DNA of 64,000 nt. Origin: Arenicola marina (taxonomy: Eukaryota > Annelida > Polychaeta > Arenicolidae). Made by a program: the position numbers and the translations under genes. The stretch spans positions 51,769,357-51,833,356 of the forward strand of contig OZ025250.1 of the NCBI GenBank assembly GCA_964019135.1, read 5' to 3'. The notes under the pieces were generated by a model. That model did not search any database, was not told where the DNA came from, and saw only the letters and a list, made by a program, of their open reading frames with translations. Positions 1 to 64,000 of the stretch are shown piece by piece (the first letter of the stretch is position 1; every line of letters begins with the position of its first letter).

Positions 1-23
1 CGGATGAAACATGCCCCAGGCTA

Positions 24-265
24 GGTTGGTTGTATATTCAGGACGCTTTAACCACTTTTGGCCACATCGCGTCAATGGGAGAAGGAAGGGAGAGTGGAGC
101 CATGTCCCCGGGGGTAACCCCTACTCTTTGAAAGGAAAGTCATGTCATCTTTATCCTGCGACCACACACACAAGGCCACAGCGGGGCTCGAACCACCGAT
201 CCACGTGCCGATAGGCTTTCAGGTGACCAGAGCACTCAGTGCGAGCGCTCTAACCCATTGAATAG
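24..265 (-). mobile_element. tRNA-derived SINE, subfamily A
   Basis: The tRNA-like head lies at the right end (GCGCTCTAACCCA, the complement of an A box, at about 247-259) and a B-box-like GGGCTCGAACC lies near 184-194. The body includes GGAGCCATGTCCCCGG and the tail GGTTGGTTGTATATTCAGG. At least five more copies of this family lie in the window. It is a non-autonomous retroposon, not a tRNA gene. Confidence 0.8.
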
Positions 266-334
266 CTTTGTCTTGATAGTTTGAATACCGCATCACAAAC
301 ACGATCTGAAGGTTTGATAGACATGGTGGCGTAC

Positions 335-419
335 CTGCTGAGAGCTGCACCTTCCATAGTAAAGTTAGGAAAGCGACGCATGCGCAGTTCCTCCATGTAG
401 GGTGATTTCTCGGATTCGT
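335..419 (-). CDS. Candidate internal exon of an unrecognised gene
   Basis: On the minus strand a strong pyrimidine tract and TTCTTCCAG precede base 419, and CAG|GTACGC forms a good donor after base 335. The 85-nt exon is open and reads ESEKSPYMEELRMRRFPN followed by FTMEGAALS. The same frame stays open past the donor (RYATMSIKPSDRVCDAVFKL) up to the SINE at 265, so the true exon could be longer. I do not recognise the protein. No neighbouring exon is visible, so the rest of the gene would lie to the left of the window or be absent. It could be a chance open stretch with splice-like edges. Confidence 0.4.
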
Positions 420-573
420 CTGGAAGAAAACAATAATAACGGCTAAGACTTAATTCATTGAAATTGATAGAATGTTAAACTTCATGTCCCCATACGCCTC
501 GTATAATTCTGTACACCCGCTTCCGTGGCCCGACTACCTGTTTAGGATTCCTCATCGAAAAAACATCCGGTCT

Positions 574-792
574 CAGGGGCGGATCCAGAGAGGGGGGGGT
601 GTGTCCAGGGGGTCAATGCCGTTTTTCAAAATGTAGGCCATCTGAGGCGTGGGCCCCCCCCCCTTTTTGGCGTGGATCCCCCCCGGTCACAATTGTTCAG
701 TGGAGCCCCACTCCCCCCCCCCCCGCCCCGTCGTCCAAAAATTGTGTAGACCCCCTGGTCCAGAGCCCTTTCTAAATTCCCGGATCCGCCCA
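574..792. mobile_element. Short MITE with GGCGGATCC termini
   Basis: The left end reads CAGGGGCGGATCCAG and the right end GGATCCGCCCA, an inverted pair about 220 bp apart. The interior is rich in G and C homopolymers. Single, unpaired ends of the same type (GCGGATCCAG) recur near 23,289 and 23,745. This resembles a hAT-like non-autonomous element, but no target duplication was confirmed. Confidence 0.5.
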
Positions 793-949
793 TATGTCTG
801 TACTGCTCCTGTGTCCTAGACTATGGTGGCATAAATGTGTCAGGTAGCGAAAATCGTGAAGAGGAAACGCAAAAATGCGAAATCGCCGGTATGCGCGGGA
901 CGAGAATGCAATGACGCGGTGAGGCATTAGGCGAGGTCGAGAGCAAGCG

Positions 950-1505
950 CGCGGCGAGTAGACGCATGGGTGAGAAGGCGCGCGGCGAGGTCGCGATAAG
1001 GGGCGCGGCGAGATTGCGATAAGGCCCGCGGCGAGATCGCGATAAGGCGCGCGGCGAGATCGCGATAAGGCGCGCGGCGAGATCGCGATAAGGCGCGCGG
1101 CGAGATCGCGATAAGGCGCGCGGCGAGATCGCGATAAGGCACGCGGCGAGATCGCGATAAGGCGCGCGGCGAGATCGCGATAAGGCACCAGGCGAGATCG
1201 CGATAAGGCGCGCGGCGAGATCGCGATAAGGCGCCCGGCGAGATCGCGATAAGGCGCGCGGCGAGATTGCGATAAGGCGCCCGGCGAGATCGCGATCAGA
1301 CGCGCGGCGAGGTTGCGATAAGGCACGCGGCGAGATCGCGATAAGGCGCCCGGCGAGATCGCGATAAGGCGCCCGGCGACATCGTGATAAGGCGCCCGGC
1401 GAAATCGCGGTAAGGCGCCCGGCGAGATCGCGATAAGGCGCGAGGCGAGATCGCGATAAGGCGCGCGGCGAGATTGCAAGAAGGCGCGCGGCGAGATTGT
1501 GAGGC
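950..1505. repeat. GC-rich 23-bp minisatellite, about 24 copies
   Basis: The unit is 23 bp, built around GCGCGGCGAGATCGCGATAA, with several CpG sites and one GATC per unit. Copies differ by a few substitutions (GCGCGG versus GCCCGG). Because 23 is not a multiple of three and no stop is present on the minus strand, overlapping frames there are open for over 220 codons. These are not genes. Confidence 0.9.
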
Positions 1506-4077
1506 ACAAATATCTTAATCAGTTTCCGTGAAAATGCGTTGCGACATAAACCAGCGTCTTCACATAAAACATCGGTGTTTTAGGCCAGCATCTAAGATAT
1601 CTAAATATAATAACATATGTAAATAGGGGATGCAACGTACATGTATCTACCATACACAGAAGAGAAAGAGTGCGCTATGCATTTGTGGTAGTTCAAAATG
1701 ACAGGATGGGGTGGGGGGGGGGCGGGTCGTCTTGTTGAGTTGGTTGTTGTTTTGGTTCAGTTGATAAACGAATGGAAATTGCATGATGAAAGTGGAATTG
1801 CCGATGAAAAGGAATCGTTCGTCTTTTTGGCCATTACATTGAGCCAAGATACTTCTCTGGACACACGGAAATGACAGTGGCAGCCAGTCGGCTTACACGG
1901 TTTGAATAATTGTGAGTCATTCACGTTTATTCGGCCAGATTGGATAGATCGGCATTTTGAGCCACCTTTTTGTACACAAGGGCCAACTCAGGTCTAGGCA
2001 CCCCCGTTTACTTGGCCATCATTTTCCCGCTTTCATTTAACAGTCAATCCACACGATACAAAAAAAATCGGGTTCCAATCTCGATACATTTTTTTTAGAT
2101 CATCATGATTACTTACTTGCTCGAAGTTAACGAAACCCAATCCATGCGATTCAAGAACCAACGGTTTAATCAATCAATCTTAATTGATTACGGCAATTAA
2201 CCGGTCGGCGGCGACCACAGTATAATTAAGTACGTACCATTGTCTCGGCGCGGGATTAAAGCTAGACTGTACGAGGGCCACAGTCAATCAGTATTCCAAC
2301 AATGCAGCGACCGCATGTCACTGATTCCAAGCGGATTTCGACAAAATGCCGTGGCCAGAGATTAGAACGGTGCCCACCAACTCCACTTGCTGACGTCAGA
2401 TGGCAGCACTGAGGCTGGACTGGCATGTGAGTAAATGCGGCCGCGGTGACTGACCACCGATAGAAATGATGCTAATCGTGTATTTCACATGATAGCTGAC
2501 AGCCTCCCGATCGCTCATGTTATGTCAACACCGCCCCGCTGTGTGCTGACACGGGACGCAGGGGTTAAACCTGCTCACTCGACTACATCAGATGCAAATA
2601 CAATCAAACGATTTCTGGGTATTTTACTGGACAAAGTATGGTGTTGGTTGGTGCCCCTCTTCCACGAAATGAATTATTGTAGTAAATGGTAAGCGTGAGT
2701 CATACGTGAGCTATCCTGAAGCTTTGGTTTGCCCTAAGTGTAAGTTAGGGTCGAGGGAACACGACTGTCACATTTACATGTGTAACATCGACGTTCCTGA
2801 AACACTACATTACAGAACAAATTTCGTGGGAAAGCAATGGAGGGACCAGTGGATTTTTCCAAGGAAGAGAGACTGATTGCGTGAGTGGGTTTTTGAGAAA
2901 TGTGTACATTATTAAGACTAAAATCTACGATCTTCGTCTTATGTCGGTGTGCTTGGTGTGCCTGTCTGTGTGTCTGTCTTGTCACACATTATCTGTCGAA
3001 TGCCTAAAGATGTCGACTTCAAAATTCCCAAAAAGATGCGAAATGGCAATCGTCAGGCTAAGTTTGTAGATGAGAAATGTAGGTCAAAGGTCAAGATCAC
3101 AGGAGTTTTTCAAAATTCGCTTAACCATTGAAAGATAGGTCACGCTTCCAATGTCAAGGTGACAGCAATGTCAAGGTCACGAGACATGTTTTACCGCGTC
3201 ACTCCGTTAATATTGGGTCTAAAAATTCGCTGTTTGTTTGAGAGTATTCCCCGGAGAGAGGCGGAAACGCGTAACCGACTCAGATTTTTCCGGATACTGA
3301 AAGATTATCGAGTAATCGGCCAATCAATATTTAGCGTACGTCTATCTCGCGTCAATTGGCGTTTTGAAATTTCCAAGGCCATAACTCGATTAATGTTTGA
3401 GCTGAGAAGCCATTGTTTGGCGTTAACCTAAAAAAAAAGGTAAACTAAATAAAAAAAATTGCTATAGAATTGCTATAGGACGCTTAATTTGGCCGCTAGA
3501 GCGCTCGCCAGATGTACACCCTCCCTTCTGACGGTCCCATTATGAGTCAACGGCGATATCGACCGGCACTCCTTCGGGTTGCGATTGCCGCCGTTCGCTT
3601 ATAGCAACGCTAGAGAGTCGGGACTGGTTGCAAAAGACGGGCAAATGTCGACTTGGGTGAGGAATCCTCATTCGCTTTTAGCTTAGTTTCGCCGCTAGGG
3701 GGCTCCGTAATTCCGCAATATAGAGTCTGAGAACAGGGATTAGGGCGTGACCAAGCACACGTAGAAAGTCGGGATTTGGACGTATTCGCTTGAAATGGCG
3801 AGTCTACAACCCTAGTAGAGTGACGATGGCTCTTAATATGGTCGAACTAGTCCCCCAACCCCTGATTTTTGTCTTTTTTTCTCAAGCTTTGCTTGACAAT
3901 CTCAATCTGTTATATATATCTGCAGGTCCCGAAGGGAAAAGCGGCAGGGATGCCAGAGTGCACGTTGATGGCTTTGTATAAATGACAGCCACACTAGATA
4001 GGAATGTATGCATGATATATATATATTAATTTGCATTTTAAAAGTTTTAAAAGTTTCAGATATGTGCAATCTTGCGG
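1506..4077. other. No gene recognised
   Basis: No splice-bounded exon or conserved protein was seen here. A segment at about 2,670-2,738 (core AAGCGTGAGT then ATACGTGAGCTAT) is repeated at about 4,880-4,945, so part of this stretch is probably a worn repeat. The largest open frame (3,159-3,431) has no recognisable motif. Confidence 0.6.
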
Positions 4078-4290
4078 GGTCGTTTTGTGGCCTAGCAGGT
4101 GGCGCATTCAGCTATTGCCAGGCGTGCTCCGCTGGGCCAGCTCGGGGTTCCAGTCCCGTCTGTGTAAATGTCTACGTAAGTGCAAACCCAATGCCTTTCT
4201 TTTATGTTCTTCGCAAAGAGTAGGGGAGTTAATCCCAGAAACATGGCTCCTCTCTAACTTGACCCGTCCCATTGTCGCCTTATAACCCGG
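4078..4290 (+). mobile_element. tRNA-derived SINE, subfamily B
   Basis: The head reads TGTGGCCTAGCAGGTGG with a B-box-like GGGTTCCAGTCCC at about 4,146-4,158. The body shares TTCGCAAAGAGTAGG and ACATGGCTCC with subfamily A. A second member lies at 16,010-16,270 in the other orientation. It is clearly older and more diverged than the subfamily A copies. Confidence 0.6.
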
Positions 4291-4550
4291 GGTCAATTCG
4301 TTCAATTTAGGCCATCTGACCGAGCCGAAATCATGAGAGAGCAGCTTTAACATTGGTCACATAATTCGGTCTGCTTCGTCTTCGCCGGCCGCCACTGCTT
4401 GTCGCGTCGCGTCATTGTCAACAAATAAACAAAGCCTAATTGCGTTTAACGCCCATGTGGTGAGCTGATCGCCTTTAACATGCTGTTGTCAATTTCAATC
4501 GGTGTAAAGCGCCGCTGGCCTCGTAATCATCGGCTTGTCGGCAGGTGATC

Positions 4551-4795
4551 AGCGCGATGGCACAATTCCTCCATTGACCACCTGAGTGCCTAACGGCGCG
4601 TGGATCGGTGGTTCGAGCCCCGCTGTGGCCATGTCTGTGTGGTCGTAGGATAAAGATTCCATGTCCTTCTTCGCAAAGAGGAGGGGGTTGCCCCCGGGGA
4701 CATGGCTCCACTCTCCCTTCCTTCTCCCATTGACGCGATATGACCAAAAGTGGTTATAAAATGTCCTGAATATACAACCAACCAGCCAACCTCTA
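4551..4795 (+). mobile_element. tRNA-derived SINE, subfamily A
   Basis: The B box is GGTTCGAGCCCCGC. The body includes GACATGGCTCCACTCTCCC and the tail ATATACAACCAACC. The A-box part of the head is degenerate (AGCGCGATGG). Confidence 0.75.
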
Positions 4796-5279
4796 TTTGC
4801 AGGCCACGGATCATTGTTTTGGGCACTTCTTTGTACACATGGGTTTACTTAGTCCATCGTCCATGTTAGAGCCCACGAATTGCATTATGGGTAAATGATA
4901 AGCGTGAGTGATACGTGAGCTATGCTGAAACTATGGTTTGGCCAAACGTGGAAAAAGCACCGGGTTATCCTGGGACAAATAAACGAGTGCCAACAAACTT
5001 AGTTGGGGTGGGGGGGGGGGGTCCGGCCCTATCCACAATTCAATGGCTTTATTATACTGTATATCATATTTATACTTGTTCCGCATCAGTTTCTGTTCCT
5101 GGACAAGAAAAGGAAAACAGGCAAAAAACTGTTATTTGCCTCCCCCCCACCCCCGCCCCCCTGCCCTCCCATCCTTCACCGGCGACAGGTGCGGTGGCAT
5201 TTAAGAAAATTTGCCCCCACCACCCCAACATATTTTTTGTTGCGCCGCCTATGCATTTGTCCCAAAAATGAATTTTGTG

Positions 5280-5455
5280 TTTTATACGACGTTTGGCACA
5301 TATGTCAAAACGGTGTGCACTTATGTCAAAACGGTTTGCACATGTCCAAACGGTTTGCACATGTCAAAACGGTGTGTATATTTCAAAACGGTTTGCACAT
5401 ATGTAAAAATGGTGTGCACAGATGTCAAAACGGTGTGCACATATGTCAAAACCTG
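5280..5455. repeat. About 21-bp degenerate tandem repeat, about 8 copies
   Basis: Repeats of a unit like CATATGTCAAAACGGTGTGCA with frequent substitutions. No coding or regulatory role is apparent. Confidence 0.7.
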
Positions 5456-5479
5456 GCAAAACCCTATTTCCATCAGTCA

Positions 5480-5627
5480 ACCAACATAGGGTGAATGTGT
5501 GTTTTCCCAAAGGGTAGCGAGTTAGGCCCGGAGACTTGGCGCCTCGCCGCATCGCCCCTTCCCATTATCGCGATATGACCCACGGATGGTGGCCTAACGG
5601 CACGTGGACCGCTGTGGCCATGTCTAT
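5480..5627 (+). mobile_element. SINE fragment upstream of a second copy
   Basis: Scrambled pieces of subfamily A (TATCGCGATATGACC, CCTAACGGCACGTGGA, CCGCTGTGGCCATGTCT) directly precede the longer copy at 5,628. This looks like a partial tandem copy or an insertion of one SINE beside another. Confidence 0.55.
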
Positions 5628-5848
5628 ATTGAGCGCTTTGGCCACCTGAGAGCCTAACGGCACGTGGATGGGTGGTTCGCTCCCCGCTGTGGCCATGTCT
5701 GTATGCTCGCAGGATAGAGGTCCCATGTCCTTCTTCGCAAAGAGTAGGGGGTTACCCCCCGGGGACATGGCTCCACTCTCCCTTCCTTCTCCCGTTGACG
5801 CGATATGACCAAAAGTGGTTAAAGCGTCCTGAATATACAACCAATCTC
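5628..5848 (+). mobile_element. tRNA-derived SINE, subfamily A
   Basis: It carries CCTGAGAGCCTAACGGCACG, a mutated B box (GGTTCGCTCCCC), GACATGGCTCCACTCTCCC and the tail CCTGAATATACAACC. It lacks a clear A box. Confidence 0.7.
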
Positions 5849-8058
5849 CTTAGGAGAGCTCACTCGGTCTGGAAATCGCAGACACACAGCTTCGTGCTGT
5901 CTGGCGCTCACTCATTGTGCACCCCTCAGAGCTCATCTTGATACGTTGACCCTGTTCGCTCATACACTAGTGTCGTCCTCGGGTTCATGAATGGTTCGGG
6001 TTTCAAGCAATCATAATTCAGTCTACGTCACAAAAAAAGGATATGGAGTAATTAAATTTTTTGTGAGATTATCATTATTTTATAACAAATTGCACACATT
6101 GATAAATTCGGGATTTTATTTTATAACTTCTGTTGACTTAAAAGGTAGTTTATGGGTAAATTGATTGGTAAAAGATATATATATATATATATATGATTTA
6201 TCATAGTTTGAGAAGTGTGGCAAGTCTTGGTTACAGCATTTGTACAACCTCGGACATCAACTCGACCAAACGGCGTAATTTTGCGCCAAACTACGCAGTG
6301 CAGGTTCCGGTTTAATTGTTAAATATAGACAGCTGAATGGTTTATGTAAATATTCAGTTGAATTAATATTTTTGAGAAAGAAAGTACCCATTAGGTGTTT
6401 GATGCGTTGAATTCATAATATCTGGAATAGCGTTTTCACCTCAGATGTTTTGTAACAGTTTTTAACAATTTTGTTTACCAAAGTATTACTGCCCGCCTCA
6501 TGCGTACAGCGCACCAGATGTTCAAAGGGGAACCGACATTAACTTCACGAAACGCCCAATGAACGCCCCGGACTATTTACAGTTTGCAACGAGTCCTGGG
6601 ATTGGCCAATATTTCTTATACTTCTCCAGCATCAAATTAACGGGCATTCAATTTTTATGGCGTAATATATTGGGTTAATATATTGAAAGTCCCTTTGGTC
6701 CTGGATGCCGGACTTGATTGAAGCCTTCGGAAATTACAAGGAATATATGTTTGCATGATATGTACGCCATTGAAACCACTAGTATTGGATCTGGCGAGCT
6801 GCAACTTTTTTTCAAAATTAAGATTTTAAGGGAAACCAGATTCGGAACTGACCGATCGTCAGATAACAAATGTTTACTAAACAAAGTTTAAAATTATGTG
6901 TGTTCGTTATCGGTAACCACATTAAACAAATACAGTTCATACACACACAACTTATGCATTGCCAAAAAAACATTTTAAAAACAAGTCAAAATCTATAAAT
7001 AGCGTAGCGTTCCACTTGTAGCAGAACTTTATTCCATTAAGACATTGAGCGTTCCTCTGTTGAGTAACTACCACAGCAAGAGATTGATCTCGGGAGTACT
7101 AGAATGTTTCACCCGGGGATCCTTTCACTGAAGGGTTACGAGCACGTCATTCAATATGCATGTATAATATGCTAATTTAACGAGCGTTCCTCACTTTACG
7201 AAAGTAATAAATTTCAACTTTCTTTATGAAAATTATTCTGCTTAATATAATTCAAAGTACTGTTTCCAAGATTGTTAGAATACAAAACACATTTCTCCAG
7301 CCTTCCCATAGAGCTATAAAGATGATCGAGCAACTGTTGTAGTGAAACGATCTCCTGGTTCAGCTTCCATAACAAAACGATGGTTCCTCAAAACACAATT
7401 CATGGCCTGACAATAAAGTGCGTAGATTCAGCGCCATAGTCATAGAAGGCGGAACGGAAACACCGAGACGTGTGTATAACTTCATCACAAAAAAACATCA
7501 CAAACTTGCGACGTAAATGCATGATATTGTACTGCATGAAACTTGTTGAGATCAAACTCCTAAATACGACAGTAGCCCTTGGAATACATCTATAAGCTTT
7601 GGTTTGTTTCCGTGATGTAATTGACACATATCGACTCATTTCGCTGGAGTAGGGACTCAACCCTTCCAGAACAGTCTCAAACAAGGGGTCAGTCATTTGC
7701 AAGATTATACTTGAAAAAAAAAAGATATATCGTTACCAGAAAAGTAGGCGCTACCCTGTTACTGGTACTACTGAAGAACCACAAACCAATATAGATACAC
7801 CTGACATCACGATAACGAAATAAACAAAAAACTGACAAACTGCTATGAATTGTTATCATAAAAGTCACTATTTTTAACGCTCAGAAAATCAATGACCGCA
7901 GGCGGCAGATTTGAAACTGCGCCGATCTGGCAGAAGTCTCTTATTTTCATGTGAACATGTATATCGATAGTACTAAGTCAAAATGCTCACACAGAAAGCA
8001 GCCAAACATCCCACAAAACGACAGATACCAAGCTTAGTCTCTTTATATATCACACCGG
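5849..8058. other. No gene recognised
   Basis: AT-rich spacer with a short (AT)n run near 6,173-6,195. The open frame at 7,400-7,702 (minus) lacks splice context and recognisable motifs. I see no RNA gene. Confidence 0.55.
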
Positions 8059-8270
8059 GGCCGGCGCGATAGCTCAGTGGGTTAGAGCGCTCGCCTGGAG
8101 TGCTCTGGCCACCTAACGGCACGTGGGTCGGTGGTTCTGTGGCCATGTCTGTGTGGTCGCGTAAAGAGTAGGAGGTTACCCCCGGGGACATGGCTCCACT
8201 CTCCCTTCCTTCTCCCATTGACGCGAAATGACCAAAAGTGGTTGAAGCGTCCTGAATAACCAACCAACCA
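8059..8270 (+). mobile_element. tRNA-derived SINE, subfamily A, head intact
   Basis: This is the best head in the window: GCGATAGCTCAGTGGGTTAG (A box) at about 8,066-8,085. The B-box region is shortened (GGTGGTTCTGTGGCC). The body ends GACCAAAAGTGGTTGAAGCG and CCAACCAACCAG. It lies about 600 bp beyond the 3' end of the choline transporter coding sequence. Confidence 0.8.
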
Positions 8271-8390
8271 GTTATACATCACAGGCTATTCCCATCGATA
8301 AGCTATCAATCACACAACCTGGAACTTACGATCATGACTGGTGAGCAGTCTTGACTGGTCGTGGTAGGTTTTACCATGTGTTACATCATT

Positions 8391-8620
8391 TAAACCGCCA
8401 GACCTACACTACCGTAGAACCGCCAGACCTACACTACCGTAGAACCGCCGTTGCGCCTTCATGCGGTGTGCATTATAGGTTATTTATAGAAACGGTGTAG
8501 GACGCACTGACGGTTCTACGGTACTCAGGCGGCCGGCCGCGCGGGGCCTGCAAACCGCCACGCATTTCAACGCAACGGCGGTTTAATAAAAGATCTTTTA
8601 AACCGCCGTTGCGTTGAAAA
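8391..8620. repeat. Small hairpin-rich element
   Basis: Two tandem copies of about 26 bp (AACCGCCAGACCTACACTAC) are followed, at 8,565-8,619, by a near-perfect stem. TTTCAACGCAACGGCGGTTT pairs with its complement around a short loop containing AAAAGATCTTTT. It is probably a worn fold-back element. Confidence 0.55.
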
Positions 8621-8744
8621 CATGACGTAACACTTGGAATGACAGAAACACCGAGCACTAAATACACATTTTTTCAAACTATAAAATTGAAATCTCTGCA
8701 ATAATAAATACAGTAAAATGTCTTTTACGTTTAAATATCTTATT

Positions 8745-8750
8745 TTTATT
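8745..8750 (-). terminator. Candidate poly(A) signal of the choline transporter gene
   Basis: AATAAA on the minus strand, about 127 bp past the stop codon at 8,877, in AT-rich DNA. This is sequence and position only. Confidence 0.4.
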
Positions 8751-8876
8751 TTTGCTGCTCCCGGCCTTATGTCTGCACGCGCAACGAAAGCATATTAAAG
8801 AATCGTATAAATTATGGTTGATGTTATGAGATCGTTTAGCACTGATATTGACAGCTCCCCCTTGTGAGATAATAAA

Positions 8877-9581
8877 TCATCCCTCCGTTCCCGAAATGAG
8901 TCGGAAACACGTGTCGTTGTCAGATAATAACTTCTCCCCGGCTGGCGCCGATCCGTTACACTTATCACCATGGTCGCCGCCGCCGGAGGTACCCGTGTGT
9001 TGAGACAATAACGGATCCCCGGTGTGCACACCGGCGCTACCCGTGTCTTGGGACAATAACTGATCCCTGGTGTTGCACTCCGCCCCGGAAGGTGGCGCCC
9101 TATCGTCGAGAGGGCTCACGTCCACCTCCCGGGGCCCACAGTTCCGGTAGGCGAAGCAATGGAAGAAATCCACTTTGCCGGGGAGGATCTTCTCGGTGAA
9201 TAGCCACCGCGTTAAGCACGAGACAGCGATGAGAGTCACCAGGGAACTCAGCATGGCGAACGTCCTGAAGGGGAAGCGTTGCTGCGCCGTGAGCGGGTCG
9301 TAGTAGGGGTACCGGATGAAGGGCGGGAGGGAAATGGCCGGCTCCCCCGCCCCGACCCTCAGCAGGACGCCCACGATGAACCCGGCCAGGGACCCGTAGC
9401 TGTTGGCTGGCGGCACGAACAGGGCACACGTCAGCTGGGGTGTCATGACGACGAAGATGAAGTCGGCCGCCAGGATGAAGAGGCCGTATATAGAGGAGAC
9501 CACGGCGGCGATGGTCGTTGCTATGGCAGCGACGATGACCAGGGAGACGCGCTGGACCCAAAGTAACTCACGTTGGGACGC
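8877..9581 (-). CDS. SLC5A7: Choline transporter coding exon 9 and stop
   Basis: Residues 364-597 and TGA after acceptor TTTTTATCCAG. It begins [17 protein letters not shown], then [34 protein letters not shown] and [18 protein letters not shown]. This covers the last membrane helices, as in human VYGLWYLSSDLVYIVIFPQ and FPFKTLAMVTSFL. The cytosolic tail holds three LLS sites (RDQLLS, GDPLLS, GEKLLS), partly as a repeat. Dileucine-like signals drive endocytosis of CHT1 in mammals; equivalence here is inferred. Confidence 0.93.
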   Translation of the reverse strand, partial: ASQRELLWVQRVSLVIVAAIATTIAAVVSSIYGLFILAADFIFVVMTPQLTCALFVPPANSYGSLAGFIVGVLLRVGAGEPAISLPPFIRYPYYDPLTAQQRFPFRTFAMLSSLVTLIAVSCLTRWLFTEKILPGKVDFFHCFAYRNCGPREVDVSPLDDRAPPSGAECNTRDQLLSQDTGSAGVHTGDPLLSQHTGTSGGGDHGDKCNGSAPAGEKLLSDNDTCFRLISGTEG

Positions 9582-12500
9582 CTGGATAAAAACACGCACA
9601 AAAACGACGGGGTTACGGAAGTCATTCTACAGTTGGAGCACATTTTTTTTATTCAATATTTCTTTAAAGTTTTACAAATAGAATGTTTTACAGTTAGTCC
9701 ATAACACGTGATAGTCACATCCGGTCCGACACCCCTTGCTCCAAACTTGCTTAAAACTGAACACCATTATTTCGGACTTCCATGTAAATCGGCCCTCTTT
9801 TCACATACCTTGGCCTGACCAACATCTTGTAGATGATTTTGTCCCCCCCTTACCTTGGTTCTGACCACCATCTTGTAGATGTTGTCCCCCCTCCCTTACC
9901 TTGGTTCTGACCACCATCTTGTAGACGTTGTCCCCCCTCCCTTACCTTGGTTCTGACCACCATCTTGTAGACGTTGTCCCCCCTCCCTTACCTTGGTTCT
10001 GACCACCATCTTGTAGATGTTGTCCCCCCTCCCTTACCTTGGTTCTGACCACCATCTTGTAGACGTTGTCCCCCCTCCCTTACCTTGGTTCTGACCACCA
10101 TCTTGTAGACGTTGTCCCCCCTCTCTTACCTTGGTTCTGACCACCATTTTTTTTTTTTTTTTTTTTTTTTATTTCCTTGATGCGTTACAGACATGAGAAG
10201 AGATTGTGGTAATACATTAACACATACATGGCAATTAGGATATAAGAAATAAAAGTTTCTGCCATCGAGACATGAAGACTTTTAACTGATTTTTTTTACA
10301 CAGGATATACTGCTCGTTTGTTATATGATATTTTAGCTTGGATATATAAGAATTTAGCCTGATAGGCTCAGATTTACACTTACATACGTGAATATAATAT
10401 TTGGCTAAAAGGAACGCACTATTTATGGAATAGACCTTACCTTACCTTGGTTCTGACCACCATCTTGTAGACGTTGTCCCCCCTCCCTTACCTTGGTTCT
10501 GACGACCATCTTGTAGATGTTGTCTCCCTCCCTTACCTTGGTTCTGACCACCATCTTGTAGATGTTGTCCCCCACCCTTACCTTGGTTCTGACGACCATC
10601 TTGTTGATGTTGTGTCCCCTCGGCCCCCCCCCCCCCTTACCTTGGTTCTGACCACCATCTTGTAGATGTTGTCTCCCTCCCTTACCTTGGTTCTGACGAC
10701 CGTCTTGTAGATATTGTCCCCCCTCCCTTACCTTGGTTCTGACCACCATCTTGTAGATGTTGTGTCCCCTCCGCCCCCACCCCACCCCCTTACCTTGGTT
10801 CTGACGACCATCTTGTAGATGTTGTCCCCCCTCCCTTACCTTGGTTCTGACGACCATATTGTAGATGTTGTCCCCCCTCCCTTACCTTGGTTCTGACGAC
10901 CATCTTGTAGATGTTGTCCCCCACCCTTACCTTGGTTCTGACGACCATCTTGTTGATGTTGTGTCCCCTCGGCCCCCCCCCCCTTACCTTGGTTCTGACC
11001 ATCTTGTAGATGTTGTCTCCCTCCCTTACCTTGGTTCTGACCACCATCTTGTAGATGTTGTCCCCCACCCTTACCTTGGTTCTGACGACCATCTTGTTGA
11101 TGTTGTGTCCCCTCGGCCCCCCCCCTTACCTTGGTTCTGACCACCATCTTGTAGATGTTGTCTCCCTCCCTTACCTTGGTTCTGACGACCGTCTTGTAGA
11201 TATTGTCCCCCCTCCCTTACCTTGGTTCTGACCACCATCTTGTAGATGTTGTGTCCCCTCCGCCCCCACCCCACCCCCTTACCTTGGTTCTGACGACCAT
11301 CTTGTAGATGTTGTCCCCCCTCCCTTACCTTGGTTCTGACGACCATATTGTAGATGTTGTCCCCCCTCCCTTACCTTGGTTCTGACGACCATCTTGTAGA
11401 TGTTGTCCCCCACCCTTACCTTGGTTCTGACGACCATCTTGTTGATGTTGTGTCCCCTCGGCCCCCCCCCCTTACCTTGGTTCTGACCACCATCTTGTAG
11501 ATGTTGTCTCCCTCCCTTACCTTGGTTCTGACGACCATCTTGTAGATGTTGTCTCCCTCCCTTACCTTGGTTCTGACGACCATCTTGTAGATGTTGTCCC
11601 CCACCCTTACCTTGGTTCTGACGACCATCTTGTTGATGTTGTGTCCCCTCGGCCCCCCCCCTTACCTTGGTTCTGACCACCATCTTGTAGATGTTGTCTC
11701 CCTCCCTTACCTTGGTTCTGACGACCATCTTGTAGATTGTCCCCCCTCCCTTACCTTGGTTCTGACCACCATCTTGTAGATGTTGTGTCCCCTCCGCCCC
11801 CCCCCCACCCCCTTACCTTGGTTCTGACGACCATCTTGTAGATGTTGTCCCCCCTCCCTTACCTTGGTTCTGACGACCATATTGTAGATGTTGTCCCCCC
11901 TCCCTTACCTTGGTTCTGACGACCATCTTGTAGATATTGTCCCCCCTCCCTTATCTTGGTTCTGACGACCATCTTGTAGATGTTGTCCCCCCTCCCTTAC
12001 CTTGGTTCTGACGACCATATTGTAGATGTTGTCCCCCCTCCCTTACCTTGGTTCTGACGACCATCTTGTAGATATTGTCCCCCCTCCCTTATCTTGGTTC
12101 TGACGACCATCTTGTAGATGTTGTCCCCCCCCCCTTACCTTGGTTCTGACCACCAACTTGTAGATGTTGTGTGTGAAGACTGACGCGGACGACAAGATGG
12201 CGCTGTCTATGGATGACATCACAGCGGCGGCCACCGCCCCCAGACCTGTGCGGTGAGATCAGTAAACTCCACTGGTGACGTCCCTCCATCACCTCTCACG
12301 ACATTATCTTTCTGTATTGTAGTGTATAAGTTACATAGACACGTGGAAGCTTATGCCCTCGAAAAATGGCATTACCGGATAACATTAGTATTAATTATTC
12401 TCCGGTAATGTCGTGTTCCTTGCCTACCCATAACGATCCGCTGAATCGATGCTTTAAAGAAGAATGCTTTGGCCTCTTTCAACGAGCACAAACATTCCGT

Positions 12501-15500
12501 GATTTCCTTCACAACATTCTCCGACTTTTTCTCCGGCCCTTGCAATTTCCCCATCTTCCCAGGTTTTTAAAGAAACTGGAAACCTTAATTTAGTGGAACA
12601 AATGGATTAATTTGTGTGAGGCGGGCATGTTTTACGTGATAAATGCGACAAACCGGTCACGTGGCTCACCTATGAGGGAGACGACTCGAGGAGTGAGGTA
12701 TTTCAACACCAGGGGGAGCACCATGCTGGACTGGTTGGTCTCCAAGGGCGACACGCCCAGAGCCGTGGCGTTCCAATCTGAAACACCGAAACATGTTATT
12801 ATATCCAATGATACTCTTGGACCTAAAGTGTTGTATTGGTTGAATGCTATGAACCCAAAGTGAGGGATATACACAGCCGTGAAATACTACCATTAGATAC
12901 GACCGTTTAAGCATGTGCTGTATTATCTGACATTTCCAATTGTTTCACTAATGACGTCATAGGTGTGATGTTTCATCTGTGACGTCATTGGTGCCGTGTT
13001 TAACTTATTATGACGTCATCGGTGCTGTTTCGCTTATGACGTCATCGGTGTAGTCTTTCATCCGTGCTGAAATTCACGTATGACGTCATCAGTGCTACAA
13101 CGTCACAATGGCGTGGTACTGACCTGTGCTGACGGCCACGGAGCCTATGACGTCACAATGGCGTGGTACTGACCTTTGCTGACGGCCACGGCGCCTATGA
13201 CGTCACAATGGCGTGGTACTGACCGGTGCTGACGACCACGGCGCCTATGACGTCACAATGGCGTGGTACGGACGTGTGCTGACGGCCACGGCGCATATGA
13301 CGTCACAATGGTGTGGTTACTGACCTGTGTCGACGGCCACGGCGCCTATGACGTCACAATGGCGTGGTACTGACCTGTGCTGAGGGCCACGGCGCCTATG
13401 ACGTCACAATGGCGTGGTACTGACCTGTGCTGACGGCCACGGCGCCTATGATGTCACAATGGCGTGGTACTGACCTGTGCTGACGGCCACGACGCTTATG
13501 ACGTCACAATGGCGTGGTACTGACCTGTGCTGACGGCCACGGCGCCTATGACGTCACAATGGCGTGGTACTGACCTTTATGCTGACGGCCACGGCGCCTA
13601 TGACGTCACAATGGCGTGGTACTGACCTTTATGCTGACGGCCACGGCGCCTATGACGTCACAATGGTGTGGTACTGACCTGTGCTCACGGCCACGGCGCC
13701 GATGGCGATGGAGGGCAGCCCGAGGAGGAGGGCCCCCACCCCCCCCGCCACGGACAGCAGCTGGGCCTGGCGAGTCGACCTCACGGCCAACACCCGCTGG
13801 AAGTACGTCTGCCAGGGAATCGTGCCCAGCGTCTGGAGCAGCGCAGCAACAGATATGAAATGTAAGGTGTGTACATGTACGCCCAAATAGGGCCAAGATA
13901 GCCCCAGTTCTGTGGCTGTACGACGGGCAAAAATCGAAATTGGTGGTGTGGAAAAAGATGGACATGTGATGGAACATCGAGCCTGTTGAAAGATATCGAT
14001 GGTGCTGCCCAGTAACATAACATCTATGGAGTTAAAAATTACTGGATTTGGCGGAGAGTGTTGCTTAGTTTGTTTCACAGAGCTGCGGTTAGACGGCAAC
14101 CCAAGGCGTTCAGGGGTAAACTACTTGGTCCGGGCTGTGGCTGTAGACGGGCCCTGTCAGATTTTTGCCCGTCGTACATCCACAGAACTGGGGCTAGGGC
14201 CAAGTTACCTCCCGGGAGAATGAAATGGGGTTGATATTTCCCGCAAGCTAAAAAATATTCTATATAGTGTGCTGCAATGAAAGATTATCATCCATATTTA
14301 TTGTATTGGTAACATTTGCTTCAAATTGAAGCTTAAATATGGCAGAAAACCTAATTTGTTGTTAGTTGCAAGTTATGTGTACTACGTCATAGATGTGTTT
14401 AGTCCAGTTTTATTCGGGATGCTTAGCAGTCATACTACAATTTGCCTCACTGTAATAATCTCTTACAAGCCCTATGAGTTAACTACGACACACAATGCGG
14501 ACCACTTACCATGGCGATCAACAGATCGACCCAGACTGCTACCATGGTGATGTCAATTGTCCCAAACCACGCGTCACGGGTCGTGGACAGGGGCGCAACG
14601 TTGTCATTGGTCACCACGAAGGGCAAAGACAAGCCCTAGGAAATAAAGAGATGTTGTCATTGGTTACTACAATGGCAGAGACAAGCCGTAGACTTCGGGA
14701 AATGCGCGCATTGATATGTATTTGATGCCGATGCATCGAACATCTTTTTCTTATTAAAGAGGTTCTTAGAAGCTGTAGATTTCTTGTAAGGCGCCATTAG
14801 CCTCTTTCTGGTGTATGTCAAATGAAGCATGTTCAAGAGGTTACCACAAAGGCCAAGACTAGTCCAAGAGAATAAACAAACGTTGCCATTGGTTACCACA
14901 AAGGCCAAGAACATTCCAAGAGATATAAACAAACGTTGCCATCGGTTACAACAAAGGTCAACCCAGTGAAAGAGATTAAACAAACGTTGCTATTAGTTAC
15001 CGTTGAGGGCAAAGACAAGCCTGGCGAGAATAAGAATATTGAAACCCCTGACCATAGGGCTATACAGTTCTCGCGATCGGGCCGCGAGACTTCAGTTTTG
15101 GGAACAAACAAACACACGTGCTCCATGTTGAAGTATAGGCACCTATAAGTCAATTTCTTTCCAGGTTTATTCGAAAGACTATGAGTAACATTTCACTAAA
15201 CATGGCTATGAGAGATATACGTTCAAATATTTCGAGACGATGAAGCGCAGAACTTTGGGAATATACAAGAAAAAATCCGTCTTTAAAACACTCGAAAGCT
15301 AAAAATAACGTTCTAAATTTAGCCCTGCACCAGGGCTTTCGCAAGTTCACCAAACAGCGAGTGATGTCACAGAGTTTCGCGTGCCTCCGCGGGAACAAAA
15401 ATGGCGAGAACAAGTGATCGACTTAACCATTCCGCTGTCAAAATGTGCAGTGCATGGAGTAACAGCACACGGATGCATCAGAAAACCACATGGTAAAGAT

Positions 15501-18500
15501 AAAATAAGACCAGTTGGAGGTTTTCGTATCACTTTTGGATCATGAAAAGACCAAGTTTCTTAATTTTTTTAAGTTTTCTGTTTGAAGCGTTGCACCAACG
15601 TTGTCATGCAAAATGCAAAAAATGCAAAAAAAACGTTAGTTTCTCAGCCGTATTGTCCCGTCGTAACAAATATTCGTCATTGTGATGGCGCAAACGAATA
15701 AAAAATGTCGTCTATCCGTTTTGTGAAGCTAAATTTCCTAAATATTCTTAATCATATCGCCAAGGCCTTCCGCAATGGACCCACCCCTGGGCGCCTGGCT
15801 TTTGCGCAGGTAGTCTGGTTCCCAGTCTCTCTCTTGCGTAACATACACGTCACGCCTACGCCACAGATAGTCAGGATACCAGTGTGCGCAGAGATTCTAA
15901 ACTCGTTCCGAACACGTGCTTCGTTTGTTTGTCCCCAAAATGAGTAAACCGGAAGTCTAAGCGAACGAGACGTTATAGCCCTATATATTACACGTTTACA
16001 TCCAATGCCGGTTGGTTGGACTTTTTGGACGTGTTTGCCTCTGCATGTCATATCGCGACAATGGGAATGGTTAAGTTAGAGAGGAGCCACGTGTCTGGAT
16101 GTAACCCATTCTATTCGCGAAAAAGACATGGGATTTTTATCCTGCACCAACCAATGCAGCAGCACAAACGGGATTCGCCCCGTGCACCGGCCACTTAGGG
16201 CCGGCCTACAAAAACACACTGGACACTAGCCGAACGGCCTACCTGCTACGCCACGGGGTGACCCCCGGCCATCCTAACTAATGGAGCCGAAAATATGTCT
16301 TACACAGACCAAGTGGATTCCCACCTGGCCCTGACCACCACAGTGACCAACAGGACGATGCTTATAAGCTATTTAGCTTTCTTTTACAACAAACCTGATA
16401 GTTTTTGAATCTATGAATATTGAGGAAAAACTACGGATCAAATACATACCAGTTGGTTGTATATTCAGGACGCTTTAATCCCTTTTGGTCATATCGCGTC
16501 AATGGGAGAAGGAAGGGAAGAGCGAAGCCATGTCCCCGGGGTTAACCCCTATTCTTTGCGAAGAAAGACATGGGATCGTTATCCTGCGACCACACAGCGA
16601 TGGCCGCAGCCAAGCTCGAACCACCGATCCACGTGCCGTTAGGCTCTCAGGTGACCAGAGCGTTCTAGCCCACTGAGCCATCGAGGCGGCCCCCCGTACA
16701 TACCAGTCCCAGGATGATAAACAGGAGTTGTATGACGTCTGTGTAGGCGACCGAGATCAGCTGACCAAACATGGTGTACAGCAGGGCCACCGCCGATGAC
16801 ATCACTATCGCTATGGTAACGTTGAGCTGAATGATGACGCTGAGGCTCGTTCCTATGGTGACAAGAAACAGCGCGCGCAGCTTCATGTACATTGCGGCAA
16901 ACATATACAACACAAAAATATGATACGTAATTTAAAATTGTACACTAAAAGTCACATATTATTTGTTAATCATACGGGTAGACCTGCAGAACACATTCTC
17001 ATACTGCAATACCTAAATTTTAATATTTAAGTCTTTTGTGTTTTATGCCTTCGAACCGGTGACGTCACGGACTGGTCATAATGGTCCTCGAAATCCTAAG
17101 TTAGGAAATGTATGTGTTCTCATATCATCTTAAGAAAAGGCAACAATACAAAAGAAAACCATACTAATCTTGCCCTGTTGCACACTATATGCATCAAGGA
17201 TCGAATATACATTTACATCATTTCCATTCAAATGATTTTTAAAGGGTTAATATTATACTACCACCCCCCCCCCCCCCGTGCCCCTCCCTCCCCCTAGACT
17301 GCCTACCGAGAGCGGCCAGGATGGATGCGGCCCAGAAGACATCCCCGCAGATGGCTGCCAAGTAGAGCAGAGCCACCATCACGTGCCCGAAACGCTGCTG
17401 GAAGGGGTCAAACAAGGTCAAATAGTTGTGTTCCCGCATCTTCCTGGCAAACATCAGGCCACCTGTATAGAGAAACAAAAAGGGTGGGGGGGGGCATGAA
17501 TGATACGACAATAGGACAATAGAACAACTTCACACTTGTACCTACCATCTGCTAAGATTGTCAAGTTCAAACTCACGAGTAACGAAAAAGGACTCAAGCG
17601 TGGGCGGAGCTTAGTGTCGGAGCCTGGATCGGTCTATTGGGGGCCACACAGATGTTTAATGGTGTAAAGCTCTACATACATAGGGAGAGGTCCACACAGA
17701 TGTTTAATGGTGTAAAGCTCTACATACCTAGGGAGAGGTCCACACAGATGTTTAATGGTGTAAAGCTCTACATACATAGGGAGAGGTCCACACAGATGTT
17801 TAATGGTGTAAAGCTCTACACACCTAGGGAGAGGCCCACACAGATGTTTAATGGTGCAAAGGTCTACACACCTAGGGAGAGGTCCACACAGATGTTTAAT
17901 GGTGTGAAGCTCTACATATCTAGGGAGAGGTCCACACAGATGCTTAATGGTGTAAAGCTCTACATACATAGGGAGAGGTCCACACAGATGCTTAATGGTG
18001 TAATGGTCTACATACCTAGGGAGAGGTCCACACAGATGCTTAATGGTGTAAAGCTCTACATACATAGGGAGAGGTCCACACATATGTTTAATGGTGTAAT
18101 GGTCTACATACCTAGGGAGAGGTCCACACAGATGTTTAATGGTGTAAAGCTCTACATACCTAGGGAGAGGTCCACACAGATGTTTAATGGTGTAAAGCTC
18201 TACATACCTAGGGAGAGGTCCACACAGATGCTTAATGGTGTAAAGCTCTACATACATAGGGAGAGGTCCACACAGATGTTTAATGGTGTAATGGTCTACA
18301 TACCTAGGGAGAGGTCCACACAGATGTTTAATGGTGTAAAGCTCTACATACCTAGGGAGAGGTCCACACAGATGTTTAATGGTGTCAAGCTCTACATACC
18401 TAGGGAGAGGTCCACACAGATGCTTAATGGTGTAAAGCTCTACATACATAGGGAGAGGTCCACACAGATGTTTAATGATGTAATGGTCTACATACCTAGG

Positions 18501-20269
18501 GAGAGGTCCACACAGATGTTTAATGGTGTAAAGCTCTACATACCTAGGGAGAGGTCCACACAGATGTTTAATGGTGTAAAGCTCTACATACCTAGGGAGA
18601 GGTCCACACAGATGCTTAATGGTGCAAAGGTCTACACACCTAGGGAGAGGCCCACACAGATGCTTAATGGTGTAATGGTCTACATACCTAGGGAGAGGTC
18701 CACACAGATGTTTAATGGTGTAAAGCTCTACATACCTAGGGAGAGGTCCACACAGATGCTTAATGGTGTAAAGCTCTACATACATAGGGAGAGGTCCACA
18801 CAGATGTTTAATGCAGTGAAGGTCAACATACATAGGGAGAGGTCCACACAGATGCTTAATGGTGTAAAGGTCTACACACCTAGGGAGAGGCCCACACAGA
18901 TGCTTAATGGTGTAATGGTCTACATACCTAGGGAGAGGTCCACACAGATGTTTAATGCAGTGAAGGTCAACATACATAGGGAGAGGTCCACACAGATGTT
19001 TAATGGTGTAATGAACTACATACCTAGGGAGAAGCCTACACAGACGTTTAATGGTGTAACGGTCTACATACTTAGGGAGAGGTCCACACAGATGTTTAAT
19101 GGTGTAATGGTCTACATACTTAGGGAGAGGCCCACACAGATGTTTAATGGTGTAATGGTCTACATACCTAGGGAGAGGTCCACACAGATGTTTAATGGTG
19201 TAATGGTCTACATACCTAGGGAGAGGTCCACACAGATGTTTAATGGTGTAATGGTCTACATACCTAGGGAGAGGCCCACACAGATGTTTAATGGTGTAAT
19301 GGTCTACATACCTAGGGAGAGGTCCACACAGATGTTTAATGGTGTAATGGTCTACATACATAGGGAGAGGCCCACATAGATGTTTAATGGTGTAATGGTC
19401 TACATACTTAGGGAGAGGCCCACACAGATGTTTAATGGTGTAATGGTCTACATACCTAGGGAGAGGCCCACACAGATGTTTGATGGTGTAATGGTCTACA
19501 TACCTAGGGAGAGGCCTACACAGATGCCAAATGGTGCTAACGTCCACACCAGTCCAAACGTGGCTACAGACTCTGCTGTTCCATTGATGTAACCACCGCC
19601 CACTGTGGTGGCTGCAATTAAGGGTAAAGACAAAGTACAGATTTAATGAATTAGTCAGTTTGGTCAGTCATGTCTTACATATATACCTACCTACCTATAT
19701 AATCCATTATATTGGAGACATTAAAACCTTTCAATATCCTTAACAGGGGAAACTCCCTGGCTCAGTTGGCAAGCAGGGTGAGCTGCAGATAAACAGACCT
19801 TAGCGTTGAACTGGCAACAGTATCTAGGGCATGTTTCATCAAAGCCCATTTCATTTCATTAATATAAACTGTTGTAACTTGCAAGGCATTTACTTCCACT
19901 AGCATTAATATATTGACATATTACAGTTACAACAATTGACCATATCTGTTGGTATATCCTCCATAAATATCATTCAACTCAATTCATATACTGGTTTCAA
20001 CAGGAGCAGGCAACTGGTATCAGCTTGGCAGGGTGGGTGGCTGGGCGGATTGTACATTCTCACCTAAATAACTGCTGGTGTGACTTACCCGTCATGGTAA
20101 AGACCCCGACAAGACCTCCAAGCTTTCTCCCGGCCACCAGTGACACCTCATGGGTGTGTGTAACCCCTTGAAGCACATTCTTCTTGTACCACCTGGTGGC
20201 AAGGATGCCACAGACCAGGATGGCGGCATAGAAGACACAGAGGACGCAGAGGCCAAGGATGTCAACCAT
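8877..20269 (-). CDS. SLC5A7: High-affinity choline transporter (SLC5A7/CHT1 type), complete gene
   Basis: A Na+/Cl--dependent plasma-membrane choline transporter that supplies choline for acetylcholine synthesis in cholinergic neurons. Nine coding exons join in phase to give 597 aa (human CHT1 580): 20269-20089, 19611-19504, 17462-17307, 16852-16704, 14635-14510, 13832-13679, 12777-12670, 12245-12139, 9581-8877. Family hallmarks read in order: [11 protein letters not shown] (64-74), [10 protein letters not shown] (113-122), [11 protein letters not shown] (182-192), [11 protein letters not shown] (245-255), DWNATA (292-297, at the glycosylated Asn of the human protein), [18 protein letters not shown] (328-345), then a helix-rich C-terminal third and a hydrophilic tail. 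Start: CGACCATGG is a good Kozak context. Upstream, tandem acceptor-like AGs near 20,307-20,316 suggest a 5' UTR intron. Four introns hold tandem arrays copied from exon edges. The 3' UTR is undefined. Confidence 0.93.
9830..12139 (-). repeat. 46-bp minisatellite copied from the exon 8 donor junction
   Basis: About 44 units of ~46 bp fill most of intron 8. On the minus strand each reads AACATCTACAAGATGGTGGT then CAGAACCAAG|GTAAGGG, the exon 8 end (NIYK-VVRTK) with its donor. A second-level repeat of about 489 bp is visible (for example 10,7xx versus 11,2xx). The array is split by an insertion at 10,148-10,434. Confidence 0.95.
10148..10434 (-). mobile_element. Poly(A)-tailed insertion inside the 46-bp array
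   Basis: A run of about 23 T at the left, followed by ~265 bp of unique AT-rich sequence, interrupts the repeat units. Poly(T) on the plus strand implies a poly(A) tail of a minus-strand retroposed copy, either a LINE 3' end or a SINE/mRNA fragment. The source family is not recognised. Confidence 0.55.
12139..12245 (-). CDS. SLC5A7: Choline transporter coding exon 8
   Basis: Residues 328-363 after acceptor CACCGCACAG. It reads [20 protein letters not shown] and [11 protein letters not shown], matching human GLGAVSAAVMSSADSSILS and RNIYQLSFR. The donor is AACCAAG|GTAAGGGG. The final ~30 bases are multiplied in the following intron. Confidence 0.94.
12670..12777 (-). CDS. SLC5A7: Choline transporter coding exon 7
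   Basis: Residues 292-328 after acceptor GGTGTTTCAG. It begins DWNATALGV, matching human DWNQTAYGL with the N-glycosylation sequon kept, and ends [18 protein letters not shown]. The donor is CTCATAG|GTGAGCC. Confidence 0.92.
12945..13090. promoter_or_regulatory. Cluster of TGACGTCA palindromes
   Basis: Five perfect CRE-type octamers (near 12,952, 12,980, 13,009, 13,037 and 13,080) sit in degenerate ~28-45-bp repeats next to the 50-bp array, which adds about ten more. CREB/ATF proteins bind this sequence. A regulatory role here is inference. Confidence 0.4.
13093..13700 (-). repeat. 50-bp minisatellite copied from the exon 6 donor, with CRE sites
   Basis: About 12 units of ~50 bp. On the minus strand each holds GGCGCCGTGGCCGTCAGCAC followed by AG|GTCAGTACC, that is, the exon 6 end plus its donor. 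The intron part of each unit contains TGACGTCA in nearly every copy. The real junction at 13,679 is the edge unit. Confidence 0.93.
13679..13832 (-). CDS. SLC5A7: Choline transporter coding exon 6
   Basis: Residues 241-292 after acceptor CTGCTCCAG. It contains [15 protein letters not shown], matching human LGGIPWQAYFQRVLS, then a GC-rich helix segment [19 protein letters not shown]. The donor is GCACAG|GTCAGTACC. The next intron begins with an array of this junction. Confidence 0.93.
13891..14201. mobile_element. MITE with ~42-bp inverted ends in intron 5
   Basis: GGCCAAGATAGCCCCAGTTC at the left pairs with GAACTGGGGCTAGGGCC at the right. The complementarity extends through GTACGACGGGCAAAAATC. 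It is about 310 bp long and sits about 58 bp upstream of the exon 6 acceptor. Confidence 0.75.
14510..14635 (-). CDS. SLC5A7: Choline transporter coding exon 5
   Basis: Residues 199-240, in phase 0, after acceptor TTTATTTCCTAG. It reads [15 protein letters not shown] and later [18 protein letters not shown]. It corresponds to the variable human segment ending in VYSWLDSFLLL. The donor is GCCATG|GTAAGTGG. Confidence 0.88.
14598..15037 (-). repeat. About 52-bp repeats copied from the exon 5 acceptor junction
   Basis: Five degraded copies upstream of exon 5 (14,651-14,700 and 14,838-15,037) repeat the exon's first ~40 bases and part of its acceptor. The plus-strand cores are ACGTTGCCATTGGTTACCAC and GGGCAAAGACAAGCC. 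The farthest copy still has CGCCAG|GCTTGTCTTTGCCC on the minus strand, an intact acceptor-like junction. Confidence 0.8.
15055..15983. mobile_element. About 0.93-kb non-autonomous DNA element, copy 1
   Basis: It begins TAGGGCTATACAGTTCTCGC and ends GAGACGTTATAGCCCTA, with a short inverted end of about 10 bp (TAGGGCTATA). Two further copies lie at 48,573 and 50,150. It sits in intron 4 of the choline transporter. Internal open frames are incidental and no transposase is visible. Confidence 0.8.
16010..16270 (-). mobile_element. tRNA-derived SINE, subfamily B
   Basis: The minus-strand head reads GTGGCGTAGCAGGTAGGC with a B-box-like GGGGCGAATCCCG. The body has GAGGAGCCACGTGTC on the plus strand. 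It lies just beside the MITE ending at 15,983. Confidence 0.6.
16451..16692 (-). mobile_element. tRNA-derived SINE, subfamily A, beside exon 4 donor
   Basis: The head at the right (GATGGCTCAGTGGGC on the minus strand) ends about 11 bp from the exon 4 donor at 16,703, so the SINE forms almost the start of intron 4. The B box is GGTTCGAGCTTGG and the tail GGTTGTATATTCAGG is at the left. Confidence 0.8.
16704..16852 (-). CDS. SLC5A7: Choline transporter coding exon 4
   Basis: Residues 149-198 after acceptor GTCACCATAG. It reads [10 protein letters not shown] and continues to [19 protein letters not shown], matching human LYSVAYTDVVQLFCIFVGL. The donor is GGACTG|GTATGTAC. Confidence 0.93.
17307..17462 (-). 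CDS. SLC5A7: Choline transporter coding exon 3
   Basis: Residues 97-149 after acceptor CTCTATACAG. It contains [12 protein letters not shown] and [14 protein letters not shown], matching human LDPFQQIYG and GEMFWAAAIFSAL. The donor is GCTCTCG|GTAGGC. Confidence 0.93.
17640..19530 (-). repeat. 48-bp minisatellite made of exon 2 donor-junction copies
   Basis: About 39 units of 48 bp fill nearly all of intron 2. On the minus strand each unit reads like the exon 2 end and its donor: CATCTGTG then GGCCTCTCCCTAG|GTATGTAG. The first unit overlaps the real exon end at 19,504. Because 48 is a multiple of three, long frames (580 and 637 codons) stay open on both strands. These are by-products of the repeat. 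Read-through in the transporter frame meets TAG just past the first donor. Confidence 0.95.
19504..19611 (-). CDS. SLC5A7: Choline transporter coding exon 2
   Basis: Residues 61-97 after acceptor TAATTGCAG. It contains [12 protein letters not shown], the family's conserved substrate-path segment. The donor is CCCTAG|GTATGTAG. The last ~40 bases of this exon and the donor are the template of the array filling the next intron. Confidence 0.93.
20089..20269 (-). CDS. SLC5A7: Choline transporter coding exon 1
   Basis: Residues 1-60 plus one base. It starts [19 protein letters not shown], an extracellular N-terminus and first membrane helix, and ends GVFTMT. The donor is GACGG|GTAAGTC. Human CHT1 has the matching GGFTMTA at this junction. 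Confidence 0.9.
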
Positions 20270-21036
20270 GGTCGCTGGGTGTTATGTCTGGCCGCTCATG
20301 TCAGTGGCTGTGTAAGCTGGAATAGATCTATAATTATCAACTTTGAGATTATCTATAGGGAAAATCATCTCCTGATGTTGAATAAATATGGGTATCAGAG
20401 GTATGAACACATATATCAATACAAATATATATCAGCATAGATATATACCATAACGTAATATGAAAATGAATAGTTATTAGTTTCAACACCAAGATTTTAT
20501 AGTGCCTTGATATTATAAAAATGTTGTCAAATAGTTGAATGCACAACCCTACAATGAGAAGGCTGCCACTCTACCCAATGCACCACCAGGTTTAATTCAT
20601 ACAGACTGGTAGTAGTTACACAGCTAAATGGGCCCATATCTTGTCCTGAAATCCTTTCCCACCTAAATTGTTGCAACCCCACTTGTCTAATATTTACTTT
20701 CTGTTGTTCAAAGTGGTAACAAGATCTATAACTAATTGAAGTCTAGAATTGTTTTGAATATATCAGATTTTAGAGAAATAATAATATTCAACTTTGTATA
20801 CCAATATTTGGTACTAATTTTGTCAAAAACAGCATTTACTTATTTTACTCCTTCCAGATACTAACTATGCAGCTAAGATAATTAAAAAATAAATCTACTT
20901 TATAAAATGATTCTTTGATATAATATTCTTTAACAGCATTATTTGATAATAAATATATCTATAAAATATTGTCTTTGAAAACCTAGTGTGATCTCACGCT
21001 GCCTAGCTATAAATAGTGAATGGCGAAACATTAAGA
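20270..21036. other. Upstream DNA of the choline transporter
   Basis: This stretch should hold the 5' UTR and promoter. I see only AT-rich sequence and no clear core promoter motif. Possible 5' UTR acceptors on the minus strand are TATTCCAG (20,317) and TTACACAG (20,308). Confidence 0.4.
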
Positions 21037-21336
21037 GAGCATTTGTTTATTCTCAACCTGTTGAAGGTTTAATGTTTACGTTTAGCTATATTGAAGAATC
21101 TTCAACCTAAACTTGCTGAGGATAAAAAAATGCATTTATTGTGTGTTGGGATTTCCGTTGAATATGTCAACGTCATGATGTAAACCAAGGTGTCAACAAA
21201 GTTGAACTTGTTGATAAAGTTGAAGTAACTTGTATTGAGGTTTCATTTTTGTTAAGAATAAAAAAAATGTGCTTGAGCAGGTTAACGTTTAAGGTTTATT
21301 TAAACTTAAACCTGTTGACAATAAACAAATATGCTC
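21037..21336. mobile_element. MITE with ~30-bp inverted ends
   Basis: GAGCATTTGTTTATTCTCAA at the left pairs with the right end ACAATAAACAAATATGCTC. The pairing extends through AACCTGTTGA/AACCTGTTGAC. It is about 300 bp long with no coding potential. Confidence 0.6.
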
Positions 21337-21488
21337 CAATTGTCATTTGAAATATTGAAAATGAAGTACGAGATGACAAAAATAGTCTATAAACTATTAC
21401 AAAAAAAAACATTACCGACCAAAAAATTAACGTACAATGAATGTCACATAAGCTTGTAGAATCTAGTGTTGCACATAAAGCCTTAGCA

Positions 21489-21571
21489 CTAAATCACCCT
21501 GGCCGTTGTTGTGTACAGGGTGATAACTCAACATAGGGAAAAAGTACACAACAGTGGCCAGGGTGATTTAG
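21489..21571. mobile_element. 83-bp hairpin MITE
   Basis: CTAAATCACCCTGGCC...GTTGTGTAC pairs with GTACACAACAG...GGCCAGGGTGATTTAG around a short loop. Confidence 0.6.
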
Positions 21572-21630
21572 CATTAATAAAGCCTTAGTTACACATTGTC
21601 ATTAATAGATAGGTAAGCTTACTCAGTTAT

Positions 21631-21982
21631 TACCAGGCCTGTCTCCAACGCATCACAGGGTGCCATTAGCAGATTAGAGCCAGGCAGCATTTGCTGTCTT
21701 TGCGATGTTGCAGCGCATATTTTCGCGTATAAGGCGTATAGTTTTTAACTAGCTGAACAAATATGGATCTTTCCAGAATCCTTATGCAATTTACTGACCT
21801 GGCGGAAGAAAATACTTTGATTTATTGTCCTAACTTGCAATGTCAGGGCTTTTTCTGGGCAAATTTATTCGATCAGCGCCAGCCCGCGCCATTATGCGCT
21901 GCAACACTGCAAAGACAGCAAATGCTGCCTGGCTCTAACGGCACCCCGTGATGCGTTAGTCTACTTAGAGACAGGCCTGGTA
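21631..21982. mobile_element. MITE family TACCAGGCCTG, copy 1
   Basis: The ends are TACCAGGCCTGTCTC and GAGACAGGCCTGGTA. Subterminal sequence (GCCAGGCAGCATTTGCTGTC) is also inverted at the other end. It is 352 bp long. A related copy lies at 47,249-47,588, its interior in the opposite orientation. Confidence 0.8.
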
Positions 21983-24685
21983 AACTACAGGCGCCTCAAT
22001 CGTGGGAGGCGGGGGGGGGCGGCTTCACACATATCATATGTCATATAAAGAGTTACTGCATTCAGTGCAGCTAGGTAAGGTGTTGAAAGTTTCGTTTCAT
22101 TCATTGATTCAATTGTGTGTCACTGTTTTTTTTATAGATCATATCCTACATAGAGTTTGTCGATCATACGCACCTGTCATTCGTTTCATCATTTCTTACA
22201 AAAAATAAAGTAATCTCTAATGTACAAGACAAAACTGGCGAACATAAGCATGTGCACTATGCCGACCACAGGCACAGTGATGCCGACTGAACATGCTGAA
22301 TGACATGTGTCTCAAAGCGTGAAACTACAAAAATGGCAAAACATGCCGTTACCCCTTGGGCTGCAGCCGTTGGAACGTTTTTTGATTTTTTTCGTTGGTT
22401 GCGCTTGTTGGACTGGTCGCTGGTGAGCCAGCGGCCGGGGAGGTGGTGGGGGGTGGGGTGGGGGGGACTGCATATAGTTAGGTATATGCATGTGCCGCCC
22501 AAATGACCCCTTTTTCTCTCAATCTCCGAGTCGTCAGAAATCTGCAATTCCTCTCGATGTGCCCATCGAAGACATACTTTTTTTTTCTTCAAAATTGCAG
22601 TTCTCGACTCTATAGTAGTCTATATAAGAGGATATCGAAAGTGTTCAATTAATTAACCTCCGAAAAATTCGTCACGAATGTCATTCATATTTCACATTTC
22701 AGATGTTATTTTTAACCACAAATTTCTGTCAGTCTATTTTAGATTCCTTTTTTAACCAAGGTTTTCTCTCTCAATGACCACAAAACCGCGATTTCTTCTT
22801 TCGCCCTCTATGTGCCCCCCCCCCCACCCCCTCCCGCCGGGGATGCAACTACGGACACTTACCTTGCATATTATTTGTCGTAGAGAGGGGGTCATGAATC
22901 TGATGGGGTCCTATATATTGCACGGGTGTTAATTCAAACCCGGTCTCACTAATATATCATATTATGTAGTATTTGTAGTTTGAGCTGTATTGCTCTCCGG
23001 TCCCGCAGTTGAGCGCTACATTAGTTGGCATAACTTTGAGCTTGCTCGCTGTCTCGTTGCCAGGGAGTAGCCTGAGTTGTACTGTGGCTATACTGAAGGG
23101 CAGGTGTCGATCGAGTGTGTTTGAGGGATCTGATTGGGAGAGTCCGTGGTGACGGACGCAGAAATACAACCAGTGTGGTCTACAGTACCGGACGTCTTCA
23201 GTTTTATTCGCTTGAGCCGCGATATTACTACAGTTATAAAGCTACGCCGATCTATGGAAAAAAGTATATATAACGTATATATCTCAGTGGCGGATCCAGA
23301 GGGGGGGGGCAAGCCAAACACTGTTAAAGTTGAGTTTTGTATGTAAAATATTCTCACACGGAGCCCTTTCACAAAATGCTGAACATTAGCCTGCAATACG
23401 CAGACCGCCGCATAATTATAACGTCACTCGGTTTATTTGCAATTATTTTTTGTCTCAATGTCGATCATGATCTCGAAGGTGAAGGTAAATGTCATCCAAT
23501 AAGCGAAAACATTTAAGGCATATTTTAAAGTATTAGATTTAAATACGAAATAAATTCATAGCCCGCTTTATTGTTGTAACGTTAGTACGGGGACAGGAAT
23601 GACGTGAACAGAAGTCTATTTTGGCCCCCAGTTGCCTTGCTAGTCAACGTCTGAGTTGAGGTTGTAAACGTGAGCATTGTACTATTTACATTGTAACTTG
23701 GACCTCGTGTGTCACGGTATGACGTAACAGTTTTACACAGGAGCGGATCCAGGAATTTAGAAAGGAGAGGGGGAGGGGGGTCCACTAAAACTTGCGACTT
23801 GAATTGTGGAAGTTTCTCTAACAGAGGCGATAGCGGCTAGCTCATAAGTTCATAAGTTGGTAATAATGAAATCGTTGCTCATTTTCGTAACCGAAAATGA
23901 CATGTAATTTCGCGGTGACGTCATATGAAATAAGAGAGAACAAGTAGAGATAATAGACCGTTCCAGGGGAAATTCTGGCATGCGCGTGTTTCGCGTAACT
24001 CTAGCTCGCTCTGCGCAGCATAGCACGCAACAGGCGAGTACGGACTTACAGCTGCACAATTTTGAACCGTTTATCATAAGTTAAAAACGTTAAAAAGAAA
24101 ACATATTCGGGAAAAATCAAATCTCCAACAACTCAAAAGACGATAAAACAATCTTTTGCTGTTTTCAGAGTATTTATTAAACTTAGCACTTAGCTAGGTG
24201 TATTTTAAACTTTCTTGTACTACAAGACATACATGTAAACGAATAACATACAGAGACGAGGATGTCAAGTCAGTCTTTATGGATTCCCTTCTACCCAAAG
24301 GGAACACGGTCTACGTGAACACATTTTTAGACGACAAATGTTTCATTTCCATTGACCCTCAAAGCAACAACACAGATTTCCCAGAATGGAGTGATATCGA
24401 ATGCAGCCTCAGTTCGGTCCACCATCTTGGACTGTGACCATGAACCGCTCAACAACACTCACTCAAACCCTATTCCAAACCAGCGTTCGTACACATGTGA
24501 CGTTGCGAGACACGGTACGCTACGGGGCCTACGTTCAGCACCATTTTGGCCTAACCATAACATAACAAACCAGCATTTATGTTTTACGCTGGCACATCTG
24601 GGAATCGAACCCGCGACTCCAGCCTGTATATTGTTCAGCGGCTTATGCCCAGCAACACCTGAAAGCATCATGCCTACAGTTATAG
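21983..24685. other. Intergenic, no gene recognised
   Basis: This spacer separates the start of the choline transporter from the 3' end of GPS2. It has poly-G/poly-C runs and two isolated MITE-like ends (GCGGATCCAG near 23,289 and 23,745). A possible tRNA-related B box (GGTTCGATTCCC, minus strand, near 24,602-24,613) may mark an old SINE. AATAAA on the minus strand at 24,173-24,178 could be the GPS2 poly(A) signal. Confidence 0.5.
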
Positions 24686-26340
24686 CAAGGGGTCACAGTG
24701 GTAGCGGCCTGGGGGTCACAGTGGTAGCGGCCTGAAGGTCACAGTGGTAGCGGCCTGGGGGTCTCAATAGTAGCGGCCTGGGGGCCTCAGTAGTATCGGC
24801 CTGGGGGTCACAGTTGTAGCGGCCTGCGGGTCACAGTGGTAGCGGCCTGGGGGTCACAGTGGTAGCGGCCTGGAGGTCACAGTGGTAGCGGCCTGGGGGT
24901 CTCAATAGTAGCGGCCTGGGGGCCTCAGTAGTATCGGCCTGGGGGTCACAGTGGTAGCGGCCTGGGGGTCACAGTGGTAGCGGCCTGGAGGTCACAGTGG
25001 TAGCGGCCTGGGGGTCACAGTGGTAGCGGCCTGAAGGTCACAGTGGTAGCGGCCTGGGGGTCTCAATAGTAGCGGCCTGGGGGCCTCAGTAGTATCGGCC
25101 TGGGGGTCACAGTTGTAGCGGCCTGCGGGTCACAGTGGTAGCGGCCTGGGGGTCACAGTGGTAGGAGCCTGGGGGTCACAGTGGTAGCGGCCTGGGGGTC
25201 ACAGTGGTAGCGGTCTGGGGGTCTCAGTGGTAGTGGCCTGGGGGTCACAGTGGTAGGGGCCTGGGGGTCACCATGGTAGGGGCCTGGGGGTCACAGTGGT
25301 AGTGGCCTGGGGGTCACAGTGGTAGCGGCCTGGGGGTCTCAGTGGTAGTGGCCTGGGGGTCACAGTGGTAGGGGCCTGGGGGTCTCAATAGTAGCGGCCT
25401 GGGGCATCAGTAGTAGCGGCCTGGGGGCCACAGTGGTAGCGGCCTGGGGGTCTCAGTAGTAGCGGCCTGGGGGTCACAGTGGTAGTGGCCTGGGGGTCAC
25501 CATGGTAGGGGCCTGGGGGTCACAGTGGTAGCGGCCTGGGGGTCTCAGTGGTAGTGGCCTGGGGGTCACAGTGGTAGCGGCCTGGGGGTCTCAATAGTAG
25601 CGGCCTGGGGGTCACAGTGGTAGCGGCCTGGGGGTCTCAATAGTAGCGGCCTGGGGGTCACAGTGGTAGTGGCCTGGGGGTCACCATGGTAGGGGCCTGG
25701 GGGTCACAGTGGTAGTGGCCTGGGGATCACCGTGGTAGGGCCTGGGGGTCACAGTGGTAATGGCCTGGGGGTCTCAATAGTAGCGGCCTGGGGGTCACAG
25801 TGGTAGTGGCCTGGGGGTCACCATGGTAGGGGCCTGGGGGTCACAGTGGTAGTGGTAGTGGCCTGGGGGTCACCGTGGTCGGGGTCTGGGGGTCACAGTG
25901 GTAGTGACCTGGGGGTCACCTTGGTAGGGGCCTGGGGGTCACAGTGGTAGTGGCCTGGGGGTCACCGTGGTAGGGGCCTGGGGGTAACAGTGGTAGTGGC
26001 CTGGGGGTCACCGTGGTAGTGGCCTGGGGGTCACAGTGGTAGTGGCCGGGGAGTCTCAATAGTAGCGGCCTGGGGGTCACAGTGGTAGTGGCCTGGGGGC
26101 ATCAGTAGTATTCGCCTGGGGGTCACAGTGGTAGTGGCCTGGGGGTCACCATGGTAGGGGCCTGGGGGTCACAGTGGTAGTGGCCTGGGGGCATCAGTAA
26201 TATCCGCCTGGGGGTCACAGTGGTAGTGGCCTGGGGGTCACAGTAGTATCGGCCTGGGGGTAGTAGTAGCTTGTTGGGGGTCACAATGATGGCGGCCTGG
26301 GGGTCACAGTGGTAGCGGCCTGGGTGCCTCAGTAGTAGCT
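24686..26340 (-). repeat. 23-bp minisatellite spanning the GPS2 stop codon and 3' UTR
   Basis: About 72 units of 23 bp. On the minus strand the units read GCTACCACTGTGACCCCCAG then GCC, with variants GCTACTACTGAGG. The first unit contains the last GPS2 codons (AGC TAC TAC TGA), so coding end, stop codon and 3' UTR lie within one repeat family. Confidence 0.92.
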
Positions 26341-26406
26341 ACGTGCGGGCTGTGCTCCGTACGCCTGGTGCCTGGGGGGCTGTCCTGCGTGGGGGGAGTG
26401 CGGACT
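26329..26406 (-). CDS. GPS2: GPS2 last coding exon
   Basis: Residues 394-418 and TGA: SPHSPHAGQPPRHQAYGAQ then PARSYY. The acceptor is CCGTTGCAG. The end resembles the human C-terminus (PRFYHK) in having an Arg-x-Tyr tip. The last codons lie in the first unit of the 3' 23-bp array. Confidence 0.85.
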   Translation of the reverse strand, partial: SPHSPHAGQPPRHQAYGAQPARSYY

Positions 26407-29400
26407 CTGCAACGGATAAATATAGAAACCGATGTAGAAATCGCCTTCTTGCAGGAACATGAACTTGGAACAAAGATATGCCTGGATCATAGAACCTATT
26501 TCAGGCATGGGTATATGTAGTTGAAAGAAAAATCATATAAAAATCATTGCAAAGGATGCTATTGGCACTTAAAATAATAATATTAGAAACTCATAAATTC
26601 TACTGCAAGCTAAATACCACAGGAAACGTAAACTATTTAACATTAGTCAGTAAAGCAAGGGACATCTCATCAATGATTTCGGTACTTAGTCAATAAAGCC
26701 AGGGCCATATCATCAATTATTCCGGTACTTAGTCAATAAAGCCAGGGAAAGCTAATCTATGATTTCGGTACTTAGTCAATAAATCCAGGGAAAGTTAATC
26801 TATGATTTCGGTACTTAGTCAATAAAGCCAGGGAGAGCTAATCTATGATTGCAGTACTTAGTCAATAAAGCCAGGGACAGCTCATCTATGATTGCAGTAC
26901 TTAGTCAATAAAGCCAGGGACAGCTCATCTATGATTGCAGTACTTAGTCAATAAAGCCAGGGACAGCTCATCTATGATTGCAGTATTTAGTCAAAAAAGC
27001 CAGGGACAGCTAATCTATGATTGCAGTACTTAGTCAATAAAGCAAGGGACAGCTAATCTATGATTTCGGTACTTGGTCAATAAAGCAAGGGGCATCTCAT
27101 CAATGAACTCGGTACTTAGTCAATAAAGCCAGGGACAGCTAATCTATGATTGCAGTACTTAGTCAATAAAGCAAGGGACATCTCATCAATGAACTCGGTA
27201 CTTAGTCAATAAAGCCAGGGACAGCTCATCTATGATTGCAGTACTTAGTCAATAAAGCCAGGGACAGCTCATCTATGATTGCAGTACTTAGTCAATAAAG
27301 CCAGGGACAGCTAATCTATGATTGAAGTACTTAGTCAATAAGGCCAGGGACATCTCATCAATAGATTCGGTACTTAGTCAATAACACCAGGGACAGCTCA
27401 TCAATGAACTCGGTACTTAGTCAATAACGCCGCTACCAGAGTTAGTTTAGACAAGAGACAGAGAAGGGAAGTCTTTGCGTGGCGGGGCGGGGGTGGGGGG
27501 AGTAGAGTGGGGGGGGGGGGGGCTGGTTGCTGACACTCACCTGGGTCGGGGCCGCCTGGTACGAGCTGGTGCTGGGCTGCGTCCTCACCGGGTACCCCGT
27601 TACTATGGAGCCCTTAGGTGGTTGCTGTGGAGACGATTGTTGCGAGGCGACTATCATAGCTGCCTGTTGCGGCGGCATGTAGGGCTGGAAGACAACCAAG
27701 AAGTTAAGACACACAGAACAGTTCACGAAGGAAGCAGCATCTCACACACAAAAATAACTTCAACATGCATTCAAAAGAAGGAAAACCATTTGACATAAAA
27801 TTAGCTTTACCATACATTTAAGCAAACCAAATTCACACAAAAACAGCTTTTAATTATTTTAAGAACCCCAAAATAACGCCAACTAAAGGTTAGATGCGTG
27901 TTGAGGATGGGTTATTGCAACAGACGTTGATTTTGCAGTAGAAATTTATTACACTTTTCTGTTCCTGTACATGTAATTGGCCAACCATGCTTTCGTCAAG
28001 TACAGACGCCAGCGGGAAAAGGCAAAACATGCCCCAATGGACCGATCCATACGCCCGACACAACGCCCCACTCACGCTGGAGTGCTTCTTCCTTAATAGT
28101 GAGTATGAAATTGACAATCATAGTCGATGATACGTACAAGTGAGAAGTACTCACCTCTGAAACTGACAAGAAAGTGACATGTCGCTTTGTTTGTCAGACA
28201 TAACGCACGTGGAAGACCTTTTTTCACCACATGATTGGATAAAAGCAACAGTGACGTCAGTGAATGATTGACAGCCGGGAGAGGCCTATTGCTTCCATAT
28301 GTTTCACACGCACCTGTTGCATTTTAAACTTGTCCTCGCTGAAGCCGGACTTCTGGTTTGCGTGCTCAAGCTGCTGCTGTAGGGAGAGGCTGGGGGCGGC
28401 GGCGTGGGGCGAGTTCAGGTAACCTGAGATAAGATAAGATAACATAGATTTCTATTCGACGTCGGTACGTAAAAGTCAACAATAAACATTAGAACAAGAG
28501 CTTTTTTTTCAAATTCTAATTTACAGACATCAAATATCAATGACATAATAATAATAATAATACTCAACATAACATACAAGTGCTATTGACCGATAATGAT
28601 AAAATGACATGAGCTGATCGAATATATGTGTATATGATAATGAAAATATAACAACCATTGCATCATCTATCGCGAATATCTAACATATATATTTGCCCTA
28701 TCCGGAGCGCTAGCGGTACATATAAAGTTATCCCGTGTCATAGGAGAGTAACATATATCCTGGCTGGGGCAGCCGTTGACCTACATACCTGGCTGGGGCA
28801 GCCGTTGACCTACATACCTGGCTGGGGCAGCCGTCGACCTACATACCTGGCTGCGGCAGCCGTTGACCTATATACCTGGCTGGGGCAGCCGTTGACCTAC
28901 ATACCTGGCTGGGGCAGCCGTTGACCTACATACCTGACTGGGGCAGCCGTTGACCTACATACCTGGCTGGGGCAGCCGTTGCACTTGATAGCCCTGGGGA
29001 AGCTGGATCTCTCCCGGCGGCTTCTGCTGCTGGTGGGCGTAATGCGTCGAATACGACTGGAACGCTGATTGGCTGCCGACATACTTCCCGCTCTGTGATT
29101 GGCTGGTCGGGTAGCTCCCGCCGGGCGGCTGCTGGGTGGGCGGGGCTTGGTGCTGGGCGGGCGGAGTTTGATGCTGAGGGGGCGGGGCTTGGTGCTGCGT
29201 GGGCGGGGCCTGGTGCTGGCTGTTCGTGTGCGGCTGGGAGTACACGTGCGATGATTGGGCGGCGTATGTCACGTGGGTTGAATGAGCTGTCGGGTAGCTT
29301 GTGGATTCTGCAATAATCCCGGGAGGAGATAATAACATACATGCTAACATATACCTAAATTAGGTATTATTTTATTAATGAAATAATTTTATCAATCATA

Positions 29401-32400
29401 TGCATTACTGCATTAATCGTGTGTAGAATTGTACCATTCATATGTAGAATACTATTAATCTTATGTAGAATACTATTCTCTTATGTAAAATACTATTAAA
29501 CATATGTACAATTGTATCAATCATATGTACAAGATGTGGTGGAGAGACTGCAGTCGAGTGTTCTAGCCACCCGGCCATGGGGACTCCTCTATATTTGACG
29601 TTGGGTGACGGCTGCTTACTTGGGGCTTGGTAGGGTTCCTGCTTGACCTGGGCGTAGCTGATGGGCGGGTACTTGGCGGCCCGGGAGAAGTGTTGGTACA
29701 TGGCGGCGGGCGGCGGGGACGGACTGCGCTGGCGCTTCACCCCTTGCTGACGTCACAGAAACACACACCATGTCAACCCAATGTAACCCCTTGATGACGT
29801 CACACAAACACACACCATGTCAACCCAACATACTGTGACCCCTTGCTGACGTGACATAAACGCAGCGATGTAATGGAGTCTAATACAGGAAATGCATCCG
29901 AAATTATTGAGTCACTCTCTCTATTTCGTACTTGTTGTATGATGATAGCAATAGCATACAGCAGACTCACCGGTACCATTGGTTGGTGTACAGGGACATG
30001 CATATACTTGGTGGGCCGGGGTGGCATGTGCGTCTGCATGAAGATGTGTCCTGGCACCTGTATGCCTGGATGGTACTGCTGGAGACTGATCATTTCGCTG
30101 TAAGAGAGTGACAGAGACACAAAGAAATGAGAGAACCTGTGTTGTTGAGACCCCTGTATGCCTGAGGACGGATTGCCGCTGGATACAGGAGACACATATC
30201 GATGAAGAAACCATATCAGATCAAGGATCTCCGTTGGGAATGATATATTCCAGACATAAAGATTCATATTCTGCAGCAGAAAGCAAGTAATTGTGGGAAC
30301 CATACCAGTGGCGCCAGATCATCTTCAAAAAGATAAGATGGTTAGACGCAACTAATTCAGCTGATGTGTGTCATGCCCCAGTCCCCTCACCAAGCGCGTC
30401 GAAACCCTTTCCCTGTTGTCCTATTGCCCAATGGTTGCAGCCATTCCATACAAATCGTTCCAGCAATTGAGTACCGTACTTTCCCGTGTAGAAGTCGCAC
30501 CTTTTTTCCTCGCGGCCGAGGGGTGAGACTCATACACCGATGCTACTCATATATGAATCACGTCCAAGCTTGTGGTGGCTCACCCCCACCTCCCACCCCC
30601 CCTCCCGGCTACCCTACCCCCAACCAACTTGACCGGCTGGGGCAGATTGGGAGTCATGCTTCCACCGTCCCCGCCAATCTTAATCCTATCCGGTGAATTA
30701 AGCCAATTATTCCTGCGCCAACTGTAGAACCACTGTCGCGTCGCGCCCTCCCCAGTATCAAGCAATTACTCCTGCGCCAACTGTAGAACCACTGTCGCGT
30801 CGCGCCCTCCCCAGTATCAAGCAATTACTCCTGCGCCAACTGTAGAACCACTGTCGCGTCGCGCCCTCCCCAGTATCAAGCAATTACTCCTGCGCCAACT
30901 GTAGAACCACTGTCGCGTCGCGCCCTCCCCAGTATCAAGCCAATTACTCCTGCGCCAACTGTAGAACCACTGTCGCGTCGCGCCCTCCCCAGTATCAAGC
31001 AATTACTCCTGCGCCAACTGTAAAAACACTGTCGCGTCGCGCCCTCCCCAGTATCAAGCAATTACTCCTGCGCCAACTGTAGAACCACTGTCGCGTCGCG
31101 CCTTCCCCAGTATCAAGCAATTACTCCTGCGCCAACTGTAGAACCACTGTCGCGTCGCGCCCTCCCCAGTATCAAGCCAATTACTCCTGCGCCAACTGTA
31201 GAACCACTGTCGCGTCGCGCCTTCCCCAGTATCAAGCAATTACTCCTGCGCCAACAGTAGAACCACTGTCGCGTCGCGCTCTCCCCAGTATCAAGCAATT
31301 ACTCCTGCGCCAACTGTAGAACCACTGTCGCGTCGCGCCCTCCCCAGTATCAAGCAATTACTCCTGCGCCAACTGTAGAACCACTGTCGCGTCGCGCCCT
31401 CCCCAGTATCAAGCCAATTACTCCTGCGCCAACTGTAGAACCACTGTCGCGTCGCGCCCTCCCCAGTATCAAGCCAATTACTCCTGCGCCAACTGTAGAA
31501 CCACTGTCGCGTCGCGCCCTCCCCAGTATCAAGCAATTACTCCTGCGCCAACTGTAAAAACACTGTCGCGTCGCGCCCTCCCCAGTATCAAGCAATTACT
31601 CCTGCGCCAACTGTAGAACCACTGTCGCGTCGCGCCTTCCCCAGTATCAAGCAATTACTCCTGCGCCAACTGTAGAACCACTGTCGCGTCGCGCCCTCCC
31701 CAGTATCAAGCCAATTACTCCTGCGCCAACTGTAGAACCACTGTCGCGTCGCGCCTTCCCCAGTATCAAGCAATTACTCCTGCGCCAACAGTAGAACCAC
31801 TGTCGCGTCGCGCTCTCCCCAGTATCAAGCAATTACTCCTGCGCCAACTGTAGAACCACTGTCGCGTCGCGCCCTCCCCAGTATCAAGCAATTACTCCTG
31901 CGCCAACTGTAGAACCACTGTCGCGTCGCGCTCTCCCCAGTATCAAGCAATTACTCCTGCGCCAACTGTAGAACCACTGGCGCGTCGCGCCCTCCCCAGT
32001 ATCAAGCAATTACTCCTGCGCCAACTGTAGAACCACTGTCGCGTCGCGCCCTCCCCAGTATCAAGCAATTACTCCTGCGCCAACTGTAGAACCACTGTCG
32101 CGTCGCGCCTTCCCCAGTATCAAACAATTACTCCTGCGCCAACTGTAGAACCACTGTCGCGTCGCGCCCTCCCCAGTATCAAGCAATTACTCCTGCGCCA
32201 ACTGTAGAACCACTGTCGCGTCGCGCCCTCCCCAGTATCAAGCCAATTACTCCTGCGCCAACTGTAGAACCACTGTCGCGTCGCGCCTTCCCCAGTATCA
32301 AGCCAATTACTCCTGCGCCAACTGTAGAACCACTGTCGCGTCGCGCCCTCCCCAGTATCAAGCCAATTACTCCTGCGCCAACTGTAGAACCACTGTCGCG

Positions 32401-35400
32401 TCGCGCCCTCCCCAGTATCAAGCAATTACTCCTGCGCCAACTGTAGAACCACTGTCGCGTCGCGCCCTCCCCAGTATCAAGCAATTACTCCTGCGCCAAC
32501 AGTAGAACCACTGTCGCGTCGCGCCCTCCCCAGTATCAAGCAATTACTCCTGTGCCAACTGTAGAACCACTGTCGCGTCGCGCCCTCCCCAGTATCAAGC
32601 AATTACTCCTGCGCCAACTGTAGAACCACTGTCGCGTCGCGCCCTCCCCAGTATCAAGCAATTACTCCTGCGCCAACTGTAGAACCACTGTCGCGTCGCG
32701 CCTTCCCCAGTATCAAGCAATTACTCCTGTGCCAACTGTAGAACCACTGTCGCGTCGCGCCCTCCCAAGTATCAAGCAATTACTTCTGCGCCAACAGTAG
32801 AACCACTGTCGCGTCGCGCTCTCCCCAGTATCAAGCAATTACTCCTGCGCCAACTGTAGAACCACTGTCGCGTCGCGCCCTCCCCAGTATCAAGCAATTA
32901 CTCCTGCGCCAACTGTAGAACCACTGTCGCGTCGCGCCCTCCCCAGTATCAAGCCAATTACTCCTGCGCCAACTGTAGAACCACTGTCGCGTCGCGCCCT
33001 CCCCAGTATCAAGCCAATTACTCCTGCGCCAACTGTAGAACCACTGTCGCGTCGCGCCCTCCCCAGTATCAAGCAATTACTCCTGCGCCAACTGTAAAAA
33101 CACTGTCGCGTCGCGCCCTCCCCAGTATCAAGCAATTACTCCTGCGCCAACTGTAGAACCACTGTCGCGTCGCGCCTTCCCCAGTATCAAGCAATTACTC
33201 CTGCGCCAACTGTAGAACCACTGTCGCGTCGCGCCCTCCCCAGTATCAAGCCAATTACTCCTGCGCCAACTGTAGAACCACTGTCGCGTCGCGCCTTCCC
33301 CAGTATCAAGCAATTACTCCTGCGCCAACAGTAGAACCACTGTCGCGTCGCGCTCTCCCCAGTATCAAGCAATTACTCCTGCGCCAACTGTAGAACCACT
33401 GTCGCGTCGCGCCCTCCCCAGTATCAAGCAATTACTCCTGCGCCAACTGTAGAACCACTGTCGCGTCGCGCTCTCCCCAGTATCAAGCAATTACTCCTGC
33501 GCCAACTGTAGAACCACTGGCGCGTCGCGCCCTCCCCAGTATCAAGCAATTACTCCTGCGCCAACTGTAGAACCACTGTCGCGTCGCGCCCTCCCCAGTA
33601 TCAAGCAATTACTCCTGCGCCAACTGTAGAACCACTGTCGCGTCGCGCCTTCCCCAGTATCAAACAATTACTCCTGCGCCAACTGTAGAACCACTGTCGC
33701 GTCGCGCCCTCCCCAGTATCAAGCAATTACTCCTGCGCCAACTGTAGAACCACTGTCGCGTCGCGCCCTCCCCAGTATCAAGCCAATTACTCCTGCGCCA
33801 ACTGTAGAACCACTGTCGCGTCGCGCCTTCCCCAGTATCAAGCCAATTACTCCTGCGCCAACTGTAGAACCACTGTCGCGTCGCGCCCTCCCCAGTATCA
33901 AGCCAATTACTCCTGCGCCAACTGTAGAACCACTGTCGCGTCGCGCCCTCCCCAGTATCAAGCAATTACTCCTGCGCCAACTGTAGAACCACTGTCGCGT
34001 CGCGCCCTCCCCAGTATCAAGCAATTACTCCTGCGCCAACAGTAGAACCACTGTCGCGTCGCGCCCTCCCCAGTATCAAGCAATTACTCCTGTGCCAACT
34101 GTAGAACCACTGTCGCGTCGCGCCCTCCCCAGTATCAAGCAATTACTCCTGCGCCAACTGTAGAACCACTGTCGCGTCGCGCCCTCCCCAGTATCAAGCA
34201 ATTACTCCTGCGCCAACTGTAGAACCACTGTCGCGTCGCGCCTTCCCCAGTATCAAGCAATTACTCCTGTGCCAACTGTAGAACCACTGTCGCGTCGCGC
34301 CCTCCCAAGTATCAAGCAATTACTTCTGCGCCAACAGTAGAACCACTGTCGCGTCGCGCTCTCCCCAGTATCAAGCAATTACTCCTGCGCCAACTGTAGA
34401 ACCACTGTCGCGTCGCGCCCTCCCCAGTATCAAGCAATTACTCCTGCGCCAACTGTAGAACCACTGTCGCGTCGCGCCCTCCCCAGTATCAAGCAATTAC
34501 TCCTGCGCCAACTGTAGAACCACTGGCGCGTCGCGCCCTCCCCAGTATCAAGCAATTACTCCTGCGCCAACTGTAGAACCACTGTCGCGTCGCGCCCTCC
34601 CCAGTATCAAGCAATTACTCCTGCGCCAACTGTAGAACCACTGTCGCGTCGCGCCTTCCCCAGTATCAAACAATTACTCCTGCGCCAACTGTAGAACCAC
34701 TGTCGCGTCGCGCCCTCCCCAGTATCAAGCAATTACTCCTGCGCCAACTGTAAAACCACTGTCGCGTCGCGCCCTCCCCAGTATCAAGCAATTACTCCTG
34801 CGCCAACTGTAGAACCACTGTCGCGTCGCGCCTTCCCCAGTATCAAGCAATTACTCCTGCGCCAACTGTAGAACCACTGTCGCGTCGCGCCCTCCCCAGT
34901 ATCAAGCAATTACTCCTGCGCCAACTGTAGAATCACTGTCGCGTCGCGCCCTCCCCAGTATCAAGCAATTACTCCTGCGCCAACTGTAGAACCACTGGCG
35001 CGTCGCGCCCTCCCCAGTATCAAGCAATTACTCCTGCGCCAACTGTAGAACCACTGTCGCGTCGCGCCCTCCCCAGTATCAAGCAATTACTCCTGCGCCA
35101 ACTGTAGAACCACTGTCGCGTCGCGCCTTCCCCAGTATCAAACAATTACTCCTGCGCCAACTGTAGAACCACTGTCGCGTCGCGCCCTCCCCAGTATCAA
35201 GCAATTACTCCTGCGCCAACTGTAAAACCACTGTCGCGTCGCGCCCTCCCCAGTATCAAGCAATTACTCCTGCGCCAACTGTAGAACCACTGTCGCGTCG
35301 CGCCTTCCCCCGTATCAAGCAATTACTCCTGCGCCAACTGTAGAACCACTGTCGCGTCGCGCCCTCCCCAGTATCAAGCAATTACTCCTGCGCCAACTGT

Positions 35401-38400
35401 AGAATCACTGTCGCGTCACGCCCTCCCCAGTATCAAGCAATTACTCCTGTGCCAACTGTAGAACCACTGTCGCGTCGCGCCTTCCCCAGTATCAAACAAT
35501 TACTCCTGCGCCAACTGTAGAACCACTGTCGCGTCGCGCCCTCCCCAGTATCAAGCAATTACTCCTGCGCCAACTGTAGAACCACTGGCGCGTCGCGCCC
35601 TCCCCAGTATCAAGCAATTACTCCTGCGCCAACTGTAGAACCACTGTCGCGTCGCGCCCTCCCCAGTATCAAGCAATTACTCCTGCGCCAACTGTAGAAC
35701 CACTGTCGCGTCACGCCCTCCCCAGTATCAAGCAATTACTCCTGTGCCAACTGTAGAACCACTGTCGCGTCGCGCCTTCCCCAGTATCAAACAATTACTC
35801 CTGCGCCAACTGTAGAACCACTGTCGTGTCGCGCCCTCCCTAGTATCAAGCAATTACTCCTGCGCCAACTGTAGAACCACTGTCGCGTGGCGCCCTCCCC
35901 AGTATCAAGCAATTACTCCTGTGCCAACTGTAGAACCACTGTCGCGTCGCGCCCTCCCCAGTATCAAGCAATTACTCCTGCGCCAACTGTAGAACCACTG
36001 TCGCGTCGCGCCCTCCCCAGTATCAAGCAATTACTCCTGCGCCAACTGTAGAACCACTGTCGCGTCGCGCCTTCCCCAGTATCAAGCAATTACTCCTGTG
36101 CCAACTGTAGAACCACTGTCGCGTCGCGCCTTCCCCAGTATCAAGCAATTACTCCTGCGCCAACTGTAGAACCACTGTCGCATCGCGCTCTCCCCAGTAT
36201 CAAGCAATTACTCCTGCGCCAACTGTAGAACCACTGTCGCGTCGCGCCCTCCCCAGTATCAAGCCAATTACTCCTGCGCCAACTGTAGAACCACTGTCGC
36301 GTCGCGCCCTCCCCAGTATCAAGCAATTACTCCTGCGCCAACTGTAGAACCACTGTCGCGTCGCGCCCTCCCCAGTATCAAGCCAATTACTCCTGCGCCA
36401 ACTGTAGAACCACTGTCGCGTCGCGCCCTCCCCAGTATCAAGCAATTACTCCTGCGCCAACTGTAGAACCACTGTCGCGTCGCGCCCTCCCCAGTATCAA
36501 GCAATTACTCCTGCGCCAACAGTAGAACCACTGTCGCGTCGCGCCCTCCCCAGTATCAAGCAATTACTCCTGTGCCAACTGTAGAACCACTGTCGCGTCG
36601 CGCCTTCTCCAGTATCAAGCAATTACTCCTGCGCCAACTGTAGAACCACTGTCGCGTCGCGCCTTCCCCAGTATCAAGCAATTACTCCTGCGCCAACCGT
36701 AGAACCACTGTCGCGTCGCGCCCTCCCCAGTATCAAGCAATTACTCCTGCGCCAACTGTAGAACCACTGTCGCGTCGCGCCCTCCCCAGTATCAAGCAAT
36801 TACTCCTGCGCCAACTGTAGAACCACTGTCGCGTCGCGCCTTCCCCAGTATCAAGCAATTACTCCTGTGCCAACTGTAGAACCACTGTCGCGTCGCGCCC
36901 TCCCAAGTATCAAGCAATTACTTCTGCGCCAACAGTAGAACCACTGTCGCGTCGCGCTCTCCCCAGTATCAAGCAATTACTCCTGCGCCAACTGTAGAAC
37001 CACTGTCGCGTCGCGCCCTCCCCAGTATCAAGCAATTACTCCTGCGCCAACTGTAGAACCACTGTCGCGTCGCGCCTTCTCCAGTATCAAGCAATTACTC
37101 CTGCGCCAACTGTAGAACCACTGTCGCGTCGCGCCTTCCCCAGTATCAAGCAATTACTCCTGTGCCAACTGTAGAACCACTGTCGCGTCGCGCCCTCCCA
37201 ACTATCAAGCAATTACTCCTGCGCCAACAGTAGAACCACTGTCGCGTCGCGCTCTCCCCAGTATCAAGCAATTACTCCTGCGCCAACTGTAGAACCACTG
37301 TCGCGTCGCGCCCTCCCCAGTATCAAGCAATTACTCCTGCGCCAACTGTAGAACCACTGTCGCGTCGCGCTCTCCCCAGTATCAAGCAATTACTCCTGCG
37401 CCAACTGTAGAACCACTGGCGCGTCGCGCCCTCCCCAGTATCAAGCAATTACTCCTGCGCCAACTGTAGAACCACTGTCGCGTCGCGCCCTCCCCAGTAT
37501 CAAGCAATTACTCCTGCGCCAACTGTAGAACCACTGTCGCGTCGCGCCTTCCCCAGTATCAAACAATTACTCCTGCGCCAACTGTAGAACCACTGTCGCG
37601 TCGCGCCCTCCCCAGTATCAAGCAATTACTCCTGCGCCAACTGTAAAACCACTGTCGCGTCGCGCCCTCCCCAGTATCAAGCAATTACTCCTGCGCCAAC
37701 TGTAGAACCACTGTCGCGTCGCGCCTTCCCCAGTATCAAGCAATTACTCCTGCGCCAACTGTAGAACCACTGTCGCGTCGCGCCCTCCCCAGTATCAAGC
37801 CAATTACTCCTGCGCCAACTGTAGAACCACTGTCGCGTCGCGCCTTCCCCAGTATCAAGCCAATTACTCCTGCGCCAACTGTAGAACCACTGTCGCGTCG
37901 CGCCCTCCCCAGTATCAAGCCAATTACTCCTGCGCCAACTGTAGAACCACTGTCGCGTCGCGCCCTCCCCAGTATCAAGCAATTACTCCTGCGCCAACTG
38001 TAGAACCACTGTCGCGTCGCGCCCTCCCCAGTATCAAGCAATTACTCCTGCGCCAACAGTAGAACCACTGTCGCGTCGCGCCCTCCCCAGTATCAAGCAA
38101 TTACTCCTGTGCCAACTGTAGAACCACTGTCGCGTCGCGCCCTCCCCAGTATCAAGCAATTACTCCTGCGCCAACTGTAGAACCACTGTCGCGTCGCGCC
38201 CTCCCCAGTATCAAGCAATTACTCCTGCGCCAACTGTAGAACCACTGTCGCGTCGCGCCTTCCCCAGTATCAAGCAATTACTCCTGTGCCAACTGTAGAA
38301 CCACTGTCGCGTCGCGCCCTCCCAAGTATCAAGCAATTACTTCTGCGCCAACAGTAGAACCACTGTCGCGTCGCGCTCTCCCCAGTATCAAGCAATTACT

Positions 38401-41400
38401 CCTGCGCCAACTGTAGAACCACTGTCGCGTCGCGCCCTCCCCAGTATCAAGCAATTACTCCTGCGCCAACTGTAGAACCACTGTCGCGTCGCGCCCTCCC
38501 CAGTATCAAGCCAATTACTCCTGCGCCAACTGTAGAACCACTGGCGCGTCGCGCCCTCCCCAGTATCAAGCAATTACTCCTGCGCCAACTGTAGAACCAC
38601 TGTCGCGTCGCGCCCTCCCCAGTATCAAGCAATTACTCCTGCGCCAACTGTAGAACCACTGTCGCGTCGCGCCTTCCCCAGTATCAAACAATTACTCCTG
38701 CGCCAACTGTAGAACCACTGTCGCGTCGCGCCCTCCCCAGTATCAAGCAATTACTCCTGCGCCAACTGTAAAACCACTGTCGCGTCGCGCCCTCCCCAGT
38801 ATCAAGCAATTACTCCTGCGCCAACTGTAGAACCACTGTCGCGTCGCGCCTTCCCCAGTATCAAGCAATTACTCCTGCGCCAACTGTAGAACCACTGTCG
38901 CGTCGCGCCCTCCCCAGTATCAAGCAATTACTCCTGCGCCAACTGTAGAATCACTGTCGCGTCGCGCCCTCCCCAGTATCAAGCAATTACTCCTGCGCCA
39001 ACTGTAGAACCACTGGCGCGTCGCGCCCTCCCCAGTATCAAGCAATTACTCCTGCGCCAACTGTAGAACCACTGTCGCGTCGCGCCCTCCCCAGTATCAA
39101 GCAATTACTCCTGCGCCAACTGTAGAACCACTGTCGCGTCGCGCCTTCCCCAGTATCAAACAATTACTCCTGCGCCAACTGTAGAACCACTGTCGCGTCG
39201 CGCCCTCCCCAGTATCAAGCAATTACTCCTGCGCCAACTGTAAAACCACTGTCGCGTCGCGCCCTCCCCAGTATCAAGCAATTACTCCTGCGCCAACTGT
39301 AGAACCACTGTCGCGTCGCGCCTTCCCCCGTATCAAGCAATTACTCCTGCGCCAACTGTAGAACCACTGTCGCGTCGCGCCCTCCCCAGTATCAAGCAAT
39401 TACTCCTGCGCCAACTGTAGAATCACTGTCGCGTCACGCCCTCCCCAGTATCAAGCAATTACTCCTGTGCCAACTGTAGAACCACTGTCGCGTCGCGCCT
39501 TCCCCAGTATCAAACAATTACTCCTGCGCCAACTGTAGAACCACTGTCGCGTCGCGCCCTCCCCAGTATCAAGCAATTACTCCTGCGCCAACTGTAGAAC
39601 CACTGGCGCGTCGCGCCCTCCCCAGTATCAAGCAATTACTCCTGCGCCAACTGTAGAACCACTGTCGCGTCGCGCCTTCCCCAGTATCAAGCAATTACTC
39701 CTGCGCCAACTGTAGAACCACTGTCGCGTCACGCCCTCCCCAGTATCAAGCAATTACTCCTGTGCCAACTGTAGAACCACTGTCGCGTCGCGCCTTCCCC
39801 AGTATCAAACAATTACTCCTGCGCCAACTGTAGAACCACTGTCGTGTCGCGCCCTCCCTAGTATCAAGCAATTACTCCTGCGCCAACTGTAGAACCACTG
39901 TCGCGTGGCGCCCTCCCCAGTATCAAGCAATTACTCCTGTGCCAACTGTAGAACCACTGTCGCGTCGCGCCCTCCCCAGTATCAAGCAATTACTCCTGCG
40001 CCAACTGTAGAACCACTGTCGCGTCGCGCCCTCCCCAGTATCAAGCAATTACTCCTGCGCCAACTGTAGAACCACTGTCGCGTCGCGCCTTCCCCAGTAT
40101 CAAGCAATTACTCCTGTGCCAACTGTAGAACCACTGTCGCGTCGCGCCTTCCCCAGTATCAAGCAATTACTCCTGCGCCAACTGTAGAACCACTGTCGCA
40201 TCGCGCTCTCCCCAGTATCAAGCAATTACTCCTGCGCCAACTGTAGAACCACTGTCGCGTCGCGCCCTCCCCAGTATCAAGCCAATTACTCCTGCGCCAA
40301 CTGTAGAACCACTGTCGCGTCGCGCCCTCCCCAGTATCAAGCAATTACTCCTGCGCCAACTGTAGAACCACTGTCGCGTCGCGCTCTCCCCAGTATCAAG
40401 CAATTACTCCTGCGCCAAATGTAGAACCACTGTCGCGTCGCGCCCTCCCCAGTATCAAGCAATTACTCCTGCGCCAACTGTAAAACCACTGTCGCGTCGC
40501 GCTCTCCCTAGTATCAAGTTTCCATCTGGCCCAAATAGTAAGACTCTGGTTTGCTGTTGGATGTGTCTTCCACTTACTTGTGTTCTTTAAGCTGCGCTCG
40601 CTTTCTGCTCTCATCCTCCTGGTGAAGAACCTTCTTGAGCTGGGAGAAGAGCTGGTGTTTCTCGGTCTTCATCGACTCCAGCTTGATGTGAAGCTGGCCA
40701 ATCTTTCCATTGCACAGAGCAAGAAAAACATATTCTAAGTTTATTCTTACTTTTCGGCATATGATTCTATAGTACACGAAAGCAACATACAGTAATGTTA
40801 TATATACTATGGGGAGGTCCATTTAGTGTAGTTACGGTTTAGATGCGTATTTATATTGTTATTAAATAAACAGGCAAGACATGAAACAATGGATAGATAA
40901 AGCCCAAACATTGATACAGGTATATTATCAAAGTTACAATAAGGAAAACCCAATTCAACACCTATAGCATACAAGATATACATGTATATACAAATATCAG
41001 TACCATTTTAAACTGGATAAAATTTACAATGGGTTAAATAATTTTAAGAAGTAATGGCTCTAAGCACCTGGTCTTTGGTCTGCTCCAAAGTCAAGCTGTC
41101 TTCTTCCTCCTTCTTCTTTCTCAATTCTCTTTCCTTCTTTAATCTCTCCATCTCTTCATCATGTTCTTGCTCTAACAAATGCATGCAGAGAAAAATGATT
41201 TTCAATATTTTTGACAATAGAAGCCAATCCAACATATGATATCGCTACTCATATCAAGATACATGAATTACCTTTCAACTTTATGTAGATTTATATGATA
41301 CAGATGATACAAAAATTACCCCAAAAACAGATCATATGCTATTTAAGGTCGAGAGCGGGCGGCACCTGGCACATTTTTTCAGAACTAAATTCAACCATTT

Positions 41401-42201
41401 ATTTTTTTAATTTTTAGGGTCAAATTTTAACCAATATCAATCTATGTCACATCAAATAATATTTCCTCCACCAAAATTGCATGAATTTGATGTATTACAA
41501 GCAAATACCAAGATATTTAGTGATTGCATATATGCGCCGAAAGGCACAATTGTGACAATTCTTCGTTTTGGGCCTATTTTATGGCCAATTTTGTTACAAT
41601 AGAGCTTATAGAACAAAAGTTAGTTCAGAAACATATCGTTTTTTTTGTTATTTTTGTATTCACCATGACGCTAGGCTTCATCAGGCAGTTTTTTGGGGAA
41701 GTCTGTCGACCAGTTTTTATAGGGGATTTCAAAACATTGAGAAAAAAACACATTTATAGGATTTTCCCATTGACCGCCATGTTAAAGCCAATTTGACAAA
41801 AATGCCCTAAACATTTTTTTCGTGAAGTGACATATATTTTGTATTACATTTTCAGGTAGATACATACATGATACTTATCTAGAGAATTTTTTTTTTAAAT
41901 CCGTCAACTAATTTTTTTTCACCCCCCTACTCGCCCTCGACTAAGTTTGGGAAATATATATCAAGCCATTCTTCTCCATAATACAGTCATTGTATCATCA
42001 TTTCCTATCAACTAGAGAGTATCTGTTCAGCCACCACCATCATCTGAACCCCTGGAAACACCAGTGACTGATGGAATCTCACCTTTCTTTTTGTTATCCC
42101 GCTCCCTCATGATGTGTCTCTTCAGAGCTTGGTACATGGCTCTTGTCATCTTCTGTCTTTCAATCATTACACCAGGCATTGTTGTTAAGAGAGCCTCAAA
42201 A
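26329..42201 (-). CDS. GPS2: GPS2, G protein pathway suppressor 2, complete coding gene
   Basis: A nuclear subunit of the NCoR/SMRT-HDAC3-TBL1 corepressor complex, also linked to JNK and ubiquitin signalling in vertebrates. Nine coding exons join in phase to 418 aa (human 327): 42201-42083 (ATG at 42179), 41171-41068, 40702-40578, 30097-29971, 29746-29620, 29307-28963, 28423-28314, 27684-27541, 26406-26329. Diagnostic matches: MPGVMIERQK with ALKRHIMRER (1-26; human MPALLERPK, ALHRHIMMER), a charged coiled coil (33-57), DSLTLEQTKDQ (57-67), EKHQLFSQLKKVLHQED (81-97; human EKHQLFLQLKKVLHEEE), SLSLQQQLEHANQKSGFS (320-337; human LSLQKQMEHANQQTGFS). The middle is longer than in human and rich in Pro, Gln, Ser and Tyr. 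A 5' UTR intron is implied by the acceptor at 42,202. Intron 3 exceeds 10 kb. Confidence 0.94.
26641..27430. repeat. 43-bp minisatellite in the last GPS2 intron, about 18 copies
   Basis: The unit is 43 bp with the core GTACTTAGTCAATAAAGCCA then GGGACAGCTCATC. Units differ at several positions (GATTGCAG versus GAACTCGG). It does not resemble a neighbouring exon edge. Confidence 0.92.
27541..27684 (-). CDS. GPS2: GPS2 coding exon 8
   Basis: Residues 346-393: PYMPPQQAAMIVASQQSSPQ, then GSIVTGYPVRTQ to APTQ. The acceptor is GTTGTCTTCCAG and the donor GACCCAG|GTGAGTG. Its Gln/Pro-rich, disordered character agrees with the family's C-terminal half. Confidence 0.87.
28314..28423 (-). CDS. GPS2: GPS2 coding exon 7
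   Basis: Residues 309-345: YLNSPHAAAP then SLSLQQQLEHANQKSGFSED. This matches the human C-terminal block LSLQKQMEHANQQTGFS and confirms identity far from the N-terminal domain. The acceptor is TTATCTCAG and the donor CAACAG|GTGCGTG. Confidence 0.94.
28761..28992 (-). repeat. 29-bp minisatellite copied from the exon 6 donor junction
   Basis: Eight copies at exactly 29-bp spacing (28,761; 28,790; 28,819; 28,848; 28,877; 28,906; 28,935; 28,964). On the minus strand each reads CAACGGCTGCCCCAGCCAG|G followed by TATGTAGGT. The first copy is the exon end itself, so seven decoy donors follow the real one. Confidence 0.95.
28963..29307 (-). CDS. GPS2: GPS2 coding exon 6
   Basis: Residues 194-309, the largest exon. 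It is Gln/Pro/Ser/Tyr-rich and contains an internal 7-residue repeat (QHQAPPT-like, about five copies). It ends GYQVQRLPQP. The acceptor is GATTATTGCAG and the donor CAGCCAG|GTATGTAGG. Low-complexity composition fits a disordered linker. Confidence 0.87.
29620..29746 (-). CDS. GPS2: GPS2 coding exon 5
   Basis: Residues 152-193 plus one base: QGVKRQRSPSPPPAAMYQHF, then YPPISYAQVKQEPYQAP. It holds an RSPSPPP motif and an Ile-Ser-Tyr-rich stretch. VKQEP resembles a sumoylation consensus (psi-K-x-E), which is notable because vertebrate GPS2 is sumoylated. The donor is CCCCAA|GTAAGCAG. Confidence 0.85.
29738..29866 (-). repeat. About 50-bp triplication of the exon 5 acceptor junction
   Basis: Three copies of an acceptor-plus-exon-start segment. 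On the minus strand they read TGACGTCAG|CAAGGGGTGA (real), TGACGTCATCAAGGGGTTA and CACGTCAG|CAAGGGGTCA. GGTTGACATGGTGTGTGTTT lies between them. The farthest copy keeps an AG at the same place. Confidence 0.8.
29971..30097 (-). CDS. GPS2: GPS2 coding exon 4
   Basis: Residues 109-151: EMISLQQYHPGIQVPGH, then MQTHMPPRPTKYMHVPV to MVP. The acceptor is CTCTCTTACAG and the donor GTACCG|GTGAGTC. It joins exon 3 directly in frame across the 10.5-kb intron. The sequence is not conserved with human but is of the expected Pro/Gln/His-rich type. Confidence 0.85.
30107..30698. other. Intron 3 sequence beside the 59-bp array
   Basis: Unique intronic DNA between the array and exon 4. I see no exon or repeat here beyond short C-rich runs near 30,580-30,625. 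Confidence 0.5.
30699..40519. repeat. Giant 59-bp satellite-like array, about 166 copies, in GPS2 intron 3
   Basis: Units of 59-60 bp (AATTACTCCTGCGCCAACTG, TAGAACCACTGTCGCGTCGC, GCCCTCCCCAGTATCAAG) run without break for about 9.8 kb. The units are CpG-dense and nearly identical. Higher-order duplication is clear: 31,281-32,820 matches 32,821-34,360 at an exact 1,540-bp offset. About 33,650-36,330 matches 37,667-40,350 at 4,017-4,018 bp. Both share private variants such as CCTTCCCCCG and GCGTGGCG. The unit does not match any GPS2 exon edge. There are no unique spacers, so it is not a CRISPR array. Confidence 0.97.
40578..40702 (-). CDS. GPS2: GPS2 coding exon 3
   Basis: Residues 68-108 plus two bases, with EKHQLFSQLKKVLHQEDESR, the best-conserved block of the family. 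The acceptor is ATGGAAAG and the donor CACAA|GTAAGTGG. The giant 59-bp array begins about 60 bp into the next intron. Confidence 0.94.
41068..41171 (-). CDS. GPS2: GPS2 coding exon 2
   Basis: Residues 33-67: QEHDEEMERLKKERELRKKK then EEEDSLTLEQTKDQ, a strongly charged coiled-coil segment matching human MSLEETKEQ at its end. The acceptor is ATTTGTTAG and the donor GACCAG|GTGCTT. Confidence 0.92.
41345..41945. mobile_element. Possible worn MITE in GPS2 intron 1
   Basis: AAGGTCGAGAGCGGGC at the left is a partial inverse of GCCCTCGACTAAG at the right, about 600 bp apart. The interior is AT-rich with no coding signal. The ends match only partly, so this is tentative. Confidence 0.35.
42083..42201 (-). 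CDS. GPS2: GPS2 first coding exon
   Basis: Acceptor TTTATTTCAG precedes 42,201, so at least one noncoding exon lies upstream. The ATG is at 42,179-42,177 (ACAATGCC) and encodes residues 1-32 plus one base. The upstream FEALLTT reading is 5' UTR. The donor is AAGAAAG|GTGAGA. Confidence 0.9.
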
Positions 42202-45200
42202 CTGAAATAAAATAATGTTATCACATTGTTTTTAATATATGCCGTATTTCACATATGTTTTCGGACACTTAAAAATAATTGTTTTTCTGGCTGTCCGAAT
42301 ATTCACAGTCAATAAAATGGACTTCCGCATCCACTCTCCGAAAACATACATACATAACAAAATATCGATTAAGAATTACTACATTGCGAGTCGACTGATG
42401 CCGATTATATCACCTAACACCCAGGTGTTGCTGCTTCACACCTTAACAGCGGGTAAGGTGATCAAGAGTACAATATTGTTTTTAATATACTCGGAGTGCA
42501 ATCTGCTAGCGTCAGATCTCTCATCTGTTACAGGAGATAAAATATACTCGATAACTTTAATGTCAATGGAGATATGGCCTTAGGCAAACAGTGGTTATGA
42601 ATTGCAATCAGTGACAATGAATGAAATTGTAATTAATGATAATTAACAGCTGTTTCAGGCCAAGCATCATAAAATAAATGATCAAAAACGTTTAGCTAGG
42701 TTTGTAAAGGCTGTATTTATAATCTCATGCATGGCCATTGTACTCAAGTATTTTATGATTATTGCCCTGGCAAATTGCTATTCTGTTTTGTTCATAGGAT
42801 CACCTTTGCAAGGGACTTTACATCCATGACCAGGAGAACCACTAGATATAATTGGTCACCTGGTATATCTGTATAATACACAGAGGTTTTTTGTCCCATT
42901 TCATAACCCATAACTAAACCCTGTCAGCTTAAATTTTTTTAATAAAATATGCACTAAAATGAAATATAAATAACTATTAAAGGACCTTTTGTACCCCCAG
43001 TTTACTTTAGTACATAGATAATAATACCAATCACTGCCATTTACAAATATTGTTAATTCCAGGATTCTCTAAAAGCAACGCTAGTTCCACTCTCACACCA
43101 GGGGGCGCCCATCCTTGTGTCACTATAGCTAAACGAGCAGCTAAGCGCCTGTTGCCGTGAGAGTGGAACAAAAGCCGCCTCACATCTATACAGGTTTACT
43201 GTGACATTCTTTCTTGGTCGTAAGCATCGAACCATTTCTGTCATCAAGCATTTCTTTTGAATCAGCCAGGCACATCGATGGCATTGTTTTGGTGGCAAGG
43301 ATAAAGACTAAACCAGTATAAAGGCAAGCAAAAATTCGATAAGTCAGTTAATTGAAGAGAACTTAATCAAGATATAAAGTTAAAAAGGCGCGACATTACA
43401 AAACTAAAAGGTAGGACATCATAGCAAAAAAAAACAGTGCATGACAAGACAACTCACAGCCGATACATCCACAAACAGAAATCTATATTAACTTGAAATG
43501 TTATTTGATATATTATGTGTAAGTACCTACACCTGAAAACCAGCAACTAAATCCACTAAATCAGAGCTTGACTTACGCCATTGGCACAATTATCCCTTTG
43601 ACGCGTGGCATTTGACATTTTGCATCGGTTGCATCTACGACCCTAGTCCTGCAAGCAAGTCGTTGTGGCTACCACCAACAGCATCTTGCTTTCAAGTGCA
43701 CCCGCTCATTTGCAGGGCGAAGCGACGACAACACCCGGATGTTTTGCATCGCTTAAGTGAATCTACACATTGTACATTGTACATTGTAACAACCGAAGAC
43801 GAATCAAGCTCCGCTATGTTTGCAGTTGCACTTCCTGCCGAGAAGCGGTGCGCACTAACGTACAAATTGTGTGCTCGCCATAACTGAAACAGACTCCTTG
43901 CTGGCTTTGTGCCATTGATAGGGTACCAGCCAGAATGCAACCAAAATTCCCAGACGTTCTCTTCTAATGTTGGTTTACATATGAAATGTGGGTTTTAGCG
44001 GGTTTACTTTTTTTTAGGAATATTTTATTTCTTAAGGTGTATTTTGATGAAAAATATACCCTGCCCCCCCTTCCACGGGAATAAAGGTACCTGACGATCG
44101 GAGCAGGATCAATTGCTACTTTTTCAGCAGCTTCCAAAGGTGGATGCTCGTCTTAACCGTTAATTCCCCATCCCTTTCCGAGCGAGGGGAGCAGGAGTCC
44201 TCCTCCGCCCCCTTTTCTTAAACCTCCCTAAGCAACCATGAATGTGGTCCCCCATCGCCTGTTCGTACTGGATTTCCTACTTTGTTGGTATCAAGTTCGG
44301 GAGGTGGGGATAGCTGGGGGGGGGGGGGGCAAGACTGACAAGCGTAACTTCAGCGTAAGCTCAAAATACTCATTAGGTTGAACCAAGAATTGCACAAACA
44401 ACTTGCCCGATAATGATACATAATATGTCTATAACACAATAGTCCATAATAGTCAACAGAATTTTGAGCATGATATTTGTGAAAATTACCACACTACCGC
44501 TGGCCTGTGCATGCTCCACTGTCACCATGACGGGCTGGGGCCGCCGCTGGGCACTAGGAGGGGGGGCACTTAATTTATGGCTCGGTTTAGGAGGTCCACA
44601 GTATACCCCCCCTCATCCGTTAGGTCAAGGTTTTACTGCCACAATTCGTTCGATTGGGGCATTTCACCACTGAAATCTGTCTAGGAATGCACATTTTCAC
44701 AGCCTGCCACCCCCCCCCCCCCGTCAGAAGTTTTTAAACATCTGTTCTATAGGGGTATCTTTTTTATCACAAATATCCACTCTCTCAGGCATCAAGGCAG
44801 CCCACAGAACCCCTCCACCAACTTTGCATATTCCTCCCCCCGGGCTGCCGGGTCACTGACGGTTTAAAATATTCCGATATCTACACCCCTCCCGCTGTCA
44901 TTTGCTCGGTGAGATGGTCTTGAATGCAAATTAAACATCAATGGAATGCTGAAAGAACTTCTACTTAAATTGTGCTTTCAAAGTTTTTAATGCAACAATG
45001 TCACTGATCTGGTGAAGTCAGACCATTTGAATCAAACGAGAGGGCCCAAACAAGACCTTAAAACTACCATGACATGCTGCTTGATGTGATGTAAAATCTG
45101 TACTTTCCACCCCCCAACCAAAAATGTGCACAAGCCCAACAATTATTTCTTCCGGTGCGCCTGAACCCCAATCAAAACATGGCACCTGCTGCAGCCAGAA

Positions 45201-46374
45201 AGGCTCAGAAATCACACAGCAGAGGGAAAAGTTATCAAAACACAAGCATCAAGCAACGTCATATCCCAAATTGATAATAAATCAATAGAGAATAAATTAC
45301 TTTATGCAACTATATAGTTAATTGCTAAATACACAGGCAAAAAAGGTTTTATAACCGTGTAAACGCCATCCAGATTACGGGTGGGGCTAATGGAAAGAGA
45401 TTGCTAAGAGATGTAACCTATTTCTACTACTGGACTCATCTCGGAGGGGATAACATAACATCTATGGAATTACTACAATCCAAACAGGAGTCTGTAGTTT
45501 ATAGTAAAAAAAGGAAACTCTCTGGACATCGAAATTTGCGAATTATTTGTTTACTTTACGAGTTGAGGATGAAATCTATGCATATTCCTTACCTATGAAC
45601 TGGGGCCTGTCTGAACAATTGTTTATCCGATCTGCAGTTCGATTCCTATCCTCATAATACATGATCTGCCATGCTATTTAATAGAGCAGACAATGTTGTT
45701 TTTATCGTTCTCTTGTCAGTTGTGCAAATGTAAAGGTCACCCAACTGCCACCTGATTGGTTCAAAATCTAGGTCAGGTTGGCAAAGTCCATTGCGTCATT
45801 TCATGAGGGTACCAAGGTTGAATGCAATGGTCAGGGGGTAGTGGCTGATCTGCTCTACCCACTTTTGCAGGAGGTATTTGCTTTCAAGCAATGAATCCAA
45901 GTTTAGCCTCAATTGATACTAAACTGATTTCAAGTTCACTCTGGGTCACTTTAAGTATGCGTCAATGCTTAAAAACAGAGTTAATGATAAAACACTACAA
46001 AGGAATTCAAGCCTATGACCCCTTACAAAGATGTAAATGGTATCGCCCAGTGACGTCACAGTAAACAGTGAATGGCGCCATCAAGCCGATCGGCTGCTTC
46101 AAAGTGCAGCAAAGCAACATTTGCTTATAGCTTGTTTACAAGTGTATCAGGAAACGTGAGTTGACATATACTTATTACGCCCCGACTTAATGTTCATACA
46201 GAAAGTATTTTTTTCTTCGAATCAGTGAACATTTTCTCGTAAACGGGAAATTTCATTGTCGTTGCTACTATACACTTGGATATAATAGACAGTGAGAGTG
46301 GGAGAAGTGCAGGGGTACTTGTTTAATTTATTTTCTGTCTTTCCAACTTTCGTGTTCACATTCCTGACAAGTGA
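42202..46374. other. Upstream region of GPS2, no gene recognised
   Basis: This should contain the GPS2 promoter and noncoding first exon, which I could not place. Homopolymer C/G runs occur near 44,318 and 44,710. The open frame at 43,612-43,887 and the short one at 44,464-44,673 lack splice context and homology. Confidence 0.45.
43095..43110 (+). promoter_or_regulatory. Candidate CTCF-like site
   Basis: ACACCAGGGGGCGCCC closely follows the bilaterian CTCF core (CCACCAGGGGGCGC) and differs at one position. It lies between inverted GTTCCACTCTCAC/GTGAGAGTGGAAC flanks, about 0.9 kb upstream of the first GPS2 coding exon. Motif match only. Confidence 0.35.
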
Positions 46375-46720
46375 CACTGACAGTAGGCGCATTTCTTTGG
46401 TACCCCGGGTGTATCCCTACTGTGGACCGAATATGCACATTACGCATCAGTTCACCACCCGACACTTATTTCCCTCGGGTATGGATGGGCGTGCATGCAT
46501 TCGGTATGCCAATGTGCCCCGTTCTAAACAGCACGGGGCATTCGGGAGAAGATGGCAGCGAAAGGTGAGGAGAGTAGATTGGTTCCAATACCCCAGATGT
46601 GAACGGTGTGTGCATTTCATTGGAATAGGCATATCCCTATCAGCATACTCGGAAGTTCCCTTGTGTTGCGGGCCCGGGGCGGGATACCGAACCTGGCCCA
46701 AAAAAATGCGCCCAGTGTCA
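46375..46720. mobile_element. MITE with ~40-bp inverted ends
   Basis: ACTGACAGTAGGCGCATTTC at the left is inverted at the right as AAAAATGCGCCCAGTGTCAG. The pairing extends to GTATCCC/GGGATAC. The 153-codon open frame across it is incidental. Confidence 0.65.
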
Positions 46721-47248
46721 GTGACAACGTTCAGTGCCGTGGCCCGTTCGTGAAAAACTTCCAAAACTTTCTTTGAAAAACTACACTTCACTTGTCTACA
46801 GATTGTTCCTATCGATATTTTAACCAAATCCATAGATGCTTAGGCATATCTTATACTTTGAAACGTACACACAGCTCACCTTATTCTGCTTAGTATCTTT
46901 TTTTCTTCAAATAAGGAATACAGGTAAGCCTAAGTATCGAAGCTGCCCAAATTGCTGTATTATCGTCCACGTTATCCGTAGCCGCTAGGTGACGCTGTGA
47001 CAGGGAGTGTTCCTTATCCCGTGTCGATTGTCATTTTAGTGACCTCGATCAATGCCGCTGCTCGTAGTCACAATTTTGTATTTTGTTATTGGATGAATGT
47101 CTATACAAACAGGATGACACATATTATATGAATGCATCAGCCTAAAGAAATGCATGCACCTACATAGTAAACCTACATCATATTGAAGCCCTGACGTGTA
47201 ATAACCAAGTACACGTGATAGGAACAATCTGTAGACTATTTTGGTCTT

Positions 47249-47588
47249 TACCAGGCCTGTCTCTAACTTATCACGGGGTGCAGTTAGAGCCAGGCGGCGT
47301 TTGCTCTCTTTGCGGTGTTGCAGCGCATATTGGCGCGGCTGGCGCTGATCGAATAAATTTGGCCAGAAAAAGCCCTGACATTGCAAGTTAAGATAACCAA
47401 TCAAAGTAATTTCTTTCCGCCAGGTCAGTAAATTGCATAAGTATTCTGAAAAGATTCATATTTTGTCGGATAGTTAAAAACTGTGCGCCATATACGCGAA
47501 AATATACGCTGCAACACCGCACACTCGGACAGCAAATGCTGCCTGGCTCTAACGGCACACATGCTGCTTTGAGGCAGGCCTGGTAATC
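47249..47588. mobile_element. MITE family TACCAGGCCTG, copy 2, with probable 8-bp target duplication
   Basis: The ends are TACCAGGCCTGTCTC and GAGGCAGGCCTGGTA. TTGGTCTT occurs on both sides (47,241-47,248 and 47,589-47,596), which fits an 8-bp duplication of hAT type. The interior is inverted relative to copy 1. Confidence 0.7.
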
Positions 47589-47596
47589 TTGGTCTT

Positions 47597-48572
47597 AGCC
47601 TGGATCTCCTAACTTATACGATTATAGCTTCCAGCGGTTTATCTGTATATATTCTATGTAATGTATTGATAAATGAAAGGAATCCGAATTAAATATCCGC
47701 ACTGATCGAGTAGCCTATACATGTATATAGGTGAAAATTTATATACAATTGTTTTACTTCCTTTAACGTTTTTTTTTGCGAAGTTCGAGTTCGCTTGCTT
47801 GTTTGGCCATATACTATTAGTTAATTCTGCTTTTGGACCAACGCATCTTGTACTAACGACAATTTAGCCCAGGCCGATGTACTATATTCAACCCCTTCCC
47901 GCAAGTATGACGCCCACGTGATCAACCATCGATCCACAACCCTAACCGGGTCAACTCTGGCTTCCCGTTGTGACTCTCAGTCTCAATTCAAGGCCCAAAT
48001 CGTCCGCGGGAAAATGGTGTTCAGGTTGATCTCGATGGCATCGGCACTACAGCGATATATGCTGCCCCCGGCTCATTCCGTAAATTAGGAAACTCCGGCT
48101 GCTTTGACCAAGACTGCAAAGGCATACAGGTACATTTACTGATATTCCAACAGGCGCGGTCCGTTCACTATATTGTTATACTCCCGCGGGGGGCACTACT
48201 GTGGTATCTAAGTCGAGGCCCGGTGGATAAAAGACACCAAGAGCCTCGAGCCAAATGGGTAGTTCCCTTTGTTCTAATGCGTAAGGTGTTCGCCCTGAAT
48301 GCGAAGGTTGCTTAGATATTAAGAGCAATTAAGATTAGATGTTCAGAGGAATTAGATGTTTGATTAAACTGATGTGATCTTACACAGTTTTAGACTATGC
48401 ATGAGTGATTATATAAGGCCAACTTGCAGCTTTTGTTGTAAATCATTAACAAAAATGTCTCAAAGACTATTCATCCTGTACTAGTAAAGAATCTGGACAA
48501 CAGGATGTGGCATTAACAATTTTTTTTTTTCAAATTCCTGTGGTGTCCGACATTTGACGAAGTTGTCAGACA
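47597..48572. other. No gene recognised
   Basis: Unique DNA with no splice-bounded exon and no clear repeat. Confidence 0.5.
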
Positions 48573-49533
48573 TAGGGCTATACAGTTCTCGCGATCGGGC
48601 CGCGAGACTTCAGTTTTGGGGACAAACAAACACACGTGCTCCATGTTGAAGTATAGGCAGCTATAAGTCAATTTCTTTCCAGGTTTATTCTAAAGACTAT
48701 GAGTACCATTTCACTAAACATGGCTATGGGAGATATACGTTAACATATTTCGAGGCGATGAAGCGCAGAACTTTGGGAATATACAAGGAAAAATCCGTCT
48801 TCAAAACACTCGAAAGCTAAAAATAACGTTCTAAATTTAGCCCTGCACCCGGGCTTTCGCAAGTTCCTCAAACAGCGAGTGACGTCACAGACGTTCGCGT
48901 GCCTCCGCGGTAACAAAAATGGCGAGAGCAAGTGATCGACTTAACGATACCGCTGTCAAAATGTGCAGTACATGGAGTAACAGCACACGGATGCGTCATT
49001 AAACTACATGGTAAAGATAAAATAAGACCAGATGGATGTTTTCGTATCACTTTTGGATCACAAAAAGACCAAGTATCTTCATTTTTGTAAATTTTCTGTT
49101 TGAAGCGTAGCGCCAACGTTGTCACCGGGGAGAATCCGTGTGACGTCATAATGCCTCGTTTTCGTAGGAAATGCAAAAAAACGTTAATTTCTCAGTCGTA
49201 TTGTCCCGTCGTAACAAATATTCGTCATTGTGATGGCGCAAACGAATAAAAAATATGTCGTCTATCCGTCTCGTGAAGCTATATTTCTTAAATATTCTTA
49301 ATCATATCGCTAGGCCTTCCGCAATGGACCCACCCCTCAGCGCCTGGCTTTTGCGCAGGTAGTCTGGTTCCCGGTCTCTCTCTTTGCGTAACATACACGT
49401 CACACCTACGTCACAGATAGTCAGGATACCAGTGTGCGCAGAGATTCTAAACTCGTTCCGAACACGTGCTTCGTTTGTTTGTCCCCAAAATGAGTAAACC
49501 GGAAGTCTAAGCGAACGAGACTTAAAAGCCCTA
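48573..49533. mobile_element. About 0.96-kb non-autonomous DNA element, copy 2
   Basis: It begins TAGGGCTATACAGTTCTCGC and ends CTTAAAAGCCCTA. It is closely similar to copies 1 and 3 throughout, including CCATGTTGAAGTATAGGC and GTGTGCGCAGAGATTC. It lies about 125 bp left of the fold-back nest. Confidence 0.85.
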
Positions 49534-49948
49534 GGTCTATTGCCCGCTTTTAGGTCCGGGGTTATTCCTCCGTTTTCGGTATTTAGACCATAATTAAATG
49601 ACGTCATTTTTTCTAAGCAGGGAATTCCTTTTTCTCGGAAAACCTCGCCTTCACGACGCTGCATTAAAGCTAGCCCACAAATTGAGCCCGCAATTTCAGC
49701 CCGCAAATTCACTATTGGCCAATTAGTCATTTTGATAATAGCTCACAAATGATACCTTCTAGACAACAGATTTAGATCCCGATTTGAGAAACGGCGAGAA
49801 GTATAACGCTGTTTTATTGCATAAAATCAACCACATGGGACTCTTTGATACGATGCAGTCTTTAAACCGGCCGAAATAATTCAGTAAAGGACCTCAGTAC
49901 CCCCCTATTTAGGGTCCGACCCCCCCTAATGGATGGTCAGGTCCACAT

Positions 49949-51131
49949 GATCTTGCCACCTGTTACGTTCCGAAAATGCCGTCGTTATTTACACCACTTG
50001 TTGCTATGACGTAACCAAGTGACGTGACGTCATTTTGGAAGCGCGTAAGTGACGTGACGTCATTTTGGAAGCGCGTAAGATGCACTTTCAAAATGACGTC
50101 ACGTCACTTGGTTACGTCATAGCAACCAGTGGTGTAAATAACGACGGCATAGGGCTATACATTTCTCGCGACCGGGCTGCGAGACTTCAGTTTTGGGGAC
50201 AAACAAACACACGTGCTCCATGTTGAAGTATAGGCAGCTATAAGTCAATTTCTTTCCAGGTTTATTCTAAAGACTATGAGTACCATTTCAGTAAACATTG
50301 CTATGGGAGATATACGTTAAAATATTCGGAGGCGATGAAGCGCAGAACTTTGGGAATATACAAGGAAAAATCCGTCTTCAAAACACTCGAAAGCTAAAAA
50401 TAACGTTCTAAATTTAGCCCTGCACCCGGGCTTTCGCAAGTTCACCAAACAGCGAGTGGCGTCGCAGGGTTTCGCGTGCCTCCGCGGTAACAAAAATGGC
50501 GAGAGCAAGTGAACCATTCCGCTGTCAAAATGTGCAGTGCATGGAGTAACAACACACGGGTGCGTCATTAAACCACATGGTAAAGATAAAATAAGACCAG
50601 TTGGATGTTTTCGTATCACTTTTGGATCGCGAAAAGACCAAGTTTCTTCATTTTTGTAAGTTTTCTGTTTGAAGCGTTGCGCCAACGTTGTCACCGGCGC
50701 GAATCCGTGTGACGTCATAATGCCTCGTTTTCGTAGGAAATGCAAAAAAACGTTAGTTTCTCAGTCGTATTGTCCCGTCGTAACAAATATTCGTCATTGT
50801 GATGGCGCAAACGAATAAAAAATATGTCATCTATCCGTTTTGTGAAGCTATATGTCATAAATATTTTTAATCATAGCGCTAGGTCTTCCGCAATATACCC
50901 ACCCCTCGACGCCTGGCTTTTGCGCTGGTAGTCTGGTTTCGGTTTCTCTCCCTTTGCGTAACATACACGTCACGCCTACGTCACAGATAGTCAGGATACC
51001 AGTGTGCGCAGAGATTCTAAACTCGCTCCGAACACGTGCTTCGTTTGTTTGTCCCCAAAATGAGTAAACCGGAAGTCTAAGCGAAGGAGACTTTATAGCC
51101 CTATTTTCGGAACGTAACAGGTGGCAAGATC
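49949..51131. mobile_element. Palindromic element split by a MITE
   Basis: The left arm begins GATCTTGCCACCTGTTACGT and contains GCCGTCGTTATTTACACCA. The right arm holds the complement, interrupted by the element at 50,150-51,103. Without that insertion the palindrome is about 229 bp, with a short central duplication (GTGACGTGACGTCATTTTGG, twice). Confidence 0.85.
50150..51103. mobile_element. About 0.95-kb non-autonomous DNA element, copy 3
   Basis: It begins TAGGGCTATACATTTCTCGC and ends CTTTATAGCCCTA. It lies inside the right arm of a palindrome whose left arm shows the unoccupied sequence (GACGGCATTTTCGG). Removing the segment restores that site, which fits a 2-bp AT duplication or no duplication. 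Confidence 0.88.
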
Positions 51132-51635
51132 CTGTGGTCAGGTCGGCCACTTTGGCGGCCGTTAGCTCGAAATCTATGAACGGTACTGTGGTCCTTTACT
51201 GAATTATTTCCGTCGATTAGAAGGTTTAGTCGTGCTCCAGGGTCCTCTAGCTATATAGGATTGATTTCATAAAATAAAACGGAGGGGACACTTCCCAGAT
51301 TTTGAGCTAGGCTAATGGCCGCCAAAGTGGCCGACCTGACCATACATTTGGGAGGGTCGGACCCCAACTAGGGGGTATTGAGGTCCTTTGCTTAATTTTT
51401 TCGGCCGATTTGAAACTTTAGACGTGCTCCAGAGTCCCCTAGGGTTGATTTAATGAAATAAAACGGAGGGGACTCTTCCCAGATGTTGAGCTAATGGCCG
51501 CCAAAATGGCCGACATGGCCGACATTGCCATCCATTAAGGGGGCTCGGACCCCCCCCCCCCCTAATGGGGGTATAAATAGGGGTAGCCTTGACACATGGC
51601 TCTCTTGACCTCGCACCTAAAGGAGACGAGAGAGA

Positions 51636-52222
51636 GCCATGAAGCCAGTTTCGGTTGTGAGCGTTGATTTAAAAATCAGCGCCCTTCGGCCGTCGATTGC
51701 AGAAAGTACAGAAGTAAACGGTCCTTATCAATTTGTCAAGTTGTTCTTCATACCTATATAGTTCCAAGGGCAATGAGATTGAAAAAAAAACAAAATCCAC
51801 CACTTTTTGTACGGGTGAAAGTTTTCAACAACAATTTTCAACAACTCTCCCCGTCGCCATGTTGCTGTTACGTCACAGTTCTCGTCGATCTCCCGGCAGA
51901 CGGAGCTCGTTCCTCGCATCACAATTTTTCCTAAGACTATGGCGTAAGCGTAACGCCCTCTGCCGGGAGATCGACGAGAACTGTGACGTAACAGCGACAT
52001 GGCGGCGGGGAGAGTTGTTGAAAATTGTTGTTGAAAACTTTCACCAGTACAAAAAGTGGTGGATTTTGTTTGTTTTCAATCTCATTGCCCTTGGAACTAT
52101 AAAGGTATGAAGAACAACTTGACAAATTGATAAGGACCGTTTATTTCTGTACTTTCTGCAATCGACGGCCGAAGGGCGCTGATTTTTAAATCAACAATCG
52201 CAACCGACACTGGCTTCATGGC
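51636..52222. mobile_element. Long palindrome, ~265-bp arms and ~56-bp loop
   Basis: The left arm begins GCCATGAAGCCAGTTTCGG and the right arm ends ACTGGCTTCATGGC. The inner edge is CGTCGATCTCCCGGCAGA, with its complement at 51,958. The arms are about 95% identical, so the element is young. Both arms carry CGCCATGT and TTACGTCACAGTTCTC. Confidence 0.88.
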
Positions 52223-55200
52223 CCTCCGGCCCGCTCCCCAGAGCGGATAAGCCAGGGAGGGGCATGCAACAGGGCTAAAATAGGGGATACTGAGGTGGTT
52301 TACTGAATTTTTTGGCCGGTTTGAAGATTGTATTGTATCAAAGGGTCCCCTAGGCTGGGGTTGATTTTATGCAATAAAACGGCGTTGCTCTCTTGGCCGT
52401 TCTCAAATTGGGGGGCTAAATCTGTTGTCTAGAAGGTATCATATGTGAGCTATTATCAAAATGACTAATTGGCCAATAGTGAATTTGCGGGTAGAAATTG
52501 CGGGCTGAATTTGCGGGCTAGCTTTGATGCAGCCTTGACAACAATAAAACGGATAACAGTAAACAGAACGTGCAAGACATATTTCTGCCGAACGTGTCCG
52601 ATATTCGACGCTTTTACCCTAATAAAGCAAAGATTGAAAGAAGTTAACAGAAACCACTTTGCCTTTGGATCAAAACGAGTAACGCAAGAGGAGGCCAGGG
52701 GATAACGTAACGAAAACAAGAACGGCAAGTAAACATCAACGAAATATTTATCTCGGCTGCCAAGAACGAACACAACCAGCAAGGTAAGATTTATTATTTC
52801 TAATATGAATAGGCATTGCCTAAGTTGCGAGCTCACCCAAATTAGAAAATAATAAAGGCTTAGCTCTTAAAGCTGCTGTATCAACTGCAGCAGCCAGCTG
52901 TCCTAATCTTATAGGTTTCTAGACAACTAGACCCAAAACCAACATGGGTATAGTTGGTTTGAGGTTGAGTTAGCTTGGGGTCGAGTTGGCTTGGGGTTGA
53001 GTAGGTGATGGGTCGGGCGTGTCGTGGGTCGAGTTGACTAGATACGTCTGATATCTGCTGTATTAGCTGAAGTAGTTTATATTCTTAAAGCTGCCGGTAC
53101 TGAAATATCTTATTTAAGTTATAGAAATGATGTTTTTATCTATTTCTTTTAATTAAAAATAAGATGGATGGCTTAGTTGTTTAACGGTAATATTTGGGCT
53201 TAAAGTCATATATGCAGAGAAATACAAAAATAAGTAAGAATTAGTTGCTTGAGTCTATAATTAATCATATTAGATCTATTTTATGATAATTAATATCTTA
53301 TTCATTTTTTATCCTTTTTTCCTTTTGCTAAAATTATATATAGGTTGATGAGATATTTTTAAATCAAGTTTATAGCTGGTCATAGATTTATAGCAATCTA
53401 TACCTATCTATGTACCAGGTATACGTTCATAAAATAGCTACACCCTTTCACAGAAAGTGCCCCAATATGGCAAAAAAAAATTGATGACAACATGTCCATA
53501 AATATTTCTATTTATATTAGAAGGACTTTAATAGATCTATATCATTTCTATTAAAACTATTTTCGGAAGTAACTCCTTCATGAAAAACATATTTTCATTG
53601 CCTGTTGTGACCTATCCATGAGAACAGATACTGAACAATTGCTAAATACACCATGAGTAAGCTTCTTGAACACTCACACCATGTCAGAAGTATGTTTTAT
53701 CATCATCCTTCTTCTACCATTCTAGCAATCTATAACATGTTTTATAGCATGCTTTATGCGGTTGTGACCTGTCCATGAGAACATATACTGAACTGTTGCT
53801 AAATACACCACGAGTAAGTTTCTTGAACACTCACCACATGTCAGAAGTACAATGTATGTTTTATCATCATCCATCTTCTTCTATCATCCTAGATCTATAC
53901 AATTTGCTACCAATGTAATATTGGTATCTCTCACAAAAAATGTTTTTACAAAGTAAAGATAAAAAAAGATAACTAAACTGGGCATATGTTACCAAATTTC
54001 CAGTGTATAAGTCACACCCACCGATTTTGAGAAATTATTAGACTTGAGCCATAGATAAGTCGCACCAGTGTATAAGTAAAATGAAGTAAACTGACCAGAT
54101 ATGTTGCCTATTGCCTATTTACCGGTAGACACTTTTACATGCTAAACCCTGTTTATTATGTATACTTGGTATCTCTATTTGAAAGTAATACTGCTTGAGT
54201 AGGAGTAGTCCAGACAGTTTTCTGATCCTCAAAATGGTACACATTTGTGTTGCTTATCAATATGAACTACTAAAACCGTTGTTTCAGTAATTGTTGCCTT
54301 TTTTATTAAACTTTTAATTCAATAATTGTTTTGTTTTTTTATTAAACTTTAAATCCAATAATTGTTTCCTTTTTTAGTAAACTTTTAATTCAATAATTGT
54401 TGCCTTTTTTATTAAACTTTTTATTAAATAATTGTTGCCTTTTTGATTAATATTTTAATTATTTGTCAGCAAGGGGATGTTGACAATACAAAGTTCAACC
54501 ATTTTTTGTGTGAATATACTCAAAGCTTGACATTTTAAGAGGGGCTGTTTAGTTTCGGGAAAAGGGATTTCATTCAATATTTGTTAAACTGTTGATACCC
54601 TATAGCTATATTTTTGCCAGTGATATGTTTAAATTTCATGCCCAAATAGACTGGATATGAAAATATTTGTATGTCCTATATTGTTTTGTGATGGTTATCT
54701 AGATCTATATTTGTCTGGCAGGGAAACCAGTTTTTGACATTTGACATTGAAAATGATTGTATTGGGACAATTTTAAACTTAAAATGTTGCTTTAAGAGGA
54801 ATACAATATATAATTCTGCATTTGATTAAAAATCGTAATAATGGCATTAATTTAAATAAGTTATATAGATTAAAATCATTTGAAAATTAACAAAAATAGC
54901 ACTGAAAAACAGCAATTTTTTCAAATCCTAGATGAGTGATATGGTTGTGAATAAATCTGAATTATTCTGGGGTGTCAAAAGTAGGCAAAATGTGTCAAAA
55001 AAAGGAAATAGTAAGTCATGTGAACAATATATAATAAAATATTCTTAAAATATTTACAGTTTTGGTTTAAACTCCTGTTTAATTTTTCTCAATTAAACTC
55101 TTCAAATTATATATTTCAGGGGTGGAGGCATTTGAAATATAGGTTTGGAGTCTAGAAACCAGAATTAAATTGTTATATTTAAAAAGGCCAAAACTGCAGC

Positions 55201-55710
55201 TGAAATTTTGATGTCCTAGATATATGTGTCAGAATTAGGCAAAAGGTGTCAAATGTTAGGAAATAGTATAGATATATGAACAATATATATCGGTAATAAA
55301 ATATTTACAGTTTTTGTTTAAAATCCTATTTAATCTGTCTCAAATAAACTCTTCAAATTAGAGCTATATATATTTCATGGGTGGAGGCATCTAAAATATA
55401 GGTTTGGAATCATAATAGAGACCAGAATTAAATTGTTATATTTAAAAAGGCAGCTGAAATTTGATGTCATATGGAAAATTTAGTATTTACCCTACCTACT
55501 TTTTAGTTTTACAGTCACAGACAGTGGTTTAAAGCCAAAGGCCCCAATTGGCCCAAAATAACTCGGTCTAAACATGATTCCAAAAACATCAAAGTAAAAT
55601 CTGCATTCCAAATAGCAATAGGCCTACTTCTGTCAGGGTCACTGACACTGGTGTTGACCACAGCTATGCTTGTTCTTTCAACCAGTCCAGATTAATTTCA
55701 TCAGACATTC

Positions 55711-55760
55711 TAGCCTCGGGAGACCCACTCTGGCGGAACAGAGTGGGTCTCCCGAGGCTA
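55711..55760. repeat. Perfect 22-bp hairpin
   Basis: TAGCCTCGGGAGACCCACTC plus TG, a 6-bp loop (GCGGAA), then the exact complement. The ends, TAGCCT and AGGCTA, match those of the next element at 55,806. Confidence 0.75.
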
Positions 55761-55805
55761 CAGACATTCCTGTCTCCCTGACCATATCCATATGATATCT
55801 ATGGC

Positions 55806-55901
55806 TAGCCTGAATGTTCAGACGTTACAGTTTGACAGTCTGATGCTTACTGTTGTCACAAGAACAAGTGTCAAGACTGTACCGTCTGAACATTCAGGCT
55901 A
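55806..55901. mobile_element. 96-bp mini-MITE with TAGCCTGAATGTTCAGACG ends
   Basis: The left end TAGCCTGAATGTTCAGACG and the right end CGTCTGAACATTCAGGCTA are perfect inverse copies. Confidence 0.75.
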
Positions 55902-56902
55902 ATCTATGACTATCTGACTTGTTTTAGCTTGGATTAAAACTTTAGTTCAAGATCAAAATTAGCCAAAGCTGTCAAGTTAGATGGTTTTATATCAAAATAC
56001 CAACCTTCAATCTCAACAAAACGTACTGACAGTGACAAGTAGACGTCAACAAATCAAAGACTGAGTCAGTTATTTGTCTAATTTGACCAGGGGCAGTTTG
56101 ACAGACCGACGCGAAGACGACACTCGACTTGGTCACTTGTCTGACTTAAAAAATTGACAACCAGGGGCTGAAATATTCATGAAAACTGTCATAGCAATCA
56201 GTTGAAATAAACAGATGACTTTCAAAAATAATACATACCTTGTCTAAATTTCTTATGACTTAGATCTATGCCAAACAGCAAAAACAAACAAAAGTTTGAG
56301 TCGAGTTTCGATCGCGTTCGCCAGGGTTCGCATTTTCCGGATGTTAGCATCAATGTCCCAACAGAGGGCGTTCCGCTAGTAGCCGGGAGAAATGGTGAAT
56401 AAAAATGTAATCAATGTTTTATAGTTTTCATAATCATAATCCTTCATTATTCAGACAAATAAAGCAATAAAATTATAATTTTAGGCGTATATTCTGTTAT
56501 ATAGTCTGGAACTTTCTGAAATGGCTCCTATTATCGCCTTCATTCTCGGCCATGACGCGCGGCCGACGTTTTTTGAATCGTATAGTATGGCAATGTATGG
56601 CAAGCCAAACATATTTTATTTATTTTTAATTAATTAATTTATTTATTTTTAATTAATTAATTTATTTATTTATTTATTTTTTCCCTTCGTATACGTTACC
56701 ATAATAGCTCGCTAGAGCTCGCTAATATGAATAGGCATTGCTTAAGTTGCGAGCTCACCCAAGTCAAGTCAGTCAAGTCAAATATCATTTATTTAAACCC
56801 AAGTGTACAAAAATCTGGCAGACATACAAGTCGAGGAAGAAACAAAAATAAATAAATAAAACAAATTTAATAATAATGTAGGAAGCTGCTAGATCTAATC
56901 TA

Positions 56903-57453
56903 AAGTCAAAGTCATAAATGCCGTAGACTCACGTTTCGGCCCATATTTTCCGCGAATTTGGCGCGATCGCTCTAAAAATCACTGACCTGACAAAGCAACC
57001 CTGTGCAATTTTAATGATACCAAACTTACGTACGTACTGCGAGGTTATCCTTTTTTAAGACACAAACAATATTTCTCCGTGCTGACACTCCATTGGCACG
57101 AAACACAGTTTCGTAAACATACTAAAGCACACGTCATAAAATGACGTAGTTGCCATGGCGCCGAACGTGCTCTGAGCTATATTTGCACCTGCCACGCGCG
57201 CCATGGCAATAGCTTTTCATTGTCTGTGATTTAGTCTATTTGTCACAAAGTGTCTGCTGCCAATGGAGTGTCAGTATGGATAAATATTGTTTGTGTCTTA
57301 AAAAAAGATAAGCTCACAGTACACACGTAAGTTTGGTATCATTAAAATTGCACAGGGTTGCTATTTCAGATCAGTGACTTTTAGAGCGATCGCGCCAAAT
57401 TCGCGGAAAATATGGGCCGGAACGTGAGTCTACGGCATTTATGACTTTGACTT
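56903..57453. mobile_element. Fold-back MITE with TA target duplication
   Basis: The ends are AAGTCAAAGTCATAAATGCC and its complement. The arms of roughly 200 bp include ATTTTCCGCGAATTTGGCGC and its inverse. TA lies immediately outside each end (56,901-56,902 and 57,454-57,455), as expected for Tc1/mariner-type elements. Confidence 0.8.
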
Positions 57454-57455
57454 TA

Positions 57456-60400
57456 TATCAACTGCATGCATCGGTGGTGATAGCCTTAAATTATCGGTAT
57501 GGGTAAACCACGAAACGGAGCGAAACGGAGCATCAATAGGCGAAATGAAGTGATTGGGTGGCCGTATATATATTGGCGGTAATGGTATTGTGATGTTATA
57601 AACTACGAACTACTACATGTTATGCAGCAAGGTATATCCATTAGGGAAAGGGAAACCGCAACATTTTGGAGCTGTAACGTTTTTTCTCCCACCGGACCCG
57701 GCTGCCATAATGTGTATTGATAAAACAAAATCTGCAGTGGCGCCATCTAGCAAAAATTATCTGCAGTCTGCAGTGGCGCCAGCTGGCATTGCTAAATCCA
57801 AGCAAATACGTTCTTAGTGAAATTATTGTATTCATTTCTGCGCAACCACCAACTACCAACACACAAACACAAACTCAAATTATACACAATCGATGCGATT
57901 TGAGCCTCCTGTCACCTACTTTGCACATTTCTTCATGATGTTAAGCTACTTAATTATGCCAAAATATCTTATTTGTCTATAGAAATAAGGTTTTTAGATC
58001 TATATATATGTGTTTTACTTAAATATGATGGATGGCTTAGTTGTTTAGCATTAATATATGCTATATATAATTATATTAATGGTCTTAGGATCATATACAG
58101 AGAAATACAAGAATAAGTAATTAATTGGGCCAATAATTCATAATATTATTTTATGATAATTATTCTTTATTTATTTTTCTGTTACTTGTTTGGATATTAT
58201 TTTATGATAATTATTCCTTATTTAATTTGTAAGTTTTTGTTCTTTACTTATTATAAATAAGTTTATGAGATATTTTAAGCCAAGGTTAAAGCTGGTCATT
58301 GATTTTTAGCAATTTTCCACCCATAAAATGCATGCAATTTACTAAACATACCTGTAGTATCAATTATAATATGATCTTTCTAGTATTAACACTCTTGCAG
58401 TTGAATGCATAGTTTATAATATCTATGAATGCATAGTTTATAATATCATTGTTTTGAAAGACATTTCAGGTGAAATTCCCCCTGATAGATTTGAGTGCAA
58501 GCGCGTAGATGGTGTAGAAAACTGAAGAGGCTAAACATATGGCAACAGAGCCGGCGATTGACAGGTTGAGAGATTGCAGAACACTGACACTGTCACTCAC
58601 TGTTCACTGACAGATAAATCTTCTGCATAACTTGACGAGCATGTCAAATAAACTAGAGTATATATACAATGGTCCCTGCATTATACAGTCCCTCCATTAA
58701 TCCGGTCTTATCCAGCTTTTCATTTCACCATGAACTGGCAATGAGGCAGATAATTATTTGTGAACTGGGAACAGGGTATTAGCCCTTTGTGATCAAGGAT
58801 TTTAATATTAAAAAACCATGAATTGGGAAATCACCGTCTTATAACATGCAGCCACCCTTCCTTTGTATGCAGGGAGTTATCTTTTTTAATCGATCGTGAC
58901 CTAGGGAATAAAGAAAATTCTTCTTCGTGATCTGAGAACATGACCGCTCCCCCCATCTGAGATGTTCTGCTTCATTATCATGAATGTGTATTTTAAAAGT
59001 TTTTAGCTGCCTGATTTGGTAAACAATTCACATTTCACAGAAGAATGATTCTTTTAATTTATAGGATGAAGAACAAGATAGATCTACTTTTTGACAAAAA
59101 CTTTTTTACGCAGCATAGTATTTGGATCTTTGGCCACATTTAAAATAAAGGTCTTTTTTGAAAATCTAATATATTCCATTAACATATAAAATTAAATGTA
59201 TCATGCAGAAATGTCATTCTAGGATACAACAGAAAATGTATTGATACTATTATATCTGATTCTATGGGTAATTTTTGCTTTAAAAATAATGAAGCACAAA
59301 CAGTATTTAGTTGTTTTATTATTAAAATCTACAAATATTACCTGTAAGTGAAATCAATCAAACGTCTGAAATGGTTTGGTATACAAAGTGATAAATATAT
59401 ATACCTGCGCCAAAAATTTATTACCAATTAATATTAAAGCTTTTTTTTGGTAAATGAATTTTGACTAAAATAACATAAAGGAAAAAAACTATGTTTAATG
59501 CTAAAGCTACTAAAGTTGCAATTTATGTTCAGGATTACTGTACACATTTGTATGTATCACAAAAATGTGAAAGCAGAACTACCAGGTTTACCAAGAGATA
59601 AATATTCATCCATTTTATTTTAAATGTATTTATTATTTTTCATACATATTTCTGGTAATGTTTTATTTGTTAAATGGATTATCAATAATGCCATACAAAT
59701 TATTATATTAATAGAAGTTTTTTTTTTCAAATAATTTAATTGTATTGTTCCTATATAAAGTTTTATTGTTTAATCCAAGTTAACAAAAGAATTGTTTAAT
59801 CAATTACTACAACCTAGCTCTATAACTCACTACATAGATTACATTATTCAGTAAATGCTTTTCATTATGATCAATGTGAAAAGCAGGCTGTATGTTGTAT
59901 TTATTTTACTTCTGTGGAAAATGTAATATTACTTTGCTTAATTTTAATATCTCAATTAAAATTATATTCTTTAAATTGTAAGAACATTTTTATATTGGTA
60001 ATAACACCTTGTTTAGATCTACAATATTTTTCCTCTGTGTTTCATTTTGTATACCTTCCCTGTGAATAACTTCAGTATTTTCAACAGATCATTTGGAGCG
60101 AGATTAAAATTAAGGCCTCAAAGTGAATAATCCTGAGGGCCAAAAGTCTAGAACCTGAGTTTTCACTGCAATCTTATCTTTGAGGTCATTCTCCCTATTT
60201 CCTCCAGAATCCTAGGGACCATATAAACTTACTTACATTATTCCCAATGTCAGCTTATGTATTCTGGGTTTTATAAAGACATTTATAAAGTGAAAACAAT
60301 GTCATTAGAGTCCATCCTTTAATTATTTGATCACAATGAAATAAAAGAGGGTAGGAGACTTGCCATAATATATATTCATGGTCTGTCCCTATATTAATAA

Positions 60401-60592
60401 CAAAGAAAATGAAACCAGCCAGTTACCACAAACTGTTCTTATTGTTGGCAAACATATAAAAGTCATATTTTCTCTTTCGCTTGGGCCGTCCAATGCTTCG
60501 ACCCTCAACCTCCGGCTGAAATGTTTGCTGTGCAGACAATTACATTTGCGCTGTTACACGGCGGACATTCCTCGTTGTCTTTGAGTTAAGGG
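57456..60592. other. AT-rich DNA, no gene recognised
   Basis: No splice-bounded exon was seen. The stretch 57,945-58,310 is a diverged duplicate of 53,085-53,405 (shared GATGGATGGCTTAGTTGTTT and ATTTTATGATAATTA). Two similar GGCGCCA elements (57,738-57,755 and 57,770-57,787, each after CTGCAGTGGCGCCA) form a short local duplication. Confidence 0.5.
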
Positions 60593-62352
60593 CGGGTGCG
60601 GCCGTCACACCGACCTGACCGTCAACCCAGTGTGGCCGTCACCCCGACCGGACCGTGAGCACAGTGCGGCCGTCACACCGATCATCGGCCCAGTGCGGCC
60701 GTCACACCGACCGTCAGCCCAGTGCGGCCGTCACACCGACCGTCAGCCCAGTGCGGCCGTCACACCGACCGTCAGCCCAGTGCGGCCGTCATACCGACCG
60801 TCAGCCCAGGGCGGCCGTCACACCGACCGTCAGCCCAGTGCGGCCGTCACACCGACCGTCAGCCCAGTGCGGCCGTCACACCGACCGTCAGCCCAGTGCG
60901 GCCGTCATACCGACCGTCAGCCCAGGGCGGCCGTCACACCGACCGTCAGCCCAGTGCGGCCGTCACACCGACCGTCAGCCCAGTGCGGCCGTCACACCGA
61001 CCGTCAGCCCAGTGCGGCCGTCACACCGACCCGACCGTCAGCCCAGTGCGGTCGTCACACCGACCGTCAGCCCAGTGCGGCCGTCACACCGACCGTCAGC
61101 CCAGTGCGGCCGTCACGCCGACCGTCAACCCAGTGCGGCCGTCACACTGACCGTCAGCGCAGTGCGGCCATCACACCGACCGTCAGCCCAGTGCGGCCGT
61201 CACAACGACCGTCAGCCCAGTGCGGTCGTTCCACCGACCGTCAGCCCAGTGCGGCCGTCACGCCGACCGTCAACCCAGTGCGGCCGTCACACTGACCGTC
61301 AGCCCAGTGCGGCCGTCACACCGACCGTCAGCCCAGTGCGGCCGTCACACCGACCGTCAGCCCAGTGCGGTCGTTCCACCGACCGTCAGCCCAGTGCGGC
61401 CGTCACGCCGACCGTCAACCCAGTGCGGCCGTCACACCGACCGTCAGCCCAGTGCGGCCGTCACGCCGACCGTCAACCCAGTGCGGCCGTCACACTGACC
61501 GTCAGCGCAGTGCGGCCATCACACCGACCGTCAGCCCAGTGCGGCCGTCACGCCGACCGTCAACCCAGTGCGGCCGTCACACCGACCCGACCGTCAACCC
61601 AGTGTGGCCGTCACCCCGACCCGACCGTGAGCCCAGTGCGGCCGTCACACCGATCATCAGCCCAGTGCGGCCATCACACCGACCGTCAACCCAGTGCGGC
61701 CGTCGCACCGACCGTCAGCCCAGTGCGGCCGTCACACCGACCGTCAACCCAGTGCGGCCGTCACACCGACCGTCAGCCCAGTGCGGCCGTCACACCGACC
61801 GTCAACCCAGTGCGGCCGTCACACCGACCGTCAGCCCAGTGCGGCCGTCACACCGACCGTCAACTCAGTGTGGCCGTCACACGGACCGTCAGCCCAGTGC
61901 GGCCGTCACACCGACCGTCAGCCCAGTGCGGCCGTCACACCGACCGTCAGCCCAGTGCGGCCGTCACACCGACCGTCAGCCCAGTGCGGCCGTCACACCG
62001 ACCGTCAGGCCAGTGCGGCCGTCACACCGACCAGATCGTCAGCCCAGTGCCGCCGTCACACCGACCGTTAGCCCAGTGCGGCCGTCACACCGACAGTCAG
62101 CCCAGTGCGGCCGTCACAGCGACCGTCATCCCTGTGCGGCCGTCACACCGACCGTCATCCCTGTGCGGCCGTCACACCGACCGTCATCCCTGTGCGGCCG
62201 TCACAGTGACCGTCAGCCCAGTGCGGCCGTCACCCCGACAGTCAGCCCAGAGCGGCCGTCAAACCGATCATCAGCCCAGTGCGGCCGTCACACCGACCGT
62301 CAGCCCAGTGCGGCCGTCACACCGACCGTCACCCCGACCGTCAGCCCAGTGC
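60593..62352. repeat. 29-bp minisatellite, about 60 copies, upstream of the kinase exon
   Basis: The unit is 29 bp (GTGCGGCCGTCACACCGACC then GTCAGCCCA), with occasional 5-bp insertions (CCGAC doubled). Since 29 mod 3 is 2 and no unit contains a stop, all plus-strand frames are open and encode the same 29-residue cycle (VSPVRPSHRPSAQCGRHTDR...). One frame runs on into the kinase exon at 62,428. I read the array as noncoding. Confidence 0.93.
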
Positions 62353-62427
62353 CTTGGACTTGTATTTTATGTCGTAATATGTTATGTGATGATATGTTTC
62401 AATGAGTTTTTCCTTTCATTGCGCCAG

Positions 62428-64000
62428 ATGCAGGCCTTGAAAGACGAGCTCGCGACGTCTGGCGTCAAAATCCTGGCGCGATCAGATGTAAAAGAAGGTC
62501 GAGAGATAGCCAGAGGAGGATTTGGCAGAGTCCTCAGTGGTACTCTGAAAGCTGGTGAGTGTTAGATTACAGGATATAAAGCCATTATCATAAACGTTTT
62601 TTTCCCATGTCTCATGATTTGCCTCTATGATGGACGTTTGTCTCACCATGACAAGGAAGGGAGAGTGGAGCCATGTCCCCAGGGGTAACCCCCTACTCCT
62701 TCCGAAGAAGGACATGGGATCTTCACCATGGAACCACACAGACATGGCCCCGACGGGGCCCGAACCACCGACCAGCGTGCCGTTAGGCTCTCGGGTGACC
62801 AGAGCACTCAATGTGAGCGCTCTAGCCCACTGAGCTATCGGGCGGGCCCTTGTCTCACCATGTGGAATGCATAATGCAGTTCTGACAGTTCAACGATTTA
62901 TTGCATATTTTCTCATTCTGCACATCTTACTTATGACAACTGTGGATTATACTTGCAATAATCAGAACGTGACTCCATTGATATTTTACAGTCCGGTCGG
63001 GTCGGAGAATATTCTAGTTTATTTTTATCGGAAGCGCACATTCTCCCCACCCCTCAGCCGCAACTTCATTTATTACCCTTCCTTTATTACCCAAAAATGT
63101 CATACGGTTTATTTTATTGTCTTTTATTTTAGCAGCAGACACAACAATGCTTGAGATTCCTTATAAGCAATAGTGTGGCCTCCCGATGAGACGCCCGCCC
63201 CGTATCCACATGTAACGCGTCTGGCCGCATTACAAATAAGCTTTCGCTTAGCTCCAAGAACATATCCCAATATGGCACATGTTTGGGGTTTAGTTCACTT
63301 CAATGTCAACGATATGTTATCATGACCTGTGTGATTATGTAACGTATTTTGTAATATATTTTATATTCAGATAATTCCAGAGTCGTGATCAAGCGGATGC
63401 TGGATGACGATGCAGTCCAGCTGTTTTCTAAAGAAATTAAGCTGCTCAGCAAGACAAGCCACCCCAATATTGTGTGCGTTCGGGGAGTGTGTCTCGAACC
63501 TTTCAGTCTAGTTTTGGAATTTCTTGAGTTTAATCTCGACGAAATGAAGGTTCCTGAGACGGAGGGTTCTCGAGAAGGCAGCACACTGGCGGAGCTGTTG
63601 AGTGTTCTGGCAGAAGCAGACCTTGTTGAAGAAGTTGGGGTGAAGCGTGGGGTGCTGCGTAAAGCAGCATTGGACATTGCCATGGGTTTGGCTTTCCTTC
63701 ACCACAAAGACATATGCCACAGAGATCTCAAACCGGCTAACGTGTTGGTCACGAATTCCGGGGATTTAGTTATCTTCAAGCTCGCAGACTTCGGTGAAGC
63801 CAGGGCAAGACACCTCCAAACCGCGTCTCTTTTGCACAGTGTAACAGAGCGTGTACAACGGGGAACAAGGGTATTCTTCGCACCAGAACAGCTCCTGGAA
63901 ACCCTGGCATCGGCAGACATCATAGCTTTGAAGTCGGTGGACATTTGGTGTTACGGCATGATCGTATTTTGCCTACTCTCGCCTGATTATGGTTTTCCAT
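62428..64000 (+). CDS. Protein kinase, 5' part, runs off the window end
   Basis: Exons 62,428-62,554 and 63,371 to beyond 64,000 join in phase (donor AAAGCTG|GTGAGT, acceptor ATATTCAG). Numbered from the Met at 62,428, the kinase elements are: glycine loop IARGGFGRV (27-35, Ala in place of the first Gly), beta3 lysine in VVIK (K50), alpha-C Glu in SKEIKLL (E64), HPNIV (73-77), catalytic loop HRDLKPANVL (159-168), DFG (182-184), APE (213-215), and SVDIWCYGM at the start of helix F. All catalytic residues are present, so it should be active. An unusual Glu/Leu-rich insert lies before helix E (about 104-137). The fold resembles tyrosine-kinase-like (TKL) Ser/Thr kinases; the subfamily and true N-terminus are unknown. 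The first exon may start upstream, since CATTGCGCCAG before the ATG looks like an acceptor. Confidence 0.87.
62655..62850 (-). mobile_element. tRNA-derived SINE, subfamily A, in the kinase intron
   Basis: The head at the right reads CGATAGCTCAGTGGGCTAG on the minus strand, with B box GGTTCGGGCCCCG. The body includes GGAGCCATGTCCCCAGG. The tail at the left is shortened. Confidence 0.78.

Follow-up and report, generated by a model that had tools for sequence, protein, structure and literature searches.

Tandem arrays at exon edges have been described in amphioxus under the name of mirages, at Adh3, the globins BflGb6 and BflGb9, PGBD5 and troponin C, and the retinol dehydrogenase and presenilin loci are also cited as mirage sites (excerpts of PMC3087553 and PMC3902484). 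According to these excerpts, mirages are minisatellite-like tandem copies that span exon-intron boundaries on the donor or the acceptor side; they leave normal splicing undisturbed and are unstable in length, in the germline or somatically. In human segmental duplications, internal tandem repeats of 30 bp on average occur at exon-intron boundaries and alter gene structure, a case that, in the part of the source consulted, concerns recently duplicated paralogues and novel splicing (PMC2812944). Among protostomes, the excerpted report on earthworm metallothionein genes describes a minisatellite-filled intron, together with exon 4 duplications that are absent from the transcript (PMC12783039). 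The consulted parts of two other reports describe a 27-bp minisatellite in intron 3 of an abalone TSSK1-like gene (PMC6905558) and CeRep25B of Caenorhabditis elegans, a dispersed repeat lying near alternative exons and over-represented near alternative splicing (PMC4039745).

We analysed a stretch of 64,000 nucleotides (the window), in which seven arrays in the genes for the choline transporter CHT and for GPS2 start from exon edges (Table 1). Exon-edge arrays, known from amphioxus, thus occur as the same kind of structure in a distant animal group, the lophotrochozoans, and the resemblance to the amphioxus Adh arrays that the earlier note mentioned holds, those arrays being the mirages of the excerpted papers. 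Here, too, the copies span exon-intron boundaries, at six splice edges, four donors and two acceptors. The differences are that the range reported so far for mirages is the cephalochordates, that up to 39 copies stand at one splice edge here whereas the excerpted globin haplotypes have 6 and 3, that one array here involves a stop codon, and that an excess was counted here in a sample chosen blind to repeats. As to undisturbed splicing, use of the outer splice site is here argued from the reading frame, and as to length the analysis covers a single assembly. Unlike the copies in human paralogues, those described here are expected to remain intronic. The earthworm genes likewise have an intron filled by a minisatellite, in an annelid, but its monomers average ~180 bp and exon-edge copying is not reported in the part of PMC12783039 consulted; the abalone and CeRep25B cases are likewise protostome intronic minisatellites, and the consulted parts of their reports mention exon-edge derivation for neither.

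The splice sites of both genes could be placed because complete in-frame GT-AG models were obtained. The CHT1/SLC5A7 model encodes 597 aa in 9 coding exons, and its product matches PDB 8j74, 'High affinity choline transporter 1', with an E value of 1.7e-140, matches PF00474, and reaches top identities of ~60% among the best 120 matches listed. The GPS2 model encodes 418 aa, also in 9 coding exons; its product matches PF15991 (E 6.6e-49), with top identities of ~50% across most of its length among the best 120 matches listed. In phylogenies both genes cluster with lophotrochozoans, and their carrier is probably an annelid, judging from these gene trees. For GPS2, a clade uniting the window gene with amphioxus was rejected (p-AU 1.2e-5), which disposes of the amphioxus host that the earlier note implied, and a clade of all annelids with the window gene was marginally rejected (p-AU 0.035).

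Table 1. Genes, exon-edge arrays and other arrays in the window (positions counted from the first base of the window)
Feature	Positions	Strand	Placed edge	Unit and remarks
CHT1/SLC5A7, high-affinity choline transporter gene	8877..20269	-		in-frame GT-AG model
Repeat within CHT exon 9	8983..9082	-		48 bp, multiple of three; coding; TRF
CHT exon 8 donor array	9806..12170	-	12139	46 bp (32 exonic + 14 intronic bases)
CHT exon 6 donor array	13100..13704	-	13679	50 bp; 12 copies; 22 exonic bases
CHT exon 5 acceptor array, interrupted	14595..15010	-	14635	52 bp
CHT exon 2 donor array	17644..19531	-	19504	48 bp; 39 copies including native; 28 exonic bases
GPS2 gene	26329..42179	-		in-frame GT-AG model
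GPS2 stop-codon array	24689..26343	-	26329 (stop codon end)	23 bp; 71.7 copies (TRF)
GPS2 intron 8 array	26643..27431	-		43 bp; comparison array
GPS2 exon 6 donor array	28759..28981	-	28963	29 bp; 7.7 copies (TRF); 18 exonic bases
Repeat within GPS2 exon 6	29130..29219	-		21 bp, multiple of three; coding
GPS2 intron 5 array	29385..29529	-		21 bp; comparison array
GPS2 exon 5 acceptor array, short	29739..29870	-	29746	47 bp; 8 exonic bases
GPS2 intron 3 array	30704..40518	-		59 bp x 166; comparison array

All seven edge arrays were recovered by TRF as head-to-tail repeats with units of 23-52 bp, which is the size of minisatellite units (~10-100 bp). The array at the CHT exon 8 donor is broken at ~10148-10435 by an insert with a poly(T) end, and the unit at the exon 6 donor has a lesser second match to CHT exon 4 (score 32, with shuffles reaching 31). 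The interrupted case, at the CHT exon 5 acceptor, consists of the native copy, one degenerate copy, ~140 bp of other sequence and three distal copies. The weak cases are the GPS2 exon 5 acceptor, where TRF counts 1.9 copies (29739-29828) with a partial third beyond, and the GPS2 stop, where the array, the only one at the two stop edges, enters the coding sequence by ~11 bases, stop codon included. Five further arrays lie within the two genes, three of them intronic and two inside coding exons, and arrays of any kind make up ~76% of the intron length of GPS2 and ~51% of that of CHT, the latter figure counting the insert within the exon 8 array.

The claim that seven arrays were seeded from host exon edges was confirmed by comparing the 50 bp spanning each junction with the remainder of its intron, against 200 simple shuffles each. 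All 200 shuffles were beaten at 6 of the 32 splice edges and at 1 of the 2 stop edges, which are exactly the seven, and at the runner-up junction 2 of 200 shuffles were equally good. When units were compared with exons alone, five of the seven arrays matched their own exon at its end or within 2 bases of it, with none of 200 shuffles equal, whereas none of seven other arrays, which take in some but not all of the small arrays of the window, matched an exon end; exons beyond CHT and GPS2 are only partly known in this comparison. The GPS2 exon 5 acceptor and stop arrays were not significant against exons alone, the former having its best match in an exon other than its own, and both became significant only when the adjoining intron or UTR was included. 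The exon is the source rather than the product of the copies, since the protein segments encoded by the exonic bases of the CHT units can be aligned to CHT1 of 8j74. No exon similarity was found for the three GPS2 intron arrays away from edges (units of 59, 43 and 21 bp). The 59-bp array starts exactly 59 bp past the exon 3 donor, and this gap was rejected as a repeat unit (score 10, with best shuffles at 19).

The arrays were born locally within the sequence at hand. A search with 12 array units in 360 kb of host sequence, in partly overlapping stretches, gave no match outside the array of origin, so a dispersed repeat or mobile element was rejected. The earlier note had argued that each array arose at its own border and that no single element had spread, and both statements agree with this confinement.

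An excess of arrays at junctions, as the earlier note expected, is present here and again in a second set of exons from this genome. With an overlap of 5 bp or more as the threshold, 1.03 of the 11 arrays in CHT and GPS2 should lie over a splice edge by chance, and 5 do (P 0.0018); with GC-matched placement 1.28 were expected (P 0.0044), and with the founding unit set to at least 60 bp, 1.59 (P 0.013). Because GC matching reduces the excess without abolishing it, composition alone is no explanation of exon seeding. The second sample consisted of chaperonin exons, picked blind to repeats, with 67 placed edges, two of which were set by reading the sequence rather than by the automatic placement rule. 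Of its 30 arrays, 6 lie across a splice edge, where 0.95 would be expected (P 2.2e-4); these six fall in three gene loci and are not independent, and zero exon-internal arrays were counted. In the pooled samples, 11 of 41 arrays lie on 99 edges against 1.66 expected (P 2.6e-7, or 6.7e-5 under the strictest variant of the test), and collapsing the sequence and counting founding units gives an excess of ~6-fold. It concerns overlap and not proximity, since array starts within 50 bp of an edge numbered 3 (4 after correction of the two edges) against 2.9 expected.

The reading frame argues for the outer splice site as the one used. Translation continued past the four donors of the window would end at a stop after 5, 26, 93 or 5 nt of intron, and the first inner donor precedes this stop only at CHT exon 8, where the added 46 nt would shift the frame; the inner donors are thus hardly the used ones. 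As in the mirages of the excerpted papers, many copies keep their splice signal, with GT preserved in 87 of the 90 extra donor copies counted; the acceptor arrays and the far end of the exon 8 array lie outside this count. The three distal copies in the CHT exon 5 array have lost AG from its native position, and one of them has an AG six bases inward. Within the units of the four donor arrays, the splice window showed no consistent advantage in conservation over the remaining positions (variability ranks 32/48, 44/50, 10/46 and 2/29, with 1 the least variable), so there is no sign of selection on the copied sites.

We consider it probable that the arrays are locally born minisatellites of the mirage type, founded by a duplication across the exon end and tolerated on the noncoding side. 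The founding duplication would straddle the exon end, the native exon copy would remain under coding and splice-site constraint, and all further copies would pile up on the noncoding side. The mRNA would be unaltered if the spliceosome picks the exon-proximal site, as exon definition would favour. The source of the excess is the weakest step; here exonic sequence may seed arrays more readily than intronic sequence, and expansions inside exons would be purged unless in frame, leaving survivors at exon edges, splice or stop. Exon seeding fits because there are exon-internal repeats of 48 and 21 bp and an array at a stop edge, and these suit it at least as well as seeding at splice sites. Several observations count against the favoured reading: local recurrence is no commoner for edge windows than for intron windows, the chaperonin cases are confined to three loci and include no exon-internal array, and just one of the two stop edges carries an array.

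A mutational process tied to the splice junctions themselves, for instance slippage or breaks connected with transcription or the splicing machinery, would not need exonic sequence to be special, and we regard it as rather unlikely. It would account for an excess that affects overlapping arrays and is absent at 0-50 bp, that outlasts GC matching, and that touches donors and acceptors alike, but three arrays, one at the stop codon and two within exons, contain no splice site. It is less likely still that the genome is simply so rich in arrays that the edge counts reflect mere array extent. TRF coverage is indeed 41.8% in a sample of 20 segments of 10 kb, taken at even intervals along one chromosome, and local recurrence is about equal for edge and intron windows (8/65 at edges, 53/317 in introns and 1/65 at exon centres, edges not being above introns), these counts resting on automatic placement with two edges uncorrected. 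However, the copies in the array layouts examined carry exon sequence, meaning that the founding unit sat on the edge, and counting by founding unit on collapsed sequence leaves the excess standing.

The unbroken GT of most extra donor copies might suggest that selection retains the copies as spare or decoy sites aiding splicing. This is very improbable, as the variability ranks reveal no consistent extra constraint, the distal CHT exon 5 acceptors lack AG at the native position, and the array at the stop edge is free of splice sites. We give hardly any credence to a reading of the arrays as traces of intron gain through tandem duplication (the Rogers or globin mirage model); the donor motifs that this model requires are present in the copies, but it also predicts copies reaching the downstream acceptor, and the acceptors that close the introns with donor arrays, at CHT exons 3, 7 and 9 and GPS2 exon 7, have no similarity to those introns (between 16 and 104 of the 200 shuffles were equally good).

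Returning to founding duplications across exon ends, we tentatively suggest, while thinking it somewhat doubtful, that exon edges may be preferred birthplaces of minisatellites across animals, acting independently in cephalochordates and lophotrochozoans, supplying much of the intron length of the affected genes and offering the spliceosome tens of near-identical sites from which the outermost is to be chosen. Should founding duplications in unrelated phyla really favour the ends of exons, either the splice junction or exonic sequence would be mutagenic in a way that goes beyond ordinary minisatellite models, and intron growth would gain a source anchored at junctions. The arrays would also serve as natural tests of how splice sites are chosen, with as many as 39 near-identical donors in line, the first of which alone keeps the frame.

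The exon numbers of the earlier note are those of our GT-AG gene models. Both genes, the high-affinity choline transporter gene (CHT) and GPS2, are on the minus strand and have 9 coding exons, encoding 597 and 418 aa, respectively, with all introns GT-AG and all joins in frame. The CHT protein matches PF00474 and PDB 8j74, "High affinity choline transporter 1" (E 1.7e-140), which we take to be the human protein, and the GPS2 protein matches PF15991. The seven arrays that had been described as copying exon edges of these genes are real, as all seven are present in the TRF output. In the direction of transcription, the native exon edge comes first in each array, and further copies extend into the noncoding side. 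The CHT exon 5 acceptor array is broken: the native copy is followed by a degenerate copy, ~140 bp of unrelated sequence and three distal copies, in which the AG is absent from its native place. When the 32 splice and 2 stop edges of both genes were tested, 0/200 simple shuffles were as good at exactly the seven edges named; against exons alone, the units of 5/7 edge arrays did better than 200 shuffles, compared with 0/7 other arrays tested (exons outside the two genes are partly known). A poly(T)-ended insert of ~285 bp, resembling a retroposed element, interrupts the CHT exon 8 array.

The exonic portions of the CHT units lie within protein that aligns lengthwise with CHT1, which indicates that the exon is the source of the array. 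A few positions separate the array consensus from the native copy (three neighbouring exonic bases in the case of CHT exon 2); thus, the exon was not overwritten by the array. Local seeding, as proposed previously, was borne out, with 12 window units matching their own array only when compared with 360 kb from the host (stretches that overlap in part, window included).

Arrays and other repeats in the window and in the host assembly (G000)
Feature	Position	Unit (bp)	Exonic bases in unit	Remark
CHT exon 2 donor array		48	28	
CHT exon 6 donor array		50	22	
CHT exon 8 donor array		46	32	
GPS2 exon 6 donor array		29	18	
GPS2 exon 5 acceptor array		47	8	
GPS2 stop array		23	~11	including stop codon
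Insert in CHT exon 8 array	window 10148-10435			
GPS2 intron 3 array	window 30704-40518	59		166 copies, 9.8 kb, 96% match
Coding-exon array	window 8983-9082	48		
Coding-exon array	window 29130-29219	21		
Array outside both genes	window 975-1497			
Array outside both genes	window 60617-62335	29		58 copies
SINE-like repeat copies	window ~1-260, 4560-4790, 5600-5850, 8060-8270, 16460-16700, 62640-62850			
Dispersed element copies	window ~15060-15990, 48570-49540, 50140-51110			
Chaperonin edge array	C8:22399647			donor
Chaperonin edge array	C8:22405017			donor, overlap 5 bp only
Chaperonin edge array	C17:26059139			donor
Chaperonin edge array	C17:26070828			donor
Chaperonin edge array	C17:26069214			acceptor
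Chaperonin edge array	C11:24863492			donor
Seventh chaperonin array	C17:26069812			acceptor
Myosin-head exon runs	C4:367768-371306, 380231-384073			

Three intron arrays in the gene pair have no exon similarity. The largest, in GPS2 intron 3, begins 59 bp past the exon 3 donor, precisely the length of one unit, and the gap between them, compared with the array unit, is not a unit. Two further arrays lie inside coding exons with units that are multiples of three, indicating that exon-internal arrays can survive. Arrays of any kind make up ~51% of intron length in CHT (counting the insert) and ~76% in GPS2. The two arrays outside both genes do not overlap the few exons visible from reading the translation; the second lies upstream of exons judged by reading to be protein-kinase-like (62428-64000, plus strand). 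Reading also revealed a SINE-like dispersed repeat with a tRNA-like head in both orientations, and a dispersed element of ~950 bp in three similar copies.

Of the copies surveyed in the four donor arrays, excluding native copies and the distal portion of the CHT exon 8 array, 87/90 keep GT (37/38 in CHT exon 2, 11/11 in exon 6, 33/35 in exon 8 and 6/6 in GPS2 exon 6). Across these arrays, the nine splice-site columns showed no consistent extra conservation over the other unit columns, their variability ranking 32/48, 44/50, 10/46 and 2/29 (1 being least variable). Read-through from exon to intron meets an in-frame stop after 5 (CHT exon 2), 26 (exon 6), 93 (exon 8) and 5 nt (GPS2 exon 6); in CHT exon 8 the first inner donor precedes the stop, and its 46 nt would cause a frame shift. 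From their sequence the inner donors appear usable, but the protein would be broken, and for this reason the outermost donor is presumably the one used, judging by the reading frame.

We sampled the window's chromosome (assembly size 867 Mb) at 20 evenly spaced 10-kb stretches; TRF covered 41.8% of their length, and six of them (L002, L003, L005, L015, L018 and L021) were near-total tandem arrays, and enrichment must be measured against this very high base rate. We searched the genome with the chaperonin domain PF00118 (49 exon matches) and excised the best 30 matches with 1.5 kb on either side, so that loci were picked by search ranking, blind to repeats. Merging gave 19 stretches (77,377 bp) covering 39/49 matches, or 78 possible edges, of which 67 were placed on a splice motif (two corrected by eye) whereas the remaining 11 coincided with domain ends or lacked a good motif. 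Of the 30 TRF arrays in these stretches, six have an edge overlap of 5 bp or more; a seventh enters the exon by only 3 bp, yet carries an 18-base copy of the exon interior. In the layouts printed, copies carry the exon end plus the splice motif. Myosin matches in the same genome included runs of near-duplicate myosin-head exon matches, and 21/77 short myosin matches lay within open frames of at least 425 aa; such runs are known for mutually exclusive muscle myosin exons.

When each array was collapsed to a single founding unit and positions were drawn at random, with the GPS2 stop-edge array left out, 0.95 overlaps were expected in the chaperonins against the six observed (P 2.2e-4; 1.22 with GC matching, P 7.8e-4; 1.66 with units of 60 bp or more, P 0.0052), and 1.03 in the window genes against 5/11 arrays (P 0.0018; 1.28 with GC matching, P 0.0044; 1.59 with 60-bp units, P 0.013). 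A separate count for the window alone, in which any overlap qualified, gave 1.26 expected (P 0.0048), or 1.59 with GC matching (P 0.012). The earlier note had proposed comparing arrays with exon boundaries, and on the joined sample (99 edges, 41 arrays) this gave 11 observed versus 1.66 expected (P 2.6e-7; 2.10 with GC matching, P 2.1e-6; 2.81 with 60-bp units, P 6.7e-5), although these P values presume more independence than exists, because only three gene loci (C8, C17 and C11), all of one family, supply the six chaperonin cases. The excess lies in edge overlap itself: before the two corrections, 12 arrays overlapped an edge versus 1.8 expected, compared with 3 versus 2.9 at 0-50 bp, 6 versus 5.0 at 50-150 bp, 3 versus 5.4 at 150-300 bp, 1 versus 6.9 at 300-600 bp and 13 versus 15.1 beyond. 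Counting bases instead of founding units gives no excess; window-by-window recurrence nearby was 8/65 for edges, 53/317 for introns and 1/65 for exon centres (edge versus intron, Fisher P 0.46, before corrections), since intron arrays are long and a random intron stretch often falls within one. We prefer the founding-unit count because the copies are new DNA carrying exon sequence.

The point that needs explanation is the approximately sixfold excess of founders at edges. The array anatomy is explained by a local tandem duplication spanning the exon end, followed by unequal exchange, with constraint on the exon pushing growth onto the noncoding side. A splice-linked process may found arrays at edges, but it accounts for splice edges only. 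Alternatively, exonic DNA may found arrays more readily, exon-internal ones being lost unless in frame; such exon seeding, towards which we lean, would account for the array at the stop codon and for both arrays within coding exons as well.

Both genes group with lophotrochozoan sequences. Among the matches listed, GPS2 is closest to that of Paralvinella, an annelid (51% across the full length, E 2.4e-122), whose annotated protein (P0002) has the N-terminal, exon 1 peptide twice in succession, and two Branchiostoma proteins reach 35 and 39% identity over 39% of the length; for CHT, the top identities listed are nemertean and molluscan (~60%), with Branchiostoma lanceolatum at 49%. In maximum-likelihood trees, GPS2 joins Paralvinella (91/96) with chordates a separate clade (100/99), and CHT groups with Capitella and one further sequence (83/78) within a clade (100/100) in which every named sequence is lophotrochozoan. 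For GPS2, a clade of window and amphioxus (p-AU 1.2e-5) and grouping with chordates (p-AU 0.0027) were rejected, and an all-annelid clade including the window marginally so (p-AU 0.035).

Published passages describe such exon-edge arrays in amphioxus globin genes, named mirages after Adh3, with intron gain from mirages proposed (PMC3087553), add PGBD5 and cite troponin C (PMC3902484), and report whole or partial exons within introns of amphioxus VCBP3, some with splice sites (PMC2632668), and human tandem repeats at exon-intron boundaries (PMC2812944). Further passages concern introns with minisatellites in earthworm (PMC12783039) and abalone (PMC6905558), a C. elegans minisatellite near alternative exons (PMC4039745), and tandem repeats in general only (PMC2206037; PMC12130307). 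Among the passages listed from the open-licence literature, we recognised no report of exon-edge-copying arrays beyond cephalochordates and human duplications. The arrays described here are real, locally seeded and of the mirage kind, in a host from a different animal branch, and this first count supports an exon-edge preference in the host genome.
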